64,000 nucleotides of DNA, taken from assembly GCF_009807095.1 (NCBI RefSeq), contig NZ_WUCC01000005.1:1-64000 (forward strand). Direction: 5' to 3'. Shown one piece after another: positions 1-64,000 of the stretch. How positions within the stretch are numbered: position 1 is the stretch's first letter; every line of letters begins with the position of its first letter. The stretch comes from Rathayibacter sp. VKM Ac-2754. Lineage in GTDB: Bacteria > Actinomycetota > Actinomycetes > Actinomycetales > Microbacteriaceae. A program made the position numbers and the translations under genes. Below the pieces are notes generated by a model that saw only the letters and a list, made by a program, of their open reading frames with translations, was not told where the DNA came from and did no database searches.

Positions 1-535
1 GCAGTTGTTGGTTGTTATTCGCAAGCAACTCGACTAGGCTGGAGAAGTTATCCTCTCGGCCGCCGTGGCAACTTGTATAACTTAGCACACCCGCTGGCCT
101 TGTCAAATCCGGCCTTTCCGCCATGTCCTCGCGCTCTAAGGCGCTCCGACGTTGTCCCGTGAAGGACTGCCCGATCCGAGACCGTGGTCTCTCGCCGGGC
201 GGCGAAGTGGCTGGACCCGAGGGGTCCTGCGATGGCTTTACATCCGTCGCGAGGACGTGCTCCGAGGAGCTGTCTTCGGTGGGATGGTCTCGATTGAGGC
301 CGGGACGTAGGAACTGCACTCCGTGAGGAGGCCCGTTCTTCCGTTTCCCTGCGGCCTTTGTGACGACTCGGAATAAGTTACGCAGCGATCATCCCCGTGT
401 CAAACGACGAGTCGGAATCGAGCATCCCGGGCGTGTCGCGGGGAGGTCCCCCTCCCCAGGCGCGGATCGCGCAGTCTCTCCACCGTTCACTCCTGCCGCC
501 CCCTCCGCGTCCGACCGGATCGGGAGAATGAGCGC
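1..535. other. Left-edge region without a supported gene
   Basis: No open frame here has a ribosome binding site or a recognisable product. The first 90 bases are less GC-rich than the rest and contain AAGTTAT near 45 and ATAACTT near 77 in inverted orientation, with TAAGTTA again near 374. This would fit a promoter or operator region for a minus-strand gene lying off the left edge, but that is inference. The last 15 bases carry the GGAGA ribosome binding site of the gene starting at 536. Confidence 0.4.
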
Positions 536-2029
536 ATGGATCCCGACTCCCCCGCCACCGGCTCCGCGCCTCCCGTTCTCCGCACCGTCGACCAGGCTGT
601 CGCGCTCGTGGTCGACGCCGCGGTGGGCCATCGGCTGCTCGTCGTCGGCGTGACCGGTGCACCCGGTGCGGGCAAGTCGACTCTCGCCGCCGAGCTGCGA
701 GGACGGATTCCGGGGGCGCTCGTCCTGGGACTCGACGGGTACCACCTGTCCCAGGCCCGCCTGCGCGAGCTGGGCCGGCGGGAGCGCATGGGGGCTCCCG
801 ACACCTTCGACACCGCGGGCTTCGTGGCCGCGCTCCGACGCCTCCGTCGCGCAGAGCGCGGAGACGTGCTGAGGGTCGCGTCGTTCGACCGGTCCATCGA
901 GGAGGCGATCCCCGAGGGCGCGGTCCTCCCGATCTCCGACGCGACCGTCGTCCTCGTCGAGGGCAACTACCTGCTGCTCGAGGAGGAGGGCTGGGGAGAG
1001 GTCGCTCCTCTCCTCGACCTCGCGCTGCACCTGCGCATCGATCCCGAGGTCAGGCGTCGTCGCCTCGCCGCTCGGCACCTCCGCTTCGGCAAGACCCTCG
1101 ACGATGCGCTGGCGTGGAGCGCCGGACCGGACGAGCGCAACGCCGAGCGGATCGAGGCGGCCGCCGACCGAGCCGACGCGATCCTCCACCCGGCACCGGA
1201 GAGGCCCCTGCGGGTGCTCCATCTCTCGGACACCCATCTGCTCGGGGATCCGAGTGCCCGGTACGACCGCGTGATCGACACCCGAGAGAGTCTCGCCGCC
1301 GTGCTCCGGGCCCACTCCGCGGTGCCCGACCTCGACGCCGTGATCGTCTCGGGTGATCTGAGCGACGACGGCTCCCCCGAGTCCTATGCGGCACTCCGCG
1401 CGATGCTCTCGGACTGGTGTGCCGACCGGGAGGCGACTCTCATCCTCGCGCTCGGCAATCACGACGTCCGCGAGGGGTTCGGATCGACCGGCGCTCTGAA
1501 CACCGAGACCGAGGTGCGCGGCGTCCGGATCCTCGCACTCGACTCCTCCGTTCCGGGCGGACCGTCATGGGGGCTGCTGACCGAGGCGACCCTCGCCTGG
1601 CTGCGGGAGCGCCTCCGCGCGGACCCTCTCCGACCGACCGTGCTCGTCCTGCACCACCCGCCGATCGAGGCGGTCACTCCCCTGCACCGACGGATGGGGC
1701 TCGCGAACCCCCACGATCTCTGGGAGGCGGTCGCCGGCGCGCGGATCCTCGCCGTGCTATCGGGTCACTGGCACCACGCCTTCATCGACACGACGACTCC
1801 GGCGCCGGTCGTCGTCGCCCCCGGAGCCGCGAACCGCACCGACGTCCTCGCCGGGCCGGCGCACGAGAGGTCGGTGGCCGCCTCCGGAGCATCGATCGTC
1901 GAGGTGCTGTCGCACGGAGTCCGGGTGACGAGCACCGAGATCGACGCACCGCACCGGGGGACCGAGCTCTTCGACGTCAGCGGAGAGGTGCTGGCCGACT
2001 GGCGGCGACGGCTCGGCTTCCCCGGATGA
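536..2029 (+). CDS. Fused P-loop nucleoside/sugar kinase-like and CpdA-like metallophosphoesterase
   Basis: This is one 497-residue frame holding two domains that are usually separate proteins. Residues 1 to about 222 are a P-loop kinase of the uridine kinase/PanK/FrcK-like group, with Walker A GAPGAGKST at 41-49 followed by a LDGYHLS segment. Residues about 225-497 are a calcineurin-like phosphoesterase with all metal-ligand blocks: DTH 232-234, GD 273-274, NHD 308-310, HH 373-374 and GHWHH 410-414. The second half resembles CpdA-type cyclic-nucleotide phosphodiesterases. Substrates cannot be read from sequence. The start is chosen because GGAGA lies 8 bases upstream. The linker (PAPERPL) is short and in frame with no stop, so this looks like a real fusion unless a sequencing indel removed a stop. 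Confidence 0.85.
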   Translation: MDPDSPATGSAPPVLRTVDQAVALVVDAAVGHRLLVVGVTGAPGAGKSTLAAELRGRIPGALVLGLDGYHLSQARLRELGRRERMGAPDTFDTAGFVAALRRLRRAERGDVLRVASFDRSIEEAIPEGAVLPISDATVVLVEGNYLLLEEEGWGEVAPLLDLALHLRIDPEVRRRRLAARHLRFGKTLDDALAWSAGPDERNAERIEAAADRADAILHPAPERPLRVLHLSDTHLLGDPSARYDRVIDTRESLAAVLRAHSAVPDLDAVIVSGDLSDDGSPESYAALRAMLSDWCADREATLILALGNHDVREGFGSTGALNTETEVRGVRILALDSSVPGGPSWGLLTEATLAWLRERLRADPLRPTVLVLHHPPIEAVTPLHRRMGLANPHDLWEAVAGARILAVLSGHWHHAFIDTTTPAPVVVAPGAANRTDVLAGPAHERSVAASGASIVEVLSHGVRVTSTEIDAPHRGTELFDVSGEVLADWRRRLGFPG

Positions 2030-2044
2030 GGGCGGTGCGGCATT

Positions 2045-2066
2045 ATTAGTCAGTAGGCTGACTAAT
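2045..2066. promoter_or_regulatory. Palindromic operator upstream of the MMPL gene
   Basis: Perfect 9-bp arms ATTAGTCAG and CTGACTAAT flank a TAGG centre. It sits 26 bases before the MMPL start, where a repressor would block transcription. The size and symmetry fit a TetR-family operator, but no TetR gene is adjacent, so the regulator is probably encoded elsewhere. Confidence 0.65.
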
Positions 2067-2091
2067 TCCACGCCCCGCCCCGAGGAGAACC

Positions 2092-4179
2092 ATGTCCCCC
2101 CTCGCACTGCTCGTCCGCTCCCGGCGTCGCGCCTGGATCACCGTCCTCGCAGCGGTCGTCGCCGTCGGAGCCCTCTTCGCCCTGCTGCCCTCCGGTGGCG
2201 AGTCCGGCTTCCCGCAGTCGGGGCTGCCCGACTCGGCTCCGTCGGCGAAGGTCGCCGCGCTCCTCGAGGAGTTCCCCTCGGCCGATGCGACGGCGGGGGT
2301 CGTCCTCTGGAACCGCGACAGCGGCCTCACCGACGACGACACCGCGGCCATCGGCGAGCGCGCGGCCGAGCTCGCGACGCTGTCGACGACTCCGGAGGCG
2401 GTCCGACCGCAGTTCAGCGACGACGGTCGGGCCGCACTCGTCGCCGTCCCTCTGTCGGCGTCCGACGTCGAGGCCGACGTCGAGGCCGACGTCGAGTCGA
2501 TCGCCGACCGGCTGCGAGCGGCGGGCTCCGCCGACCTCCCGGCCGGCCTCGACAGCTACCTGACCGGAGCGGTCGGGTTCCAGGCCGACATCTCGAACGC
2601 CTTCGCGGGCGCCGACGTCCGCCTGCTGCTCGTCACCGTGATCGTCGTGGCGGTCCTGCTCATCGCGACCTACCGCAGCCCGATCCTCTGGATCGTCCCC
2701 CTCGCGGTGGTCGGCGTCGCCGACGGACTCGCCCGGATCGTCGTCTCCGCCCTGGCCGAGGCGGTCGGCGTGTCGATCGACGCGTCCGTGAGCGGCATCC
2801 TCTCGGTGCTCGTCTTCGGCGCAGGGACGAACTACGCCCTGCTGCTGGTCGCCCGCTACCGGGAGGAGCTGCTCCACGAGGAGGACCGGCACCGCGCGAT
2901 GGCGACCGCCGTCCGCAGCGCCGGCCCGGCGATCGCGGCAAGCGGAGGGACGGTCGCGCTCAGCCTGCTCACCCTGCTGCTCGCCGAGCTCGCCGGCAAC
3001 CGCGCACTCGGCTTCGCGTGCGCCGTCGGCGTGGTGATCGCGATCGTGTTCGCGCTCGTCGTGCTCCCCAGTGCCCTGGTGCTCTGCGGGCGCGGACTCT
3101 TCTGGCCGTTCGTGCCGAGACCGCAGGGCGACGCCTCCGTCGGACGCACTCGGGAGGACGGGCTGTGGACCCGGCTCGGCCGGGCGGTGGCACGACGTCC
3201 GGGTCGCGTGGCGATCGTCGCCACCCTCGGTGTCGCACTGCTCTCGCTCGGACTCGTCGGCGCGAAGGTCGGGCTCTCGCAGACCGACCAGCTGCTCGGC
3301 GACCCCGAGTCGGTGCGCGCCCAGGTCGTGATCGACGAGTCCTTCGATGCCGGCCTCACCGCGCAGACCACTGTGCTGGCACCCGACGACGCCGTCGCCG
3401 AGGCGACCGCCCTCGCCGAGGACACCCCCGGGGTCGAGTCGGTCCGGCCCGGCGAGAGCGCGAACGGACTGACCTCGGTGAGCCTCGTCCTCGCCTCCGA
3501 ACCCGAGAGCGCCGAGAGCTTCGCGACCATCACCGCCCTGCGGGCGGCCTACGCCGACGCGACCGGCCCGGTCTCGGAGACCCTCGTCGGCGGCAGCGAC
3601 GCCACGGCGCTCGACACGCAGTCGGCGTCGGAGCGCGACCAGGGCCTGATCATCCCGATCATCCTGGCGATCGTGTTCCTGATCCTCGCGCTGCTGCTGC
3701 GCTCGCTCGTCGCACCGGTGCTGCTCATCGCGAGCGTGCTGGCGACGTTCTTCGCGAGTCTCGGAGCCGCGAACCTGCTCTTCCGCGGGCTGCTCGGATT
3801 CCCCGCGTTCGACGCGAACGTGGTGCTGTTCGCCTTCCTGTTCCTGGTGGCGCTGGGAGTCGACTACAACATCTTCCTCGTGACCCGGGCCCGCGAGGAG
3901 CGCTCCGCGCACGGCACCCGCGAGGGGATGGTGCGCGCGCTGTCGTCGACCGGCGGGGTCATCACGAGCGCGGGCATCCTGCTCGCGGCGGTGTTCGCCG
4001 TGCTCGGCGTGCTGCCGGTCGTGGCTCTCACGCAGATCGGCGTGATCGTCTGCATCGGCGTGCTGCTCGACACGCTGGTCGTGCGCACGGTCCTGGTGCC
4101 GGCACTCGTCTTCCTCACCGGCGACGCGTTCTGGTGGCCGAGCGCGCGAAGGGCCTCTCGGCACGCGGCGAGCGCCTGA
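2092..4179 (+). CDS. MMPL/RND family membrane exporter
   Basis: This 695-residue inner-membrane protein has two MMPL repeats. Each repeat has one helix, a large extracytoplasmic loop and a helix bundle. The N-terminal helix is around residues 12-28. The motif FGAGTNYALLLVARYRE in the first half and GVDYNIFLVTRAREE in the second are the paired transmembrane segments typical of RND proton-driven transporters. Family members move lipids, siderophores or drugs; the cargo here is unknown. The start ATG has GAGGAG at a good distance. An in-frame 12-nt tandem repeat at 2464-2496 encodes DVEADVEADVE in the first outer loop. Transcription is probably repressed through the palindrome at 2045-2066. Confidence 0.9.
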   Translation: MSPLALLVRSRRRAWITVLAAVVAVGALFALLPSGGESGFPQSGLPDSAPSAKVAALLEEFPSADATAGVVLWNRDSGLTDDDTAAIGERAAELATLSTTPEAVRPQFSDDGRAALVAVPLSASDVEADVEADVESIADRLRAAGSADLPAGLDSYLTGAVGFQADISNAFAGADVRLLLVTVIVVAVLLIATYRSPILWIVPLAVVGVADGLARIVVSALAEAVGVSIDASVSGILSVLVFGAGTNYALLLVARYREELLHEEDRHRAMATAVRSAGPAIAASGGTVALSLLTLLLAELAGNRALGFACAVGVVIAIVFALVVLPSALVLCGRGLFWPFVPRPQGDASVGRTREDGLWTRLGRAVARRPGRVAIVATLGVALLSLGLVGAKVGLSQTDQLLGDPESVRAQVVIDESFDAGLTAQTTVLAPDDAVAEATALAEDTPGVESVRPGESANGLTSVSLVLASEPESAESFATITALRAAYADATGPVSETLVGGSDATALDTQSASERDQGLIIPIILAIVFLILALLLRSLVAPVLLIASVLATFFASLGAANLLFRGLLGFPAFDANVVLFAFLFLVALGVDYNIFLVTRAREERSAHGTREGMVRALSSTGGVITSAGILLAAVFAVLGVLPVVALTQIGVIVCIGVLLDTLVVRTVLVPALVFLTGDAFWWPSARRASRHAASA

Positions 4180-4207
4180 CCGGCCCACCGCCGCGAGGGC
4201 GGAGGGA

Positions 4208-4251
4208 AGCGGACGGTGCGGGGCCGCACGCGACAGCCCGCACCGTCCGCT
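4208..4251. terminator. Bidirectional terminator hairpin
   Basis: A 15-bp perfect stem (AGCGGACGGTGCGGG and its complement) closes a 14-base loop. It lies between the end of the MMPL gene and the end of the convergent micro-gene. There is no clear T-tract, as is common in GC-rich actinobacteria. Confidence 0.7.
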
Positions 4252-4275
4252 GATCGTGGTCCGCGGACGCGGAGG

Positions 4276-4452
4276 TCAGGTCGAGGGCAGCGCCACCGCG
4301 CCGGTCGCCACCGCGTGCTCGCGCGACACCCGCGGGCGGGCGGGCTGCGCGTCGGTGTAGCGGCCGACCCGGTTCGGGATCACCGCGGTCGTCGTGACGT
4401 AGGAGCCCCACATCGGGGAGGGGACGTACTCTGAGGGTCGTTCGATGGACAT
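4276..4452 (-). CDS. Small hypothetical protein (58 aa) downstream of catalase
   Basis: The frame begins ATG TCC ATC GAA and encodes 58 residues starting MSIERPSEYVPSPMWG. An AAGAAGAG stretch lies just upstream as ribosome binding site. The protein has no cysteine, no membrane helix and no family I recognise. It is rich in Pro, Val, Arg and Thr. It lies 122 bases downstream of katA on the same strand, separated from it by a perfect hairpin, and is bounded below by the bidirectional terminator, so it may be read from the furA-katA transcript. The neat start, ribosome binding site and flanking hairpins support a real gene. Confidence 0.55.
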   Translation of the reverse strand: MSIERPSEYVPSPMWGSYVTTTAVIPNRVGRYTDAQPARPRVSREHAVATGAVALPST

Positions 4453-4486
4453 GTCTCTTCTTTCACGGGAGGGGTTCGTCGGACTC

Positions 4487-4518
4487 GCGCGGTGCCGGGG
4501 TCCAGCCCGGCACCGCGC
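4487..4518 (-). terminator. Hairpin after catalase
   Basis: A 13-bp perfect stem GCGCGGTGCCGGG / CCCGGCACCGCGC encloses a 6-base loop between the katA stop and the micro-gene. It lacks a T-run, so it may attenuate or stabilise the katA message instead of fully terminating it. Confidence 0.6.
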
Positions 4519-4574
4519 ACTCTGTGCGTCGGTCGACGACTCGCGGTCGGCGACCCGAGGTCATCGGCTCGGGA

Positions 4575-6074
4575 TCAGGCCCCGATGCCGACCTCTTCGG
4601 GCGAGACGTCGGCGCCGGGAGCGGACGGCTCGAGTGCCTCGGCGACGCGCTGCGCCAGCGAGCTGTCGACGTTCGCCCAGTACTGGAGCACGCGCTGACG
4701 CAGCTCGGGACGGGTCACCTTCGAGACGTGACCGGCGATGTTCGAGACCAGACGGGCCTTCGCGGCGTCGTCGAGGACCTCGCGGTAGAGGGTCCCGGCC
4801 TGACCGAAGTCGTCGTCCTCGGGGTGGAGGGTCGCCGCGGCGCGCGTGAGCTCGCCGTCGCTCTCCCAGCCCGTCGACTCCGCGGCGCGCGCGGGATCGG
4901 CGTGCGCGCCTCCGGTGGTGTTGGGCGCGTAGACCGGGAGCTCGGCCTTCTGGAAGTCGAACCGCATGGGCCCGTCCTTCGAGTAGGAGTGCACCGGCGA
5001 CTTCGGCGCGTTGACCGGCAGCTGGGCGTGGTTCGCCCCCACGCGGTAGCGGTGCGCGTCGGCGTAGCTGAAGATGCGGGCGAGCAGCATCTTGTCGGGG
5101 CTCGCCGCGATGCCGGGCACGAAGTTCGACGGCGCGAACGCGGCCTGCTCGATCTGCGCGAAGTAGTTCTCGGGGTTGCGGTCGAGGATCATCGAGCCGA
5201 CCTCGATCAGCGGGTAGTCCGCGTGCGGCCAGACCTTGGTGAGGTCGAACGGGTTGAACCGGTAGCTCTTCGCGTCCTCGTACGGCATGACCTGGACGGA
5301 GAGGGTCCACGAGGGGAAGTCGCCGCGGTCGATCGCCGAGGACAGGTCGCGGATGTGGAAGTCGGCATCCTCTCCGGCGATCTGGTCGGCCTGCTCCTGG
5401 CTGAGGATCTCGATGCCCTGGTCGGTCTTGAAGTGGTACTTGACCCAGAAGCGCTCACCGGCCGCGTTGATCCACTGGTAGGTGTGCGAGCCGAAGCCGT
5501 CCATGTGGCGCCACGAGCTCGGGAGACCGCGGTCGCCCATGAGCCAGGTGACCTGGTGGGCCGACTCGGGCGAGAGGGTCCAGAAGTCCCACTGCATGTC
5601 GTGGTCGCGCAGGTGCGAGCCGGGGAGGCGCTTCTGCGAGCGGATGAAGTCGGGGAACTTGATGCCGTCGCGGAGGAAGAAGACGGGGGTGTTGTTGCCG
5701 ACGAGGTCGTAGTTTCCCTCGCTCGTGTAGAACTTCAGCGCGAAGCCGCGCGGGTCGCGCCAGGTGTCGGGCGAGCCCTGCTCGCCGGCGACGGTGGAGA
5801 AGCGCGCGAGCATCTCGGTCTCGACCCCGGGCTGGAAGAGCGCGGCGCGGGTGTACGCGCTGACGTCGCCGGTGGTGACGAAGCGACCGAACGCTCCGCC
5901 GCCCTTGGCGTGGACGACCCGCTCGGGGATGCGCTCGCGGTTGAACTGCGCGAGCTTCTCGAGGAGGTAGTGGTCGTGGAGCGCGAGGGGGCCGTCGGCT
6001 CCGACGCTCAGCGAGTGCTCGTCGCTGGCGACCGGTGCTCCGGAGTTGGTCGTCGTGAATCGTTCCTCGGTCAT
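4575..6074 (-). CDS. katA: Monofunctional heme catalase
   Basis: A 499-residue cytoplasmic catalase that converts hydrogen peroxide to water and oxygen. The family core is complete: distal His55 within [15 protein letters not shown], the [25 protein letters not shown] segment, and the proximal heme tyrosine near residue 335 in [12 protein letters not shown]. Length fits clade 3 small-subunit catalases. The start is ATG at 6074, preceded by a strong AGGAGGA ribosome binding site. A longer frame extends upstream but would run into furA. The gene follows furA by 57 bases on the same strand, so it is expected to be co-transcribed and controlled from the furA box. Confidence 0.97.
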
Positions 6075-6130
6075 GGTCCTCCTGTCGGCGGCGGGCCGGG
6101 GCCCGTCGCTGCGGTGTTGGGCGATCGGTG

Positions 6131-6553
6131 TCAGTTCTGCGCTGCCGCGAGGCAGTCGGGGCAGGTGCCCCAGAACGTGACGTCGGCGGTGTCGATGGCG
6201 AAGCCGTTCGAGGACGCCGGGTGCAGGCACGGAGCCTGACCGACGACGCAGTCGACGTCGCCCACGGCGCCGCAGACGCGGCAGACGACGTGGTGGTGGT
6301 TGTCGCCGACGCGCAGCTCGAACCGGCGGGGGTGACCCTCCGGCTCGATCCGGCGGGTGAGGCCGGCCTCGGTGAAGGCCGAGAGGACCCCGTACACCGC
6401 CTGGGCGGAGGTGTCGCGGAGCTCGACGCGCACTCGGGCGAGGACGCCGTCGACGTCGGAGTGCGGGTGCCCCTCGAGGGCCCGCAGGACGGCCCGCCGG
6501 GTGGCGGTGGCCTTGAGCCCTGAGGCTCGGAGGCGCTCGTCCTGTGTCGTCAT
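6131..6553 (-). CDS. furA: Fur-family peroxide-sensing repressor (FurA type)
   Basis: A Fur-family winged-helix DNA-binding protein of 140 residues. The N-terminal part carries the recognition helix region ([18 protein letters not shown]). The C-terminal part carries the metal/dimerisation domain with [10 protein letters not shown] and a second CPDC pair, a typical structural zinc site. Lying directly upstream of katA, it matches the mycobacterial furA-katG arrangement, in which the repressor controls itself and the catalase. I chose ATG at 6553 because a TAGCGT -10 hexamer lies 7 bases upstream, which predicts a leaderless mRNA. An in-frame GTG at 6562 overlaps that hexamer and is the alternative start. 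Confidence 0.93.
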
Positions 6554-6571
6554 ACCGGTCACGCTAGCGGA

Positions 6572-6596
6572 GTTGTGTTGATTGAGTCAAAACAAC
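6572..6596 (-). promoter_or_regulatory. FurA box and furA-katA promoter
   Basis: GTTGTGTTGA and TCAAAACAAC form an imperfect palindrome (9 of 10 positions match) around a 5-base centre. It is markedly AT-rich for this genome. A minus-strand TTGACT -35 lies inside it and TAGCGT (6561-6566) serves as -10. Binding here would cover the -35, giving autoregulation of furA-katA. Confidence 0.75.
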
Positions 6597-6664
6597 TGCG
6601 GCGTTTCTCAGAGGACGCGGGGCGGAGTGCCGGGGCGGGTGCGGTCCGCGGGAGGGGGGCGCGA

Positions 6665-7972
6665 TCAGGCGACGGGGCCCTCGACCAGGGTGACCTGGGC
6701 CGAGTGCGAGGCGCCGGCGGAGTCGGTCCAGGTGAGGGTCACCGACTCGCCGGGCTCGCGCTGAGCGAGGTCGGCCGAGAGCGCGTCGGCCGAGGCGATC
6801 GCCGTGCCGTCCACCGCGGTGATGACGTCGCCCGCTGCGAGTCCCGCCCGGGCTGCGGGGCCGTCGGTGACGACTCCCGAGACCACGGCACCGGCGGCAG
6901 CCGAGACCGCCGAGCGGTAGGGCGAGGTCGAGGCGGTCGACGAGAGCGCGACTCCGAGGAAAGCGGGGTAGCCGATCTCTACCGTGGCGGTGTCGGCCCC
7001 GGCCTCGATCGTGGCGACGATGTCGAGCGCCGTCGAGATCGGGATGGCGAAGCCGGTGATGTCGGCGGATCCGCTCGAGGCGGCGGTGCTGATCCCGACC
7101 ACTTCGCCCTCGGAGTCGACGAGCGGCCCGCCCGAGTCGCCCGAGACGATGTCGGCGTCGACCTGGATCAGCCCGGAGAGGGTCTCGCCCGAGATCCCGG
7201 CCTCGGACTGCGTGGTGATGGTCTGCGCGAGCGCCGTCACGGCACCGGACGCGGCGACCAGGTTGCCGGTCCCCTCCGCGTTGCCGACCGCGGTGACCGC
7301 GTCGCCGACGGCGACCCCGTCGGTGTCGAGCGTGGCGGGAGTGAGACCGGAGGCGTCCTCGAGCTGGAGGACGGCGATGTCGTCGGTCTTGTCGGTCCCG
7401 ACGACGCGGGCCGTGTAGGTCTCGCCGGTCGACTCGACGGTGACCTGGATGCTGGTCGCGCCCTCGACGACGTGGTTGTTGGTGAGGATCGTGCCGTCGG
7501 AGGTGAGGATGATGCCGGTTCCTGCCGAGGTCGCGCTCTCGTAGGTGAGGTCGGAGGTGATCGTGACGACGCCGGCGGTCTGGGCAGCGGTCGCGGCGAC
7601 GGCGTCGGTCGCGGTGCCGGAGCTCCCGGTGGCGGAGCCCGTGCCGCCGGAGTAGGGCGAGAGCGTCGTGCCGCCGGAGTAGGGCGAGAGCGTGGTCCCG
7701 CCGCCGAACCCGCCGCGCGAGCCGCCGGGGTAGACAGTGGTGCTCGCGCTGGAGGTGGAGGAGGCGGCGACCTCGGTGCTGCCGGCGTACGAGACGCCGC
7801 CCGCGGTGAGGCCGATCAGGACCGCGAGACCGGCTCCGCCGGCGATGAGTGCGCGGCGGCGTCGGCGGCGGTCGTCGGTGCGCAGGGCCAGGCGCTCGTC
7901 GAGGGCGGTCTGTTCGGCTGCGGTGTGGTCGGAGTGGGCGGTGGGCTCGTCGCCCTGGTGCTGCTCGTTCAT
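6665..7972 (-). CDS. Membrane-anchored HtrA/DegP-type serine protease with PDZ domain
   Basis: A 435-residue S1C protease. A charged cytoplasmic tail (about 1-42) leads to one transmembrane helix (about 43-66), then a Ser/Gly/Thr-rich linker, the trypsin-like domain and a C-terminal PDZ domain (about 330-425, LAAGDVITAVDGTAI). The catalytic triad is His167 (NNHVVEG), Asp198 (DIAVLQL) and Ser280 (GDSGGPL). Its role is envelope protein quality control outside the membrane. The start at 7972 follows a GAGGAC ribosome binding site. A longer frame to 8038 has no such site. A TAGGAT -10 lies at 8055-8060. The linker contains a 27-nt tandem duplication (7641-7694) encoding GGTTLSPYS twice. Confidence 0.93.
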   Translation of the reverse strand: MNEQHQGDEPTAHSDHTAAEQTALDERLALRTDDRRRRRRALIAGGAGLAVLIGLTAGGVSYAGSTEVAASSTSSASTTVYPGGSRGGFGGGTTLSPYSGGTTLSPYSGGTGSATGSSGTATDAVAATAAQTAGVVTITSDLTYESATSAGTGIILTSDGTILTNNHVVEGATSIQVTVESTGETYTARVVGTDKTDDIAVLQLEDASGLTPATLDTDGVAVGDAVTAVGNAEGTGNLVAASGAVTALAQTITTQSEAGISGETLSGLIQVDADIVSGDSGGPLVDSEGEVVGISTAASSGSADITGFAIPISTALDIVATIEAGADTATVEIGYPAFLGVALSSTASTSPYRSAVSAAAGAVVSGVVTDGPAARAGLAAGDVITAVDGTAIASADALSADLAQREPGESVTLTWTDSAGASHSAQVTLVEGPVA

Positions 7973-8110
7973 GATGTCGTCCTCGTGGCCGGGGCCGCCC
8001 CGTTCGGCGACCTGGGTCCATTCGACGACCGCGCGCATCGCGGCGGCTGGACGAATCCTATGGGCGGCTTATGAAGGTGGGGGAGGCGTTGACCGGGCGT
8101 GGCCGCCCCC

Positions 8111-8236
8111 GTTGATCGAGTAGCCCGCGAAGCGGGCGTATCGAGATCCACCAGCGTCGGACGGGCGGATCTGAGGAACGGTCTGCTGAAGCTGGTGGGT
8201 CTCGATACGCCCCTGCGGGGCTACTCGACCAGCAGG
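8111..8236. repeat. Family A palindromic repeat, copy 1
   Basis: Left arm TTGATCGAGTAGCCCGC... and right arm ...GGGCTACTCGACCAGC are inverted copies of each other, separated by a spacer. Each arm contains its own small hairpin: CCCGC/GCGGG on the left and CCCC/GGGG on the right. This copy is unusual in lying between divergent genes (HtrA and VOC). Confidence 0.85.
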
Positions 8237-8278
8237 CGGGGGAGGGGATCGATCGATCAGCAGGAGTCGGCAGGAAAT

Positions 8279-8310
8279 AGTTGTGGCTACAACTGAGTTG
8301 GGTCTAGCGT
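8279..8310 (+). promoter_or_regulatory. MarR-like operator and promoter of the VOC gene
   Basis: AGTTGT and ACAACT form a palindrome with centre GGCT (8279-8294). TTGTGG within it can act as -35. TAGCGT at 8305-8310 is the -10, 7 bases before ATG 8318. The symmetry and the TAGTTGT..ACAACT core resemble MarR/OhrR-class operators. No MarR gene is in the window. Confidence 0.6.
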
Positions 8311-8317
8311 GAACGAG

Positions 8318-9190
8318 ATGACCGCCACCGCACCCGACCTGCTCGCGCCCGACACCACGATGGGCGCGGTCACCCTCCGCGTCGCCGACCTCGACGGGAT
8401 GATCGCCTACTACCGCGACGCCGTCACCCTCGACCTGCTCTCGCACGACGGACCGGTCGCGGTGCTCGGTCGCGGCGGTGTCGCCTCCGTGATCCTGCAG
8501 CACGCACCGGAGCTCCGGCACGCCGGGCCGCGCAGCGCGGGGCTGTTCCACACGGCGATCCTCTTCGAGTCGGAGGCGGCGCTCGCCGCAGCGGTCTACA
8601 GCGTCGCGACCCGGCACCCCGGCTCGTTCACCGGCAGCTCCGACCACCTCGTGAGCAAGGCCTTCTACTTCGACGACCCGGAGCACAACGGCGTCGAGCT
8701 GTACTGGGACCGCGACCGCACGCAGTGGTCGTGGACCCACGGCCGGATCGAGATGTCGACGCTGTTCCTCGACCCGAACGAGTTCCTCCGGGAGCACCTG
8801 ATGGACGAGACGATCGTGCAGCCGCGGCTGGGCGGCGCCTCCGTCGGGCACGTGCACCTGAGCGTGGGCGACGTCGCGACCGCGAAGGAGTTCTACGTCG
8901 ACCGGCTCGGCTTCGAGACGACGATCGCCCACGGCGGGCAGGCGCTCTTCGTGTCGGCGGGCGGCTACCACCACCACATGGCCATGAACACCTGGAACTC
9001 GCTCGGCGCCGGTCGACGCCAGCTCGCGCTCGGCCTCGGGCAGGTGGAGATCGTGGTGCCGGGGGCCGACGATCTCGGCGCCCTCGGCGAGCGACTCCGT
9101 CACGCGCGGGTCGCGACGCAGGACGACGGGCGGACGCTGGCGTTCGAGGACCCGTGGTCGAACGCGATCCGGGTGACGCCGGCGAGCTGA
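8318..9190 (+). CDS. Two-domain VOC-family dioxygenase (CatE-like)
   Basis: A 290-residue vicinal-oxygen-chelate protein made of two tandem betaalphabetabetabeta modules. The first begins at GAVTLRVADLDGMIAYYRDAV and the second at GHVHLSVGDVATAKEFYVDRLGF. Metal-ligand positions are visible as His in LFHTAI, Glu in NGVELYWDR and His in GHVHLSV. Family members annotated as catechol-2,3-dioxygenase or CatE/MhqO open or detoxify quinone and catechol compounds; the exact substrate is not shown. ATG 8318 fits a leaderless mRNA from the -10 at 8305. GTG 8309, used by a longer frame, lies inside that -10. The MarR-like operator is consistent with induction by quinones. Confidence 0.85.
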   Translation: MTATAPDLLAPDTTMGAVTLRVADLDGMIAYYRDAVTLDLLSHDGPVAVLGRGGVASVILQHAPELRHAGPRSAGLFHTAILFESEAALAAAVYSVATRHPGSFTGSSDHLVSKAFYFDDPEHNGVELYWDRDRTQWSWTHGRIEMSTLFLDPNEFLREHLMDETIVQPRLGGASVGHVHLSVGDVATAKEFYVDRLGFETTIAHGGQALFVSAGGYHHHMAMNTWNSLGAGRRQLALGLGQVEIVVPGADDLGALGERLRHARVATQDDGRTLAFEDPWSNAIRVTPAS

Positions 9191-9224
9191 GGCGCGCGCC
9201 CGCTCCGCGGGATTCCGCGGCGGG

Positions 9225-9268
9225 TACGATGGGGGCGCGGAATTCGCACTCCCCCGAGACTCCGGAGT
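9225..9268 (+). promoter_or_regulatory. purS-purQ promoter and ribosome binding site
   Basis: TACGAT at 9225-9230 is a good -10 hexamer, with no stronger candidate between the VOC stop and purS. CGGAG near 9263 is placed correctly for the GTG start at 9274. Confidence 0.45.
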
Positions 9269-9273
9269 ACACG

Positions 9274-9525
9274 GTGCCCACGATCGTCGTTGAAGTCATG
9301 CCCAAGGCCGAGCTGCTCGATCCGCAGGGGAAGGCCGTCGCCGGAGCGCTCTCGCGGCTCGGGCACTCGGCGGTGACGGGCGTGCGCGTGGGCAAGCGCT
9401 TCGAGATCACGGTCGACGAGGTCACCGACGAGGTGCGCGCGACGGTCGAGGCGATCGCCGACGACATGCTGTCGAACTCGGTCATCGAGGACGTCGTCGG
9501 CATCCACTACCCGGCGGCCGTCTGA
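9274..9525 (+). CDS. purS: Phosphoribosylformylglycinamidine synthase subunit PurS
   Basis: An 83-residue protein beginning [22 protein letters not shown], the conserved PurS fold. It bridges PurQ and PurL in the three-subunit FGAM synthase that makes the fourth intermediate of purine synthesis. The start is GTG at 9274, with CGGAG upstream. The stop overlaps the purQ start (TGATG), so the two genes are translationally coupled. Length and motifs match the family. Confidence 0.96.
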
Positions 9526-10223
9526 TGCGCATCGGCGTCATCACGTTCCCGGGCTCGCTCGACGACCGCGACGCCCAGCGCGCGGTCCGCTTCGCGGGGG
9601 CCGAGGCCGTCGCCCTCTGGCACGGCGACCACGACCTCGACGGGGTCGACGCGATCGTGCTGCCCGGCGGCTTCTCGTACGGCGACTACCTGCGCTGCGG
9701 AGCCATCGCCTCCCACTCCCCGATCATGCGCGAGGTCATCGACGCGGCGAACGCCGGGATGCCGGTGCTCGGCATCTGCAACGGCTTCCAGATGCTGACC
9801 GAGGCGCACCTGCTGCCCGGCGGCCTGATCCGCAACGACGTCGGCTCGTTCGTCTGCCGCGACCAGCGCCTCCGCGTCGAGAACGCGTCGACGGTGTGGA
9901 CCGGCGAGTTCGAGGCCGGCCAGGAGATCACGATCCCGCTGAAGAACGGCGAGGGCGGCTACATCGCGTCGGCCGAGACGATCGCCGAGCTCGAGGGCGA
10001 GGGTCGCGTGGTGTTCCGCTACCTCGGCAAGAACCCCAACGGCTCGATGAACGACATCGCCGGGATCAGCAGCGCCCGCGGCAACGTCGTCGGCCTGATG
10101 CCGCACCCCGAGCACGCGGTCGAGGCGGGCTTCGGCCCCGACACTCCCGCCGCGATGCGCTCGGGCGTGGACGGCCTGGCGTTCTTCACGTCGGCCGTGA
10201 ACGCGCTGCTGCAGACGGCGTAG
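9525..10223 (+). CDS. purQ: FGAM synthase glutaminase subunit PurQ
   Basis: A 232-residue class I glutamine amidotransferase that supplies ammonia from glutamine to PurL. The nucleophile is Cys85 in GICNGFQ. His194 and Glu196 in MPHPEHA complete the triad. The [15 protein letters not shown] segment near the N terminus is typical of PurQ. Its ATG shares a base with the purS stop. The matching purL gene is not adjacent but lies 14 kb downstream. A family A repeat follows the gene. Confidence 0.97.
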
Positions 10224-10255
10224 ACGCGGTTGGGGCGCATCACCGTCGCCGGCCC

Positions 10256-10380
10256 GCTGGTCGAGTAGCCGCCGCAGGCGGCGTATCGAGACCCACCACG
10301 TCAGAACGGGTGCCTGCACACCTCGGCTTCTGACGCTGATGGATCGCGATACGCCCGCTGCGCGGGCTACTCGATCAGCA
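10256..10380. repeat. Family A palindromic repeat, copy 2
   Basis: Inverted arms GCTGGTCGAGTAGCC... and ...GGCTACTCGATCAGC. The left hairpin is CCGCC/GGCGG and the right is CCCGC/GCGGG, so the stem sequence differs from copy 1 while pairing is kept. It lies between the convergent purQ and GH65 genes. Confidence 0.85.
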
Positions 10381-10420
10381 GGCGGACGGACGCGCCTCCA
10401 GGTCGAACCGCGGTCGAGGC

Positions 10421-12925
10421 CTACGGGCCCGTCATCACCTCGGGCTCCGCGGCCATCGTGATCGTGGGGATCGAGGCGGTGATCACGGTGCCGTCGGAGC
10501 GGCGGGTGCCCTCGATGTCGGACGTGGTCGGCGCGCCGATCAGGCGCGGGCCCTGGTGGCCGAGTCCGACGCGGACCGGGTTGCCGGCCTCGACGTGCAC
10601 GCGCTCGTCGCGGACGGTGATCGAGGCGGCGTCGCCGGTCTCGACGGTCAGGAGCACCGACTCCTGCGTCACCTCGACCCGTACGCGGGTGCCGTGCAGC
10701 GTGATGCGGAAGGTCAGGCGGTCCCAGTCGTCGGGGAGGCGCGGGTCGAGCGTGATGCGCCCGCCGTGGTCGCGCATCCCGCCGAAGCCGTAGACCAGCG
10801 CGCTCCACACGCCGCCGGTCGACGCGACGTGGATGCCGTCGGCCGTGTTGCGGTGGAGGTCGGCGAGGTCGACGAACAGCGCCGACAGGAAGTAGTGCCG
10901 CGACAGCTCGTTGTAGCCGACCTCGGCCGCGATGATCGACTGCACGACCGCCGAGAGGGTCGAGTCGCCCGTGGTCAGCGCGTCGTAGTACTCGAAGTCG
11001 GCGCGCTTCTGCTCGGCGGTGAACTCGTTGCCCTGCAGCAGCAGCGCGAGCACGACGTCGGCCTGCTTGAGCACCTGGAAGCGGTAGATCACCAGCGGGT
11101 GGAAGTGCAGCAGCAGCGGGCGCTTGCTCGCGGGCGTGTTCTCGAGGTCCCAGAGCTCCTTCTCGAGGAACGCGGCGTCCTGCGGGTGGATGCCGGCCCG
11201 GTCGTCGAAGGGGATGTGCATCTTGTCGGCCGCGCGGGCCCACTCGATGACCTCGTCCTCGACGACGTGGAGGCGCGCGACCATCCGCTCGTAGGCGGCC
11301 GGCTCGACCGCCTTCAGCAGCTCGACGGCGCGCGCCGCGGCACGGAGGTTCGAGCGGGCCATCACGTTCGTGTAGAGGTTGTCGTTGACGACGGTCGTGT
11401 ACTCGTCGGGGCCGGTCACCCCGTGGATGTGGAAGTGGTCGTCGCCGTTGCTGCGCCAGAAGCCCAGGTCGGCCCACATCCGCGCGGTCTCGACGAGGAT
11501 GTCGATCGCTCCGCGGGCGAGGAAGTCGTCGTCGCCGGTCGCCGCCACGTACTGCATCAGCGCATACGAGATGTCGGCGTCGATGTGGTACTGCGCGGTC
11601 CCGGCGGCGTAGTACGCCGACGACTCCTGACCGTTGATCGTGCGCCAGGGGAACAGCGCGCCGCGCTGGTTGAGCTCGGCCGCGCGGGAGCGGGCGGAGT
11701 CGAGCATGTTCTGCCGGAAGCGCAGCGCGTTCCGAGCGACGAGCGGCGCGGTGTAGCTGAGGAACGGGAGGACGTAGACCTCGGTGTCCCAGAAGTAGTG
11801 CCCGCCGTATCCGGAGCCCGAGACGCCCTTCGCCGCGACGCCGCCGCCGTCGGTCCGCGCGGTCGACTGCGCGAGCTGGAAGAGGTTCCAGCGGGTGGCC
11901 TGCTGGATCGCGGGCTGGCCGTCGATCTGCACGTCGGAGCGCTGCCAGAAGTCGTCGAGCCACTCGCGCTGCTTCGCGAACTGCTCCTCCACCGGCGTCT
12001 CGCGGGCGCGGTCGAGGGTGCGGTCGCAGCGGTCGGCGAGCTCGCGCACGGGCACGCCGCGGGAGGTGTGATAGGTCAGCGTCTTGACGAGCCGGACCGG
12101 CACTCCAGCCTTCGCCTTGACGCGGTAGACGTGCTTGGCGAGGTCGTCGTCGATCTGGGAGGTCTGGTCCCACTCGTTCTCGGTCTCGAGCACGTGCTCG
12201 GCACCGCAGGCGATGGTCATCCCGGAGTTGGTGGTGCGGTAGCCGAGCAGGTAGCGGGTGCCGTTGACCCGCTTGAGGCGCGGCTGGAGCACGCGCTCCT
12301 CGAAGGACTCGGCCTTGCGCGGGTCGAAGCCGGCGCCCTCGCTGCCGGAGGGCGCGTGGTACTCGTCGATGCCGTCCTGGCGGTTGAGGATCTGGCTCGA
12401 GATGAGGACGGACGCGTCGTCGTCGATCATCTCGACCTCGTAGTCGAGGATCGCGAGGTGCCGGTCGGTGAACGACACGAGGCGGCGCGCGCGGATGAGC
12501 ACCCGCTTGCCCGACGGAGTCCGCCACTCGATCTCGCGGGTGAGGACGCCGTTCGCGAAGTCGAGGCGGCGCGTGTAGGCGAGGACGTCGGCCTCGCTCA
12601 GCACGAACGGCTCGTCGTCGACGTAGAGGCGGAGGATCTTGGCGTCGGGGACGTTCACGATGGTCTGGCCGACGCGGGCGAAGCCGAACGCCTCCTCGGC
12701 GTGCCGGATGGGCCAGGTCTCGTGGAACCCGTTGATGAAGGTGCCGTAGGCGTAGCCGTCGCGACCCTCCTCGACATTGCCGCGGAGGCCGAGGTAGCCG
12801 TTGCCGGTGGCGAAGAGCGTCTCGGTGCGGCCTTGGAGCTCGGTCGCGAACTCGGTCTCGACGAGGGCCCACTCGTCGACCGGGAAGCGGTTGCGGTCGA
12901 GCGGGTCGGAGGTGATGGGGTTCAT
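10421..12925 (-). CDS. GH65 disaccharide phosphorylase (trehalose/maltose/kojibiose type)
   Basis: An 834-residue glycoside hydrolase family 65 protein. It has the N-terminal beta-sandwich (LFATGNGYLGLRGN), the (alpha/alpha)6 barrel with the proposed general acid Glu508 in GVTGPDEYTTVVND, and the C-terminal beta-sheet domains. Inverting GH65 enzymes split an alpha-linked disaccharide with phosphate to give beta-glucose 1-phosphate. The product fits the coupled neighbour, a beta-phosphoglucomutase, whose stop overlaps this ATG (ATGA). The same pairing is known in mycobacteria (Rv3400-Rv3401). Which disaccharide is used cannot be told from the sequence. No signal peptide is seen, so it is cytoplasmic. 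Confidence 0.93.
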   Translation of the reverse strand: MNPITSDPLDRNRFPVDEWALVETEFATELQGRTETLFATGNGYLGLRGNVEEGRDGYAYGTFINGFHETWPIRHAEEAFGFARVGQTIVNVPDAKILRLYVDDEPFVLSEADVLAYTRRLDFANGVLTREIEWRTPSGKRVLIRARRLVSFTDRHLAILDYEVEMIDDDASVLISSQILNRQDGIDEYHAPSGSEGAGFDPRKAESFEERVLQPRLKRVNGTRYLLGYRTTNSGMTIACGAEHVLETENEWDQTSQIDDDLAKHVYRVKAKAGVPVRLVKTLTYHTSRGVPVRELADRCDRTLDRARETPVEEQFAKQREWLDDFWQRSDVQIDGQPAIQQATRWNLFQLAQSTARTDGGGVAAKGVSGSGYGGHYFWDTEVYVLPFLSYTAPLVARNALRFRQNMLDSARSRAAELNQRGALFPWRTINGQESSAYYAAGTAQYHIDADISYALMQYVAATGDDDFLARGAIDILVETARMWADLGFWRSNGDDHFHIHGVTGPDEYTTVVNDNLYTNVMARSNLRAAARAVELLKAVEPAAYERMVARLHVVEDEVIEWARAADKMHIPFDDRAGIHPQDAAFLEKELWDLENTPASKRPLLLHFHPLVIYRFQVLKQADVVLALLLQGNEFTAEQKRADFEYYDALTTGDSTLSAVVQSIIAAEVGYNELSRHYFLSALFVDLADLHRNTADGIHVASTGGVWSALVYGFGGMRDHGGRITLDPRLPDDWDRLTFRITLHGTRVRVEVTQESVLLTVETGDAASITVRDERVHVEAGNPVRVGLGHQGPRLIGAPTTSDIEGTRRSDGTVITASIPTITMAAEPEVMTGP

Positions 12926-13701
12926 GCGGCGTCCTCGGGGGCGGGGGCAGAGGGGAGGAAGGGGAGCAGCTCGGCGAGGTCGTCGACGACGATGTCGGCG
13001 CCGTGGGCGAGCAGGGTCTCGCGACCGACGCCGCGGTCGACTCCGACGACGAGGCCGAAGGCGCCCGCGCGGCCTGCGGCGACTCCGGAGTGGGCGTCCT
13101 CGACGACGACGCACTCGGCGGCGGTGAGCCCGAGGAGCTCGGCGGCGTAGAGGTAGGTGTCGGGGGCGGGCTTGCCCGCGATCCCCCGGTCGGCGGCGAG
13201 CAGGCCGTCGACGACCACCTCGAAGCGGTCGCGGAGGCCGGCGGCCTCGAGCACGGGCACGCCGTTGCGGGAGGAGGTGACCACGGCCACCTCGACGCCC
13301 GCGGCGATCGCGGCGTCGAGGAACGCGAGCGAGCCGGGGTACGGGGAGACGCCCTCCTCGTCGAGCGTGGCGTTGAACGCCGCGTTCTTGCGGTTGCCGA
13401 GACCGCAGACCGTCTCGAGTGCGGGGTCGTCGCTGGGCGAGCCCTCGGGCAGGGTGATCCCTCGGGAGGCGAGCAGCGCGCGGACGCCGTCGTAGCGCGG
13501 ACGCCCGTCGATGTACTGGAAGTAGTCGGCGTCGCTGTAGCCGCGCTCGATGCCCTTCGACTCGAGGTACGGCGTGAACAGGCGCGCCCAAGCGTGCATG
13601 TGCACATCGGCGGTCGGGGTGAGAACGCCGTCGAGATCGAACAGGAGCGCCTTCAACCCGCGCAGGGCGGAGGCGTCGGGGCGCGGCGGGGAAGCAGTCA
13701 C
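12922..13701 (-). CDS. pgmB: HAD-superfamily beta-phosphoglucomutase
   Basis: A 259-residue HAD phosphatase-like mutase. Motif I is FDLDGVLT with nucleophile Asp22 and acid/base Asp24. Motif II is VTSSRNG, motif III is GKPAPDTY and motif IV is VVEDAHSG. Beta-phosphoglucomutase converts beta-glucose 1-phosphate to glucose 6-phosphate, which takes the GH65 product into glycolysis. The ATGA overlap with the downstream GH65 gene indicates coupling. A TACGAT -10 on the minus strand lies at 13778-13783. The FDLDGVLTPTADVHMHAW start is typical of the mycobacterial-type enzymes. Confidence 0.93.
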   Translation of the reverse strand: MTASPPRPDASALRGLKALLFDLDGVLTPTADVHMHAWARLFTPYLESKGIERGYSDADYFQYIDGRPRYDGVRALLASRGITLPEGSPSDDPALETVCGLGNRKNAAFNATLDEEGVSPYPGSLAFLDAAIAAGVEVAVVTSSRNGVPVLEAAGLRDRFEVVVDGLLAADRGIAGKPAPDTYLYAAELLGLTAAECVVVEDAHSGVAAGRAGAFGLVVGVDRGVGRETLLAHGADIVVDDLAELLPFLPSAPAPEDAA

Positions 13702-13885
13702 GGCGGGGAGGCTCTCGGATCGGGGCTCGATGCGGCGGGATCCGCCGGTGACGGCCGTCCGCCGAGGACTGGAAGGTATCGTATCGGCCCCGCGGGCGCC
13801 TCCTGGAACCGTTTACACGTCTGACATCTGCGCGCCGTCGAGGGCGGCATCGCGCGCCATGGGCGGCGACGGAGCCGCAGCGGCG

Positions 13886-14344
13886 TCAGGCGCTCTTCGT
13901 GTACTCGAGCGAGCCGTCCGAACCGGCCTCTGACGCGAGCTGCGAGACGCGGGCGGGACTGATGTGCAGGGCGGCCGCGGCGGCCTCGACGGTGTAGCCG
14001 CCGCCGCGGAGGGCCCGAACGGCCTCGCGACGGAGGTCGCCGGCGTGCCGGAGCGCGGCGCGAGCCTCCTCTTCGGCGCGGGCGCCCTCGTTCCACTTCG
14101 CGAGGATCTCGGCGGGTGCCTCGATGGTGACCCGCACATCCACCTCGTCGACTCCGACGTCGAGGAACACCGCCGCCAGTTCGCGCGCCGCTGCCGGTAT
14201 GCCTCTGGTCGAGACCGCACCCCCTGTCGCGACCAGGTCGACTCCGTTGGGCGCCGTCGACCTGAGCTCGGGGATCTCGATCGTCCACCACCCGCCGCTG
14301 TCCCGGTAGGCGCGCGCAGTGAGGACGCGGGGCTCGCTCGTCAT
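13886..14344 (-). CDS. hicB: HicB-type antitoxin with C-terminal HTH
   Basis: A 152-residue protein. The N-terminal two thirds resembles the HicB partial RNase H fold (YRDSGGWWTIEIPEL then ARELAAVFLDV). The C-terminal part (VEAAAAALHISPARVSQLASEAG) is a helix-turn-helix for operator binding. It is the antitoxin partner of the upstream hicA; its ATG overlaps the hicA stop (ATGA). The last residues, EYTKSA, follow a Gly/Ser-rich tail. The assignment rests on the fold pattern plus the partner gene; homology was not tested. Confidence 0.8.
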   Translation of the reverse strand: MTSEPRVLTARAYRDSGGWWTIEIPELRSTAPNGVDLVATGGAVSTRGIPAAARELAAVFLDVGVDEVDVRVTIEAPAEILAKWNEGARAEEEARAALRHAGDLRREAVRALRGGGYTVEAAAAALHISPARVSQLASEAGSDGSLEYTKSA

Positions 14345-14556
14345 GCTCGATTCCATTCGCTCGGGGTGTCGTCGAAGACCGACTGCAGCTGCCGGACCAC
14401 GCCCGGCGAGACCTGGCCCCTGTGCTGCACGAGGGTGAAGGTCGTACCGCCTCCGGCCGGGCTCCATGTCTCGTGGCTGCCCCTCTGGCGAGTGCGCTCC
14501 CAGCCACGGGAGCGGAGGAACCTCGTGACGTCGCGGTACTTCTGCGGCCTGGTCAT
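14341..14556 (-). CDS. hicA: HicA-type mRNA interferase toxin
   Basis: A 71-residue protein with the HicA double-stranded RNA-binding-like fold: KYRDVTRFLRSRGWERTRQRGSHETW, with the conserved catalytic Gly-Ser-His, then HRGQVSPGVVRQL. HicA cleaves mRNA and is neutralised by HicB. Toxin-first gene order and ATGA coupling are normal for hicAB. The GGGAGGG upstream of the ATG is more distant than usual (about 17 bases). The gene lies next to an otherwise empty 214-base gap (14557-14770). Confidence 0.85.
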   Translation of the reverse strand: MTRPQKYRDVTRFLRSRGWERTRQRGSHETWSPAGGGTTFTLVQHRGQVSPGVVRQLQSVFDDTPSEWNRA

Positions 14557-14770
14557 CAGGCTATTCCAGCCCTCCCTTCACCTCAAGTGTCAGGGTGGGC
14601 TTCAATCTGGTGAGGATCCGGCTGTTCCACTCCTGGGGAGGAGACTCTGCGCTCTGAGGGCGATGCAGCGATACCGCGGCGCGCGACCGAGGACCGCGGT
14701 CACCGGCGTCCGTGGCTCACAACTGAGGCTGAGGCAGGGGAAACGCTGGATTCTCGAGGATCTCGGCCGT

Positions 14771-15588
<818 letters not shown>

Positions 15589-15592
<4 letters not shown>

Positions 15593-16635
15593 AGTGAGCC
15601 TCCCGACCGGTTGCTCCGGACGATCAAGTAGATGAGGTAGGGGGCGCCGAGGACGCCGGTGACGACTCCGACGGGATAGCGGATGTCGAGGGCGAACTGC
15701 CCGACGAAGTCGGCGACGAGGACCAGCAGCGCGCCGACCAGGGCCGAGGGGACGAGGAGGGAGGCGCCGGGGCCGACGAGGCGCGCGGCGATCGGACCGG
15801 CGAGGAAGGCCACGAAGGCGATCGGCCCGGCGGCGGCGGTCGCGAAGGCGATCAGGCCGACGGCGGCGACGATCACGACCAGGCGGGTCGCGTTCACGCG
15901 GATCCCCAGGGCGGAGGCGGTGTCGTCGCCGAGCTGCGTCGCGACCAGGTCGCGCGAGCGCGAGAGCAGCACCGGAGTGAGGACGACCACCGCGATCAGA
16001 ACCGGCACGACCTGGCCCCAGCTCGCTCCGTTGAGGCTGCCGGTGAGCCAGCGGGTGGCCTCCTGCAGATCCCACGCGGCGGCCTGGGTGAGGACGTAGG
16101 CGGTGAGGCTGTCGAGCATCGCGGCGACGCCGATGCCGATCAGGATGAGCCGGGTGCCGGCGACCCCGCTGCGGTAGGCGAGGGCGTAGACGATCAGGGC
16201 GACGACGAGGCCCGCGGTGATGGCGAGGATCGAGACCTGCGTGGACCCGAGCGACAGGGTGACGATGGCGAAGGCCGCCGCCGCGCTCGCTCCCGCGCTG
16301 ATGCCGATGATGTCGGGGCTCGCGAGCGGGTTCCGGAGCATGGTCTGGAAGCTCACGCCGCCGAGCCCGAAGCAGAGGCCGACGAGGACGGCGAGGACCG
16401 CGCGCGGGAGGCGGAGGCGGCCGACGGTGAAGGTCGCGCCGGGCACCTGCTCTCCGGCGATCACGCGGAGGACCTCGGCCGGCGTGTAGACGGTCTGGCC
16501 GACGAGCAGCGAGACGGCGAACGCGGCGACGATCAGGAGCGCGAGGACGAGCACGACGACGCGGCGGCGGGCGCCCCGGCGACGGCGGCCGGCCGCGACG
16601 GCCAGGGCGGTCGGGCCGGGGACGGGTGCCGTCAC
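15589..16635 (-). CDS. Iron-siderophore ABC permease 2 (FecCD family)
   Basis: A 348-residue polytopic permease of the FecCD/BtuC family with about ten helices. Family landmarks are RLPRAVLAVLVGLCFGLGGVSFQTMLRNPLASPDIIGISAGAS and the C-terminal DIRYPVGVVTGVLGAPYLIYLI, which faces the ATPase coupling site. It pairs with the first permease to form a heterodimeric channel. The N-terminal tail is Arg-rich and cytoplasmic. GTG starts and GTGA overlaps on both sides indicate tight co-translation. Confidence 0.94.
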
Positions 16636-17672
16636 AGCTCGCGCACCTTCTGCCGGCGGACGATCGCGATGAAGACCGGCGCCCCGATGAGCGCGGTGAT
16701 GATGCCGACGTCGATCTCGCTCGGCCGCGCGACGAGGCGGCCGATGATGTCGGCGCCGACGAGCAGCACTGCACCGGTGACCGCCGAGAACGGCAGCAGC
16801 CAGCGGTGGTCGACCCCGACGAGGAGGCGGCACGCGTGCGGCACGACGAGTCCGACGAAGCCGATCGGTCCGGTGACCGCAGTGGTCGCTCCGCAGAGGA
16901 CGACGGCGCCGAGGGCCGCGGCACCGCGCGCCACCGCCACGCGCTCGCCGAGGCCCGCGGCGAGCTCGTCGCCCAGAGCGAGGGTGTTCAGGCTCTTGGC
17001 CGAGAGGACGCAGAGCGCGAGGCCGGCGACCAGGAACGGCAGGACCTGGCCGATGCTCGCGTAGCTGCCGCCGCCGACTCCGCCGATCTGCCACGAGCGG
17101 ATGCCGCCGGCGAGATCGGCGCGCGGCAGGACGATCGCGCTGATCAGCGAGACGAGGGCGGCCGAGGTGGCGGCTCCGGCGAGCGCGAGCTTGAGCGGAG
17201 TCGCTCCCCCGCGGCCCAGCGAGCCGACGGTGTAGACGAACAGCGCGGCGAGCGCGGCCCCCGTGATGGCGACCCAGATGTAGCCGGTCGCGGTGTCCAG
17301 CCCGAAGAAGACGATGCCGGTGACGACCGCGAGCGAGGCGCCCGTGTTGACGCCCAGGATCCCGGGGTCGGCGAGCGGATTGCGGGTGACGCCCTGCATG
17401 AGGACGCCGGCGACCCCGAGCGCCGCGCCGGCGATCGCGGCGAGGAGAGTGCGCGGGAGGCGCTTGGCGACCGCGGCCTGCTCGAATCCGTCGGTGGAGC
17501 CTCCGAGAGCCGCGACCACGTCGCTCCACGACACCTCGCGCGAGCCGACCGTCACCGACAGCACCGCGACGGCCGCCAGCACGACGAGCGCGACGAGCAG
17601 CCAGAGGGCGCGCCGACGTCGCGGACGTCGCACGGCGGCGACGCCCGCGGCGGGCGGGGCGGTGACGGTCAC
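16632..17672 (-). CDS. Iron-siderophore ABC permease 1 (FecCD family)
   Basis: A 346-residue FecCD-family permease. It has KRLPRTLLAAIAGAALGVAGVLMQGVTRNPLADPGILGVNTGAS near the N-terminal third and PSEIDVGIITALIGAPVFIAIVRRQ at the C terminus, the conserved coupling segment. It forms the transmembrane channel with permease 2. Start GTG 17672 lies 13 bases after the stop of the binding-protein gene. The stop overlaps the next GTG. Confidence 0.94.
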   Translation of the reverse strand: MTVTAPPAAGVAAVRRPRRRRALWLLVALVVLAAVAVLSVTVGSREVSWSDVVAALGGSTDGFEQAAVAKRLPRTLLAAIAGAALGVAGVLMQGVTRNPLADPGILGVNTGASLAVVTGIVFFGLDTATGYIWVAITGAALAALFVYTVGSLGRGGATPLKLALAGAATSAALVSLISAIVLPRADLAGGIRSWQIGGVGGGSYASIGQVLPFLVAGLALCVLSAKSLNTLALGDELAAGLGERVAVARGAAALGAVVLCGATTAVTGPIGFVGLVVPHACRLLVGVDHRWLLPFSAVTGAVLLVGADIIGRLVARPSEIDVGIITALIGAPVFIAIVRRQKVREL

Positions 17673-17685
17673 GCGGAGACTGGCG

Positions 17686-18705
17686 CTACTCCGCCTTGTC
17701 CGCGGCCTCGGCGAGGAGCTCGAGGTAGTCGTCGAGCACCCACGAGATCGACAGCGGAGTCGGGTTGGCGGCGGTGCCGAGCGGGGTGGAGGGCAGGCGC
17801 ACGATCGCGTCGTCCGCCACGGCCGGGATCTGCGAGAGCAGCGGGTCGCCCTTCAGCGCGTTCACGAGCTCGTCGTCGCCGTAGGTGACGATCACGTCGA
17901 CGTCGCTGAACGCGTCGGCCTGCTCGGCGCTCTGGGTGAGCGAGAACTTGTCGGTGGCGTCGGATGCGGTCGCGATGCTCTCGGGAGTGGTCAGGCCGAG
18001 GTCGGCGAAGAACGCCGGGCGGGTGTCGTGGGTCGTGTAGAAGCTGACCTGGCTGAGGTCGGTCGGGTCGACGTGGGTGAGGAACATCGCGGAGGTGTCG
18101 GCGAGCTGCGGGTACGCGGCGACCTTCTCCTCGATCTCGGTCTCGAGGTCGGAGATGAGCGCGGCGCCCTCGTCGGCCTTGCCCATCGCCTCGCTGTTCA
18201 GCGTGATCATGTCGCGCCAGGAGGTGCCCCAGGCGGTCTCGGGGTAGGCCACGACGGGAGCGATCTCGCTCAGGGTGTCGTAGTCCTCCTGGGTCAGGCC
18301 GGAGTAGGCGGCGAGGATGACGTCGGGCTGCGTGTCGGCGACGGCCTCGAAGTCGATGCCGTCGGTCTCGTCGAAGAGGACGGGGGTCTCGCCGCCGAGC
18401 TCGTCGAGCTTCTCGGTGACCCACGGGAGGAGCCCGTCGCCGTCGTCGTCGCCGAAGTTGGCGGCGGCCATGCCGACCGGGACCACTCCCAGCGCGAGGG
18501 GGACCTCGTGATTGGCCCAGTTGACGGTCGCGACCCGCTCGGGCTCGGCCTCGATGGTCGTCGTGCCGAGCGCGTGCTCGATCGTGATCGGGGTGAAGCC
18601 GCTCGAGGCCTCCTCCGACCCGGTCGCGGCGGAGGAGCAGCCGGCGAGGCCGACGGTGAGCAGAGCAGTGGCGAGCAGCGCGAGCGGCTTCGTGGCGCGG
18701 GGCAT
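17686..18705 (-). CDS. Iron-siderophore ABC substrate-binding lipoprotein
   Basis: A 339-residue periplasmic-binding-type (class III, FecB/FhuD-like) lipoprotein. The signal peptide ends in lipobox LAGC, with the lipidated cysteine near residue 23. The mature part shows ERVATVNWANHEVPLALGVVPVGM and AVADTQPDVILAAYSGLTQEDYDTLSEIAPVVAYP, the typical start of the two lobes joined by a long helix. It captures a ferric siderophore outside the membrane and delivers it to the permeases. It is first in the operon and lies 59 bases downstream of the iron box. The siderophore is unknown and no biosynthetic genes are in the window. Confidence 0.94.
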   Translation of the reverse strand: MPRATKPLALLATALLTVGLAGCSSAATGSEEASSGFTPITIEHALGTTTIEAEPERVATVNWANHEVPLALGVVPVGMAAANFGDDDGDGLLPWVTEKLDELGGETPVLFDETDGIDFEAVADTQPDVILAAYSGLTQEDYDTLSEIAPVVAYPETAWGTSWRDMITLNSEAMGKADEGAALISDLETEIEEKVAAYPQLADTSAMFLTHVDPTDLSQVSFYTTHDTRPAFFADLGLTTPESIATASDATDKFSLTQSAEQADAFSDVDVIVTYGDDELVNALKGDPLLSQIPAVADDAIVRLPSTPLGTAANPTPLSISWVLDDYLELLAEAADKAE

Positions 18706-18763
18706 CGTTCCCTTTCGGAAGGCGGTTCGTGGGGTGCCCGCGACCCTTGGGAGGGGTGAGCAC

Positions 18764-18782
18764 TAAGGACAGCCTAACCAAA
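18764..18782 (-). promoter_or_regulatory. DtxR/IdeR-type iron box
   Basis: Read on the minus strand, TTTGGTTAGGCTGTCCTTA matches the DtxR/IdeR consensus TTAGGTTAGGCTAACCTTA at 16 of 19 positions by eye. It sits upstream of the substrate-binding lipoprotein gene and predicts repression of the importer in iron-replete cells. Confidence 0.8.
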
Positions 18783-18830
18783 GAATGTGCGGGTTCTCAG
18801 CCGGGGTCGGTCGTTGCGAGCGGATCTGCG

Positions 18831-18903
18831 TGCACAACCGAGGTTCAATCCGGGCCTGGGGCGTCCCTGGCAGGAGACGCGGCCTCTCCGCCTCGGTTGC
18901 GCA
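18831..18903. repeat. Long inverted repeat between DUF1697 and the iron operon
   Basis: TGCACAACCGAGG at 18831-18843 and CCTCGGTTGCGCA at 18891-18903 are near-perfect inverted arms separated by 47 bases. It could terminate the DUF1697 transcript before the iron operon promoter, or be a single-copy relic of a repeat element. A weak partial match (CTCACAACTGAGG) lies near 14716. Confidence 0.5.
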
Positions 18904-18919
18904 CATCGGCGCCTCGGGC

Positions 18920-19441
18920 TCAGGTTGAGACGAGCTTCTCGACGGTGCGGAGGTTGCGCGTCGTCGTCGTCGAGCGGTACGCCGCGCGGGCGAGCACCTT
19001 CGCGGCGGGGGTGTCGGTCGAGGAGCCGCGGGGGCAGCGCCAGTAGACGACTCCGTCGCCGCGGGCGAGCAGCTCGATCGCGGGGTCGGTCTCGCCGATC
19101 GCGGCCTCGAGCGCATCGAGGGCCGCGTCGTCGGAGCCGAAGACGACGTAGGGGTGCGCCTCGTCGTCGATGCGCGGGAACGGGTAGGCGCGCGCGGCCG
19201 CGGCGAGCGCCTCCTGAGTGAGGAGCACGATCCAGGCGTCGTAGCCGAAGCGCTCGCCGAGGGCCGCCTCGAGCACGGGCTTGAGGTCGTCGCGGTCGGA
19301 GTCGAACGCGACGTTGCCGCTCGCGAGGACCGTGCGGACCCGCTCCACCCCGAGCGCGGCGACGGTCTCGGCGAGCTCCGCGCTCCGGACGGTGCGTCCG
19401 TTGACGTTCACTCCGCGCAGCAGTGCGACGAATCGGGTCAT
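18920..19441 (-). CDS. DUF1697 family protein
   Basis: A 173-residue cytoplasmic protein of the DUF1697 family, recognised from FVALLRGVNVNGRTVRSAELAETVAALG at the N terminus and TRNLRTVEKLV at the C terminus. Function is unknown across the family. ATG 19441 is preceded by a minus-strand TACCGT -10 ending 7 bases upstream and no Shine-Dalgarno, so the mRNA is probably leaderless. It is divergent from the next gene, with only 23 bases between the two start codons. Confidence 0.9.
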   Translation of the reverse strand: MTRFVALLRGVNVNGRTVRSAELAETVAALGVERVRTVLASGNVAFDSDRDDLKPVLEAALGERFGYDAWIVLLTQEALAAAARAYPFPRIDDEAHPYVVFGSDDAALDALEAAIGETDPAIELLARGDGVVYWRCPRGSSTDTPAAKVLARAAYRSTTTTRNLRTVEKLVST

Positions 19442-19448
19442 GCGGCCG

Positions 19449-19458
19449 ACGGTAGCGT
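19449..19458. promoter_or_regulatory. Overlapping divergent -10 elements
   Basis: The bases ACGGTAGCGT contain a minus-strand -10 (TACCGT, 19449-19454) for DUF1697 and a plus-strand -10 (TAGCGT, 19453-19458) for the next gene. The hexamers share the central TA. Each is 6-7 bases from its start codon. Confidence 0.55.
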
Positions 19459-19464
19459 GGCCGC

Positions 19465-20193
19465 ATGGCGCACGGAAGACGACGGAGCGACGGGCTCGAG
19501 GACGACATCCTGCGCGCGAGCACGCGGGGACCGGGGGCGCGCACCCGGGCCGAGGTCGCGCCCGCGTCGGGGCGGCACCTGGTGCTGCCGGCCCACTCGG
19601 GGACGGTGCTCGACGTCGACGTCGAGGCGCTGATCCGGATCGCCGCCGCTGCCGATCTGGTCATCGCGCTGGAGCGGCGACCGGGCGACTTCGCCGTGGC
19701 CGCGACTCCGCTGCTCTCGTGGTGGTCGTCGATCGAGACGATCCCGACCGAGGAGGAGGAGCGGCGGCTCGACGCGGAGATGCTGACGGCGGTCGCGCTC
19801 GGCCCGGGCCCTGGGACCGACGTGGACTCGCAGCTGCGGGCACTGGCGGCCGGCGGCGGCCTCGATGCGCTCGCCTCCGCGCTGGCCCTGCTCGCGCGGG
19901 TGCCGGATCCGCCGGCGGCGTTCCAGGACGCGGACGGGTTCCTGCGGGTGATGACGCCCGAGGAGCCGTTCGAGCGGCGGCTGGCGGCGGTGCCGCTCGA
20001 GACGCTGCCGGTGGAGCGGGCGCTGCTGCTGCTCCGGGACTGCGCGTTCACGGCGACGCTGCCGCGGCGGCGCGCGGCGGTGGCGGAGGCGTCGGCGCGG
20101 GTGGTCGCGGCGGCTCCCGAGGCGACGGCGCGGGTGGGCGAGCTGGCGGACGCGGTGGAGGCGGCGCTCGATCGGCGGTGGTCGGCGGTCTGA
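19465..20193 (+). CDS. DUF2254-like soluble domain without membrane segments
   Basis: A 242-residue protein. The segment SGTVLDVDVEALIRIAAAADLVIALERRPGDFAVAATPLL and the following EEEERRLDAEMLTAVALGPGPGTDVDSQLRAL resemble the C-terminal half of DUF2254 membrane proteins as I remember them. The N-terminal helices of that family are absent: the protein starts MAHGRRRSDGLEDDILRAS and has no hydrophobic helix. It could be a standalone soluble version or a truncated gene. ATG 19465 fits a leaderless mRNA from TAGCGT at 19453. Function is unknown; the family resemblance needs a profile search. Confidence 0.7.
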   Translation: MAHGRRRSDGLEDDILRASTRGPGARTRAEVAPASGRHLVLPAHSGTVLDVDVEALIRIAAAADLVIALERRPGDFAVAATPLLSWWSSIETIPTEEEERRLDAEMLTAVALGPGPGTDVDSQLRALAAGGGLDALASALALLARVPDPPAAFQDADGFLRVMTPEEPFERRLAAVPLETLPVERALLLLRDCAFTATLPRRRAAVAEASARVVAAAPEATARVGELADAVEAALDRRWSAV

Positions 20194-20207
20194 CGGACCT
20201 CGGGCTC

Positions 20208-20272
20208 GTGGGAAGGCGTTGGGCTCGTGGGAACCGGCGGATTCGACGAGCCGAACCGGGATCTTCGAGCCG
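20208..20272. repeat. Family B palindromic repeat, copy 1
   Basis: GGGCTCGTGGGAA occurs twice in tandem and is followed by TTCGACGAGCCGAACCGGGA and TTCGAGCCGGA in the opposite sense. The GGCTCG/CGAGCC blocks recur near 49.25 and 60.75 kb. It lies between two co-directional genes. Confidence 0.55.
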
Positions 20273-20361
20273 GAGGCGATCGGGGCTGCCGGGCGGTCGG
20301 GGCGGGCGGCCGATTCCGGCGCGGAACGGCGACCGGCGCGCCCGGTCAATAGGCTGGACGG

Positions 20362-21645
20362 ATGTCCCTCCCCGGTCTCGACTTCCGACGCTTCCCCGCC
20401 GCCCTCTCCGCCGACGGCGGTCCCGACACCGCCACGGCGTCCTGGGGCGTCGCGATCAACGCGGGGTTCCACGAGAAGGAGTACACGCCGGAGCAGTGGC
20501 GCGACTGGGCCGAGCACATGGTCGCCGACCGCCGCGTGCTGACCGCGGTGCTCGACTCCGCCGCCCCCGAGGGACTCGACGGCGCGGGCGTCCCCGTCGC
20601 GACGTACGCCGGCTTCCCCGGCTCGCTGCAGGTCGGGCGCGGGCGCGAGATCGCCGCGCACCTCGTCTCGCAGGTGACGGTGCGGGCGACGCACCGACGC
20701 CGCGGCATCCTCCGCGCGATGATCACGGAGGATCTCCAGCTCGCCCAGGAGAGCGGCGCCGCCGTCGCCGTGCTCACCGCCAGCGAGGCCTCGATCTACC
20801 GCCGCTTCGGCTTCGGCCGCTCGGCGTTCACCCGCTCGGTGCGCGTCGACACCGGACCTCGGTTCGGCCTGCAGGTCGAGCCCGCCGGCCGCGTCGAGGT
20901 CGTCGCGACGACCTGGCTGCAGTCGCGGGTCGAGGAGGTGTTCACCCGGTTCCACGCGCGGACGCCCGGGTCGCTCACCCGCCAGTCGCGCTACGCCGCG
21001 AACGCCGTCGGCACCGAGCCGGGCGCGACCGATCCGGCACGCGACGTCCGCTCGGCCGTGCACCTCGCCGCCGACGGGACCCTCGACGGCTACGTCACCT
21101 ACCGCGCCACCGGTCCGGACGAGGACGACCGCGTCCTCGAGATCGTGGACTTCGTCGCGGGCGGCGACGACGCCTACCTCGGACTCTGGGGCTTCCTCGG
21201 AGCTGTCGACCTCGCCTCCTCCGTCACCTGGGACATGGCGCCCGGCGACGACCCGCTCGCGTGGGCGCTGCGCGACCCGCGCGTGGTGTCGGTGACCGGG
21301 GTCTCCGACCTCATCTGGACGCGGGTGCTCGACGTCGCCGCCGCGTTCGGCGCGCGCCCGTGGACGACCGACGGCACTCTGGTCGTCGCGGTGCGCGACG
21401 CGCTCGGACTGGTCGAGGGCTCCTACCGGATCGCGGTCGAGAACGGCGAGGGTCGCATCGAGCGCACCGACGAGAGCGCGACCGTCGAGCTCGACGTCGC
21501 CGACCTCGGGTCGCTGCTGCTCGGGTCGGTGCGGCCGTCGACGCTGGCGCGCGCGGGCACGGTCGACATCGCCGACGGGGAGCGCGAGCGAGTCGACCGC
21601 TTCTTCGCGCCGATCGCGGAGCCGTACTGCATCTCGTTCTTCTGA
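20362..21645 (+). CDS. eis: Eis-type GNAT N-acetyltransferase
   Basis: A 427-residue protein with the three-part Eis architecture. The N-terminal GNAT domain carries the acetyl-CoA loop VTVRATHRRRGILRAMI. A second GNAT-like domain and a C-terminal sterol-carrier-protein-like domain follow, ending EPYCISFF, where the C-terminal carboxylate is catalytic in known Eis enzymes. SEASIYRRFGFG contains the family tyrosine. Eis proteins acetylate amines, including aminoglycosides, at several positions; the substrate here is unknown. ATG 20362 is 6 bases after a TAGGCT -10 (20350-20355), suggesting a leaderless mRNA. Confidence 0.9.
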   Translation: MSLPGLDFRRFPAALSADGGPDTATASWGVAINAGFHEKEYTPEQWRDWAEHMVADRRVLTAVLDSAAPEGLDGAGVPVATYAGFPGSLQVGRGREIAAHLVSQVTVRATHRRRGILRAMITEDLQLAQESGAAVAVLTASEASIYRRFGFGRSAFTRSVRVDTGPRFGLQVEPAGRVEVVATTWLQSRVEEVFTRFHARTPGSLTRQSRYAANAVGTEPGATDPARDVRSAVHLAADGTLDGYVTYRATGPDEDDRVLEIVDFVAGGDDAYLGLWGFLGAVDLASSVTWDMAPGDDPLAWALRDPRVVSVTGVSDLIWTRVLDVAAAFGARPWTTDGTLVVAVRDALGLVEGSYRIAVENGEGRIERTDESATVELDVADLGSLLLGSVRPSTLARAGTVDIADGERERVDRFFAPIAEPYCISFF

Positions 21646-21747
21646 GCCGGTTCGCGGCCGCGACTCGCAGGCTCCTCCGGGCCTCCCCGCATCCGTCGTC
21701 GGTCATGCTGGAGGACCCCCGCCCGCCGAGACCGTGAGGAGCCCCGC

Positions 21748-22929
21748 ATGGGTGCATCCGTGATCGTCGACGTCCTCGTCGTGCTCAGCCTGGTCGGCGC
21801 GCTCGTCGACGGACTCCGCCGCGGGCTGTTGCGCACGGTCGGCGGGCTCGCGGGCATCGTCGCCGGCGCCGTCGCCGCCTCCTTCGCCGTGCCGGCCGTC
21901 TCGTCGTGGGCCGCGGGCAGCGAGTGGCGCCTCCTCGCCGTCATCGGCACGGCGGTCCTGTGCCTGGGCGTCGGCTACGCGATCGGAGCGGCGCTCGGCG
22001 CGGTGATCGGGCGCGGCGCCGACAAGGTGAAGCTCGGGCTGCTCGACCGCCTGGCGGGAGGCGTCGCGGGCGTCGCGATCACCGGCCTCGTCTGGATCGC
22101 GATCACCTCCGCCGTCTCGCTCCTCGGGATCCCGTTCGTCACCACCTCCGTCGCCGGGTCCACCGTCATCCGGACGATCGACGACCTGACCCCGGATCCG
22201 GTCCGCGGGTTCCTCGCCCAGCTGCAGTCGACCGTGGTCGACCAGGGCACGTCGTGGATCGTCGAGGCGATCGACGCACCGACGCAGGCGCCGAGCATCC
22301 CCGACGTCGCGACCGACGACGCGGAGGTGGCGACCGCCGTCGCGTCCGTCGTGCGCGTCTCCGGCACGGCCTGGGCGTGCGACGTGGGAGTGACGGGCAG
22401 CGGATTCGTGGTGGCCGACGACCGCGTCGTCACCAACGCGCACGTGGTCGCCGGGGTGTCGGAGCCCGTGGTCGAGGCGCCCGGGGAGCCGCCGCGGACC
22501 GGCCGGGTGGTCTACGTCGACGCGGTCGCCGACCTCGCGGTCATCGCGGTCGACCGCCTCGACGCGACTCCGCTCGCCCTCGACGACGCGGTCGCGGCGG
22601 GCGACGACGCGGTCGTGGCCGGCTACCCGTTCGGCGGGCCGCTGACGCTCGGCTCCGCCGAGATCTCCTCCGACGCGATCGTCTCGCTGATGGTCGACGG
22701 CACGCCGACCCTCCGCGAGGTGCTGACGCTGGCCGCAGTGGTGAACCAGGGCAACTCGGGCGGACCGCTGCTCTCGCTCGACGGCACGGTGTCGGGAGTG
22801 GTGTTCGGCAAGGCGGCGTCGGTCGACAACGTCGGCTACGCGATCCCGCTCTCGGTGCTCGCGCCGGTCGCGTCGCAGGCCGCGGGACTGTCGGCGTCGG
22901 TCGATCCCGGAGCGTGCACCTCGTCCTGA
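21748..22929 (+). CDS. marP: MarP-type membrane serine protease (CvpA-like N terminus)
   Basis: A 393-residue protein. Four N-terminal helices of the CvpA/colicin-V-production type occupy about residues 1-130. A trypsin-like protease domain follows outside the membrane, with His232 (TNAHVVAG), Asp262 (ADLAVIAVD) and Ser337 (GNSGGPL). Cys near 213 ([12 protein letters not shown]) and the C-terminal Cys (PGACTSS) could form the redox-sensing disulfide known for the mycobacterial acid-resistance protease MarP. The expected role is envelope stress and acid or oxidative tolerance. It converges on the GT-C gene with an 11-base gap. Confidence 0.9.
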
Positions 22930-22940
22930 GGGCCGAGGCG

Positions 22941-24350
22941 TCAGGGCGCGCCGAGCACGAGCGTCAGCCGGTCGAGCTGCACCACCACCGGATCGGTCTC
23001 CAGGTAGGCCTCGACCTCCGGGACGACGGGGAACCGCGCCGACCGCTGGATCGCGATCGCGACGATCCCCTCCGCCTCCGGATCGGTCGTGACGCGGTCG
23101 AGGATGTACGGCGCGTAGACGCCCGACGACATCCCCTGCACCAGGATCAGCCCCTCGTCGAGCCCGCGCTCGCGCAGCGCGTCGGAGACCCGCGCGATCC
23201 CGGTCGGCCGCTCATGGGCGATCCCGGCCGACGTCGCCGCGGCGATCACGACGGAGGCGGCGAGCAGCAGGGCGCCGAGCGGTCGCGCGAAGGGCACGAC
23301 CAGCCCGCCGCGCAGCGCCTCCGCGATGCCGACGCCCGCCAGCGCGCAGAGCAGCCACGCCCACGCCTCGTAGTAGTGCGGGAGGGCGACCGAGCTGATC
23401 AGCAGGTGGAAGACCAGGAGGAGCGCGGTGGCGCCGCCGAGGTAGAGGACGAGGGCGCGCTGTCGCGGCGCGAACAGGGCGAGGAGGCAGCCGATCACCA
23501 GGACGGCGAGCGCGAACGGTCCGATGCCCGCAGCCGTGAACCACAGGTTCGCCCACCACGGCGGGAACTGGTACGCCCGGCCCGCGACGTCGATCAGGTG
23601 CCCTCCGGCGTTGTGCTCCGACTGGAAGTCGAGCAGGTAGCGGATCGCCTCGACAGGATGCACGGGCAGGTAGAGGAGCAGCCCCGCGACCAGGAAGGCG
23701 GCGGAGAACGCGACGAACCCGCGCACCGCGCGGCGGCGACTCCCGACCATGATCAGCGGCAGGAGGAAGACCGGCGCCAGCACGACGGTCGTCAGCTTCG
23801 ACGTCGCCGAGAGCGCGAAGAGCACGCCGGCGAGGGCGATCAGCCAGCCCCGGTCGCGCTCCTCCGATGTGCCGCGCCGCGCCCAGGCCCACGCGGCCGC
23901 CATCGCCGCCACCGCGAACAGCACCATGAACGGCTCGAGCAGGGCGAGCCGGTCGATGCGGGTCGTGCCGTCGGGCGTGGTCCGCGGGAAGAGGAGGAAC
24001 AGGCCGGCGGGGACCAGCGCGAGGACGGAGCCCAGCTCGCGCTTCAGCCAGGACCAGAGGATCACGCCGGTGAGGAACGCGGCGGCGCCCGCGGCGATCC
24101 GTCCGGCGAGGAGCCCCTCGCCCAGGAGGAGCTGCGCGGCGCCGAGCAGGTACTTGGCGGTCGGCGGGTGCTCGAGGTTCGCGCTCACGTCGCCGTGCAG
24201 GTAGTCCCAGCCGGCGGTGAGGTAGACGGGCTCGTCCGAGGAGACGTTCGCGGCGCCGAGGCTGCCGAAGCACTGGTAGAGACCCCAGACGAGGATGCCG
24301 ATCAGCGCCACCCGCCTCGATGCCACCCGTCCCGCTGCCGCCCGCTCCAC
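22941..24350 (-). CDS. GT-C glycosyltransferase, PMT/ArnT-like (GT39/GT83 type)
   Basis: A 469-residue polytopic membrane protein with about ten to twelve helices. The first outer loop has [32 protein letters not shown], the acidic DE pair plus EHPPxxK pattern of PMT_2-type transferases that use polyprenyl-phosphate sugars on the outer face of the membrane. The acceptor is unknown. GTG 24350 is chosen because a TAGGCT -10 on the minus strand (24358-24363) lies 7 bases upstream, predicting a leaderless mRNA. Later in-frame GTG codons (24326, 24311) are alternatives. It is divergent from purL. Confidence 0.85.
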
Positions 24351-24357
24351 CCGCCCG

Positions 24358-24406
24358 AGCCTAGGCGGGCGGCACCCTCGGGGGCGCCTCCGACGGCCGG
24401 TAGGAT
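24358..24406. promoter_or_regulatory. Divergent promoters for the GT-C gene and purL
   Basis: The minus-strand -10 TAGGCT (24358-24363) serves the glycosyltransferase gene. The plus-strand -10 TAGGAT (24401-24406) serves purL, giving a leader of about 33 bases that contains CTGGAG as ribosome binding site. Confidence 0.5.
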
Positions 24407-24446
24407 CGTCGGGCATCCCGCCCCCCTCTCCTGGAGCTCTCGAGCC

Positions 24447-26732
24447 ATGGCACACAGCGTCCCCGACACCACTGCGAACGCCGAGGCGACGCCCGAGCGC
24501 GAGCAGCCGTACGCCGCCCTGGGGCTGAAGCCCGACGAGTACGCGAGCATCCGCGAGATCCTCGGCCGGCGCCCCACGAGCGGCGAGCTGGCGATGTACT
24601 CGGTGATGTGGAGCGAGCACTGCTCGTACAAGTCGTCGAAGATGTACCTCCGCCAGTTCGGGCAGAAGGTCTCGCCCGCCATGAAGAAGAACCTCATGGT
24701 CGGCATGGGCGAGAACGCCGGAGTCGTCGACGTCGGCGAGGGCTGGGCCGTCACCTTCAAGATCGAGAGCCACAACCACCCGAGCTACATCGAGCCGTTC
24801 CAGGGCGCGGCGACCGGAGTGGGCGGCATCGTCCGCGACATCATCTCGATGGGCGCGCGGCCCGTCGCCGTCATGGACGCGCTGCGCTTCGGCCACATCG
24901 ACGACCCCGACACGGCCCGCGTCGTGCACGGCGTGGTCGCCGGCATCTCGTTCTACGCCAACTGCCTCGGCCTGCCCAACATCGGCGGCGAGACCTACTT
25001 CGACTCCGTCTACCAGGGCAACCCGCTCGTCAACGCGCTCGCGGTCGGCGTCCTCCGCCACGAGGACCTGCACCTCGCGAACGCCCGCGGCGTCGGCAAC
25101 AAGGTCGTGCTCTTCGGGGCGCGCACCGGGGGCGACGGGATCGGCGGCGCGTCGATCCTCGCCTCCGACAGCTTCGCCGACGGCGGCCCGACCAAGCGCC
25201 CGGCCGTCCAGGTCGGCGACCCGTTCGCCGAGAAGGTGCTCATCGAGTGCTGCCTCGAGCTCTTCGCGAAGGACCTGGTCGAGGGCATCCAGGACCTGGG
25301 CGCCGCGGGCATCTCGTGCGCCACCTCCGAGCTGGCCTCGAACGGCGACGGCGGCATGTTCGTCGAGCTCGACTCGGTGCTGCTGCGCGACCCCTCGCTC
25401 ACCGCCGAGGAGATCCTGATGTCGGAGTCGCAGGAGCGGATGATGGCGGTCGTCCGCCCCGACAAGCTCGACGCGTTCCTCGAGGTCGTCGGCAAGTGGG
25501 ACGTCGAGACCAGCGTGCTCGGCGAGGTCACCGACTCCGGCCGCCTGATCATCCACTGGCACGGCGAGGAGATCGTCAACGTCGACCCGCGCACCGTCGC
25601 GGTCGACGGCCCGGTCTACGAGCGCCCCCTCGAGTACCCGGCGTGGCTCGACGCGCTGCAGGCCGACTCCTCCTCGCGTCTGCCCCGCTCGAGCGACGGC
25701 GAGGCCCTGCGCGCAGAGACCCTCGCACTGCTCGGCTCGGCGAACCTCGCCGACAAGAGCTGGATCACCTCGCAGTACGACCGCTACGTGCTCGGCAACA
25801 CGGCGCTGAGCTACCCCGACGACGGAGGCATGGTCCGCGTCGACGAGGAGTCGGGGCTCGGCTTCGCGGTCGCCACCGACGCGAACGGGCGCTGGTGCCA
25901 GCTCGACCCGGCGCAGGGCGCTCGCCTGGCTCTCGCGGAGGCGTTCCGCAACGTCGCCGTGACCGGGGCGACCCCAGTCGCCGTGTCGGACTGCCTCAAC
26001 TTCGGCAGCCCCGAGAACCCCGAGGTGATGTGGCAGTTCCGCGAGGCCGTGGGCGCTCTCGCCGACGCGTGCCTCGAGCTCGAGATCCCCGTCACCGGCG
26101 GCAACGTCTCGTTCTACAACCAGACCGGCGACGTGCCGATCTTCCCGACGCCGGTCGTGGGCGTGCTCGGCGTGATCGACGACGTCGCGCGCCGCATCCC
26201 CTCGGGCTGGCAGGACGAGGGCGACAACGTCTACCTGCTCGGCGTCACCCGCGACGAGCTCGACGGCTCCGCGTGGGCCGGCACCGTGCACGACCACCTG
26301 GGCGGCCTGCCTCCGCAGCTCGACCTCGGCGACGAGAAGGCCCTGGCCGAGCTGATCTCGGCGGGCGCGCGGGAGTCGCTGATCGCCTCCGCCCACGACC
26401 TCGCCGACGGCGGACTCGTCGTCGCCCTGGCCGAGTCCGCGCTGCGCTTCGGCGTGGGCGTGCGCATCTGGCTCGACGAGCTGATGGAGCGCGACGGCGT
26501 CGACGCGACCGCCGCCCTCTTCTCGGAGTCGACCGGCCGCGTGCTCGTGTCGGTGCCGCGCGAGGACGACGTGAAGTTCCGCGGACTCTGCGAGGGCCGG
26601 GGCTACCCGGTGCTCCGGATCGGCGTGACCGACGCGGAGAGCCCCGTGGTCGAGGTGCAGGGCCTGTTCACGCTCCCCCTCGACGAGCTGCGCGCCGTGA
26701 ACGGCGCCGTGCTGCCCGCGCACTTCGCCTAG
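24447..26732 (+). CDS. purL: FGAM synthase subunit PurL
   Basis: A 761-residue protein, the normal length for the small PurL that works with PurS and PurQ. It is a tandem of two AIR-synthase-like modules. The first includes [35 protein letters not shown], with the catalytic-region histidine and the ATP loop. The second begins near [20 protein letters not shown]. It uses ATP and ammonia to convert FGAR to FGAM. A TAGGAT -10 and a ribosome binding site are visible. The gene is separated from purS-purQ by 14 kb that includes unrelated operons, so expression must be coordinated in trans. Confidence 0.97.
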
Positions 26733-26757
26733 GCGGCCGCCTGGAGCGTTCCATCCG

Positions 26758-26919
26758 CCAGGAGTTGTCGTACTCGGCCTCCCAGCACGACAACTCCTGG
26801 AGTCTCGATCGACCCCGGCCCGCGGCGCTCCTCCGCGTGCCCGCTCGCATGCACGCTGGTCTGAATCGTTCCACCCTCCAGAAGTTGCGGTAGTCGCGCT
26901 CGACTACCGCAACTTCTGG
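26758..26919. repeat. Family C palindromes, two copies
   Basis: Copy 1 (26758-26800): 13-bp stem CCAGGAGTTGTCG with a 17-base loop. Copy 2 (26878-26919): 19-bp perfect stem CCAGAAGTTGCGGTAGTCG with the 4-base loop CGCT. Both are preceded by a GTTCCA box (26749 and 26869). They fill the gap after purL and could terminate its transcript. Confidence 0.8.
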
Positions 26920-26938
26920 CGAGTGGGCGGGACTCGGT

Positions 26939-26967
26939 TTCCGTTATTACGGAATGTTTGCAATAGT
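26939..26967 (+). promoter_or_regulatory. Operator-promoter of the HTH-hydrolase operon
   Basis: TTCCGT-TATT-ACGGAA is a 16-base palindrome (26939-26954). Its left arm can act as -35 for AATAGT (26962-26967), 6 bases before GTG 26974. Placement suggests autoregulation by the HTH protein encoded next. Confidence 0.55.
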
Positions 26968-26973
26968 CGAGGC

Positions 26974-27501
26974 GTGACCGAACCTCCGCGTGACCTCGCC
27001 GCCGAGCTCGACGAGCTCCGGGAGCGGATCGACCGACTCGAGAGCGCGGGTGCCGTCGCCGCACAGCGCGACGCCTCCGCGGAGAGCACCGACCCCCTGT
27101 GGGCCCTCACCGCCCTCAAGCAGCGGCTGCCCTCCCCCGGCGGCGTCGTCTTCGCCGGCGCGGTCGGCACCCCCGAGGGCCCGGTCGAATGGCAGTACGG
27201 CCTCACGACCGACGCCTTCTTCGAGCGCGACTGGGGATCGAGCCCCGGCCCGACGGCGCTGGCCGCGCTCGGCAGCCCGGTGCGCCTGCGCTTCCTGCAG
27301 GCGATCGCCGGCGGAGTCGAGACCGTCGCCCAGCTCGCCGAGAGCGAGGGCGCCGGCACCACCGGTCAGATCTACCACCACGTCAACCAGCTCGTCGCGG
27401 CCGGCTGGCTCCAGGCGCGCGGGCGGGGCCGCTACGGCATCCCGCCCGAGCGCCTCGTGCCGCTGCTCGTGATCCTGCTCGCCTCGGGAGGCCCTCGATG
27501 A
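26974..27501 (+). CDS. ArsR-like winged-helix transcriptional regulator
   Basis: A 175-residue protein. The N-terminal DLAAELDELRERIDRLESAG is a short coiled coil. The C-terminal half is a winged helix (ALGSPVRLRFLQAIAGGVETVAQLAESEGAGTTGQIYHHVNQLVAAGWLQARGRGRYGI), with the ArsR-style first helix and a wing around RGRGRYGI. It is coupled by ATGA to a serine hydrolase gene, so it probably controls that gene and itself through the palindrome at 26939. The effector is unknown. GTG 26974 is chosen over an upstream ATG because of the -10 position. Confidence 0.85.
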   Translation: MTEPPRDLAAELDELRERIDRLESAGAVAAQRDASAESTDPLWALTALKQRLPSPGGVVFAGAVGTPEGPVEWQYGLTTDAFFERDWGSSPGPTALAALGSPVRLRFLQAIAGGVETVAQLAESEGAGTTGQIYHHVNQLVAAGWLQARGRGRYGIPPERLVPLLVILLASGGPR

Positions 27502-28577
27502 ACCGTCTGAAGATCGCCGCCGGCGCCGCCGCACTCGCCGTCCTCGCCGCCGGCTTGCTGCTGCGCCCGACCGTTCCGGCCCTCTCGGCCGAGCGCACCG
27601 GCGATGCCGAGATCGCCGACTGGCTGCACGAGAACGTCGAGCGCGGCGCCCGCGACCAGCTCGTCGCCGCCGTCGTCACCCCCGACGGCGTCCGCTTCGC
27701 CGGTCTCGGCGCCGACGAGAGCACCGAGGTCGAGATCGGATCCGTGACCAAGACCATGACGGCCCTCCTGCTCGCGCAGAGCGCCGCGAACGGCACCGTC
27801 TCGCTCGAGGACCCGGCCGCGGACCACGCCGAGCTCGGCGGCTTCCCCGGCACCCTCGAGGAGCTCGCGAGCCACCGCTCCGGGCTCCCCCGGCTCTCGT
27901 CCGACCTGCGCGACACCGCCGTGACCCTGCTCGCCCAGCTGCGCGGCAGCGATCCGTACGCCTCGTACTCGGCCGAGGACGCCCTGCGCCACGCGGCCGC
28001 GGCTCCGCTCGGCGAGCCCGAGGTCGCCTACTCCAACCTCGGCGCCGCCGTCCTCGGGCAGGCCGTCGCCCGAGCGGAGGGGGTCGAGTACGCCGACCTG
28101 CTGCGCGAGCGCGTGTTCACGCCGCTCGGGATGGACGCCAGCTCGATCCCGACGACCGCCGACGCCCTGGCGCCCGACGCGCCGACCGGCTACTCCGAGT
28201 CGGGCCGCCCGGTCGACGCGTGGACCCTCGAGGGGTACGCGCCGGCGGGAGGCGTGCGCTCGACCGCCGCGGACATGGCGCGGTACGCCGAGGCGCTGCT
28301 GACCGACGACCCGGCGCTCGGAGTCCCGGCCGCCGAGGTGCTCGATCCGCGGTTCGACGCGGGTGGGAGCGGCCGGGTCGGGCTCGCCTGGTTCACCTCC
28401 GACGCGGTCGGCGGCGGCTCGGCGACCTGGCACAACGGAGGCACGGCCGGCTACTCGACGATGCTCGCGATGGACCGCGAGCGCGGAGTCGCCGTCTTCG
28501 TCAACGGCAACACCGCGAGCTCGGTCGACGGGCTCGGGATGCGACTGCTCGACCACGTCCTGGAGGAGGACTCGTGA
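27498..28577 (+). CDS. Class C beta-lactamase-fold serine hydrolase
   Basis: A 359-residue protein with an N-terminal signal or anchor helix (about 5-30), then a beta-lactamase/DD-peptidase fold. Active-site motifs are Ser82-x-x-Lys85 (SVTK), Tyr-Ser-Asn (YSNLG) and HNGGTAGY, which replaces the usual KTG box. Family members are DD-carboxypeptidases, esterases or beta-lactamases, so the substrate cannot be fixed. It acts outside the membrane. It is translationally coupled to the regulator before it (ATGA) and to the membrane protein after it (GTGA), forming a three-gene unit. Confidence 0.9.
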   Translation: MNRLKIAAGAAALAVLAAGLLLRPTVPALSAERTGDAEIADWLHENVERGARDQLVAAVVTPDGVRFAGLGADESTEVEIGSVTKTMTALLLAQSAANGTVSLEDPAADHAELGGFPGTLEELASHRSGLPRLSSDLRDTAVTLLAQLRGSDPYASYSAEDALRHAAAAPLGEPEVAYSNLGAAVLGQAVARAEGVEYADLLRERVFTPLGMDASSIPTTADALAPDAPTGYSESGRPVDAWTLEGYAPAGGVRSTAADMARYAEALLTDDPALGVPAAEVLDPRFDAGGSGRVGLAWFTSDAVGGGSATWHNGGTAGYSTMLAMDRERGVAVFVNGNTASSVDGLGMRLLDHVLEEDS

Positions 28578-28936
28578 TCACCATCGCCAGCGTCATCGCC
28601 CTGATCATCGCGGCGTACACGGCCGTCCGCTTCGCGCTGGGGGTCGTCCCCCTCCGCGCGAAGCTCCTCGACCGCGACCGGCTCCGGGTGCTGACCCGCG
28701 GCGTCGAGGCGGTCGTGGTCCTGCTGCTCGTGCGCGTGTTCGCCGACTGGACGCTCCTGAGCATCGTCCCCTGGCTCGCGCTGGTGCTCGTGACGGCAGT
28801 GGGCGCGGCCGGCGCGGTCCTGCGCTGGGGGTCGCTGCCCTGGCTCGAGGACCCGGCCCGGCGCCGCAGTCGCGCGATCGGCTTCGCCGGCACGCTCGCC
28901 CTGTCGGCCGCGTTCGTCGGCGTCGTCGGCCTCTGA
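28574..28936 (+). CDS. Small four-helix membrane protein
   Basis: A 120-residue hydrophobic protein with four predicted helices (about 2-20, 44-58, 62-80, 100-118) and a short RLRVLTR loop. It starts at GTG 28574, overlapping the stop of the hydrolase gene (GTGA). I do not recognise a family. Its position in the regulator-hydrolase operon suggests a role together with the serine hydrolase, perhaps as partner or immunity-like protein, but this is inference. Confidence 0.75.
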   Translation: MITIASVIALIIAAYTAVRFALGVVPLRAKLLDRDRLRVLTRGVEAVVVLLLVRVFADWTLLSIVPWLALVLVTAVGAAGAVLRWGSLPWLEDPARRRSRAIGFAGTLALSAAFVGVVGL

Positions 28937-28974
28937 GCGCCGGCTCCGCGCCGCTGGACCGTTCCACTCCGCAG

Positions 28975-29008
28975 AAGTTGCGGTAGTCGAGCTCGACTAC
29001 CGCAACTT
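28975..29008. repeat. Family C palindrome, copy 3
   Basis: A perfect 34-base palindrome (17 + 17, AAGTTGCGGTAGTCGAG and its complement) preceded by GTTCCACTCC and followed by GGAGTGGGA. It shares AGAAGTTGCGGTAGTCG with copy 2 at 26878. It sits between convergent genes and may terminate both. Confidence 0.8.
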
Positions 29009-29075
29009 TCGAGGAGTGGGAGGCGATCGAAGCGGCCGGCGAGGTCGAGACGAGACGGGCGAGCCCGAACGCCGG

Positions 29076-29693
29076 TCAGTCCTGGGCGGGCAGCGGCTCG
29101 GGCTCGGGGTTCTCGAGCACGCGCCCGTTCTGCGTGCCGACGCTCGTCACGGTCGACGGGCTGAGGTTGAGGGTGTCGCCGCCGTACAGGCTGTCGATCG
29201 AGACGCCGTCGCGGCGCACCGAGTTGAGCGCGTCGAGGTACTCGGGGCTGACGCAGAACCGGTCGGCGATGCTCTCGCTGATGTCGCCGGCGGCGACCAG
29301 GTAGGAGGCGGGCGTGCCGTCGGCCGCCGTCGTCACCTCTCCGGTCGCGCCGGTGCGCGGGCCGCGGTCGCGGACCAGCTCGATGTCGAGGCCGCCGACC
29401 GTGCCCGCCTCGGCGGCGTCGACGTAGCCGACCTCGCACTCGCCGGTGGCGGGGACCGGCTGGGTCGTGCTGACGACCGGCTCGGGCGTGGCGGTGACGC
29501 TCGGGACCGGCCGCGGGCCCGCCTCCGCCTCGCCCGACCCCGTCTCTGCGGGGGCGGCGGGCGCCGCCTCGGACGACGACGGGGTCGCCGCGTCCGACGT
29601 CGCCGCGGTCTCGGGCGCCGAGGTGCAGCCCGCCAGCAGCAGCACCGACGCGAGGGCGATCACGGCGCGCGGGGGGAACGTCCTGGTGGTCAC
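29076..29693 (-). CDS. Lipoprotein with a LysM-like domain
   Basis: A 205-residue lipoprotein. The signal peptide ends in lipobox LLAGC (Cys near 23). A long Ala/Pro/Ser/Thr-rich linker follows. The C-terminal domain, SYLVAAGDISESIADRFCVSPEYLDALNSVRRDG with LYGGDTLNLSP, has the LysM pattern of a peptidoglycan-binding module. It probably tethers to the membrane and contacts the wall. GTG 29693 is 6 bases after a TAGAGT -10 on the minus strand (29700-29705). It is divergent from the aldo/keto reductase gene. Confidence 0.8.
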   Translation of the reverse strand: MTTRTFPPRAVIALASVLLLAGCTSAPETAATSDAATPSSSEAAPAAPAETGSGEAEAGPRPVPSVTATPEPVVSTTQPVPATGECEVGYVDAAEAGTVGGLDIELVRDRGPRTGATGEVTTAADGTPASYLVAAGDISESIADRFCVSPEYLDALNSVRRDGVSIDSLYGGDTLNLSPSTVTSVGTQNGRVLENPEPEPLPAQD

Positions 29694-29777
29694 CCCGCGA
29701 CTCTAGCCCGGGGCGGAGGCGCCGATCGGGCACCCCGCCGCGCGCCCATTCACCTCCGCCGCCGCTGAATCCCATCG

Positions 29778-29811
29778 CGCCTCCGTGTTGGACACCCGCC
29801 ACGCGGAGGCG
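29778..29811. promoter_or_regulatory. Inverted repeat upstream of aldo/keto reductase 1
   Basis: CGCCTCCG (29778-29785) and CGGAGGCG (29804-29811) are perfect 8-bp arms around TGTTGGACACCC..., ending 12 bases before ATG 29824. It may be an operator or a hairpin covering the ribosome binding region. Nearly the same arms flank the -10 at 55482-55501. Confidence 0.45.
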
Positions 29812-29823
29812 TTGGCTGGGGTC

Positions 29824-30831
29824 ATGCAGTACACCCACCTCGGCCGCACCGGCCTGTCCGTCTCCCGCGCCGTCCTCGGCACCATGAACTTCGGCCCCGA
29901 GACCACCGAGCCCGACTCGTTCGCGATCATGGACCGCGCGCACGAGCTCGGCGTCAACTTCTTCGACACGGCGAACGTCTACGGCGGCGAGGGCGCGCGC
30001 GGCGCGACAGAGGAGATCGTCGGCCGCTGGTTCGCGCAGGGCGGCGAGCGCCGCGAGCGCACGGTGCTGGCGACCAAGTTCTTCGGCGACATGGAGCAGT
30101 ACGCGGCGCCCGGATCCGAGCGCGGCCGCGACTCCTGGCCCAACGGCGGCCGCCTCTCGGCTCTGAACCTCCGCCGCGCCCTCGACGACAGCCTCCGCCG
30201 CCTGCAGACCGACCACATCGACCTGTACCAGTTCCACCACGTCGACCGCTCGACCCCGTGGGACGAGATCTGGCAGGCGATGGAGGTCGCCGTGCAGCAG
30301 GGCAAGGTCCTCTACGTCGGCTCGAGCAACTTCGCCGGCTGGCACATCGCCCAGGCGCAGGAGGCGGCGAAGGCCCGCCACTTCACCGGCCTCGCCTCGG
30401 AGCAGTCGATCTACAACCTCACCGTGCGCGACATCGAGCGCGAGGTTCTGCCCGCGGCGCTGCACTACGGCCTCGGCGTCATCCCCTGGTCGCCGCTGCA
30501 GGGCGGCCTGCTCGGCGGCGTGCTCGAGAAGACGGAGGCGGGCGGGCGGCGCACCTCGGCCCGCGGACTCGAGGCGATCGAGAAGCACCGCCCCGCCCTC
30601 GAGCAGTACGAGGCCTTCGCCCGCGAGCGCGGCATCGCGCCCGGTGAGCTCGCGCTCGCCTGGCTGCTGCACCAGCCCGGCGTCACCGGACCGATCACGG
30701 GTCCGCGCACGATGGCGCAGCTCGAGAGCGCGGTCGCCGCGGTCGACATCACCCTCGACTCCGACGACCTCGCCCGCCTCGACGAGATCTTCCCCGGGCA
30801 CCGCACGGCGCCCGAGGACTACGCGTGGTGA
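29824..30831 (+). CDS. Aldo/keto reductase (Kv-beta-like group)
   Basis: A 335-residue NADPH-dependent oxidoreductase with a TIM barrel. The start MQYTHLGRTGLSVSRAVLGTMNFG is typical. The catalytic tetrad is visible as Asp in FFDTANVYG, the adjacent Tyr, Lys in LATKFF and His in QFHHVD. The cofactor-binding end includes PITGPRTMAQLESAV. Substrates are likely aldehydes or ketones. ATG 29824 is chosen since the protein starts there with the family N terminus. A second, less related aldo/keto reductase follows after a family A repeat. Confidence 0.93.
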   Translation: MQYTHLGRTGLSVSRAVLGTMNFGPETTEPDSFAIMDRAHELGVNFFDTANVYGGEGARGATEEIVGRWFAQGGERRERTVLATKFFGDMEQYAAPGSERGRDSWPNGGRLSALNLRRALDDSLRRLQTDHIDLYQFHHVDRSTPWDEIWQAMEVAVQQGKVLYVGSSNFAGWHIAQAQEAAKARHFTGLASEQSIYNLTVRDIEREVLPAALHYGLGVIPWSPLQGGLLGGVLEKTEAGGRRTSARGLEAIEKHRPALEQYEAFARERGIAPGELALAWLLHQPGVTGPITGPRTMAQLESAVAAVDITLDSDDLARLDEIFPGHRTAPEDYAW

Positions 30832-30885
30832 CGGGCTCCGCCTTCGTCTCTCGCTGATCGGTCAGCTCGTAGCGGCCCCCTTCTC

Positions 30886-31018
30886 GCTGATCGAGCCCGC
30901 AGCCCGCGCAGCGGGCGTATCGAGATCCACGTCCGTCAGAAGGCCGGGTCGGAAGGCCTCTCTGCTGACGGACGCGGGTCTCGATACGCCGCCTCCGGCG
31001 GCTGCGGGCTCGACCAGC
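30886..31018. repeat. Family A palindromic repeat, copy 3
   Basis: Arms GCTGATCGAGCCCGCAGCC... and ...GGCTGCGGGCTCGACCAGC. Both arms replace the usual AGTAG with AGCCCGCAG or its complement, a matched change on both sides. The inner hairpins are CCCGC/GCGGG and CCGCC/GGCGG. It lies between the two aldo/keto reductase genes. Confidence 0.85.
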
Positions 31019-31060
31019 GAGCCTGTCCCCCACTCCTCCCCCACACGAAGGACCACACCC

Positions 31061-31918
31061 ATGAAGCAGCGCACCCTCGGCGACCTCCAGGTCGGCGCCA
31101 TCGGACTCGGCGGCATGCCCCTCTCGATCGAGGGCCGCCCCGACCGCGAGCGCGGGATCGCCACGATCCACGCCGCCCTCGACTCCGGCGTCACCCTGAT
31201 CGACACGGCCGACGCCTACCACCAGCCCGTCGAGGGCGACCTCGGCCACAACGAGCTCCTCATCGCGGAGGCGCTGCGCAGCTACGGCGGCGACACCTCC
31301 GCCGTGCTCGTGGCGACGAAGGGCGGGCACCTCCGTCCCCCGGGCGAGAACTGGACCCAGGACGGCCGCCCCGAGCACCTGAAGGAGGCGGCACGCGCCT
31401 CCGCCCAGCGCCTCGGCGTCGAGGCGATCGGCCTCTACCAGTACCACCGGCCGGACTCGCGGGTGCCCTACGCCGACTCGATCGGCGCGCTCGCCGAGCT
31501 GCTCGACGAGGGTGTCATCGTGCGGGCCGGCATCTCGAACGCCGACCCCGACCAGATCCGCGAGGCGCACGGGATCCTCGGCTCTCGGCTCGTGTCGGTG
31601 CAGAACCAGTTCTCGCCGTCGTTCCGCTCGAGCGAGCCGGAGCTCGAGCTGTGCGCCGAGCTGGGGCTCGCGTTCCTGCCGTGGAGCCCGCTCGGAGGCA
31701 TCGGCGGAGCCGCCGAGGTCGGCACGCGCAACGCCGCGTTCGGCACCGTCGCCGAGGCCCACGGAGTCTCGCCCCAGGTCGTCTGCCTCGCCTGGGAGCT
31801 GGCGAAGGCTCCCGTCGTACTGCCGATCCCCGGCGCGTCCCGGCCCGAGAGCATCCGCGACTCGGCGACCGCGGCCGAGCTGACGCTCACCGCGGAGGAG
31901 CTGGCCTCGCTCGGCTGA
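31061..31918 (+). CDS. Aldo/keto reductase, second paralog
   Basis: A 285-residue aldo/keto reductase, shorter than the first. It has MKQRTLGDLQVGAIGLGGMPLS at the N terminus, catalytic Asp in LIDTADAYH, Lys in LVATKGGH and His in YQYHRPD. The C terminus ends LPIPGASRPESIRDSATAAELTLTAEELASL, the usual NADPH-binding end. AAGGA lies ahead of ATG 31061. The substrate is unknown. The start of the gene lies 43 bases after a family A repeat. Confidence 0.92.
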   Translation: MKQRTLGDLQVGAIGLGGMPLSIEGRPDRERGIATIHAALDSGVTLIDTADAYHQPVEGDLGHNELLIAEALRSYGGDTSAVLVATKGGHLRPPGENWTQDGRPEHLKEAARASAQRLGVEAIGLYQYHRPDSRVPYADSIGALAELLDEGVIVRAGISNADPDQIREAHGILGSRLVSVQNQFSPSFRSSEPELELCAELGLAFLPWSPLGGIGGAAEVGTRNAAFGTVAEAHGVSPQVVCLAWELAKAPVVLPIPGASRPESIRDSATAAELTLTAEELASLG

Positions 31919-31970
31919 GGTCGCCACCCATGCTGATCGAGCGACTCGCGGGGCGGGCGGATCTTCTCCC

Positions 31971-32097
31971 GCTGATCGAGCCCGCAGCCCGCGCAGCGGG
32001 CGCATCGAGATCCACGTCCTTCAGAACGCCGGGGCAGAAGCCTGATCTGCTGACGCTCGTGGGTCTCGGTACGCCCCTGCGGGGCTACTCGACCAGC
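31971..32097. repeat. Family A palindromic repeat, copy 4
   Basis: Arms GCTGATCGAGCCCGCAGCCC... and ...GGGGCTACTCGACCAGC. The left arm has the copy-3 type insertion and the right arm has the copy-1 type, so it is a mosaic of two subtypes. It lies between convergent aldo/keto reductase and LysR genes. A loose fragment (CGGCTCGACCAGCAGGGG) follows near 32160. Confidence 0.8.
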
Positions 32098-32189
32098 ATG
32101 CACCGGCCACTCCTTGATTGCGTTGCTCAGCCAGCAGGCAAGGAAGCGCCAGGGTCGGGCGGCTCGACCAGCAGGGGCAGAGCCGCTCG

Positions 32190-33068
32190 TCAGTCCTGCT
32201 CGGCGCCCGGCAGGGCCGCGACGAACGCTCGCGCCGCCGCGCTCGGCCGCTCCGGGACGGCCACCATCGTCCGCCAGACCAGCAGCGGCTCGTCCAGCGG
32301 CACCGCCGTCAGCACTCCGGGCCGCTTCTCGGCGAAGTGCGCCGGAACCACCGCGATCCCCATCCCGTACTCGACCAGGTCGAGCAGCGTGTGCACGTCG
32401 TTGACCTCGAGCTCGACCTCGAAGGGCACGCCCTGCTCGGCGAACGCCTGCGCCGCCAGGTGCCGCGCGCCCCAGTGCTCCTGCAGCCCCACGACGGTCT
32501 CGCCCTCGAGGTCCGGGATGCGGCAGACGTCGCGATCGGCGAGCGGATGATCGGGGTGCAGGAGCACCGCGAAGCCCTCGCCGGCCAGCGGTCGCGTCCG
32601 CACCCCCGACGGCGTCGCGCCGATGTCGGCGACGAGCGCGAGATCGAGCCGGCCGGCGGCGACCGAGTCGAGCAGAGTGCCCGACCCGTCGTGCGTGAGC
32701 CGCAGGGCGATGGCCGGGTGCTGGCGGCGGAACGTCGCCAGCTCGCGCGGCAGGTGCACGCCGCCGAGGCACTCCTCGGTGCCGACGGAGAGGCTGCCGC
32801 GCAGCACTCCCTGCACCGCGAGCACCGCGTCGCGGGCGGCGACCGCGCTGGCGACCGAGCGCTCCGACTCCTCGAGCATCGCGCGGCCGGCCGGGGTCAG
32901 CTCGACCCGGCGGGTGCTGCGGGTGAAGAGCGGGCTGCCCAGCTCGCTCTCGAGCGCGCGGATCGACGCCGACAGCCCCGACTGCGAGATCTGCAGGGCG
33001 CTCGCCGCGCGGGTGAAGTGCTGCTCCTTCGCCACGGCGAGGAAGTGTTCGAGCTGACGCAGTTCCAT
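32190..33068 (-). CDS. LysR-family transcriptional regulator
   Basis: A 292-residue LysR-type regulator. The N-terminal winged helix (MELRQLEHFLAVAKEQHFTRAASALQISQSGLSASIRALE) is canonical. The rest is a periplasmic-binding-like effector domain. The start is ATG 33068. It lies 44 bases downstream of the TetR gene on the same strand and could be co-transcribed with it. No divergent partner adjoins it, so the target is not evident. Confidence 0.93.
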   Translation of the reverse strand: MELRQLEHFLAVAKEQHFTRAASALQISQSGLSASIRALESELGSPLFTRSTRRVELTPAGRAMLEESERSVASAVAARDAVLAVQGVLRGSLSVGTEECLGGVHLPRELATFRRQHPAIALRLTHDGSGTLLDSVAAGRLDLALVADIGATPSGVRTRPLAGEGFAVLLHPDHPLADRDVCRIPDLEGETVVGLQEHWGARHLAAQAFAEQGVPFEVELEVNDVHTLLDLVEYGMGIAVVPAHFAEKRPGVLTAVPLDEPLLVWRTMVAVPERPSAAARAFVAALPGAEQD

Positions 33069-33112
33069 GGGTCCATCCTCGTCGGGCGGAAGCGCCGTCG
33101 GGGACGCGGTGG

Positions 33113-33757
33113 TCAGCCGGTAGTGCGAGAGATCGCCAGCACGACGGCGGTGAGGGTGCTGCGCAGGCGCTCGAGCGCGGCCGCGTCGGAGTCGGCCTCG
33201 AGGATCGACTGCTTCACCGCGTCGTCGTAGCTCGCGATGAGGAGGCGGACGGCGGTCGTCGGCTCGAGCGCGAACTCGCGCTGCACCTGGGCCAGAGCGT
33301 CGTCGACGATCTGCACGAGCGACGCGTCGAATCCAGCGCGGAAGTCGCGGTACTGCGGAGCGATCGCCGCATCGCGCAGCGCCAGCAGCTCGAACTCGGA
33401 CTGCACGACGCACCAGCGCCGGTTGTCGTTGAACGGGCCCTGGAGGAAGTCGAGGATGACGACGGCGAGCGTCACGGCCGTCAGCGGTTCGTCGGCCACC
33501 TTCGGGAGGGTCCGCCCCATCTGCTCGACGAGCGTGGCGATCCGGGCATCGTTCTCGCGCTCCATCAGGGCGAAGAACAGCTCCTCCTTGCTCGAGAAGT
33601 TCGAGTAGAAGGCGCCGCGCGTGAACCCGGCGGCCTCGCTGATCTGCTCGACCGAGGCGGTGTGCACGCCGGTGTCCGCGAAGACCTCGTAGGCCGCGTC
33701 GAGCAGGCGCTCGCGGGTGCGACTGCGGCGTGCGGTCTCCGGGACGTCGGAGGTCAT
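33113..33757 (-). CDS. TetR-family repressor of the MMPL-YhgE operon
   Basis: A 214-residue TetR regulator. The HTH is RERLLDAAYEVFADTGVHTASVEQISEAAGFTRGAFYSNFSSKEELFFALM. The C-terminal ligand-binding domain is variable. It is transcribed away from the MMPL gene, with the 17-nt operator array between them, so autoregulation and repression of the exporter are the natural model. A strong GGAGGAGAC precedes ATG 33757. The ligand is unknown. Confidence 0.92.
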   Translation of the reverse strand: MTSDVPETARRSRTRERLLDAAYEVFADTGVHTASVEQISEAAGFTRGAFYSNFSSKEELFFALMERENDARIATLVEQMGRTLPKVADEPLTAVTLAVVILDFLQGPFNDNRRWCVVQSEFELLALRDAAIAPQYRDFRAGFDASLVQIVDDALAQVQREFALEPTTAVRLLIASYDDAVKQSILEADSDAAALERLRSTLTAVVLAISRTTG

Positions 33758-33790
33758 CCTGTGTCTCCTCCCGGAGCATCGGAACGGCGT

Positions 33791-33861
33791 TGAGATACAT
33801 CACTGTATCGGATACATTCACGTATCGGATACGTTCTTGTATCGGGTACGAAGACGTATCG
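33791..33861. promoter_or_regulatory. Operator array with 17-nt period
   Basis: Three full units start at 33804, 33821 and 33838, each opening with the 13-mer palindrome pattern YGTATCGGRTACR. A further half-unit CGTATCG starts at 33855 and a half-match GATACATCAC at 33794-33803. Spacing is exactly 17 bases. It fills the gap between the TetR and MMPL promoters. Confidence 0.8.
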
Positions 33862-33891
33862 CCTCCCTCCCCCCATCGTCAGGAGACCTGC

Positions 33892-36666
33892 GTGTCGTCG
33901 CTGCTGTACCGACTCGGACGCTGGGTGCATCGCGCCCACCGTCTCGTCGCCGTCCTCTGGCTCGCCGTCGTCGTCCTCGCGGGCGGAGGCGCGCTGCTGC
34001 TGAACCAGGGCACCGACAACGCCTTCGCCATCCCGGGCACGGAGTCGCAGACCGCGCTCGACCAGCTCGAGCGCACGTTCCCGCAGGTCAGCGGCACCTC
34101 CGCCCGCTACGTGGTGGTCACCGCCGACGGCGGCAGCGTCGAGGACGCCTCGATCTCGGGACCGGTCGGCGAGGCCGTGACGGAGCTCGAGGGCATCGAC
34201 GAGGTCGCCGCCGTCACCGACCCGTACTCCGACACCGTCGAGGGCACGATCTCCGAGAAGGGCGACGCCCTGGTCATCACCGTCCAGATGGACGGATCGG
34301 CCACCACCACCTCGACCGAGTCGCGCGACGCCCTGAAGGCCGAGGCCACCACGCTCGAGGAGTCCCTCCCCGCTGGCACCACCGTCTCGCTCGGCGGCGA
34401 CCTCTTCTCGCAGAGCCTGCCGGGCGTCACGATCACCGAGGCGATCGGCCTCGTCGTCGCCCTCGTGGTCCTGGTGCTCACCTTCGGCTCGTTCCTCGCC
34501 GCCGGCATGCCGCTGGTCACCGCGCTGCTCGGCGTCGCGCTCTCGATGTCGGCCATCTTCATCGCCACCCGCTTCGCGTCGATCTCGTCGACGACTCCGC
34601 TGCTCGCCCTGATGCTCGGCCTCGCGGTCGGCATCGACTACGCGCTCTTCATCATCAGCCGCCACCAGGACCAGCTGCGCGAGGGCATGGACCCCGAGGA
34701 GTCGACCGCGCGCGCGACGGCGACCGCCGGCTCCGCCGTGGTGTTCGCCGGCCTGACCGTCATCATCGCCCTCGTCGGGCTGTCGGTCGCGGGCATCCCG
34801 TTCCTCACCACGATGGGCATCGCGGCGGCGGGCGGAGTCGCGATCGCCGTGGTCATCGCGCTCACGCTCACACCCGCGCTGCTCGGCTTCGCCGGCGAGC
34901 GCCTCCGCCCCAAGCCGCGCAAGAAGAAGGGGGCGAAGGCCGCGCACGCCGACCCCGAGACCGCCGTCACCGCCGACCCGCACGCTCCCGCCGAGGTCCC
35001 CGCCGGCTTCTTCCGCGGCTGGGTGCGCGTCGTCACCCGCTTCCCGCTCGTCACGATCATCGCCGTCGTGGGCCTCCTCGGCGTCGCCACGATCCCGACG
35101 CTGAGCCTGCGCCTCGCGCTGCCCGACGCCGGCTACCAGGCCGAGGGGACGCCCGCGCGCGACACCTACGACCTGCTCGCCGAGAACTTCGGCCCCGGCT
35201 ACAACGGCCCGCTCATCGTCACCGGCACGATCATCGGCTCGACCGATCCGCTGGGCCTGATGGCCGACCTCAAGACCGAGATCGAGGGGCTCGACGGAGT
35301 CGCCTCCGTGCCCCTCGCGACCCCGAACGAGGACGCCGACACCGGCATCATCCAGGTGATCCCCGAGGGCAGCCCCGACTCCGAGGCGACCAAGGCGCTC
35401 GTCGCCGAGATCCGCGACAAGCACGACTACTTCCAGGAGGAGTACGGGGTCGATCTCGCGGTTACCGGTCAGTCCGCGGTCGGCATCGACATCTCCGACC
35501 GGCTCGCCCAGGCCCTGGTGCCGTTCGGCCTGCTCGTCGTCGGGCTCTCGCTCGTGCTGCTGACCATGGTCTTCCGCTCGCTCTGGGTGCCGCTGAAGGC
35601 GACGCTCGGCTACCTCCTGTCGGTCGGCGCCTCCTTCGGCGCCGTCGCGGCGGTCTTCGAGTGGGGATGGTTCGCCGACGCCCTGCACGTCGACAAGACC
35701 GGCCCCATCATCAGCTTCATGCCGATCATCCTGATGGGCGTGCTGTTCGGGCTCGCGATGGACTACGAGGTGTTCCTCGTCTCGCGGATGCGCGAGGACT
35801 ACGTGCACGGGCGCTCGGCGCGCGCGGCGGTCGAGTCGGGCTTCGTCGGCTCGGCGAAGGTCGTCACCGCGGCCGCGATCATCATGTTCTCGGTCTTCGC
35901 CGCGTTCGTGCCGGAGGGGGACACCAGCATCAAGCCGATCGCCCTCGGCCTCGCGGTCGGCGTGTTCGTCGACGCGTTCATCGTGCGGATGACGCTCGTG
36001 CCGGCCGTGCTGCACCTGCTCGGTGACCGCGCGTGGCACATGCCGCGCTGGCTCGACCGCATCCTGCCGTCGTTCGACGTCGAGGGCGAGGGGCTCACCA
36101 AGGAGCTCGCGCTGCGCGACTGGCCCGAGCCGGGTGCGACCGACGCGGTCGCGGCCGAGGGCCTGACGCTGAGCGGGCCCGACGGCCCCCTCTACAGCGA
36201 TGTCGCCGTACGCGTCCCCGCCGGCGGATCGCTCGTCGTGCACGGGCCGCACCGGTCGGGCCGCACCGCCCTGCTGCTGACCATCGCGGGCCGGCTGGCG
36301 CCCGACTCCGGCCGCCTGAAGGTCGCCGGACTCGTCGTGCCGATCCGCGCCTCCGCCGTCCGCGGCCGGGTAGGGCTCGTCCGGCTGGCCGGCGAGGCCG
36401 ATCCGCTCGGCGAGGTCCGCTCGGCGCTGGGCACCTCCCCGGCGGTCCTGGTGCTCGACGACCTCGACACGGTCACCGATCCGCAGCTGCGCAAGCAGAT
36501 CAGGCGCGAGCTCGACTCGATGCGCGAGCACGCACCCCGTGACGGACGCACCTTCACGGTGATCGCCTCCTCCGTCGACGCCGACGCGCTCGACGACCTC
36601 CTCCCCTCCGATCACTCGGTGCTCTCCTCCGCGGCCGAGCGCCGCGACATCGCAAAGGTCCTCTGA
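33892..36666 (+). CDS. MMPL exporter fused to a degenerate ABC-type nucleotide-binding domain
   Basis: A 924-residue protein. Residues 1 to about 730 form an MMPL/RND transporter with paired motifs LAVGIDYALFIISRHQDQL and LFGLAMDYEVFLVSRMRED. Residues about 750-924 look like a shrunken ABC nucleotide-binding domain: EGLTLSGPDGPLYSDVAVRVPAGGSLVVHGPHRSGRTALLL, with a Walker A-like GPHRSGRT (785-792, Lys replaced by Arg), and Walker B AVLVLDDLD (851-859). I see no LSGGQ signature. ATP hydrolysis is doubtful; a sensing or structural role is possible. The start is GTG 33892 with AGGAG upstream; the longer frame to 33730 would cross the operator array. The next gene starts one base after the stop. 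Confidence 0.9.
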   Translation: MSSLLYRLGRWVHRAHRLVAVLWLAVVVLAGGGALLLNQGTDNAFAIPGTESQTALDQLERTFPQVSGTSARYVVVTADGGSVEDASISGPVGEAVTELEGIDEVAAVTDPYSDTVEGTISEKGDALVITVQMDGSATTTSTESRDALKAEATTLEESLPAGTTVSLGGDLFSQSLPGVTITEAIGLVVALVVLVLTFGSFLAAGMPLVTALLGVALSMSAIFIATRFASISSTTPLLALMLGLAVGIDYALFIISRHQDQLREGMDPEESTARATATAGSAVVFAGLTVIIALVGLSVAGIPFLTTMGIAAAGGVAIAVVIALTLTPALLGFAGERLRPKPRKKKGAKAAHADPETAVTADPHAPAEVPAGFFRGWVRVVTRFPLVTIIAVVGLLGVATIPTLSLRLALPDAGYQAEGTPARDTYDLLAENFGPGYNGPLIVTGTIIGSTDPLGLMADLKTEIEGLDGVASVPLATPNEDADTGIIQVIPEGSPDSEATKALVAEIRDKHDYFQEEYGVDLAVTGQSAVGIDISDRLAQALVPFGLLVVGLSLVLLTMVFRSLWVPLKATLGYLLSVGASFGAVAAVFEWGWFADALHVDKTGPIISFMPIILMGVLFGLAMDYEVFLVSRMREDYVHGRSARAAVESGFVGSAKVVTAAAIIMFSVFAAFVPEGDTSIKPIALGLAVGVFVDAFIVRMTLVPAVLHLLGDRAWHMPRWLDRILPSFDVEGEGLTKELALRDWPEPGATDAVAAEGLTLSGPDGPLYSDVAVRVPAGGSLVVHGPHRSGRTALLLTIAGRLAPDSGRLKVAGLVVPIRASAVRGRVGLVRLAGEADPLGEVRSALGTSPAVLVLDDLDTVTDPQLRKQIRRELDSMREHAPRDGRTFTVIASSVDADALDDLLPSDHSVLSSAAERRDIAKVL

Positions 36667-36667
36667 C

Positions 36668-38935
36668 ATGGCTCTGCTCTCCCTCGAACGCCCGCGCGGC
36701 GTCAAGAAGGTGTCCTGGCTGACCCTTCTCGGCATCGTCCTGGTGCCCCTCGCGATCGGCGGCCTGCTCGTCTGGGCGCTGTGGAACCCGACCGACCGCC
36801 TCGACCAGATCACGGCCGCGGTCGTGAACGAGGACACCCCCGTCGAGATCAACGGCCAGACCGTGCCGCTCGGCCGCCAGCTCGCGGCAGGGCTCGTGAC
36901 GGGAGGCACCGAGAGCACCGCCACGGCGTCGCCGACCCCGGTGCCCAACGTCTCGGGCTCCGACTCGTCGGGCAACTTCACCTGGGTCCTCACCGACAAG
37001 GACGACGCCGCGCAGGGGCTCGCCGACGGCACGTACGCGACCGTCGTCACGATCCCCTCCGAGTTCTCCGCCGCCGCCACCTCCTACTCCGGAGACGCGG
37101 CCGAGGCCACCAAGGCGACCATCGACATCGCGACGAGCGACAAGGCCAAGCTCGTCGACGACGCCATCTCGGCGACGGTGACCAGCACGGCCACGTCGCT
37201 GCTCAACACGCAGCTGACCACCGCCTACCTCGAGAACGTCTACGTCGGCTTCAACACGCTGAACGAGCAGATCGGCCAGGCGGCCGACGGCGCCGGCACC
37301 CTCGCCGACGGCGCCGACGAGCTGGGCACGGGCGCCTCCTCGCTCGCCGACGGCACCTCGTCGCTCGCAACGGGCATCGACGACCTCGCGACCGGCGCCT
37401 CCGCGCTCTCGGACGGAGTCGCGCAGGTCGGCACGGGCGCCTCGTCGCTCGCCGACGGAGTCGCCCAGGTCGGCACCGGCGCGTCCTCGCTCGCCGACGG
37501 AGTCGCGCAGCTCGGCACCGGCGCCTCCGACCTCTCGGGCGGCGTCTCGCAGCTCGCGACCGGCACGCAGCAGTCGGCCGACGGGGCGACCGGCCTCGCC
37601 GACGGGCTCGACGGGCTCGCAGCGGGAGTCGCGGCGCTCGGGCAGACCGCGTCCACCGCCTCCGGAGTCGCCGCCCAGTCGGCGACCACCACCGGCACCT
37701 CGCTCGGCACGATCGCCGCGCTGGCGGAATCGTGCGCGGCGACCGACCCGGTCTGCGCGGCGATCCTCGCCGAGGCCGGCACCCAGCTCGACACCACCAA
37801 CCAGAACGGCGCGCTCTACCAGGCGGGCGCGACGGCGCAGTACACGGCGGGGATCGCATCGGGCATCAACGACGGCACCGACGGGCAGCCCTCGCTCGTC
37901 GCGGGCACCCAGCAGTCGGCCGCCGGCGCGCGCAGCCTGGCCGGCGGGCTCTCGCAGCTCGCCACCGGAGCCGCCACCGCCGCTCAGGGTGCCGCCGCGC
38001 TGTCGACCGGCGCCGCGTCGGCCTCCGATGGAGCCGCGCAGCTGGCGACAGGAGCCGCCTCGGCCTCGACCGGAGCCGCCCAGCTCGCGACCGGAGCCGC
38101 CTCCGCGGCCGACGGAGCCGCGCAGCTCGCCACGGGAGCCGCCTCCGCCGCCGACGGAGCCGACCAGCTGGCCGACGGAGCGACCGGCGTCTCGGACGGC
38201 GCCGTGCAGCTCGCCGACGGCACCCGCACTCTCGCCACCGGCCTCGACGCGGCCGTGGCGCAGCTGCCGACCTACACCGACGCGGAGTCGACGAACCTCG
38301 CCGACGTCGTCGCCGATCCGGTCGAGAACGCGAGCTCGTCGACCACCCTGTTCGGAGCCTCGAGCGTGCCGTTCTTCACGACGATCGCACTGTGGCTCGG
38401 AGCGCTCGCCAGCTTCCTCGTGCTCGCCGCGTTCTCGCACCGCGCGCTCTCGTCGACCCGCTCGTCCGCGGCGCTCGCCCTCTCCTCCTACGTGCCGGCG
38501 CTCGTGATCGGCCTCGTGCAGGGACTGGCGGTGGCGATCGTCATGCAGTTCGTCGCCGACCTCGAGCCGTGGACGTTCGTCGGCTTCACCCTGCTGTCGA
38601 TGCTCGTCGGCGCCTCGTTCGCCGCCGTCAACCAGGGCCTGGTCGCCCTGCTCGGAGGCACGGGCCGCTTCATCGCGATGCTCGCGGCGGTCATCGGGCT
38701 CGGCGCCGGCATCATCTCGACGGTGCCGGGCGTGTTCGACGACGCCCTCGGGTTCCTGCCGCTGTCGGCCGCGCAGACCGCGCTGTCGGGCGTGGTCGAG
38801 GGCTCGGGAGGTGTCGGCGGCTCGGTCGTCGGCCTCGTGATCTGGCTGCTCTTCGGCCTGCTGCTGACCGTCGCCGCGATCGCCCGCCGCCGCGTCGTGT
38901 CGGTCCGCGCCCTCCGCCGCCCCGCGGAGGCGTAG
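36668..38935 (+). CDS. YhgE/Pip family membrane protein with periodic repeats
   Basis: A 755-residue protein. An N-terminal helix (about 18-40) is followed by an outer domain (VVNEDTPVEINGQTVPLG, typical of YhgE/Pip), a very long Ala/Gly/Ser/Asp repeat region (about 205-530) and five C-terminal helices of ABC-2 type. The repeat is a 14-residue unit such as VAQVGTGASSLADG and AAQLATGAASAADG, coded by near-identical 42-nt blocks around 37420-37540 and 37990-38210. It probably forms a long extracellular rod or coiled helix. Family members act in type VII-related or lipid export contexts; the role is unknown. It is co-transcribed with the MMPL fusion, so a joint envelope export system is likely. 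Confidence 0.9.
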   Translation: MALLSLERPRGVKKVSWLTLLGIVLVPLAIGGLLVWALWNPTDRLDQITAAVVNEDTPVEINGQTVPLGRQLAAGLVTGGTESTATASPTPVPNVSGSDSSGNFTWVLTDKDDAAQGLADGTYATVVTIPSEFSAAATSYSGDAAEATKATIDIATSDKAKLVDDAISATVTSTATSLLNTQLTTAYLENVYVGFNTLNEQIGQAADGAGTLADGADELGTGASSLADGTSSLATGIDDLATGASALSDGVAQVGTGASSLADGVAQVGTGASSLADGVAQLGTGASDLSGGVSQLATGTQQSADGATGLADGLDGLAAGVAALGQTASTASGVAAQSATTTGTSLGTIAALAESCAATDPVCAAILAEAGTQLDTTNQNGALYQAGATAQYTAGIASGINDGTDGQPSLVAGTQQSAAGARSLAGGLSQLATGAATAAQGAAALSTGAASASDGAAQLATGAASASTGAAQLATGAASAADGAAQLATGAASAADGADQLADGATGVSDGAVQLADGTRTLATGLDAAVAQLPTYTDAESTNLADVVADPVENASSSTTLFGASSVPFFTTIALWLGALASFLVLAAFSHRALSSTRSSAALALSSYVPALVIGLVQGLAVAIVMQFVADLEPWTFVGFTLLSMLVGASFAAVNQGLVALLGGTGRFIAMLAAVIGLGAGIISTVPGVFDDALGFLPLSAAQTALSGVVEGSGGVGGSVVGLVIWLLFGLLLTVAAIARRRVVSVRALRRPAEA

Positions 38936-38948
38936 GCCCGGCGAGCAT

Positions 38949-39678
38949 GCTGGTCGAGTAGCCCCGCAGGGGCGTATCGAGACCCACCATCGTCAGCAGA
39001 TCGGTCCTCAGATCCGGCCTTCTGACGGACGTCGATCTCGATACGCCAGCTGCGCGGGCTACTCGATCAGCAAGGGGCGCAGCGCGGAGTAGCGGTCCGT
39101 GACGCGGGATGGAACAGCGCTCCGCGAAGTCGACGCCCGTCGCCATGCATGCTGGTCGAGTAGCCCCGCAGGGGCGTATCGAGGCCCACCAGCGTCAGCA
39201 GATCGGTCCTCAGATCCGGGCTTCTGACGGACGTGGATCTCGATACGCCCGCTGCGCGGGCTACTCGATCAGCAAGGGGGCGCAGCGCGGAGAAGGGGTC
39301 CGTGACGCGGGATGGAACAGCGCTCCGCGAAGTCGACGCCCGTCGCCATGCATGCTGGTCGAGTAGCCCCGCAGGGGCGTATCGAGGCCCACCAGCGTCA
39401 GCAGATCGGTCCTCAGATCCGGCCTTCTGAAGGACGTCGTCTCGATACGCCCGCTGCGCGGGCTACTCGATCAGCAAGGGGGCGCAGCGCGGAGAAGGGG
39501 TCCGTGACGCGGGATGGAACAGCGCTCCGCGAAGTCGACGCCCGTCGCCATGCATGCTGGTCGAGTAGCCCCGCAGGGGCGTATCGAGACCCACCAGCGT
39601 CAGCAGACCGGTCCTCAGATCCGGCCTTCTGACGGACGTGGATCTCGATACGCCCGCTGCGCGGGCTACTCGATCAGC
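38949..39678. repeat. Tandem array of 202-nt units containing family A repeats (copies 5-8)
   Basis: Four family A elements begin at 38949, 39151, 39354 and 39556, spaced 202, 203 and 202 bases. Between them lies a conserved 78-80-nt linker with GGGATGGAACAGCGCTCCG and CCCGTCGCCATGCATGCTGG. The linkers are nearly identical, so the array arose by recent duplication of element plus linker. Small open frames inside it are artefacts of the repeats. It lies between the convergent YhgE and chorismate mutase genes, and the interval contains no other gene. Confidence 0.9.
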
Positions 39679-39707
39679 AAGGGGGCGCAGCGCGGCCGCG
39701 GAGCAGG

Positions 39708-40028
39708 TCAGTCGGCCGCGCCGCTCGCGATGCGCTCGTGGTGGTGGATGACCTCGGCGACGATGAAGCCGAGGAACTTCTCCGCGAACGCGGGGTCGAG
39801 GTGCGACTCCTCCGCGAGCGCCCGCAGCCGGGCGATCTGACGCGCCTCGCGGTCGAGATCGGCGGCCGGCAGCCCGTGCGCCGCCTTCAGCCGCCCGACC
39901 TTCTGCGTGAACTTGAAGCGCTCCGCGAGCAGGTGGATGAGGGCCGCATCGATGTTGTCGATGCTCTGCCGGATCTGCTCGAGCTCGGCCCGTGCCTCGG
40001 CCTCGTCGCGCGCCACGTCGTCGGTCAT
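39708..40028 (-). CDS. Chorismate mutase (AroQ class)
   Basis: A 106-residue all-helical chorismate mutase that converts chorismate to prephenate for Phe/Tyr synthesis. Helix 1 has LEQIRQSIDNIDAALIHLLAERFKFTQKVGRLKAAHG, with the conserved Ile-Asp-x-Ile-Asp and Arg/Lys active-site positions. Helix 3 ends EKFLGFIVAEVIHHHERIA. Length matches the monofunctional bacterial family. No signal peptide. ATG 40028 starts the protein. Confidence 0.92.
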   Translation of the reverse strand: MTDDVARDEAEARAELEQIRQSIDNIDAALIHLLAERFKFTQKVGRLKAAHGLPAADLDREARQIARLRALAEESHLDPAFAEKFLGFIVAEVIHHHERIASGAAD

Positions 40029-40050
40029 GCTCTCGACCCTAACCGACGAC

Positions 40051-40084
40051 GAAGGCCCCCTCCCGGAAGCGAGAGGGGGCCTTC
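40051..40084 (-). terminator. Terminator of the ohr gene
   Basis: A 12-bp perfect stem GAAGGCCCCCTC / GAGGGGGCCTTC encloses a 10-base loop, 12 bases after the ohr stop. It is followed on the minus strand by TCGTCGTC. Confidence 0.75.
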
Positions 40085-40096
40085 GTGAGAGTCGCG

Positions 40097-40513
40097 TCAG
40101 TCGACGATGCTGAGCGTGACCGGGACGTTGCCGCGCGTGGCGTTCGAGTACGGGCACAGCGTGTGCGCCTTCTCGGCGACCTTGTGGGCGTCCTCGGGAC
40201 TCGCCTTGGGCACGTAGATGTCGAGCTCGACCGCGAGGCCGAAGCCCTCGTCGTTCTTGCCGATCGAGACGCTCGCCGAGACAGCCGCATCGGTGGTGTC
40301 GATCTTCAGCTCGCGGCCGGCGCCGTGCAGGGCGCTGAGGAAGCAGGCCGAGAACCCGGCGGCGAAGAGCTGCTCGGGGTTGGTCCCGTCTCCGGAGCCT
40401 CCGAGCTCCTTCGGCGGGCGGGTGTCGAGGTCGAGGCGGTCGTCCTCGGTGCGGACGTGGCCGTCGCGTCCTCCACCGGAGGCGTGGGCGATAGCGGTGT
40501 AGATGGCATCCAT
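40097..40513 (-). CDS. ohr: Ohr organic hydroperoxide resistance protein
   Basis: A 138-residue OsmC/Ohr-family thiol peroxidase that reduces organic and lipid hydroperoxides. The redox cysteines are Cys57 (FSACFLSAL) and Cys120 (TLCPYSNATRGN), both with Ohr-specific contexts. NPEQLFAAGF is also diagnostic. It acts as a cytoplasmic homodimer. The start is ATG 40513. An OhrR gene is not adjacent. Confidence 0.95.
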   Translation of the reverse strand: MDAIYTAIAHASGGGRDGHVRTEDDRLDLDTRPPKELGGSGDGTNPEQLFAAGFSACFLSALHGAGRELKIDTTDAAVSASVSIGKNDEGFGLAVELDIYVPKASPEDAHKVAEKAHTLCPYSNATRGNVPVTLSIVD

Positions 40514-40691
40514 GCCCCCATCCCACCACTGATCACCCGAGTGCGAGGTGAACGCCCGGTGCACGCCGCATCGGAGCCGAGCATCCGCTGCGAGACCCGC
40601 GCCGACAGCCGTCAACCCCCTGCCTCCTCCGGCGCGCGGGGTGTGGCGTGGAGGGGAACGTCCGGCGTCGGCCGGACAGAACGGAGCAGCA

Positions 40692-41867
40692 ATGCGCGCA
40701 CTCACCTGGCAGGGCGTCGAGAAGGTCTCGGTCGAGACCGTTCCCGACCCCCGCATCCAGCAGCCCACCGACGCGATCGTCCGCATCACCTCGACGGCGA
40801 TCTGCGGCTCGGACCTGCACCTGTACCGGATCCTCGGCCCCTACCTCGACAAGGGCGACGTGCTCGGCCACGAGCCGATGGGCATCGTCGAGGAGGTCGG
40901 CAGCGCCATCACGAAGCTCAAGGTCGGCGACCGCGTCGTCGTCCCCTTCAACATCTCCTGCGGCGAGTGCTTCATGTGCCGGAACGGTCTGCAGTCGCAG
41001 TGCGAGACGACGCAGGTCACCGAGTACGGCTCCGGCGCCTCGCTGTTCGGCTTCACCAAGATGTACGGCCAGGTCCCCGGCGGTCAGGCGGAGCTGCTCC
41101 GCGTGCCGCTCGCCGACTACAACACCGTGGTCGTCGGAACCGATCTGCCCGACGAGCGCTACCTCTTCCTCAGCGACATCGTGCCGACCGCCTGGCAGGG
41201 CGTCGACTACGCGCAGGTCCCCGACGGAGGCTCGCTCGTCGTCTTCGGCCTCGGACCGGTCGGCCAGCTCGCCGCCCGCATCGGGCTGCACCGCGGCTAC
41301 CGCGTGATGGCGATCGACCCGGTCGCCGAGCGCCGCGCCATGGCCGCGCGCCACGGCGTCGAGGTGTTCGACCTCGCGGACGACGTGCTCGCCGAGCTGC
41401 GCGACCTCACCGACGGCCGGGGCCCCGACTCCGTCATCGACGCGGTCGGCATGGAGGCGCACGGCTCGCCCGTCGAGTCGTTCGCGCAGTCGATGGCCGG
41501 GCTGCTGCCCGACCCGATCGCGCGCAAGGCGATGGACACCGTCGGCGTCGACCGGATGGCGGCGGTGCACGCCTCGCTCGACCTGGTGCGCCGCGGCGGC
41601 ACCGTCTCGCTGAGCGGGGTCTACGGAGGCGAGGCCGATCCGATGCCGCTGAAGTCGATGTTCGACAAGCAGGTCACCATGAAGATGGGCCAGTGCAACG
41701 TGAAGCACTGGATCGACGACGTGCTGCCGCTGGTCGAGGACTCGAGCGATCCGCTCGGCGTCATGGACCTCGTCACCCACCGCGCACCCCTCGAGGACGC
41801 GCCGGGCCTCTACGAGACGTTCCAGAAGAAGGAGGACGGCTGCATCAAGGTCGTGCTGCAGCCGTAG
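40692..41867 (+). CDS. Zinc-dependent MDR-family alcohol/formaldehyde dehydrogenase
   Basis: A 391-residue medium-chain dehydrogenase. Catalytic zinc ligands are Cys in AICGSDLHLY and His-Glu in LGHEPMG. The structural zinc loop is CGECFMCRNGLQSQC. The Rossmann motif VVFGLGPVGQLAARIGLHRG binds NAD(P). Length and an inserted segment after the nucleotide domain (HGSPVESFAQSMAGLLPDPIARKAMDTV) resemble the formaldehyde-dehydrogenase-like subgroup. The substrate is uncertain. It is divergent from ohr, with 178 bases between the two starts, and is followed by a family A repeat. Confidence 0.92.
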   Translation: MRALTWQGVEKVSVETVPDPRIQQPTDAIVRITSTAICGSDLHLYRILGPYLDKGDVLGHEPMGIVEEVGSAITKLKVGDRVVVPFNISCGECFMCRNGLQSQCETTQVTEYGSGASLFGFTKMYGQVPGGQAELLRVPLADYNTVVVGTDLPDERYLFLSDIVPTAWQGVDYAQVPDGGSLVVFGLGPVGQLAARIGLHRGYRVMAIDPVAERRAMAARHGVEVFDLADDVLAELRDLTDGRGPDSVIDAVGMEAHGSPVESFAQSMAGLLPDPIARKAMDTVGVDRMAAVHASLDLVRRGGTVSLSGVYGGEADPMPLKSMFDKQVTMKMGQCNVKHWIDDVLPLVEDSSDPLGVMDLVTHRAPLEDAPGLYETFQKKEDGCIKVVLQP

Positions 41868-41877
41868 GGCTCCCCTC

Positions 41878-42001
41878 GCTGGTCGAGTAGCCCGCGGAGC
41901 GGGCGTATCGAGACCCACCTCCGTCCGGAGAGGAGATCTGCACTCCCTCCCTTCTGACGCTGGTGGGTCTCGATACGCCCCTGCGGGGCTACTCGACCAG
42001 C
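41878..42001. repeat. Family A palindromic repeat, copy 9
   Basis: Arms GCTGGTCGAGTAGCCCGC... and ...GGGGCTACTCGACCAGC with inner hairpins CCCGC/GCGGG and CCCC/GGGG. It lies between convergent genes. A truncated right-arm remnant follows at 42018-42043. Confidence 0.85.
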
Positions 42002-42064
42002 ACGGGGCGTCGCCCCTGTGGGCCTGCGGGCTCGATCAGCACGGGCGTTGATGCTCCGGGAACG

Positions 42065-42100
42065 ACGAAGGCGGCGCCCCCGTGGGGACGCCGCCTTCGT
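42065..42100 (-). terminator. Terminator of the CsbD gene
   Basis: A 12-bp perfect stem ACGAAGGCGGCG / CGCCGCCTTCGT encloses a 12-base loop. It ends 10 bases after the CsbD stop on the minus strand. Confidence 0.75.
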
Positions 42101-42110
42101 GTGGTGAGAC

Positions 42111-42281
42111 CTACTTGAAGACGTCCTTGACGTCCTCGCCGACCTTCTTGGTCGACGCTGCGGCCTGGTCCTTCTGGCCTTCGGCCTTCAGGCTGTCGTC
42201 GTTCTTGTGCTCGCCCAGTGCTTCCTTCGCCTTGCCGGCGATGTCCTGAGCAGCGTTCTTGATCTTGTCATCGAGCCCCAT
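42111..42281 (-). CDS. CsbD-family stress protein
   Basis: A 56-residue acidic and hydrophilic protein beginning MGLDDKIKNAAQDIAGKAKEALGE and ending KKVGEDVKDVFK, the CsbD pattern. CsbD proteins are induced by general stress in many bacteria; the molecular role is unknown. A good AGGAGG lies 7 bases before ATG 42281. It is flanked by its own terminator and a 133-base gap. It lies close to a three-gene stress-like operon at 42.85 kb. Confidence 0.9.
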   Translation of the reverse strand: MGLDDKIKNAAQDIAGKAKEALGEHKNDDSLKAEGQKDQAAASTKKVGEDVKDVFK

Positions 42282-42414
42282 TGCGGTGCCTCCTTCGTGA
42301 TCGGTCGTGCGTGGTACGTGATGACCCGACCGTAGGAGTGGAGGCTGCCTGTCCCCTGTGCGCGGGGAGGGGCTTGCCCGGGCACCACTCGAGTGCCACG
42401 ATTCACCCCCGCGA

Positions 42415-42645
42415 TCAGGTCGCGGGCGTAGCCGTCTCGGAGGGGACCGTCTGCGACGGCTCGTTGGTCGGCGTCTGGCTCGACCCGTCGTCGGCGCTCG
42501 TCGGTACCACGATGCCCGACTGCACCGGAGTCTGCGCGTCGCCCGTGCAGCCCGCTAGCAGTCCGACCAGCAGGGCGGAGGCGCCGAGCGCTCCCAGAAC
42601 GCGGCCGACGGTTCGAGCGGGCGGATCGAGCCGGAGGGAAGTCAT
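42415..42645 (-). CDS. Small Ser/Thr-rich lipoprotein
   Basis: A 76-residue lipoprotein. A signal peptide with lipobox LLAGC (Cys near 33) precedes a short tail of Thr/Pro/Ser/Gln. There is no folded domain, so it may act as a spacer or be a remnant. ATG 42645 is 7 bases after a TAGCGT -10 on the minus strand (42653-42658), suggesting a leaderless mRNA. Function unknown. Confidence 0.7.
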   Translation of the reverse strand: MTSLRLDPPARTVGRVLGALGASALLVGLLAGCTGDAQTPVQSGIVVPTSADDGSSQTPTNEPSQTVPSETATPAT

Positions 42646-42852
42646 ACGGGCGACGCTAGGCGGGCCTTCCGCGCGACAGCAGGGGCTTGACTTCTCCTCC
42701 CCCCGCCCGCGGACGCCCCGCATCGGAGGGGCGCGCGATGGTAGCCCCGTCCGGGGCCCGAGCGCTACCGCCTGTCCCTGCTGGCGGGCGCCTCGCAGAC
42801 TGGCGACGCCGGCACGCATCCATCCCCCACTCGATCCTGGAAGGGAACGACG

Positions 42853-43632
42853 ATGTCTACCATCGATCCCGCTACACCTCCGTTCGGAGACGGCGCCGCG
42901 AACTTCGCCGCGACCGACACGACCTTCGACGAGACCACCACCGCGACGTCCCACTCCACGGGCTCCGGCGCGTCCGGCAAGGTCGACGCCGCCAAGGAGC
43001 AGGTCGGTGCCGCCAAGGACCAGGCCGCCTCGGTCGCCGGCGACGCCAAGCAGGCCGCGGGCGACGTCCTCGCCACCGGCAAGGAGGAGGCGGCCAACGT
43101 CGCCCAGGAGGCCAAGACCCAGGTCAAGGACCTCCTCGACCAGAGCCGCGGCCAGCTCACCGAGCAGGCCCACGCCCAGAAGGAGAACGCCGCCAAGGGC
43201 GCCCGCGCCTTCAGCGACGACCTGACCTCGCTCGCGAACGGCGAGGGCGGCCAGGACAACATGGCCGCGAACCTCGTCTCGAACCTCGCCGGCCGCGCCC
43301 AGGGCGTCGCCACCTGGCTCGAGGACCGCGAGCCGGCCGAGCTGCTGGAGGACGTGAAGTCGTTCGCCCGCCGCCGCCCGGGAGCGTTCATCCTGCTCGC
43401 CGCCGCGACCGGCCTCGTCGCCGGCCGCCTGGTCCGCGCCCTCACCGCCGAGGCCAAGGATGAGAAGGAGGCCGCGACCGACACGTCCGGCCCCGAGTTC
43501 GCCGCTCCGGCCGCCTCGACCTACGGCACGTCGAGCACCGATCACCTCCCCACCGAGCCGATCGCCGACCCGCTGAGCGTGCCGACGACCTCGGCCGGCT
43601 ACGACTCCTTCCCGACGGGACTCCGACCGTGA
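42853..43632 (+). CDS. Ala/Lys-rich amphipathic stress-like membrane protein
   Basis: A 259-residue protein. Residues about 45-120 are a long, charged, LEA-like helix (KVDAAKEQVGAAKDQAASVAGDAKQAAG...). One transmembrane helix at about 175-195 (FILLAAATGLVAGRLV) lies after RRRPG, which sets the orientation. The C-terminal tail is Ser/Thr/Pro-rich. I do not recognise a named family, but the helical style matches stress proteins of the LEA/DUF883 kind. GGAAGGGA precedes the ATG. It is coupled by GTGA to the next gene, forming a three-gene operon. Confidence 0.75.
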   Translation: MSTIDPATPPFGDGAANFAATDTTFDETTTATSHSTGSGASGKVDAAKEQVGAAKDQAASVAGDAKQAAGDVLATGKEEAANVAQEAKTQVKDLLDQSRGQLTEQAHAQKENAAKGARAFSDDLTSLANGEGGQDNMAANLVSNLAGRAQGVATWLEDREPAELLEDVKSFARRRPGAFILLAAATGLVAGRLVRALTAEAKDEKEAATDTSGPEFAAPAASTYGTSSTDHLPTEPIADPLSVPTTSAGYDSFPTGLRP

Positions 43633-44072
43633 CCGACTCCTCCGGAGCGCATCGCGCCGGACTGGGCGAGCCGACCCCCGACCAGCGCGCGGGCAGCACG
43701 TCGCTCGGCGACCTGCTCGGCGAGGTCTCGCGCGACCTCTCGACCCTGATCCGCCAGGAGATGGCGCTCGCCAAGGCCGAGCTCAAGGAGTCCGCCGGCA
43801 AGGCGGGCAAGGGCGCAGGCCTCCTGGGCGGCGCCGGCTACGCGGCGATCATGGCCGTGCTGTTCCTCTCGATCGCCCTCTGGTGGGCGCTCGGCACTCT
43901 GATCGGCAACGGCTGGTCCGGAGTCGTCGTCGCCGTGATCTGGGGCATCGTCGCCGCGATCCTGTACTCCGTCGGGCGCAAGAGCCTGAAGACCGTCGAG
44001 GGCGCACCCGAGACGGTCGACTCCCTCAAGAAGATTCCCGAAACCCTCAAGCCGAACGGGGCAGGACGATGA
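43629..44072 (+). CDS. Holin-X/phage-holin-superfamily membrane protein
   Basis: A 147-residue protein with a leading LGEVSRDLSTLIRQEMALAKAELKES segment, then two helices (about 65-87 and 92-112). This is the actinobacterial Holin-X/DUF1469 pattern, seen in envelope-stress contexts and not only in phage. GTG 43629 overlaps the stop of the previous gene (GTGA) and its own stop overlaps the next ATG. No phage genes lie nearby, so a cellular role is more likely than lysis. Confidence 0.85.
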   Translation: MTDSSGAHRAGLGEPTPDQRAGSTSLGDLLGEVSRDLSTLIRQEMALAKAELKESAGKAGKGAGLLGGAGYAAIMAVLFLSIALWWALGTLIGNGWSGVVVAVIWGIVAAILYSVGRKSLKTVEGAPETVDSLKKIPETLKPNGAGR

Positions 44073-44671
44073 CGTACGACTCTGCAAGCACTGACTACTC
44101 GAACAAGACGCCGGAGGAGATCCGGGCCGAGATCGAGCGCACCCGCCTCGAGCTCGGCGGCGACGTCGACGCCCTCGCCGAGAAGGTCAGCCCCAGCGCC
44201 ATCGCGCAGCGGCAGACCGACAAGGTGAAGTCGGCCGTCGGCTCCGTCCGCGACCGCGTGATGGGCGCCGCGCACGACGCGGGCGACTCCGTCTCCGGAG
44301 GCGCGGACTCCGTCAAGGGCGCCGCCGGCTCGGTCAAGGGCAAGGCCGAGGGCAACCCGCTCGCGGTCGGCCTGATCGCGCTCGGCGCCGGCATGCTCGT
44401 GGCGTCGCTGATCCCGGCCTCCAGCGCCGAGAAGCAGGCCGCCTCGAAGGTCAAGGAGACGGCCCAGCCGGTCGTCGACAAGGTCACCGAGGCCGCGAAG
44501 GACGCCGCCGGCGAGCTCCGCGAGCCCGCCCAGCAGGCCTTCGCCTCGGTGAAGGAGACCGCGACCGACGCCGCGCAGAACGTCAAGGAGGCGGGGACCT
44601 CCGCCACCGACGACGTCAAGGACTCGGCCCGCGAGGCCAAGCACGCGGTGCAGGAGAACGGCCAGGCTTAG
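44069..44671 (+). CDS. DUF3618 family protein
   Basis: A 200-residue protein. The N-terminal signature KTPEEIRAEIERTRLELGGDVDALAEKVSPSAIAQR is DUF3618. One transmembrane helix (about 103-120, LAVGLIALGAGMLVASLI) divides two long Ala/Lys/Glu amphipathic helices. Proteins of this family often sit with Holin-X-like genes in actinobacteria. The gene is last in its operon, with start/stop overlap (ATGA), and is followed by a terminator. Confidence 0.88.
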   Translation: MTYDSASTDYSNKTPEEIRAEIERTRLELGGDVDALAEKVSPSAIAQRQTDKVKSAVGSVRDRVMGAAHDAGDSVSGGADSVKGAAGSVKGKAEGNPLAVGLIALGAGMLVASLIPASSAEKQAASKVKETAQPVVDKVTEAAKDAAGELREPAQQAFASVKETATDAAQNVKEAGTSATDDVKDSAREAKHAVQENGQA

Positions 44672-44687
44672 AGCCTGCACGACTCCC

Positions 44688-44719
44688 AGGGGCGCTCGAT
44701 CTGCGGATCGGGCGCCCCT
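44688..44719 (+). terminator. Terminator of the three-gene operon
   Basis: AGGGGCGC and GCGCCCCT form the outer stem, and TCGATC/GATCG pairs inside, around the loop TGCG. T-rich bases (TTCGTCGTCT) follow. Confidence 0.7.
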
Positions 44720-44765
44720 TCGTCGTCTCGGGAATACCTCCGAGCCCGCGGCTCTTGTCGCAAGC

Positions 44766-45785
44766 ATGAGATCCATCGTCTACTCCCGCACCGGCGCCTC
44801 CTCCGTCCTCTCGCTCGTCGACCGCGGACCCGCCGCCCCCGGCGCCGGGGAGGTCCGGGTGCGCGTGGTCGCCTCCGGAGTGAACCCGACCGACTGGAAG
44901 GCCCGTGCGACGGGCGATCTCGCCTTCGACGAGGTCGTGCCGAATCAGGACGGCGCAGGAGTCGTCGACGCGGTCGGCGACGGAGTCGAGGGTCTGGCCC
45001 TCGGCGATCGCGTCTGGGTGCACCTGGCCGCCCACCGCCGCCCGACCGGCACGGCGCAGGAGTGGACCGTCCTCCCCGCGAACCGCGTCGTCCGCCTGCC
45101 CGACGGCATCGGCTTCGATCTCGGCGCGAGCCTCGGCGTCCCGGCGATGACGGCGCACCGCGCGCTGACCGTGCACGCGCACGGGCCCGCGCGGCTGTCT
45201 CCCGGTGCGCTCGCCGGTCGCACGGTCCTCGTGCAGGGCGGGGCCGGAGCGGTCGGCCACGCGGCGATCCAGCTCGCGGTCTGGGCCGGGGCGACGGTGA
45301 TCGCCACCGTGAGCAGCGACGGCAAGGCCGCGCTCGCCACGGCGGCCGGCGCGCACCACGTGCTGCAGTATCCCGACGAGGCGCTCGCGGCGCGGATCCT
45401 CGAGATCGCCCCCGACGGAGTCGACCAGATCGTCGAGGTCGCGCCCGCCCAGAACGCCGACCTCGACGTCGAGGTGCTCGCCAACCACGGCAGCATCGGC
45501 TACTACGCGAACAACAACGGAGACGAGTTCTCGGTGCCGATCGTCGCGAGCTTCGCGAAGAACGCGCGCTGGCAGGGACTCCTGCTCTACACCGTCGGCG
45601 ACGAGCCCCTGGCGGCCGCCGCCGAGGACATCACCGCCGCGCTCGAGGACGGCGCTCTGCCCGTCGGCGAGGCCGCAGGCCTGCCGATCACGTGGTTCCC
45701 CCTCGAGGAGACGGCCGCCGCCCACGACGCGGTCGAGCACGGTGTGACCGGCAAGGTGCTCATCCGCGTCTCCGACGAGGCCTGA
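44766..45785 (+). CDS. Zinc-free MDR-family NADPH:quinone reductase-like enzyme
   Basis: A 339-residue medium-chain reductase. It has the NPTDWKAR segment of quinone reductase relatives, the Rossmann motif VLVQGGAGAVGHAAIQLAVWAG and no zinc-binding cysteine cluster. It likely reduces quinones or conjugated carbonyls with NADPH. The start is ATG 44766. Downstream lie one half and one full family A repeat. Confidence 0.9.
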   Translation: MRSIVYSRTGASSVLSLVDRGPAAPGAGEVRVRVVASGVNPTDWKARATGDLAFDEVVPNQDGAGVVDAVGDGVEGLALGDRVWVHLAAHRRPTGTAQEWTVLPANRVVRLPDGIGFDLGASLGVPAMTAHRALTVHAHGPARLSPGALAGRTVLVQGGAGAVGHAAIQLAVWAGATVIATVSSDGKAALATAAGAHHVLQYPDEALAARILEIAPDGVDQIVEVAPAQNADLDVEVLANHGSIGYYANNNGDEFSVPIVASFAKNARWQGLLLYTVGDEPLAAAAEDITAALEDGALPVGEAAGLPITWFPLEETAAAHDAVEHGVTGKVLIRVSDEA

Positions 45786-45822
45786 CGGCCGCGGCAGCGC
45801 GGGCACGCGCCCGCCCGTCCCA

Positions 45823-46044
45823 GCTGATCGAGTAGCCCGCGCAGCGGGCGTATCGAGATCCACGTCCGTCAGAAGGCCGGGGCAGGGAACTGCTCCACTG
45901 AAGCGCGTCGCCCCGTTCCTCGCTGATCGAGTAGCCCGCACCGCGGGCGTATCGAGATCCATGTCCGTCAGAAGGCGAGGGCAGAAGCCTCCACTGCTGA
46001 CGCTGGTGGGTCTCGATACGCCCCTGCGGGGCTACTCGACCAGC
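45823..46044. repeat. Family A repeats, one half copy and one full copy (10, 11)
   Basis: 45823-45880 has only a left arm (GCTGATCGAGTAGCCCGC...) and the inner GTCAGAAGGCC. A full element follows at 45922-46044, with left hairpin CCCGC-ACC-GCGGG and right hairpin CCCC-TGC-GGGG. Both lie between convergent genes. The half copy suggests deletion by recombination between arms. Confidence 0.8.
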
Positions 46045-46117
46045 ATGGGATGCGACGGCCGCTGGCAGCACGCAGGCGAGCAAGCGCCTCCTGAATGCTC
46101 GAACCCGACCCGCAGGC

Positions 46118-47134
46118 TCAGCCGCGCAGCGGTGGCGAGCCCGCGACCGTGGCGCGGTCGGCGAGGCCGTCGAGCAGCTCGGCGAGCGCCTCCTCGGCGG
46201 TGCGCGTCGGCTCCCAGCCGAGCACCGACCGCGCCCTCTCGGTCGACATGATCGGCACGTTCGTCGCGATGTCGAGCCAGCCGGCGTCCGTGCGCTGGAG
46301 TCGCAGCCGCCAGGTCGCGCTCACGATCCCCCGGAGGAGACCCGCCGGCACCGTGACGAGGCGCGACCCGACGAGGTCGGCGATGCGCTGGGGCGTGAGC
46401 ACCGGCTCCGCGGCGATGTTGAACGCCCCGCCGGCCCGGCGGTCGAGCGCCCGCCAGAACGCGTCCGCCACGTCGTCGGCGTGCACCCCCTGGAAGATCA
46501 GCGTGCGCGGCAGCGGCAGCACCGGCGGCCGGACGACCCGGAGCCACCGCGTCGGGTACCGCGGCCCGGCGAACAGCCCCGCGATCTCGGTCGCCGCACC
46601 GCGCTGGAACACGAGCCCCGGGCGCAGCCTGGTGACCACCACCTCCGGGTGCTTCGCCTCGAACGCATCGAGGGCGCGCTCGTTCGCCGCCTTGTGCCGA
46701 CTGTAGGTCGAGGTGTGCAGCCCGCCCGTCGGCCAGCTCTCGTCGACGCGGGTCGTCTTCGACGCCGCGCTGTAGGCGCCGACCGACGAGGCGACGGCGA
46801 TGTGTCCCACCCCCGCGGCCGCGGCAGCCTCGAGCACCGAGGCGGTGCCTCCGACGTCGACCAGCCGCTGGAACGGCTCGTCGTGGCTGGGCTGCAGCGC
46901 CCACGCGAGGTGCACGACCGCGTCCATTCCGGTGAAGGCCTCGCGGAGCAGCCGCGGCGCCTCGCTCGACGCGACGTCCACCTCGACCCAGCGCACATCG
47001 CGGTACTCCGGCGACTGGGGCCGCCCCTGCCGGCGGGCCACGCCGACGATCTCCTCCACCTCCGGCTCGTCCCGGAGCCGCCGCAGCAGCGCCGTGCCCA
47101 GGTTGCCCGTCGCTCCGACGATCGCGATGCGCAT
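46118..47134 (-). CDS. NAD-dependent epimerase/dehydratase (extended SDR)
   Basis: A 338-residue extended short-chain dehydrogenase. The nucleotide-binding motif is GATGNLGTALLRRL near the N terminus. The catalytic Tyr-x-x-x-Lys is in STYSRHKAAN, and Ser is in VASSVGAYS. The C-terminal half binds an NDP-sugar or similar. ATG 47134 begins the Rossmann strand at once, so no signal. Substrate unknown. Confidence 0.9.
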   Translation of the reverse strand: MRIAIVGATGNLGTALLRRLRDEPEVEEIVGVARRQGRPQSPEYRDVRWVEVDVASSEAPRLLREAFTGMDAVVHLAWALQPSHDEPFQRLVDVGGTASVLEAAAAAGVGHIAVASSVGAYSAASKTTRVDESWPTGGLHTSTYSRHKAANERALDAFEAKHPEVVVTRLRPGLVFQRGAATEIAGLFAGPRYPTRWLRVVRPPVLPLPRTLIFQGVHADDVADAFWRALDRRAGGAFNIAAEPVLTPQRIADLVGSRLVTVPAGLLRGIVSATWRLRLQRTDAGWLDIATNVPIMSTERARSVLGWEPTRTAEEALAELLDGLADRATVAGSPPLRG

Positions 47135-47292
47135 GTGATGGTCCCTCCGCGGCGGCGCGGATGCCGTCGTCCTCCGAGGCTAGGCAGCGCCGAGCGCGGC
47201 GCGGAGGCGGTTGACAGCCGAGCCCCTATCCCACGCGCGGGTCGCCGCGCATCCCCGCGCGGGTGCGGCGACCCGGTCCCTACCCTGGGGCC

Positions 47293-48063
47293 ATGCCCCT
47301 CCCCCGACGCGATCCCTCCGTGCGCCACGTGATCGACGGTGTCGAGCTGCGCTCGTACACGACCGGCTCGTCCCGCTCGGAGCGCACCTTCGTCCTGATC
47401 CACGGGATCGGGATGTCGCACCACACGTTCTCCCGGCTCGCCGTCCACCTGCGCGAGCACGGCCGGGTGATCGCCGTCGACCTCGCCGGCTTCGGGTCGA
47501 ACCGCACGCCGGAGCAGCGCGTCGGCATCGCCGATCACGCCCGCTTCGTCGCGCACGTGCTCGCCGACCGCGGCGTCGAGAGCGCGGTCGTCGTCGGCCA
47601 CTCGATGGGCAGCCAGGTCGCGGTCGAGCTGACGGCGCGCTCGCCCGATCTCGTCGACGGCGTCGTGCTGATCGGCCCGGTCGTCGATCCGCAGCGCCCC
47701 ACGGCGCTCCAGCAGGGCCTGGCCCTCGCCCGCGACACCCTCGGCGAGCCGGTGCCGGTCGACCTGCTCGTGTTCGCCGACTACGTGCGCGGAGGCCTGC
47801 GCTGGTACCTGCGGCAGCTCCCCGAGATGCTGCACTACCCGATCCAGCGCCGCCTCGAGGCCGTGACCCGGCCGGTGCTCGTCGTCCGCGGCCACGACGA
47901 CCCCGTCGGCACCCGCGACTGGTGCGAGCGCCTCGTCGCGCACGCTTCCGACGGCCGACTGCTCGAGATGGGCTCCTCCCGCCATGTCGTGCCGAGGACG
48001 GAGGCGGAGCCGCTCGCCCGCGCCCTCGTCCGCTTCGCCGCGGGCCTCGGGGCGGCACGGTGA
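47293..48063 (+). CDS. Alpha/beta hydrolase 1
   Basis: A 256-residue alpha/beta hydrolase. The oxyanion region HGIGMSHHTF, nucleophile elbow GHSMGS with Ser104, acid in RGHDDPVG and His in SSRHVVP are in the right order. ATG 47293 lies 6 bases after a TACCCT -10 (47281-47286), suggesting a leaderless mRNA. Its stop overlaps the GTG of the next hydrolase gene. Substrate unknown. Confidence 0.9.
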   Translation: MPLPRRDPSVRHVIDGVELRSYTTGSSRSERTFVLIHGIGMSHHTFSRLAVHLREHGRVIAVDLAGFGSNRTPEQRVGIADHARFVAHVLADRGVESAVVVGHSMGSQVAVELTARSPDLVDGVVLIGPVVDPQRPTALQQGLALARDTLGEPVPVDLLVFADYVRGGLRWYLRQLPEMLHYPIQRRLEAVTRPVLVVRGHDDPVGTRDWCERLVAHASDGRLLEMGSSRHVVPRTEAEPLARALVRFAAGLGAAR

Positions 48064-48731
48064 GGAACCTCGTCCGCGACGCCGTCTGGTGGGCGGAGGA
48101 CTACGCCTACGCCGTCGCCTGGCAGGTGCGGGGCGTCCTCTCGCGCCGCGCCCCCGACGACTACCTCAGCGGCGACCTGCGGCCGATCCTGGTGCTGCCC
48201 GGGATCTGGGAGACGTGGTCCTTCCTCCGCCCGATCATCGACCCGCTGCACGCGCACGGGCATCCGCTGCACGTCCTGACGAGCCTGGGCCGCAACGGCC
48301 GCCCGGTGGTCAGGACCGCCGAGGACGTCGCCGCCTACCTCGCCGAGCACGACCTCCGCGGAGTCGTCGTCGTCGCGCACAGCAAGGGCGGGCTGATCGG
48401 CAAGTACGTGATGACCGAGCTCGACCCCGAGGGCCGCGTCGACCGCATGGTCGCGGTGTCGACGCCGTTCGGCGGATCGCGCTACGCCGCCTACCTGCCG
48501 CTGAAGAGCCTCCGCTCGTTCTCTCCCCGCGACGCCACGACGCTGCTGCTGTCGAGCCGGCCGGAGGCGAACGCCCGCATCACCTCGGTCTACGGGCTCT
48601 TCGACCCGCACATCCCCGAGGGGAGCAGGCTCGAGGGCGCGACCAACGTGCGGATCGAGACGGGCGGGCACTTCCGGATCCTCGGCGACCCGGGCACCCT
48701 CAAGGCGGTCGTGAAGGCGGTGTCGGCCTAG
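48060..48731 (+). CDS. Alpha/beta hydrolase 2 (lipase-like)
   Basis: A 223-residue hydrolase with nucleophile Ser108 in AHSKGG, where Ala replaces the first Gly of GxSxG, as in some lipase class 2 proteins. Asp in YGLFDPHIP and His in GGHFRIL are the other likely triad members. GTG 48060 overlaps the previous stop (GTGA). The fold resembles triacylglycerol lipase/LipA-type proteins. No clear signal peptide, though the N terminus (AVWWAEDYAYAVAWQV) is partly hydrophobic. The stop codon overlaps that of the convergent lipoprotein gene in the shared bases CTAG. Confidence 0.85.
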   Translation: MRNLVRDAVWWAEDYAYAVAWQVRGVLSRRAPDDYLSGDLRPILVLPGIWETWSFLRPIIDPLHAHGHPLHVLTSLGRNGRPVVRTAEDVAAYLAEHDLRGVVVVAHSKGGLIGKYVMTELDPEGRVDRMVAVSTPFGGSRYAAYLPLKSLRSFSPRDATTLLLSSRPEANARITSVYGLFDPHIPEGSRLEGATNVRIETGGHFRILGDPGTLKAVVKAVSA

Positions 48732-49177
48732 GCGGGCGGCGGAGTGATCACGGTCGCGTCGGCCGGGCAGTCGATCGTCCCGACCGCGCCGTCGCCGGAG
48801 TCGTCGCTCGCGACCGGACCTGCGGCGGCGAAGGCCACCTCGAAGCAGAACGCGTCGGTCCCGGCATCGGGGAACTCGGTCGGGTCGACCGGCGTGCGGA
48901 ACGACAGCGTGCCGAACGCTCCCTCGGGCGTCTCGGCGGCGTAGGAGGCGATGCCGATCAGGTCGACGCCCTCCGCCTCCGCCGCGGCCGCCTCGCGCGC
49001 GAACCCGAACGTGTCGACCTGCGGACCGGTGAGCGAGTCGACGAGGGTGGCGACCCGGTCGCGCGACTCCTCGCGGGCCGCCGTCGCCGTGTCGGCGGGC
49101 TCCTCCGCTGCCGGAGCGGTGCAGCCGGCGAGCGCCAGCACCGCCAGGAGGACGGCGGCCGCTCGCGTCTGCTTCAC
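48728..49177 (-). CDS. Small secreted lipoprotein
   Basis: A 149-residue lipoprotein. The signal peptide ends LALAGC, lipidated Cys near 17. The mature part is acidic and contains two Cys, in DAFCFEVAF and GTIDCPAD, that could form a disulfide. No recognised family. GTG 49177 is 7 bases after a TAGGGT -10 (49185-49190), suggesting a leaderless mRNA. The stop codon shares four bases with the convergent hydrolase stop. Confidence 0.78.
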   Translation of the reverse strand: MKQTRAAAVLLAVLALAGCTAPAAEEPADTATAAREESRDRVATLVDSLTGPQVDTFGFAREAAAAEAEGVDLIGIASYAAETPEGAFGTLSFRTPVDPTEFPDAGTDAFCFEVAFAAAGPVASDDSGDGAVGTIDCPADATVITPPPA

Positions 49178-49227
49178 GCCCCCGACCCTAGCGCGGCGGC
49201 GCCGGCCGGCGGCCCCGCCTCCGACCC

Positions 49228-49318
49228 GAACCGGATCGACCTTCGGCTCGCACGATCGCGCTCGGCTCGCAGAGGCCGCGGATTCCGACGAGCCGAACCG
49301 GATCCGACGAGCCCGGAC
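49228..49318. repeat. Family B palindromic repeat, copy 2
   Basis: TTCGGCTCGCACGATCG and CTCGGCTCGCAGAGG are followed by CCGACGAGCCGAACCGGATC and CGACGAGCCCGG in the reverse sense. The GGCTCG...CGAGCC blocks match copies 1 and 3. It lies between divergent genes. Confidence 0.55.
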
Positions 49319-49414
49319 ACGACCCTCGCTCGCTCCCGCCCGGGCGACTAGCAAGCCACCACCGTCATGCGCAAACCCCTTTGCCGAGGAGGCGGCCCGG
49401 CGGAGCGTGGAGCC

Positions 49415-50167
49415 ATGCCCACTTCGCGCACGACCGGACCGACCGAGCTCCTCCTGGTGCGCCACGGCGAGAGCACGGCGAACATCGCGGCGAGCGCCGC
49501 CGAGAAGGCGGGCGCGCTCGACATCGAGGTCGACCGCCGCGACGCCGACGTCACCCTCTCCCCGGCGGGCGAGGAGCAGGCGCGCGCGCTCGGTCGCTGG
49601 CTGGCGGCGGAGGCGGCGCCGGTCGCCGCGTGGACCTCGCCCTATCTGCGCGCCTCCTCGACCGCCCGGCTCGCCCTCGCCGAGGCCGGACTCGAGCTGC
49701 CGCTCGGCGCCGACGAGCGCCTGCGCGACCGCGACCTCGGCATCACCGACCGCCTGACCACCGCCGGAGTGCGCGCGCGGTTCCCGGAGGAGGCGGCGCG
49801 GCGGGAGTGGCTCGGCAAGTACTACTACCGTCCGCCGGGGGGCGAGTCGTGGACCGACCTCGCGCTCCGGGTCCGCGCGTTCCTCGACCATCTCGACGCC
49901 ACCGCACCGACGGGGCCCGTCGCCCTCTTCTGCCACGACGCCGTCGTCCTGATCATCCGCTCGGTCTGCGAGGGGCTGACCGAGCGCGAGCTGCTCGACA
50001 TCGGGGCGTCCACTCCGGTGGCGAACGCCTCCGTCACCCGGCTCCTCCGCGACGGAGACGGGTGGCGGCTCGAGCGCTTCAACCACACGGGGCACCTCGA
50101 CCGGGCCGGCGCTCCGGTCACCGAGCACGACGACCGCGAGGCCGGAGAGGGTGACCCCCATGAGTGA
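49415..50167 (+). CDS. Histidine phosphatase (phosphoglycerate mutase-like)
   Basis: A 250-residue phosphatase of the histidine-acid/phosphoglycerate mutase superfamily. The catalytic motif is LLLVRHGES with His17. The second His lies in FCHDAVV, and the phosphate pocket Arg is in RASSTARLA. ATG 49415 is followed by a short Thr-rich lead. The last codons overlap the start of nnrD (8 bases), so the genes are coupled. The substrate is not shown. Confidence 0.9.
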   Translation: MPTSRTTGPTELLLVRHGESTANIAASAAEKAGALDIEVDRRDADVTLSPAGEEQARALGRWLAAEAAPVAAWTSPYLRASSTARLALAEAGLELPLGADERLRDRDLGITDRLTTAGVRARFPEEAARREWLGKYYYRPPGGESWTDLALRVRAFLDHLDATAPTGPVALFCHDAVVLIIRSVCEGLTERELLDIGASTPVANASVTRLLRDGDGWRLERFNHTGHLDRAGAPVTEHDDREAGEGDPHE

Positions 50168-51008
50168 GATCATCGACCGCGCGCTCCTCGAGCGCGACTG
50201 GCCCCTCCCCGCCGCCGAGGGCTCGAAGCACGCGCGCGGTGACGTCGTCATCATCGGAGGCGCGCGCAAGACGCCCGGCGCGGCGATCCTCGCGGGCATC
50301 GCCGCATTGCGCGTGGGTGCCGGTCGCATCACCCTCTGCGTGGCGGAGTCCGTCGCCTCCGCCACAGCGGTCGCGCTGCCGGAGTGCGGCGTGATCCCCC
50401 TGGAGGAGTCGCGGAGCGGTTCGATCACGGGCCGCGGCCTCGATGCGCTCTCAGGCGAGCTCGGCTCGGCCGACGTCGTCCTCGTCGGCCCGGGCCTCGA
50501 CGATCCGAAGGCCACGGCGTCGACCCTCCGCGCTCTGGTGCCGCTCCTGCGCGACGTCCCCGCGGTGCACCTCGACGCCTTCCCGCTCGGCATCCTGCCC
50601 GGTCAACGACGAGTGGCCAGGGCACTCGCGGGGCGCCTGCTGCTCACGCCCAACAGCGAGGAGGGCGCGCGCCTGCTGGGCGGGGACGTGGACGACCTCG
50701 AGCAGGCCGCCCTCGCCATCGCCCGGCGCTACGACGCGGTCGTGAGCCTCTCGAACGTCATCGCCGACCCCGGGGGGACCGTCCTGCGCGTGATCGGGGA
50801 GCACTCGGGCCTCGCCACAGCGGGCAGCGGTGACGTCCTGGCGGGCGCGACCGCCGGGCTCCGCGCGCGCGGGGCCGGCGGAGTCGCCGCCGCGGCCTGG
50901 GGGACCCACCTGCACACGGAGGCTGACACGCGTCTGGCGGCCCGGCTGGGCCCCGCCGGCTACCTCGCCCGAGAGATCCCGGGCGAGTTCCCGGCGCTCC
51001 TGGCCTGA
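50160..51008 (+). CDS. nnrD: ADP-dependent NAD(P)H-hydrate dehydratase
   Basis: A 282-residue ribokinase-like enzyme that repairs hydrated NADH/NADPH. Family landmarks are KHARGDVVIIGGARKTPGAAIL at the N terminus and ATAGSGDVLAGATAG, with catalytic Asp225, near the C terminus. No epimerase domain is fused. GGAGAGG lies ahead of ATG 50160; an in-frame GTG at 50151 is less likely. It overlaps the histidine phosphatase gene, but how the two relate is unclear. Confidence 0.92.
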   Translation: MSEIIDRALLERDWPLPAAEGSKHARGDVVIIGGARKTPGAAILAGIAALRVGAGRITLCVAESVASATAVALPECGVIPLEESRSGSITGRGLDALSGELGSADVVLVGPGLDDPKATASTLRALVPLLRDVPAVHLDAFPLGILPGQRRVARALAGRLLLTPNSEEGARLLGGDVDDLEQAALAIARRYDAVVSLSNVIADPGGTVLRVIGEHSGLATAGSGDVLAGATAGLRARGAGGVAAAAWGTHLHTEADTRLAARLGPAGYLAREIPGEFPALLA

Positions 51009-51023
51009 GGCCCCACCCTCGGG

Positions 51024-51230
51024 TCAGCGCGCGACGTCGGCGACCGCGAATGCCACTCCCGGAGTGATCAGGATCGACGTCTCCCGCGGCTCGCCCTCGC
51101 CCTGGTTCACCGCGAGCCAGCGCGACGCCGAGCCGTCGAGCGCCCGCTCGACGCTCTCGCGGACCTCGGCGGCCGAGGTGTCGTGCAGGCTGTACGGCTT
51201 CCCGCCGTAGGTGATCTCGACCCGCTTCAC
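51024..51230 (-). CDS. Small conserved-looking protein (68 aa)
   Basis: The protein starts at GTG 51230 (MKRVEITYGGKPYSLHDTSAAEVRESVERAL) and overlaps the stop of the DUF7882-like gene (GTGA). It is a small beta-alpha protein with no motif I can name; the pattern KPYSLHD-(x)-AEVRESVERAL suggests a folded domain. It is the last gene of a three-gene set at 51.0-52.0 kb that looks specific to Microbacteriaceae. Function unknown. Confidence 0.7.
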   Translation of the reverse strand: MKRVEITYGGKPYSLHDTSAAEVRESVERALDGSASRWLAVNQGEGEPRETSILITPGVAFAVADVAR

Positions 51231-51556
51231 AGCGCACTCTCCTCGGTCTGACGGCTTGCGCCGTGCGGCTCCTCGCTGATCCGCAGCCCGTGCGCGGTGT
51301 GCGAGTCGGCGACCAGCTGGCGGATCCACTCCGGATTGATGGCGGGTGCACGGCCGCCGTGGTACTTGAAGCGCAGCGGGATCGCCGGGTGCAGCCAGAT
51401 CGACGTGCGACCGTCGCCGACGGCCTGGGAGTCCTTCCACGAGAAGTAGAACGACTCGTTGCGCGCCAGCTTCGAGCCGATCACGATCTGCAGGTGAGCC
51501 AGCAGGCGGTCGTCGAAATCGGCCTCGAGCGTCGAGTCGTAGATGAGGCGGCCCAT
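51227..51556 (-). CDS. DUF7882-like small protein of Microbacteriaceae
   Basis: A 109-residue protein beginning MGRLIYDSTLEADFDDRLLAHLQIVIGSKLARNESFYFSWKDS. I know this pattern from many Microbacteriaceae proteins that are often mislabelled as ATP-dependent DNA ligase; it has no ligase motifs. AAAGGA precedes ATG 51556. A longer frame to 51646 lacks such a site. It is coupled to the 68-residue protein. Function unknown, likely a lineage marker. Confidence 0.82.
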   Translation of the reverse strand: MGRLIYDSTLEADFDDRLLAHLQIVIGSKLARNESFYFSWKDSQAVGDGRTSIWLHPAIPLRFKYHGGRAPAINPEWIRQLVADSHTAHGLRISEEPHGASRQTEESAL

Positions 51557-51635
51557 CAGATCGGTGTCCTTTCGAGTTCGCGCCGTTGCAGCAGGGTCAG
51601 GGCCGGAGACGGCATCGCGAGTGTATCGGTGCGCC

Positions 51636-52001
51636 TCAGCGGTCACCGTCGTCGTGGAAGCGGGGAATGTCGAAATCGGGAACGTGCAGTGCGTCCTCGT
51701 CCAGGTCGGTCTCGGTGATCGGATGCGAGACCCCGAGCCCGTCCGCCTCGCGCGTCAGGCGCGCCACCAGCTCGTCGTCGACCATCTCGTCGCCGTCCGA
51801 ATCCTCGGACTCCGAGAACAGCTGACTGGCCGGCCCGATGAGCAGGGATGCGCGGCCGTCGCTCCCGGAGGAGCGGCGCACCGGGATCTCGACGGTCCTC
51901 GAGCCCTTGCGCAGGGCGAGCGCCTCGGCGTAGCGCACGAGAGCGCGCGCTATCGCACTGCCCGTGAGGAGGGAGCTGCCCGCGTAGTGGATGCGATCCA
52001 T
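51636..52001 (-). CDS. Hypothetical acidic protein (121 aa), family-specific
   Basis: A 121-residue protein starting MDRIHYAGSSLLTGSAIARALVRYAEALA. The C-terminal half is very acidic (SESEDSDGDEMVDDELV). I recall similar starts in other Microbacteriaceae, next to DUF7882-like genes. It lies 79 bases upstream of the latter on the same strand and may be in one operon with it. No catalytic motif and no membrane helix. Function unknown. Confidence 0.75.
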   Translation of the reverse strand: MDRIHYAGSSLLTGSAIARALVRYAEALALRKGSRTVEIPVRRSSGSDGRASLLIGPASQLFSESEDSDGDEMVDDELVARLTREADGLGVSHPITETDLDEDALHVPDFDIPRFHDDGDR

Positions 52002-52062
52002 CCGACTGTCCTACCCCTCGGGAACGGGCAGGGCATCCCGTTGCGCGGCATCCCGGCTCTTG

Positions 52063-52659
52063 CTAGCGCAGCGCGTCGATCCGCCGGTCGAGCCCCTCGC
52101 GGACGGCGGGCCACTCCTCGACGAGGATCGAGTGCACCGCGGTGTCGCGCCAGGAGCCGTCGGCCCGCCGCTGGTCGTGGCGCAGCACGCCCTCGAACAC
52201 CGCCCCCAGACGGAGGATCGCCGCCCGCGAGCGCGCGTTGGCGGCGTCGGCCTGCAGCTTCACCCGCGAGTACCCGCTGTCGAACGCGAGCCCGAGCAGC
52301 AGCCGCTTCGCATCGGGATTGACCGCGGTGGCCCAGACCTCGGGCGCATAGGCGGTCCAGCCGAGGTGCGCCGCCTCCTTCTTCTCGTCGAAGTCGGCGA
52401 GGGAGCTGGTGCCGACGACGCGGCCGTCGAGCAGCACGGCGTACGGGGTACCGGTCGCCCACGGGTAGTAGCGGCGGGTGAAGGCGCGGAACTCCTCGAG
52501 CGACTCCGGGAGACCGGCGGGGCCGCCGCCGTAGCCGCCGGCGAACACCTCGGGGCGGGCGATCGCGCGCAAGAGCGGCTCGACGTGCTCGTCGCCGAGC
52601 GGCTCGAGGACGACGACGCGTCCGGTGAGGACGGCGGGGGCGGGTCGGCGGATGCTCAC
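52063..52659 (-). CDS. GNAT family N-acetyltransferase (RimJ/RimL-like)
   Basis: A 198-residue GNAT protein. The fold begins TGRVVVLEPLGDEHVEPLLRAI. The core includes VVGTSSLADFDEKKEAAHLGWTAYAPEVWATAVNPDAKRLLL and the C-terminal LQADAANARSRAAILRLGAVFEGVLR, which is the RimJ/RimL pattern. It likely acetylates a protein N terminus or a small amine. GTG 52659 lies 6 bases after a CAGACT -10 on the minus strand. Divergent from the MDMPI-type gene. Confidence 0.87.
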   Translation of the reverse strand: MSIRRPAPAVLTGRVVVLEPLGDEHVEPLLRAIARPEVFAGGYGGGPAGLPESLEEFRAFTRRYYPWATGTPYAVLLDGRVVGTSSLADFDEKKEAAHLGWTAYAPEVWATAVNPDAKRLLLGLAFDSGYSRVKLQADAANARSRAAILRLGAVFEGVLRHDQRRADGSWRDTAVHSILVEEWPAVREGLDRRIDALR

Positions 52660-52722
52660 TCCGACAGTCTGGAGTCTCGCCGCGCGACGGACGGGTCCAG
52701 TTCGCGTGCCAGCATGTGGTCC

Positions 52723-53325
52723 ATGGACAGCGCCGCGATGTTCGAGAGCTCCGCCACCGCGTTCCTCCGCCTGCTGGAGAGGATCGGCGAGGACCAGTGG
52801 GCGCAGCCCGGTCTGGGCGAGTGGGACGTCCGCGGCCTCGCCGGGCACACCGCTCGCGCGATCCTCACCGTCGAGACCTACCTGCTCGCCGAGGCCCCCG
52901 GTCGCTGCACGATCGACGACGCTCCCGGCTACTACCGGGCCCTCGCTGCGACGGACCCGCTCCAGGTCGCCCGCCGCGGAGTCGAGGCGGGCGCGCGGCT
53001 CGGCGATGCGCCGGCCGAGGTGGTCGCGCACGACCTCGCGCGCGCCACGGTCCTCCTCGCCGCGCAGCCCCGCGACCGCCTCGTCGCGATCGGCTCCCAC
53101 GCCCTCGAGCTGCGCGAGTACCTGCGCACCCGCGTGCTCGAGCTGGTGGTGCACACCCTCGACCTCTCACGGGCCACCGGCATCCCGCACGGCCTCCCCG
53201 CGGAGGCGGTCGAGGCGAGCTGCGCCCTCGCGGGCGCCCTGGCCGCGCGAGCCGGTCGGGCCGAGGAGCTCCTGATGGCGCTCAGCGGCCGCGAGCAGCT
53301 CGCCGCGGGCTTCTCGGTGGTCTGA
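52723..53325 (+). CDS. Maleylpyruvate isomerase-like (MDMPI/DinB-fold) protein
   Basis: A 200-residue DinB-fold protein. The N-terminal GLGEWDVRGLAGHTARAILTVETYLL carries the His of the metal/thiol site seen in mycothiol-dependent isomerase relatives, and VVHTLDLSRATGI carries another His. Members act with mycothiol or metal; the substrate here is unknown. ATG 52723 lies 7 bases after a CAGCAT -10-like hexamer. ATG 52714 (MWSMDS) is an alternative. It converges on the FtsX gene with a 3-base gap. Confidence 0.83.
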   Translation: MDSAAMFESSATAFLRLLERIGEDQWAQPGLGEWDVRGLAGHTARAILTVETYLLAEAPGRCTIDDAPGYYRALAATDPLQVARRGVEAGARLGDAPAEVVAHDLARATVLLAAQPRDRLVAIGSHALELREYLRTRVLELVVHTLDLSRATGIPHGLPAEAVEASCALAGALAARAGRAEELLMALSGREQLAAGFSVV

Positions 53326-53328
53326 CCG

Positions 53329-54732
53329 TCAGGCGACGGCGAGCGCCTCGACCGGAGTCACCCGGGTCGCCCGGCGCGCCGGCACGACGGCCGAGACGAC
53401 GGTGATCACGGTGCCGACGACGACCACGGCGACGAGGATCGGCACGGGGATGCTCGGCGGGATCACTCCGATGCCGGGCAGCGAGCCGAACACTGCGATC
53501 GCGCCGCTCCAGCCGTAGGCGATGCCGAGGAGCAGCCCGAGCAGGGTCGCCGCGACGATCATCTGGGCCGCCTCGAGCACGACCATCGAGCGCACCTGCG
53601 ACGCCGTGAAGCCGAGCGCGCGGAGCAGCCCCAGCTCGCGTCGGCGCTGCAGCACGCTCAGCGACAGCGTGTTCACCATGCCGACCGCCGCGAGCACGAC
53701 CGAGAACCCGAGCAGGACGCTCATGATCGCCGTGCTGGCCGAGATGAACTGCTGGAGGGCGGCGATCACCTCGGGGTTCGCGTCACTGGAGGCGCGCATG
53801 ACGGTGCCGAACGTCTCCGCGGCGACGGCGAACATCGTCACCAGCGTCACTCCGATCACCAGGCCGATGACCGCTCGCGCACTGCGCGCGGGGTGGCGGA
53901 TGGCGTTGGCCGAGGCGAGCCTCGCCACAGGGCCGCGGCCGAACGCCCGCCCGACGAGAGCGGTCAGCGGAGGCAGCAGCACCGGCGCGCCGAGGATGAT
54001 CCCCGTGAACGAGACCATGCCGCCCACCAGGCCGATCAGCACGCCGACCGGCGAGACGAGACCCACCGCGACTCCTCCCGCGAGCAGCACGAACCCGACG
54101 ACCACCAGCGTGATCGCGGCGGTGTTGCGCCCGCGGCGACCCCGCAGCTCGTCGTAGCGGGGCTCGGCGGAGGAGCCGGCGGCCTGCGCCGGAGCGACCT
54201 CGAGCACGCGGCGGGAGCCCGCCCACGAGGCGAGGACGGTCGAGGCGATCACGGCGAGCATCGGCAGCAGCAGTCCCGGCGAGGCGAGCGGGACGGCGAA
54301 GCGGGTGAGCGTGCCGGTCTGGAACGCGATCTCGGCGCCGGCGGCGACCAGCACGACGGCGACGACCGCGCCGATCACCGCGCCGAGGAGTCCCTGCACG
54401 AGTCCGCCGCGCACGATCTCGCCGCGGAGCGAGCGGCCGGAGGCGCCGAGCAGGCGCAGCAGGGCGATCTCGCGGGTCCGGCCGGCGATGACGGTCGAGA
54501 CGGCGTTGGCCGTGACGATGCCTCCGACGAACACCGCGATGCCGAAGAAGACGCCGCCCACGACCGCGAGGGTGACGGCGATCTGGGCGATGCCGGTGAG
54601 GCCGGCCGCGTCGAACGCGACGGTGAGGTCGACGATGAGCTGGACGAGGATGCCGCCGAAGGTCGCGGAGAGCGCGGCGACGGTGACGACCGCGCCTCCG
54701 CCCTGCCGCGAGCCGGTCCTGATGCGGCTCAC
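53329..54732 (-). CDS. FtsX/MacB-type ABC exporter permease
   Basis: A 467-residue membrane protein with two FtsX-type modules. The first has VSTVIAGRTREIALLRLLGASGRSLRGEIVRGGLVQGLLGA and the second SLSVLQRRRELGLLRALGFTASQVRSMVVLEAAQMI; both are the coupling helices that contact the ATPase. It is shorter than the common 800-residue actinobacterial permeases because the first outer domain is missing. Exporters of this kind move peptides or lipoproteins or act in envelope signalling. GTG 54732 overlaps the ATPase stop (GTGA). Confidence 0.9.
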   Translation of the reverse strand: MSRIRTGSRQGGGAVVTVAALSATFGGILVQLIVDLTVAFDAAGLTGIAQIAVTLAVVGGVFFGIAVFVGGIVTANAVSTVIAGRTREIALLRLLGASGRSLRGEIVRGGLVQGLLGAVIGAVVAVVLVAAGAEIAFQTGTLTRFAVPLASPGLLLPMLAVIASTVLASWAGSRRVLEVAPAQAAGSSAEPRYDELRGRRGRNTAAITLVVVGFVLLAGGVAVGLVSPVGVLIGLVGGMVSFTGIILGAPVLLPPLTALVGRAFGRGPVARLASANAIRHPARSARAVIGLVIGVTLVTMFAVAAETFGTVMRASSDANPEVIAALQQFISASTAIMSVLLGFSVVLAAVGMVNTLSLSVLQRRRELGLLRALGFTASQVRSMVVLEAAQMIVAATLLGLLLGIAYGWSGAIAVFGSLPGIGVIPPSIPVPILVAVVVVGTVITVVSAVVPARRATRVTPVEALAVA

Positions 54733-55481
54733 GCTGCACGCTCCATCTCGAGCATGGCGCGCGAGACCTCCTCGGCGCTCATCCCCCGGCGGTCGTCGAC
54801 GACGACCCCGTCGCGGAGGAAGACGATGCGGTCGGCGTAGGACGCGGCGATCGGGTCGTGGGTCACCATCGCGATCGACTGCCCGTACTCGCGGGTCGAG
54901 GCGCGCAGCAGGGCCAGAACCTCCCGGCCGGTCCGGGAGTCGAGGTTGCCGGTGGGCTCGTCGGCGAAGACGAGCTGCGGACGGGTGGCCAGCGCCCGCG
55001 CGATGGCGACGCGCTGCTGCTGTCCGCCCGACAGCTCGTACGGGCGGTGGGTGAGGCGCTCGCGGAGCCCCAGCGACTCGATCAGGCGCCCGATCCACTC
55101 CTCCTCCTCGGCGGTGACCGCCCGGCCGTCGAGCTCGAACGGGAGGCGGATGTTGCCGCGCACGTCGAGGGTCGGGACGAGGTTGAACGCCTGGAAGACG
55201 AAGCCGACGCTGCGGCGGCGCAGCAGTGTGAGCTCGGCGTCGCCCATCGCGGTGATCTCGACGTCGCCGAGGAGCACGCGGCCCTCGGAGGCGGAGTCGA
55301 GCCCCGCGAGCACGTGCATCAGGGTCGACTTGCCGGAGCCGCTGGGCCCCATGATCGCGGTGAACTCTCCGCGCTCGATCGAGAGGGTGACGCCGTCGAG
55401 GGCGACGACGGGCGGGGTGCTTCCGTAGAGCTTGCGCACGTTCTCGACGCGCGCCACGACGGTGGAGGTGTGGTTCTGCAT
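54729..55481 (-). CDS. LolD/MacB-type ABC exporter ATPase
   Basis: A 250-residue ATPase. Walker A is GPSGSGKST, the signature is LSGGQQQRVAIARALA, Walker B is LVFADEPTGNLDS and the switch His is in MVTHD. FQAFNLVPTLDVRGNI is the LolD/MacB-type segment. It pairs with the FtsX permease encoded downstream. ATG 55481 is 7 bases after a TAGCGT -10 (minus strand, 55489-55494), predicting a leaderless mRNA, and that -10 is framed by a palindrome. Confidence 0.94.
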   Translation of the reverse strand: MQNHTSTVVARVENVRKLYGSTPPVVALDGVTLSIERGEFTAIMGPSGSGKSTLMHVLAGLDSASEGRVLLGDVEITAMGDAELTLLRRRSVGFVFQAFNLVPTLDVRGNIRLPFELDGRAVTAEEEEWIGRLIESLGLRERLTHRPYELSGGQQQRVAIARALATRPQLVFADEPTGNLDSRTGREVLALLRASTREYGQSIAMVTHDPIAASYADRIVFLRDGVVVDDRRGMSAEEVSRAMLEMERAA

Positions 55482-55501
55482 GCCTCCGACGCTACGGAGG
55501 C
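55482..55501 (-). promoter_or_regulatory. Palindrome framing the -10 of the ABC exporter
   Basis: GCCTCCG (55482-55488) and CGGAGGC (55495-55501) flank the -10 TAGCGT on the minus strand. A protein bound here would block the start of transcription. Confidence 0.5.
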
Positions 55502-55581
55502 GGGTCCGTCGCGGTCGTCGCCCGCGGGTCCCGCTGCGTCATCCGCGTGGGCTCCGCCGAGTCATCCCTCCGAGGGACGGG

Positions 55582-56184
55582 TCAGCGCGGGCGGAGGCCG
55601 GCGCGGCGGAGCGCGAGGGCGGCCAGGGCGGCGGTCGCCCCGGGGTCGCCGGCGCGCCAGGCGGGGACGGCATCGGGGTGGACCGCGAGGATGTCGCGCG
55701 GTGACGCCTCCGTGAGAGCGCGCAGGGCCAGCAGCTCGGAGCCGGCCGGCGTGGAGCCGAGGGCCCGCAGCTCGGCGGTGCGGCGGGCGAAGCGCAGCCG
55801 GGGCCGCAGCCACAGGACTGCGAGCAGGAGGAGCGGCAGCCCGCCGACGGCGAGCCCCGCCACCACGGCGAGCGTCGTGGCGAGCTGCTGCTGATCGCGC
55901 CCCGCCGCCGCGAGGACGGCACCGGCTCCGCTCGCCTCGTCGAACGGCGCGCGGACGGCTTCGCCGAGCAACGGGATGCCGCCGAGCGTCGACCCCGCAT
56001 CGCTCATCGTCGTGCCGAATCCGCTGCCGGCGCTCTCGAGGCGTCGGCCGATCTCGGCGAGCCCCGCGATGAGCGTGCCGACCGCGATGCCGGCGGCCAC
56101 GGCGATCACCGCGACGGCGACCGCGAGCGCGTCGGCCGTGATCTGCCGCGCACGCGCGGCGGGGAGGTCGGCGTAGATCTGCAT
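55582..56184 (-). CDS. Membrane protein with two helices, unknown family
   Basis: A 200-residue protein with helices at about 17-43 and 103-127. Between them lies an outer loop with LESAGSGFGTTMSDAGSTLGGIPLLGEAVRAPFDEASGAG. The C-terminal segment is cytoplasmic and Arg/Ala-rich (RPRLRFARRTAELRALGSTPAGSELLALRAL). I do not recognise it. ATG 56184 is 6 bases after GATAAT (56191-56196), a strong -10, and the mRNA would be leaderless. It shares no operon with its neighbours. Confidence 0.78.
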   Translation of the reverse strand: MQIYADLPAARARQITADALAVAVAVIAVAAGIAVGTLIAGLAEIGRRLESAGSGFGTTMSDAGSTLGGIPLLGEAVRAPFDEASGAGAVLAAAGRDQQQLATTLAVVAGLAVGGLPLLLLAVLWLRPRLRFARRTAELRALGSTPAGSELLALRALTEASPRDILAVHPDAVPAWRAGDPGATAALAALALRRAGLRPR

Positions 56185-56349
56185 GCGCCGATTATCCGGT
56201 CACCGGCTGCGCCCGCGCCCGCCGAGGAGGAGCGGGCCGCTCCGGTTCGCGCGGGAGACGGCGGCACCGCGGAGGGTGGCGCGCGATCGGCCCTGCCCGG
56301 AGGCCGCGTGCGAGCATGGGCGCCGTTGTCGGCGGAAGGGTGAGCACGC

Positions 56350-56814
56350 ATGGGCGAGACGGATCCGCGCTTCCCCGCGGCGTTCCAGCGCGGAGGCGGG
56401 TCGGGCCCGCCGGTCCGACGGGGAGCGGACCACCTCGGGCGGCAGGGCGCCCCCGATCCGGCCCGTCCCGAGTCCTCGCCTCCGGCGGACGGATCAGGCT
56501 CGACCGACGTCATCGGGGCGGAGCCGCCCGCCGCCGACGGCGCGGAGGCCGGAGCAGGGTCCGGGCGCGGCGGAACGCTCGGAGTGCCGGCGCGCGTCCC
56601 CGCGGCGCTCGCCGTCTCCGGCGCCGTCTGCACTGCACTGGGCGCGGGCGTGCTCTGGTTCGAGTCCGGCGCCGTGTGGGCGGGAGGGCGGACCGAGACC
56701 GAGGAGTTCCTGATGACCTACCTCGCGGCGGTCCCGACACCCGCCCTGACCGTGGGGCTCCTGAGCCTCGGCGCCGCCGCAGTGGCGCAGATCATCCGGA
56801 CCTCGCGCCCGTGA
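56350..56814 (+). CDS. Proline/glycine-rich membrane protein
   Basis: A 154-residue protein. Residues 1-75 are disordered and rich in Pro, Gly, Ala and Arg. Two helices follow (about 83-100 and 125-145). No family is recognised. It is coupled by GTGA to the next small membrane protein. Codon use is as GC-rich as that of its neighbours. Function unknown. Confidence 0.68.
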   Translation: MGETDPRFPAAFQRGGGSGPPVRRGADHLGRQGAPDPARPESSPPADGSGSTDVIGAEPPAADGAEAGAGSGRGGTLGVPARVPAALAVSGAVCTALGAGVLWFESGAVWAGGRTETEEFLMTYLAAVPTPALTVGLLSLGAAAVAQIIRTSRP

Positions 56815-57107
56815 CGACGTCGCGCCCCTGGTGGGCCGTCGCCTGTGGCGGGGTCGCCGCGCTCTGGCTCGTCGCGCTCGCCGCTCCTGTGGTGATCGCC
56901 GCGGTTCGGGACGAGTGGGCGCGGACCGGTGGCACCGCGGTTCCCCTTCACACGATAGGCAGGCAGGCGCTCGCGAACGCCCTGCCCTCCGTCCTGACGG
57001 CGGCCCTCGCCCTCACGATCGCCCTCGTCGTCCTCCGTCTCGCGCTGGCCGGCGAGCGGGTCGACGAACCCGATCCCGGCGCGGCCGACGACCACGACGG
57101 CCGCTGA
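56811..57107 (+). CDS. Small two-helix membrane protein
   Basis: A 98-residue protein starting at GTG 56811, overlapping the previous stop. Helices run at about 10-30 and 52-75. The C-terminal tail is acidic (ERVDEPDPGAADDHDGR). No family is recognised. The overlap implies a joint function with the previous protein. It converges with purA after a 65-base gap. Confidence 0.7.
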   Translation: MTTSRPWWAVACGGVAALWLVALAAPVVIAAVRDEWARTGGTAVPLHTIGRQALANALPSVLTAALALTIALVVLRLALAGERVDEPDPGAADDHDGR

Positions 57108-57172
57108 CCTCACCCGAGCGGATCCGGCCTGCACCGCCGGCGGGACGAGCCGGGACGACCTCCCGGGGGAGT

Positions 57173-58459
<1,287 letters not shown>

Positions 58460-58604
58460 GGCGTGTCCTTCGCTGTGGGCGGAGTCGGGGTTCGCCGAGC
58501 CTCGGCGGGCCGGCCGGGCATCGGATGCCGCATCCGCGCGGCCAGCCGATCGATTCTAGCGGAGAGGCGGTGAGGGCGGCCGGAGCCCTCCATCGTCGAG
58601 CAAT

Positions 58605-58660
58605 GCTCTCGAACCCGAAACGACTCGTTCACACGGAGCGCATAGGTTCGAGAGCGTTCA
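58605..58660 (+). promoter_or_regulatory. Inverted repeat and GTTCA repeats upstream of the nucleotidase
   Basis: GCTCTCGAACC (58605-58615) and GGTTCGAGAGC (58645-58655) are perfect 11-bp arms with a 29-base spacer. GTTCACAC occurs at 58627 and again at 58656. Such GTTCA repeats recall PhoP boxes of actinobacteria, which would fit a phosphate-scavenging nucleotidase, but the spacing is not the standard 11. Confidence 0.4.
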
Positions 58661-58690
58661 CACTCCACCCATCACGCGAACAGGAATCCG

Positions 58691-60709
58691 ATGCGCTCAC
58701 TCCGCGCTGCAAGCCTCCTCGCCGTTCTCGCCGTAGGGGCCGCCACCGTCGCCCCCACCGCGACCGCGGCCACCCTCGACGACGGCGTCGAGCTGACCCT
58801 GGTGTCGACCACCGACGTCCACGGTCACGTCTACAACTGGGACTACTTCGCGAACGCCCCGTACGAGGGCGAGGACACCCTCGGACTCACGCGCGTCGCG
58901 ACCGAGGTCGACCGCCTCCGCGCCGAGAAGGGCGACGAGTCGGTCCTCGTCTTCGACAACGGCGACGCCATCCAGGGCACGCCGCTCACCTACTACTACG
59001 GACTCGGCGACGGAGCCGCGGGCGTCCTCGCCGACGAGACGACGCATCCGATGGCCACCGCCTTCAACACCATCGGCTACGACGCCCAGGTGGTCGGCAA
59101 CCACGAGTACAACTACGGGCTCGACATGCTCAGCGCCTACGAGGGCGACCTGGAGGCCCCGCTGCTGGGCGCCAACGTCGTCGAGGTCGCGACCGGCGAG
59201 CCCTACCACAAGCCCTACGAGCTGATCGAGCGCGAGATCGACGGCGAGACCGTCACGATCGGCGTCCTCGGGCTCGTCACCCCCGGCGTCCGCGTCTGGG
59301 ACAAGCAGTACGTCGACGGCGTGCTCGAGTTCCAGGACATGGTCGAGGCAGCGAAGCAGTGGGTCCCGGAGGTGCAGGAGCAGGCCGACGTGGTCGTCGT
59401 CCTCGCGCACACCGGCCAGGGCACGGTCGCCGACGCCGACTACGACCCGGCGGACCTCAACGAGGACGTCGTCAACAACATCGCGACGCAGGTGCCCGGC
59501 ATCGACGTCGTCGTCGCGGGCCACAGCCACCAGGACGTGCCGCAGACGCTCTACACGAACGTCGCCGGTGAGCAGGTGCTCGTGACCCAGCCCTACTACT
59601 GGGCGCAGGGGCTCACCGAGGTGACCCTGAACCTGGTGCCCGACACCGCCGGCGACCTGCAGGTCGACTGGTCGGAGGGATCCGCTCCGGTCGCGAAGCC
59701 CGTCTACGCGCGCGACATCCCCGAGGAGTCGACCGCCGTGCTCGACGCGCTCGCCGAGCAGCACGCCACGACGATCGACTACGTCAACACTCCGGTCGCC
59801 GAGTCGGTGGAGGAGCTCTCGGCCGAGACCTCGCGCTACGAGGACACCCCGATCATCGACTTCATCAACAATGTCCAGGCCGAGACCGTCGACACGGCGC
59901 TCGAGGGCACGGAGTGGGCCGACGTCCCGGTGATCTCGCAGGCGTCGCCGTTCTCGCGGACGGCGGTCTTCCCGAAGGGGCAGGTCACGATCCGCGACAT
60001 CGCCGGTCTGTACATCTACGAGAACACCCTCCGCGGAGTCGAGATGACGGGCGCCCAGGTGCGCGAGTACCTCGAGTTCTCGGCCCTCTACTTCAACCAG
60101 GTCGCCCCGGGTGCCGTCTTCGACCCGGCCACGGGCACGAACGCCGTCACGCCGGACCGCCCGACGGGCACCCCGGACTACAACTACGACGCGCTGTCGG
60201 GTGTGGACTACGTGATCGACATCTCGCAGCCCGCCGGCTCGCGCATCCGCGATCTCGCGCACCCCGACGGCACGCCGGTCGCCGATGACGACGTCTTCGT
60301 GATGGCCGTCAACAACTACCGTCAGAGCGGCGGAGGCGGCTACCCGGCCGTCGCCGAGGCACCGGTCGTCTACGACGAGCTGCAGGAGATCCGCCAGCTG
60401 CTCATCGACTGGGCGAGCGCGCGCGGCGTGATCGACAAGGCCGACTTCTACGACGAGAACTGGTCGCTGACGACGGTCGCAGCCGAGGCGCCGGCCGAGC
60501 CGGGTGCGCCCGTCACGCCCGTCACGCCGACGGACCAGCCCACGGCCGCTCCGTCGTCGACGGCCACCGCGGTCCCGGTCGCCGGGGGCTCGCACTCCGG
60601 CCCGCTCGCGAACACCGGTGTCGAGTCGGGGGCTCTCCTCGGCGGGGCGCTGCTGCTGCTCCTGTCGGGAGCCGCGCTGCTGATCGTGCGACGCCGCCGC
60701 ACCGCCTAG
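58691..60709 (+). CDS. Sortase-anchored 5'-nucleotidase/2',3'-cyclic phosphodiesterase-like protein
   Basis: A 672-residue secreted protein. The signal peptide covers residues 1 to about 27 (AVGAATVAPTATAA). The metallophosphatase domain has TTDVHGHVYNWDYF, DNGDAIQG, VVGNHEYNYG, AHTGQG and AGHSHQD, all ligand blocks of the UshA/YfkN/CpdB group. The 5_nucleotid_C domain follows (about 385-590). A Pro/Thr linker leads to LANTG (639-643), then a hydrophobic helix and Arg-rich tail, a class E-type sortase signal. It frees phosphate or nucleosides from nucleotides at the cell wall. No sortase gene is in the window. Confidence 0.93.
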   Translation: MRSLRAASLLAVLAVGAATVAPTATAATLDDGVELTLVSTTDVHGHVYNWDYFANAPYEGEDTLGLTRVATEVDRLRAEKGDESVLVFDNGDAIQGTPLTYYYGLGDGAAGVLADETTHPMATAFNTIGYDAQVVGNHEYNYGLDMLSAYEGDLEAPLLGANVVEVATGEPYHKPYELIEREIDGETVTIGVLGLVTPGVRVWDKQYVDGVLEFQDMVEAAKQWVPEVQEQADVVVVLAHTGQGTVADADYDPADLNEDVVNNIATQVPGIDVVVAGHSHQDVPQTLYTNVAGEQVLVTQPYYWAQGLTEVTLNLVPDTAGDLQVDWSEGSAPVAKPVYARDIPEESTAVLDALAEQHATTIDYVNTPVAESVEELSAETSRYEDTPIIDFINNVQAETVDTALEGTEWADVPVISQASPFSRTAVFPKGQVTIRDIAGLYIYENTLRGVEMTGAQVREYLEFSALYFNQVAPGAVFDPATGTNAVTPDRPTGTPDYNYDALSGVDYVIDISQPAGSRIRDLAHPDGTPVADDDVFVMAVNNYRQSGGGGYPAVAEAPVVYDELQEIRQLLIDWASARGVIDKADFYDENWSLTTVAAEAPAEPGAPVTPVTPTDQPTAAPSSTATAVPVAGGSHSGPLANTGVESGALLGGALLLLLSGAALLIVRRRRTA

Positions 60710-60747
60710 CGGCCGCGCCTCCGGAGCACCTCCGGCTCGCAGGAACC

Positions 60748-60788
60748 CGTTCGGCTCGCAGGATCCTCGTGATCCTGCGAGCCGAACG
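60748..60788. terminator. Family B palindrome, copy 3, likely terminator
   Basis: A perfect 18-bp stem (CGTTCGGCTCGCAGGATC and its complement) encloses the 5-base loop CTCGT. It lies after the nucleotidase gene and before the convergent micro-gene, so it could terminate both. A second, less perfect GGCTCG...CGAGCC repeat follows at 60852-60888. Confidence 0.75.
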
Positions 60789-60894
60789 GCGTTTCACGAG
60801 CCCGAGCTGCGCGACGACTCGCGCCGACGGCCCTCGACTCGCAGAATCCGGGTCGGCTCGCGGGATCCGGCGGTTCTCACGAGCCGAACGCGGT

Positions 60895-61041
60895 TCAGCG
60901 AGCCGGACGTGCGTCAGGAGGTGCGACCCGCTCGGTCTCCGTCCGCGTGGGGACGGGGCCGTAGCCGTCGCGCACGACGGTGACGACGGCCGCGGCGACC
61001 GCCCACGCGATCAGGGCGGCGATGACGATGAGGAAGACCAC
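60895..61041 (-). CDS. 48-residue single-pass membrane micro-protein
   Basis: GTG 61041 begins MVFLIVIAALIAWAVAAAVVTVVRDGYGPVPTRTETERVAPPDARPAR. AAGGAG lies 8 bases upstream, which selects this start over a longer frame. One helix (2-23) is followed by a 25-residue polar tail. A 23-nt motif (61110-61132) lies 69 bases upstream in the same orientation and at a similar distance to that of the divergent micro-gene. Function unknown, possibly controlled by the large LuxR-type ATPase encoded nearby. Confidence 0.68.
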   Translation of the reverse strand: MVFLIVIAALIAWAVAAAVVTVVRDGYGPVPTRTETERVAPPDARPAR

Positions 61042-61109
61042 GGCGAACTCCTTGGGATCCGAGCGCTCTCTGCGCCGGGATCGACGATCCGCGTAGGACC
61101 CCCTGGCGC

Positions 61110-61132
61110 ACATCGGGCGATCGCCCTATCCC
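61110..61132 (-). promoter_or_regulatory. 23-nt motif, copy for the minus-strand micro-gene
   Basis: On the minus strand it reads GGGATAGGGCG-AT-CGCCCGATGT, with the 12-bp palindrome GGGCGATCGCCC inside. The plus-strand copy at 61273-61295 differs by one base. Confidence 0.7.
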
Positions 61133-61272
61133 CTCCGGACCGCGCCGGAGCAGCGATCGCGGGCTGTCGAGCACCGATCGGAGGGCCCTCCTCCGCCGAC
61201 CGCACGCGCCGGGAGCGCCCCGCCCCCCTCCGACCCCGCTCCGCCTCAGCCCCGCGCCCCGCCGACAGCTCC

Positions 61273-61295
61273 GGGATAGGGCGACCGCCCGATGT
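61273..61295 (+). promoter_or_regulatory. 23-nt motif, copy for the plus-strand micro-gene
   Basis: Reads GGGATAGGGCG-AC-CGCCCGATGT. It matches the other copy at 22 of 23 positions, in the opposite orientation, and lies 55 bases before ATG 61351. The region between the two motifs (61133-61272) has no gene. Confidence 0.7.
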
Positions 61296-61350
61296 CCCCG
61301 GCCCTCCCCGCACGCGAGCCTCTCCTCATCGCTTCGACGAGAGGACAGAC

Positions 61351-61521
61351 ATGATGCTCAGCGAGTACTCCTTCCCCGCCCTTCTGGAGGATCGGGAGCG
61401 CCGCCTCGACCGGGACGCCGAGATCGAGCGGCGGCGCCGGGAGCGCGCACCCCGACGCCCCGCGCGGCGCCTGCCCGTGCTGCTCCGCTTGCTCAGCCGC
61501 ACTGTGCACGCCCGCGCCTGA
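61351..61521 (+). CDS. 56-residue highly basic micro-protein
   Basis: The protein starts MMLSEYSFPALLEDRERRLDRDAEIERRRRERAPRRPARRLP. GAGAGGAC lies upstream of ATG 61351. It is a charged helix with about 30 percent Arg and no hydrophobic helix. It could bind nucleic acid or membrane, but no family is known to me. The shared 23-nt motif supports co-regulation with the divergent 48-residue protein. It lies just upstream of the LuxR/LAL gene. Confidence 0.62.
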   Translation: MMLSEYSFPALLEDRERRLDRDAEIERRRRERAPRRPARRLPVLLRLLSRTVHARA

Positions 61522-61559
61522 GCGTGCGCGGACCGTTCCGGTCGGCGACCCGCGGGAAA

Positions 61560-61595
61560 CCGACACGGTCCCCGCCACGCCCCCGTCCGTGTCGG
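61560..61595 (+). promoter_or_regulatory. Inverted repeat upstream of the LAL gene
   Basis: CCGACACGG (61560-61568) and CCGTGTCGG (61587-61595) are perfect 9-bp arms with an 18-base spacer. They end 23 bases before the start at 61619 and would overlap the promoter, making this an operator candidate. Confidence 0.5.
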
Positions 61596-61618
61596 GCGTC
61601 GGTGGCAGCATGATGCCC

Positions 61619-64000
61619 ATGCCCCTCCCGCTCGCGCCGACCGCCCTCGTGGGCCGCGACGACGACCTGGCGGCGCTGCGTCGGGCCTACGAGCGGATGC
61701 TCGTCGACGGCACGCGCACCGTCGTGGTGGGTGGCGAGGCGGGCATCGGCAAGAGCCGGCTCGTGGCCGAGTTCGTGCAGCGGCTGCCGCGCGAGGCGCT
61801 CGTGCTGCGCGGCCAGTGCGTCGATCTCGACCGGGACGCCCCTCCCTACGCTCCGATCACCGCACCGCTGCGCGAGCTGGCGCGCAGCCTGGGCGCCGAC
61901 GAGCTCGCCGCGCTGGCGGGTCCTTCGATCGAGGGGCTGCGCATCCTGCTGCCGGAGCTGCCCTCGAGCGGGGAGCCGGCCGCCGCCGCCCCGCCCGTCC
62001 TCGAGGCCGTCACGGTCGCGCTCGAGGCCGCGTCGCGCCTCCGCCCGATCGTGCTGGTCGTCGAGGATCTGCACTGGGTCGACCCGGCGACGATCGGGGT
62101 CCTGCGCTTCCTGGTGCGCGTCGCGACCGCCGGGCGGATCCTCGTGGTCCTCACCTTCCGGAGCGATCAGCTGCGCCGCGGCGATCCACTGCGGGCCTGG
62201 CTCCCCGAGCTCGAGCGGAGCGACCGGGTGCAGCGGCGCGAGCTCTCGCGGCTCGACCGGCACGATGTCGAGGCCATGGTCGCCTCCCTCCGCGGTGCCG
62301 CGGTCGCCCCGCGCGACCTCGCCCTCGTGGTCGAGCGCACCGAGGGGGTGCCGTTCTTCGTCGAGGAGTTCGCGCGCGCCGAGGCGTCGACGGTGCCCGA
62401 CTGCTACCCGGAGTCGCTGCGCGACGTCCTCCTCGCCCGCTACGACGGGCTGAGCGAGCCCACGCAGAAGATCCTGCGCACGCTCTCGGCGGGCGGGACC
62501 TGCGTCGAGCACGACCTGATCACCGTGGTCCACGGCGACGCCGAGGCCGTCGAGACGGCCGCGCGCGAGGCGATCGCCGGCGGGGTGCTGGTCGTCGACG
62601 GCAGCAGCTACAGCTTCCGGCACGCCCTCGTCCGCGACGCCATCCACGACGAGCTGCTGCCCGGCGAGCGGGTCCGCGCGCACACCTGCTACGCCGACGC
62701 GCTCGAGGCCAGGGGCCCGGCCGCCGCCTCCGAGATCTCGTACCACTGGATGGCCGCGCACGACTCCGAGCGGGCCTTCGCCGCCTCGCTCCGCGCCATG
62801 GCGCACGCCCGCGCCTCCTTCGCCCACGCCCTCGCCGCGCGCATGGGCGAGCGCGCCCTCGAGCTGTGGGAGCAGGTGCCCGCCGACGCGCACGGGCGCG
62901 ATCGCGCCGATCTCCTCGGCTCGACCGCCCACCACTTCCGCGACGCGGGCGAGAGCGAGCGGGCGATCGCGCTCGTCGACGAGGCGCTCGCGATCGAGGG
63001 GCTCGACGCGCCGCGCCGCGCGACGCTCCTGCGCGACAAGGCGTCCTACCTCGCGAACCTCGGGCAGGTCGGCTCCGTCGCCCTGCTGCGCGAGGCGCTC
63101 GCGCTCCTCGGCGGTCCCGCGGAGCCGAGCGTGCTGCGCGCCCGCATCCTCGGCGAGCTCGCCGCGCGGCTGATGCTCGAGGCCGATCTCGACGAGGCCG
63201 TCGCCGTCGCCGACCTGGCCGAGGTGGAGGCCGAGTCGGTCGGTTCGCACGGTCGGAGGAGCGTGGCCGTCAACATCCGCGGCACGGCGCTCGTCGAGCT
63301 CGGCCGGGTCGACGAGGGACTCGCTCAGCTCGAGCTCGCGGGTGCTCTCGCGGGCGATGACGACTCCGCCCGCCTGCGCTACTGGCTCAACCTGTCCGAC
63401 GCCCTCTCGCTCGTCGGGCGGTTCCGCGAGGCGGTCGCCGCGGCCGAGGAGGGCGCCGAGCACGCCCGGCGCCACGGGGTCTCGCGCACCCTCGGCGCGA
63501 TGCTGATGGCGAACGCGGCCGACGCCCTCGCCTCGGTCGGAGAGTGGCGGCGCGCCGAGGAGCTCCTCGACCGGGCGCTCGAGCTCGACGCCCCGCTCGG
63601 CTTCGCCGCGCACCTGCAGCGCCGGAAGCTCTGGACCGTGCTCTGGCGCGGAGATCCGCAGGAGGCGGCGACCCTGCTCGCGCGGTGGCGGCAGCCCCTC
63701 AGCCGCCAGCTGCGCACGGAGCGGCACTCGCTCGTCGGCCTCGCGAAGGTGGCCGGCGCGATCGCGCTCGAGACCGGCGACGTCGGAGCCGCGTGGGCCG
63801 AGGTCCGCGACGCGATCGGTCCCGAGCACCGTCCGCTCCCCTCCGCCGATCTCCTCCTGCTCGTGGTCGTGGCCCGCATCGTGGCCACGGCTCGGCGCGA
63901 GGGGCTGGCGCTCCTCGACCGCGAGGGCCGCCCCGTCGACGCGGAGGCGCGAGTGCGCGCGATCCTCGCCACCGCCTCCGCGTGGCCGACCGCGCCCGCG
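61619..64000 (+). CDS. LuxR/LAL-type large ATPase regulator (partial, runs off the right edge)
   Basis: The frame is open from ATG 61619 to the last base (794 codons, no stop). It starts MPLPLAPTALVGRDDDLAALRRAYERML. An AAA/STAND-type ATPase follows, with Walker A GEAGIGKS near 39-46 and Walker B LVVEDLHWVD near 148. Then come long helical TPR-like repeats. The C-terminal LuxR HTH of this family, if present, lies beyond the window. LAL regulators respond to small ligands. A CAGCAT -10-like hexamer lies 7 bases upstream. The two micro-genes next to it are candidate targets. Alternative ATGs at 61610 and 61613 are in frame. Confidence 0.85.
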   Translation, partial: MPLPLAPTALVGRDDDLAALRRAYERMLVDGTRTVVVGGEAGIGKSRLVAEFVQRLPREALVLRGQCVDLDRDAPPYAPITAPLRELARSLGADELAALAGPSIEGLRILLPELPSSGEPAAAAPPVLEAVTVALEAASRLRPIVLVVEDLHWVDPATIGVLRFLVRVATAGRILVVLTFRSDQLRRGDPLRAWLPELERSDRVQRRELSRLDRHDVEAMVASLRGAAVAPRDLALVVERTEGVPFFVEEFARAEASTVPDCYPESLRDVLLARYDGLSEPTQKILRTLSAGGTCVEHDLITVVHGDAEAVETAAREAIAGGVLVVDGSSYSFRHALVRDAIHDELLPGERVRAHTCYADALEARGPAAASEISYHWMAAHDSERAFAASLRAMAHARASFAHALAARMGERALELWEQVPADAHGRDRADLLGSTAHHFRDAGESERAIALVDEALAIEGLDAPRRATLLRDKASYLANLGQVGSVALLREALALLGGPAEPSVLRARILGELAARLMLEADLDEAVAVADLAEVEAESVGSHGRRSVAVNIRGTALVELGRVDEGLAQLELAGALAGDDDSARLRYWLNLSDALSLVGRFREAVAAAEEGAEHARRHGVSRTLGAMLMANAADALASVGEWRRAEELLDRALELDAPLGFAAHLQRRKLWTVLWRGDPQEAATLLARWRQPLSRQLRTERHSLVGLAKVAGAIALETGDVGAAWAEVRDAIGPEHRPLPSADLLLLVVVARIVATARREGLALLDREGRPVDAEARVRAILATASAWPTAPA

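Follow-up and report, generated by a model that had tools for sequence, protein, structure and literature searches.

The window, by which we mean the whole analysed stretch of 64,000 nucleotides (positions 1-64,000, forward strand, of contig NZ_WUCC01000005.1 from Rathayibacter sp. VKM Ac-2754), contains 21 hairpin arms, which make up ten two-armed elements plus a solo arm (45823-45861). This bears out the eleven copies that had been counted in an earlier note on this DNA, one copy being a half. The copies are as follows:

Element 1, 8111..8233, minus strand: A-arm at 8111-8149 (+) and G-arm at 8197-8233 (-)
Element 2, 10256..10379, plus strand: G-arm (stem CCGCC-GCA-GGCGG) and A-arm
Element 3, 30886..31018, minus strand: CCCGCAG variant replacing TAG in both arms
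Element 4, 31971..32097, minus strand: CCCGCAG variant in the A-arm, normal G-arm
Element 5, 38949..39071, plus strand: copy 1 of a four-copy tandem array
Element 6, 39151..39273, plus strand: copy 2 of the array
Element 7, 39354..39475, plus strand: copy 3 of the array
Element 8, 39556..39678, plus strand: copy 4 of the array; short element taken as reference
Element 9, 41878..42001, plus strand: G-arms at both ends
Solo A-arm (half copy), 45823..45861, plus strand
Element 10, 45922..46044, minus strand: A-arm at 45922-45960 (+) and G-arm at 46008-46044 (-)

Element 2 is located between convergent ORFs, directly past the 3' end of ORF 9525-10223 and ahead of the 3' end of ORF 10421-13591, and the tandem array formed by elements 5 to 8 has a period of approximately 202 nt. 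In 10 of the 11 copies, the arms form an inverted pair with the tags pointing outward. The tag next to the short hairpin reads GTAG in 18 of the 21 arms and GCAG in the remaining three, and all three alternative hairpin stems around GCA that had been proposed (CCCC-GCA-GGGG, CCCGC-GCA-GCGGG and CCGCC-GCA-GGCGG) are present in the window. When GCTGGTCGAGTAGC was searched at up to two mismatches, 20 matches were obtained in the window compared to a mean of 0.92 and a maximum of 4 in 100 shuffles; the full arm is absent around two of these matches, at 15088 and 32159. The sequence AGCCCGCAG is found in both arms of copy 3 (30886-31018) and in one arm of copy 4 (31971-32097). The coupled change of both arms, which had been claimed for copy 3, is indeed seen there, but among 207 two-armed elements this variant affects both arms in one and a single arm in five, and a change of both arms together is thus the exception. 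Elements with a G-arm at both ends are the rarer type (12/207).

Based on covariation, the arm was resolved into an outer GGTC/GACC helix, a tandem G·A step (CGAG/CGAG), two conserved bulges, the GTAG tag, a freely covarying stem and a GNA triloop, with pairing within the arms giving a better fit than pairing between them. The fold of lowest energy, a single long hairpin across both arms, was rejected since it is at odds with how G-arm and A-arm are paired in 194 of 207 elements. A first model of the arm (R1, TCGA/TCGA with a bulge) was replaced once covariation of C11-G39 appeared; on A2, the overall scores of the old and the new structure are alike (0.252 and 0.269), and the new fold is preferred because the pairs C11-G39 and T15-A34 decide. 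In the window, the covariation score was 0.133; shuffles averaged 0.054, with none of 500 reaching this value, and slid partners gave 0.000-0.053. Two other measures were not above chance there, namely three pairs changed on both sides, a number reached in 81 of 500 shuffles, and three further pair types, reached in 345 of 500. The strong case for covariation comes from data beyond the window, since paired stem changes recur in other genera. The claim that the paired changes mean a selected folded form was upheld, mainly by sequences outside the window in which the stems are paired beyond chance, and these data support the view that the arm is under selection for folding. A search of Rfam gave no match at gathering scores.

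The concern that the elements might be confined to the window was dispelled by 440 matches of the arm tag in the own genome at up to one mismatch, compared to 61 for the reversed control; the arm model fitted all 150 scored candidates (of 13,636 first-look candidates). Of 17 strict arm clusters in a 400-kb part of the own genome, 16 are intergenic. Regarding the type of gap, tandem or convergent ones account for 15 of the 17, and divergent gaps hold 1 of the 16 intergenic clusters as opposed to 31% of the intergenic bases. A looser arm pattern, which placed 14 of 33 clusters inside ORFs, was discarded as yielding chance matches. Arms are present over the genus, of which three genomes (G221, G304 and G307) are arm-free, and over the family, with 96 arm-positive family genomes, and a search of the phylum gave matches in 6 of 396 genomes, three of them outside the family; a single weak match in genome G504, outside the family, resembles coding sequence and was not counted. 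No copies on plasmids or phages were matched at E 0.01.

The bias in gap type, as well as the unrelated palindromes occupying equivalent intergenic sites in relatives, would be expected if a host function (3'-end RNA hairpins, terminators or chromosome organisation) kept the hairpins and they were not mobile DNA. We consider this explanation quite improbable, since strand-specific wobble was not seen at R9-Y41 (GT 5 versus AC 6), since site occupancy varies between species and since the elements share exact ends (C at -3 in 197 of 206, G at +3 in 200 of 206) that resemble those of mobile units. The family is likely to be mobile. Occupancy at equivalent sites differs between species that are approximately 90% identical, and many 44-nt arms scattered over the own genome score an identical 73.7 bits, two observations that fit recent spread. 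A clean empty site with an exact join was not obtained, as relatives at 90-95% identity were too divergent and often carried other palindromes at these sites. Target-site duplications were not seen outside the C/G ends, where direct repeats of length 3 occur in 7 of 207 elements (shuffled mean 2.96, largest 8), of length 4 in one and of length 5 or more in none.

The designation of the elements as REP/REPIN-like proved appropriate in view of the GTAG tag, the hairpin arms, the inverted tail-to-tail pairs and the hundreds of mostly intergenic arms. As in the GTAG-REP/REPIN/BIME systems (TnpA_REP, REPtron), the GTAG is located directly ahead of a short hairpin, the arms are inverted pairs with outward tags, tandem arrays occur, hundreds of mostly intergenic arms are found per genome, the stems are bulged and there is no clear target duplication; according to the part of the literature consulted, stem bulges are required for the activity of E. 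coli REPs (PMC8266576). Unlike in GTAG-REPs, the GTAG is here part of a longer arm with the outer GGTC/GACC helix and the CGAG/CGAG tandem G·A step. In the sections consulted of a survey of GTAG repeats, Proteobacteria, Cyanobacteria, Chloroflexi and the PVC group are listed and Actinobacteria are not among them (PMC3733652). Among the papers listed in our literature searches, none was seen to describe the present elements, and those listed for six arm strings did not deal with repeats, as judged by title or abstract start.

The earlier note had attributed the movement of the elements to a RAYT-type transposase, an assignment that did not hold. The respective Pfam family, PF01797, did not match the own genome at E <= 0.001 or even at E <= 10, and all 15 genomes of the genus (own plus 14 relatives) were without a match above the cut-off. 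In the family, 3 of 299 genomes matched, none of which belongs to the 96 arm-positive ones; at the E <= 0.001 level, the same search did find the family in 5 of 14 control genomes. Accordingly, a RAYT gene flanked by the same arm, for which a search had been proposed, was not found in the genome, and a RAYT/Y1 transposase as mobiliser was rejected for lack of a detectable Y1 gene. This would also be the situation of orphan REPINs, of which the ancestral RAYT was lost and the copies are homogenised by recombination and multiplied through local tandem duplication, with no transposition. REPs that lack a transposase gene through gene loss are known, as far as the consulted parts of the sources go (PMC6006769, PMC3733652), and the tandem array of 202-nt period in the window represents local duplication. 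The equal-scoring scattered arms and the occupancy differences described above fit recent spread instead, and the rarity of Y1 in the family, while arms reach other families of the class, implies that a RAYT loss would be old; we therefore regard orphan REPINs as rather improbable.

A candidate partner was found in Rathayibacter VKM Ac-2857 (G045), where DUF222-HNH genes reside in units of approximately 1.5 kb that have these same arms at their ends. Over 1.36 Mb of this genome, arms are close on both sides of 5 of 9 DUF222 genes compared to 6 of 940 other genes, and the unit ends coincide with arms in most, not all, of 8 DUF222-HNH units. The modelled fold of the protein points weakly to a ParB/Noc-like palindrome binder joined to an HNH nuclease. 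Arm-flanked units were found in one Rathayibacter clade, where, unlike in GTAG-REP/REPIN systems with their Y1/HuH transposase, a DUF222-HNH gene stands in the place of the RAYT. In contig C18 of the own genome, 400 kb of which were analysed, one of three DUF222 genes is near an arm, on one side only; a DUF222 match was obtained in 82 of the 96 arm-positive family genomes and in none of the other 14, among them those of genus g13 (seven candidates were scored per genome, so that some may have been missed). These two observations weaken the case for DUF222-HNH as the partner. When DUF222 genes of other genomes were checked for surrounding inverted repeats, 1 of 28 genes listed exceeded the largest control. 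A master gene common to arm neighbourhoods was not found in 79 loci of other genera, nor among ten neighbours in G086 and four low-copy genomes.

The REP13E12/DUF222-HNH family of actinobacteria likewise consists of multi-copy proteins with DUF222 and HNH parts; in the consulted parts of the literature it is listed as repetitive (PMC10589994) and described as gene-conversion hotspots without defined function (PMC13061034). Unlike REP13E12 as described in these parts, the present units end in covarying GTAG hairpins common to hundreds of short elements, whereas those accounts (PMC10589994, PMC13061034), compared by description, mention neither hairpin arms nor gene-less derivatives. CGTC-tagged REPs are also palindromic and, in the consulted part of their description, have no dedicated transposase (PMC3733652); the present elements differ by the GTAG tag and in having a candidate partner gene. 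The short, non-coding format, the inverted ends and the high copy number are shared with the MITEs of DDE insertion sequences, but the latter differ by target-site duplication and the lack of covarying hairpin arms, and no DDE transposase was seen among the arm neighbours (25 of 151 families listed).

It is conceivable, if somewhat unlikely, that another enzyme moves the elements and that DUF222-HNH is a homing-endonuclease-like passenger of one Rathayibacter clade, spreading by cutting gene-less copies. This is consistent with the 14 arm-carrying genomes that gave no DUF222 match, with DUF222 genes away from arms in many genomes, and with the stop codon context of the DUF222-HNH gene, TTCTGACGG, which recurs at up to one mismatch in 69 of the 121 short elements that form the 123-nt class; insertion of the gene into an element would produce such a pattern. 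Related REP13E12 loci often undergo gene conversion in another actinobacterium, according to the part of the report consulted (PMC13061034). Against a different enzyme, the Y1 transposase was not found and no other family recurs beside the arms: among 140 arm neighbours in other genera, the commonest Pfam families, DUF222 included, reach three members (25 of 151 families listed).

Taken together, we tentatively favour a REPIN-like family without detectable RAYT that is likely mobile and possibly moved, as a folded DNA hairpin, by the DUF222-HNH endonuclease. The ParB/Noc-like N-terminal part of the enzyme would bind the palindromic arms, and the HNH part would nick an arm when extruded or single-stranded. 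Repair of the nick by copying would then place the full unit (arms plus gene) or a gene-less short element at another site, the short elements of 93/123 nt being putative derivatives without the gene that rely on the enzyme in trans. In a bolder and somewhat unlikely extension, the DUF222-HNH proteins of actinobacteria may constitute a mobiliser class that is new. They would be HNH nickases that bind palindromes and mobilise hairpin-ended units as well as, in trans, gene-less REPIN-like elements by the hundred, with an HNH nuclease in the role that the HuH tyrosine transposase has in RAYTs.

REPIN populations are believed to rely on a HuH transposase that has been domesticated. A large and seemingly active REPIN-like population without such an enzyme, in a family nearly free of it, makes this dependence testable. 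Even if DUF222-HNH were a mere passenger, the arm is a precisely conserved DNA hairpin, with its tandem G·A step, two fixed bulges and GNA loop, and presumably has a reader. If DUF222-HNH does move the elements, a widespread actinobacterial family of unknown role would gain a function, the function-less 13E12/DUF222 repeat family would obtain its first mechanism, and HNH-driven spread of hairpin elements would be a mechanism worth seeking elsewhere.

The window carries 21 arms, GTAG-tagged hairpins of about 40 nt, which form ten elements of two inverted arms each and one solo arm; four of the ten elements make up a tandem array that repeats about every 202 nt. The elements extend beyond the window: the tag GCTGRTCGAGTAGC with at most one mismatch gave 440 matches in the high-GC genome of this strain (3.97 Mb in 24 contigs) compared to 61 for the reversed control, and 150 of 150 scored candidates matched the first arm model, R1. 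In named genomes, all 80 exact-pattern matches listed (of at least 98 stretches) belonged to Rathayibacter, where the listing may leave out the strain's own genome. A genus search at E <= 1e-4 detected arms in 12 of 15 genomes, with at least about 150 in eight of them, 134 in G306, 48 in G263, 12 in G305 and 5 in G171, and none in G221, G304 and G307. With just 21 candidates scored per genome under strict filters, arms were found in 96 of the 299 family genomes, which represent 42 of 85 genera; when the filters were relaxed, 17 of the 18 genomes with low counts were positive. Matches in the phylum were found in 6 of 396 genomes, and the two convincing ones outside the family, G521 and G602, belong to two other families of the same class. 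The arms in G521 (L269 724-1894, L264, L274, L284) alternate as long-stemmed arms in regular arrays. Side observations were the tag-region variant CCCGCAG (window 30886-32013 and five further elements outside the window; of 207 elements, 1 has it in both arms and 5 in one) and in-frame 21/42-nt repeats (window 37277-38248) in the ORF 36668-38935, a weak ABC2_membrane_3 match.

For the analysis of covariation, the arm was numbered GCTG-R9-T-C11-G-A-G-T-A-G-stem-C-G-T-A-T-C-G-A-G39-A-Y41-CC. Of 684 Rathayibacter arms, 649 were concordant at positions R9 and Y41 (364 GC and 285 AT), the exceptions being GT (5), the equally rare AC (6) and other letters, and C11-G39 covaried in other genera (33 CG and 5 TA of 38). 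In 131 distinct arms from loci beyond Rathayibacter, which a related arm model had selected with a bias to conserved arms, 97.0% of the cells were paired compared to 82.9% after shuffling, and the covariation score was 0.297 versus 0.095, with 0 of 500 shuffles as high and 0.010-0.052 for slid partners. T15-A34 was replaced by GC in six and by CG in four of these arms. G12, A13, G37 and A38 were each seen in 130 or more; for the bulged G32 and T35, the counts were 130 and 127. The tandem CGAG/CGAG step is presumably a sheared G·A motif. Of the triloops, 576 of 645 within Rathayibacter and 32 of 33 in other genera read GNA. GNA loops in DNA hairpins are described as very stable (Yoshizawa et al. 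1997, as cited in PMC6479982). In 13 of the 645 Rathayibacter triloops the loop is TNC, as though the hairpin tip were inverted.

Regarding pairing between arms, 194 of 207 two-armed elements combine a G-arm with an A-arm, the second arm type, at the opposite end. If the whole element folded into a single long hairpin, the two arms would mispair as G·T and C·A; inside each arm, pairing is perfect. Despite the mispairs, the long hairpin has the lowest energy (-53.3 kcal/mol for window 39556-39678, the fourth copy of the array), and the calculated fold of the A-arm alone was no better than that of 15 of 200 shuffles. From the covariation we conclude that the single arm is under selection in a folded form, which is probably DNA; the earlier note had likewise read the paired stem changes as selection of the folded form. 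The equal rarity of GT and AC argues against RNA from one strand but would be compatible with RNA from both.

The elements fall into two length classes, near 123 nt and near 93 nt, and share outer ends with C in 197 of 206 at position -3 and G in 200 of 206 at +3, extended to C-A/T-T-GCTG...CAGC-A-T/A-G. Direct repeats outside these ends showed no clear excess: repeats of 3 nt flanked 7 of 207 elements, where shuffles averaged 2.96 and reached 8 at most; one element had repeats of 4 nt, and none had longer ones. Across a window stretch bearing 17 arms, the roughly 90% identical G263 carries none, with 48 in its whole genome, and the sets of elements differ in other genus members; elements have therefore been gained and lost between species. 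No exact empty site was obtained in the relatives compared, because the intergenic parts are too divergent and several sites hold other palindromes. These are unrelated to the arms, have inverted ends of 16-19 nt and are of the types CAGAACATCAGCTGAG, CAAGTAAGGCTGGA and CAGAACGTCGGCCAGGAGT:

Other palindromes in relatives at intergenic sites of window elements
L222 5210-5276, palindrome
L222 11969-12052, palindrome
L221 12026-12109, palindrome
L225 13450-13560, palindrome

The earlier note had proposed REPIN-like elements moved by a RAYT, the Y1/HuH transposase of such systems. Their anatomy is indeed that of REPINs, but one defining feature, the RAYT, was not detected: its profile PF01797 had no match in the own genome, in 14 further genomes that carry arms or are closely related (G521 and G602 included) or in the 96 arm-positive family genomes, the three matches among the 299 lying elsewhere. 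At E <= 10, the single match in the genus (G171) scored 13.5 bits, below the cut-off of 23.

Among 115 arm-to-arm intervals of the fetched loci, 66 distinct ORFs each filled more than 55% of their interval, and one paralogous group stood out. Its seven ORFs, which encode 434-441 aa and are 70-91% identical, come from Rathayibacter VKM Ac-2856 and Ac-2857, and BLAST adds an eighth member, in L180. Pfam assigned HNH to all seven (one slightly below cut-off) and DUF222 to four at E <= 0.001; protein searches named them HNH endonuclease or DUF222 domain-containing protein. As the loci had been fetched for holding arms, this bias was tested in two ways. Firstly, unit homology stops at the arms. Of 8 units (truncated L098 was omitted), 5 have their left outer end 151-154 nt upstream of the ATG and 4 their right one 47 nt past the stop codon; identity across these ends drops from 0.72-0.83 to 0.53-0.66 (left) and from 0.87-1.0 to 0.50-0.63 (right). 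Secondly, in 1.36 Mb of G045 taken regardless of arms or DUF222 (VKM Ac-2857, hence sharing some genes with the group), arms on both sides (no farther than 170 nt before and 80 nt after the gene) flanked 5 of 9 DUF222 genes versus 6 of 940 other called genes (p = 9e-9); when both arms had to face the gene, one gene remained in each set (1 of 9, 1 of 940). At its right end, last codon and stop (TTCTGACGG) included, the unit matches 49 of 52 positions of the short element (L097, L149), and TTCTGACGG with at most one mismatch is carried by 69 of 121 elements of the 123-nt class.

In the own genome, 400 kb contained three DUF222 genes; an arm lies 67 nt downstream of one, and the other two have none within 3 kb. 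The best 30 DUF222 loci of other genomes included a strong arm upstream of the gene in L337 (62.9 bits) and weak ones in L334 and L329. Arm-adjacent ORFs in other genera comprised 3 DUF222 genes of 140 (L073, L075, L300), which is a mild excess at most, with a chance probability of 0.009-0.10 if the background is taken as 0.3-0.8%. In L300 (1475-1548), the stop codon of the DUF222-HNH ORF is the TAG of the arm's GAGTAG. DUF222 matches occurred in 82 of 96 arm-positive versus 102 of 203 other family genomes (odds ratio 5.8, p = 2e-9, uncorrected for kinship or genome size) and were missing in 14 of the 96. Given these 14 genomes and the few arm-adjacent DUF222 genes elsewhere, the tie of DUF222-HNH to arms is strong in one clade and may not be general. 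That the gene is a passenger of the arms is almost as likely as that it moves them; tentatively, we favor DUF222-HNH as the possible mobiliser, by which movement of the elements would be HNH-driven.
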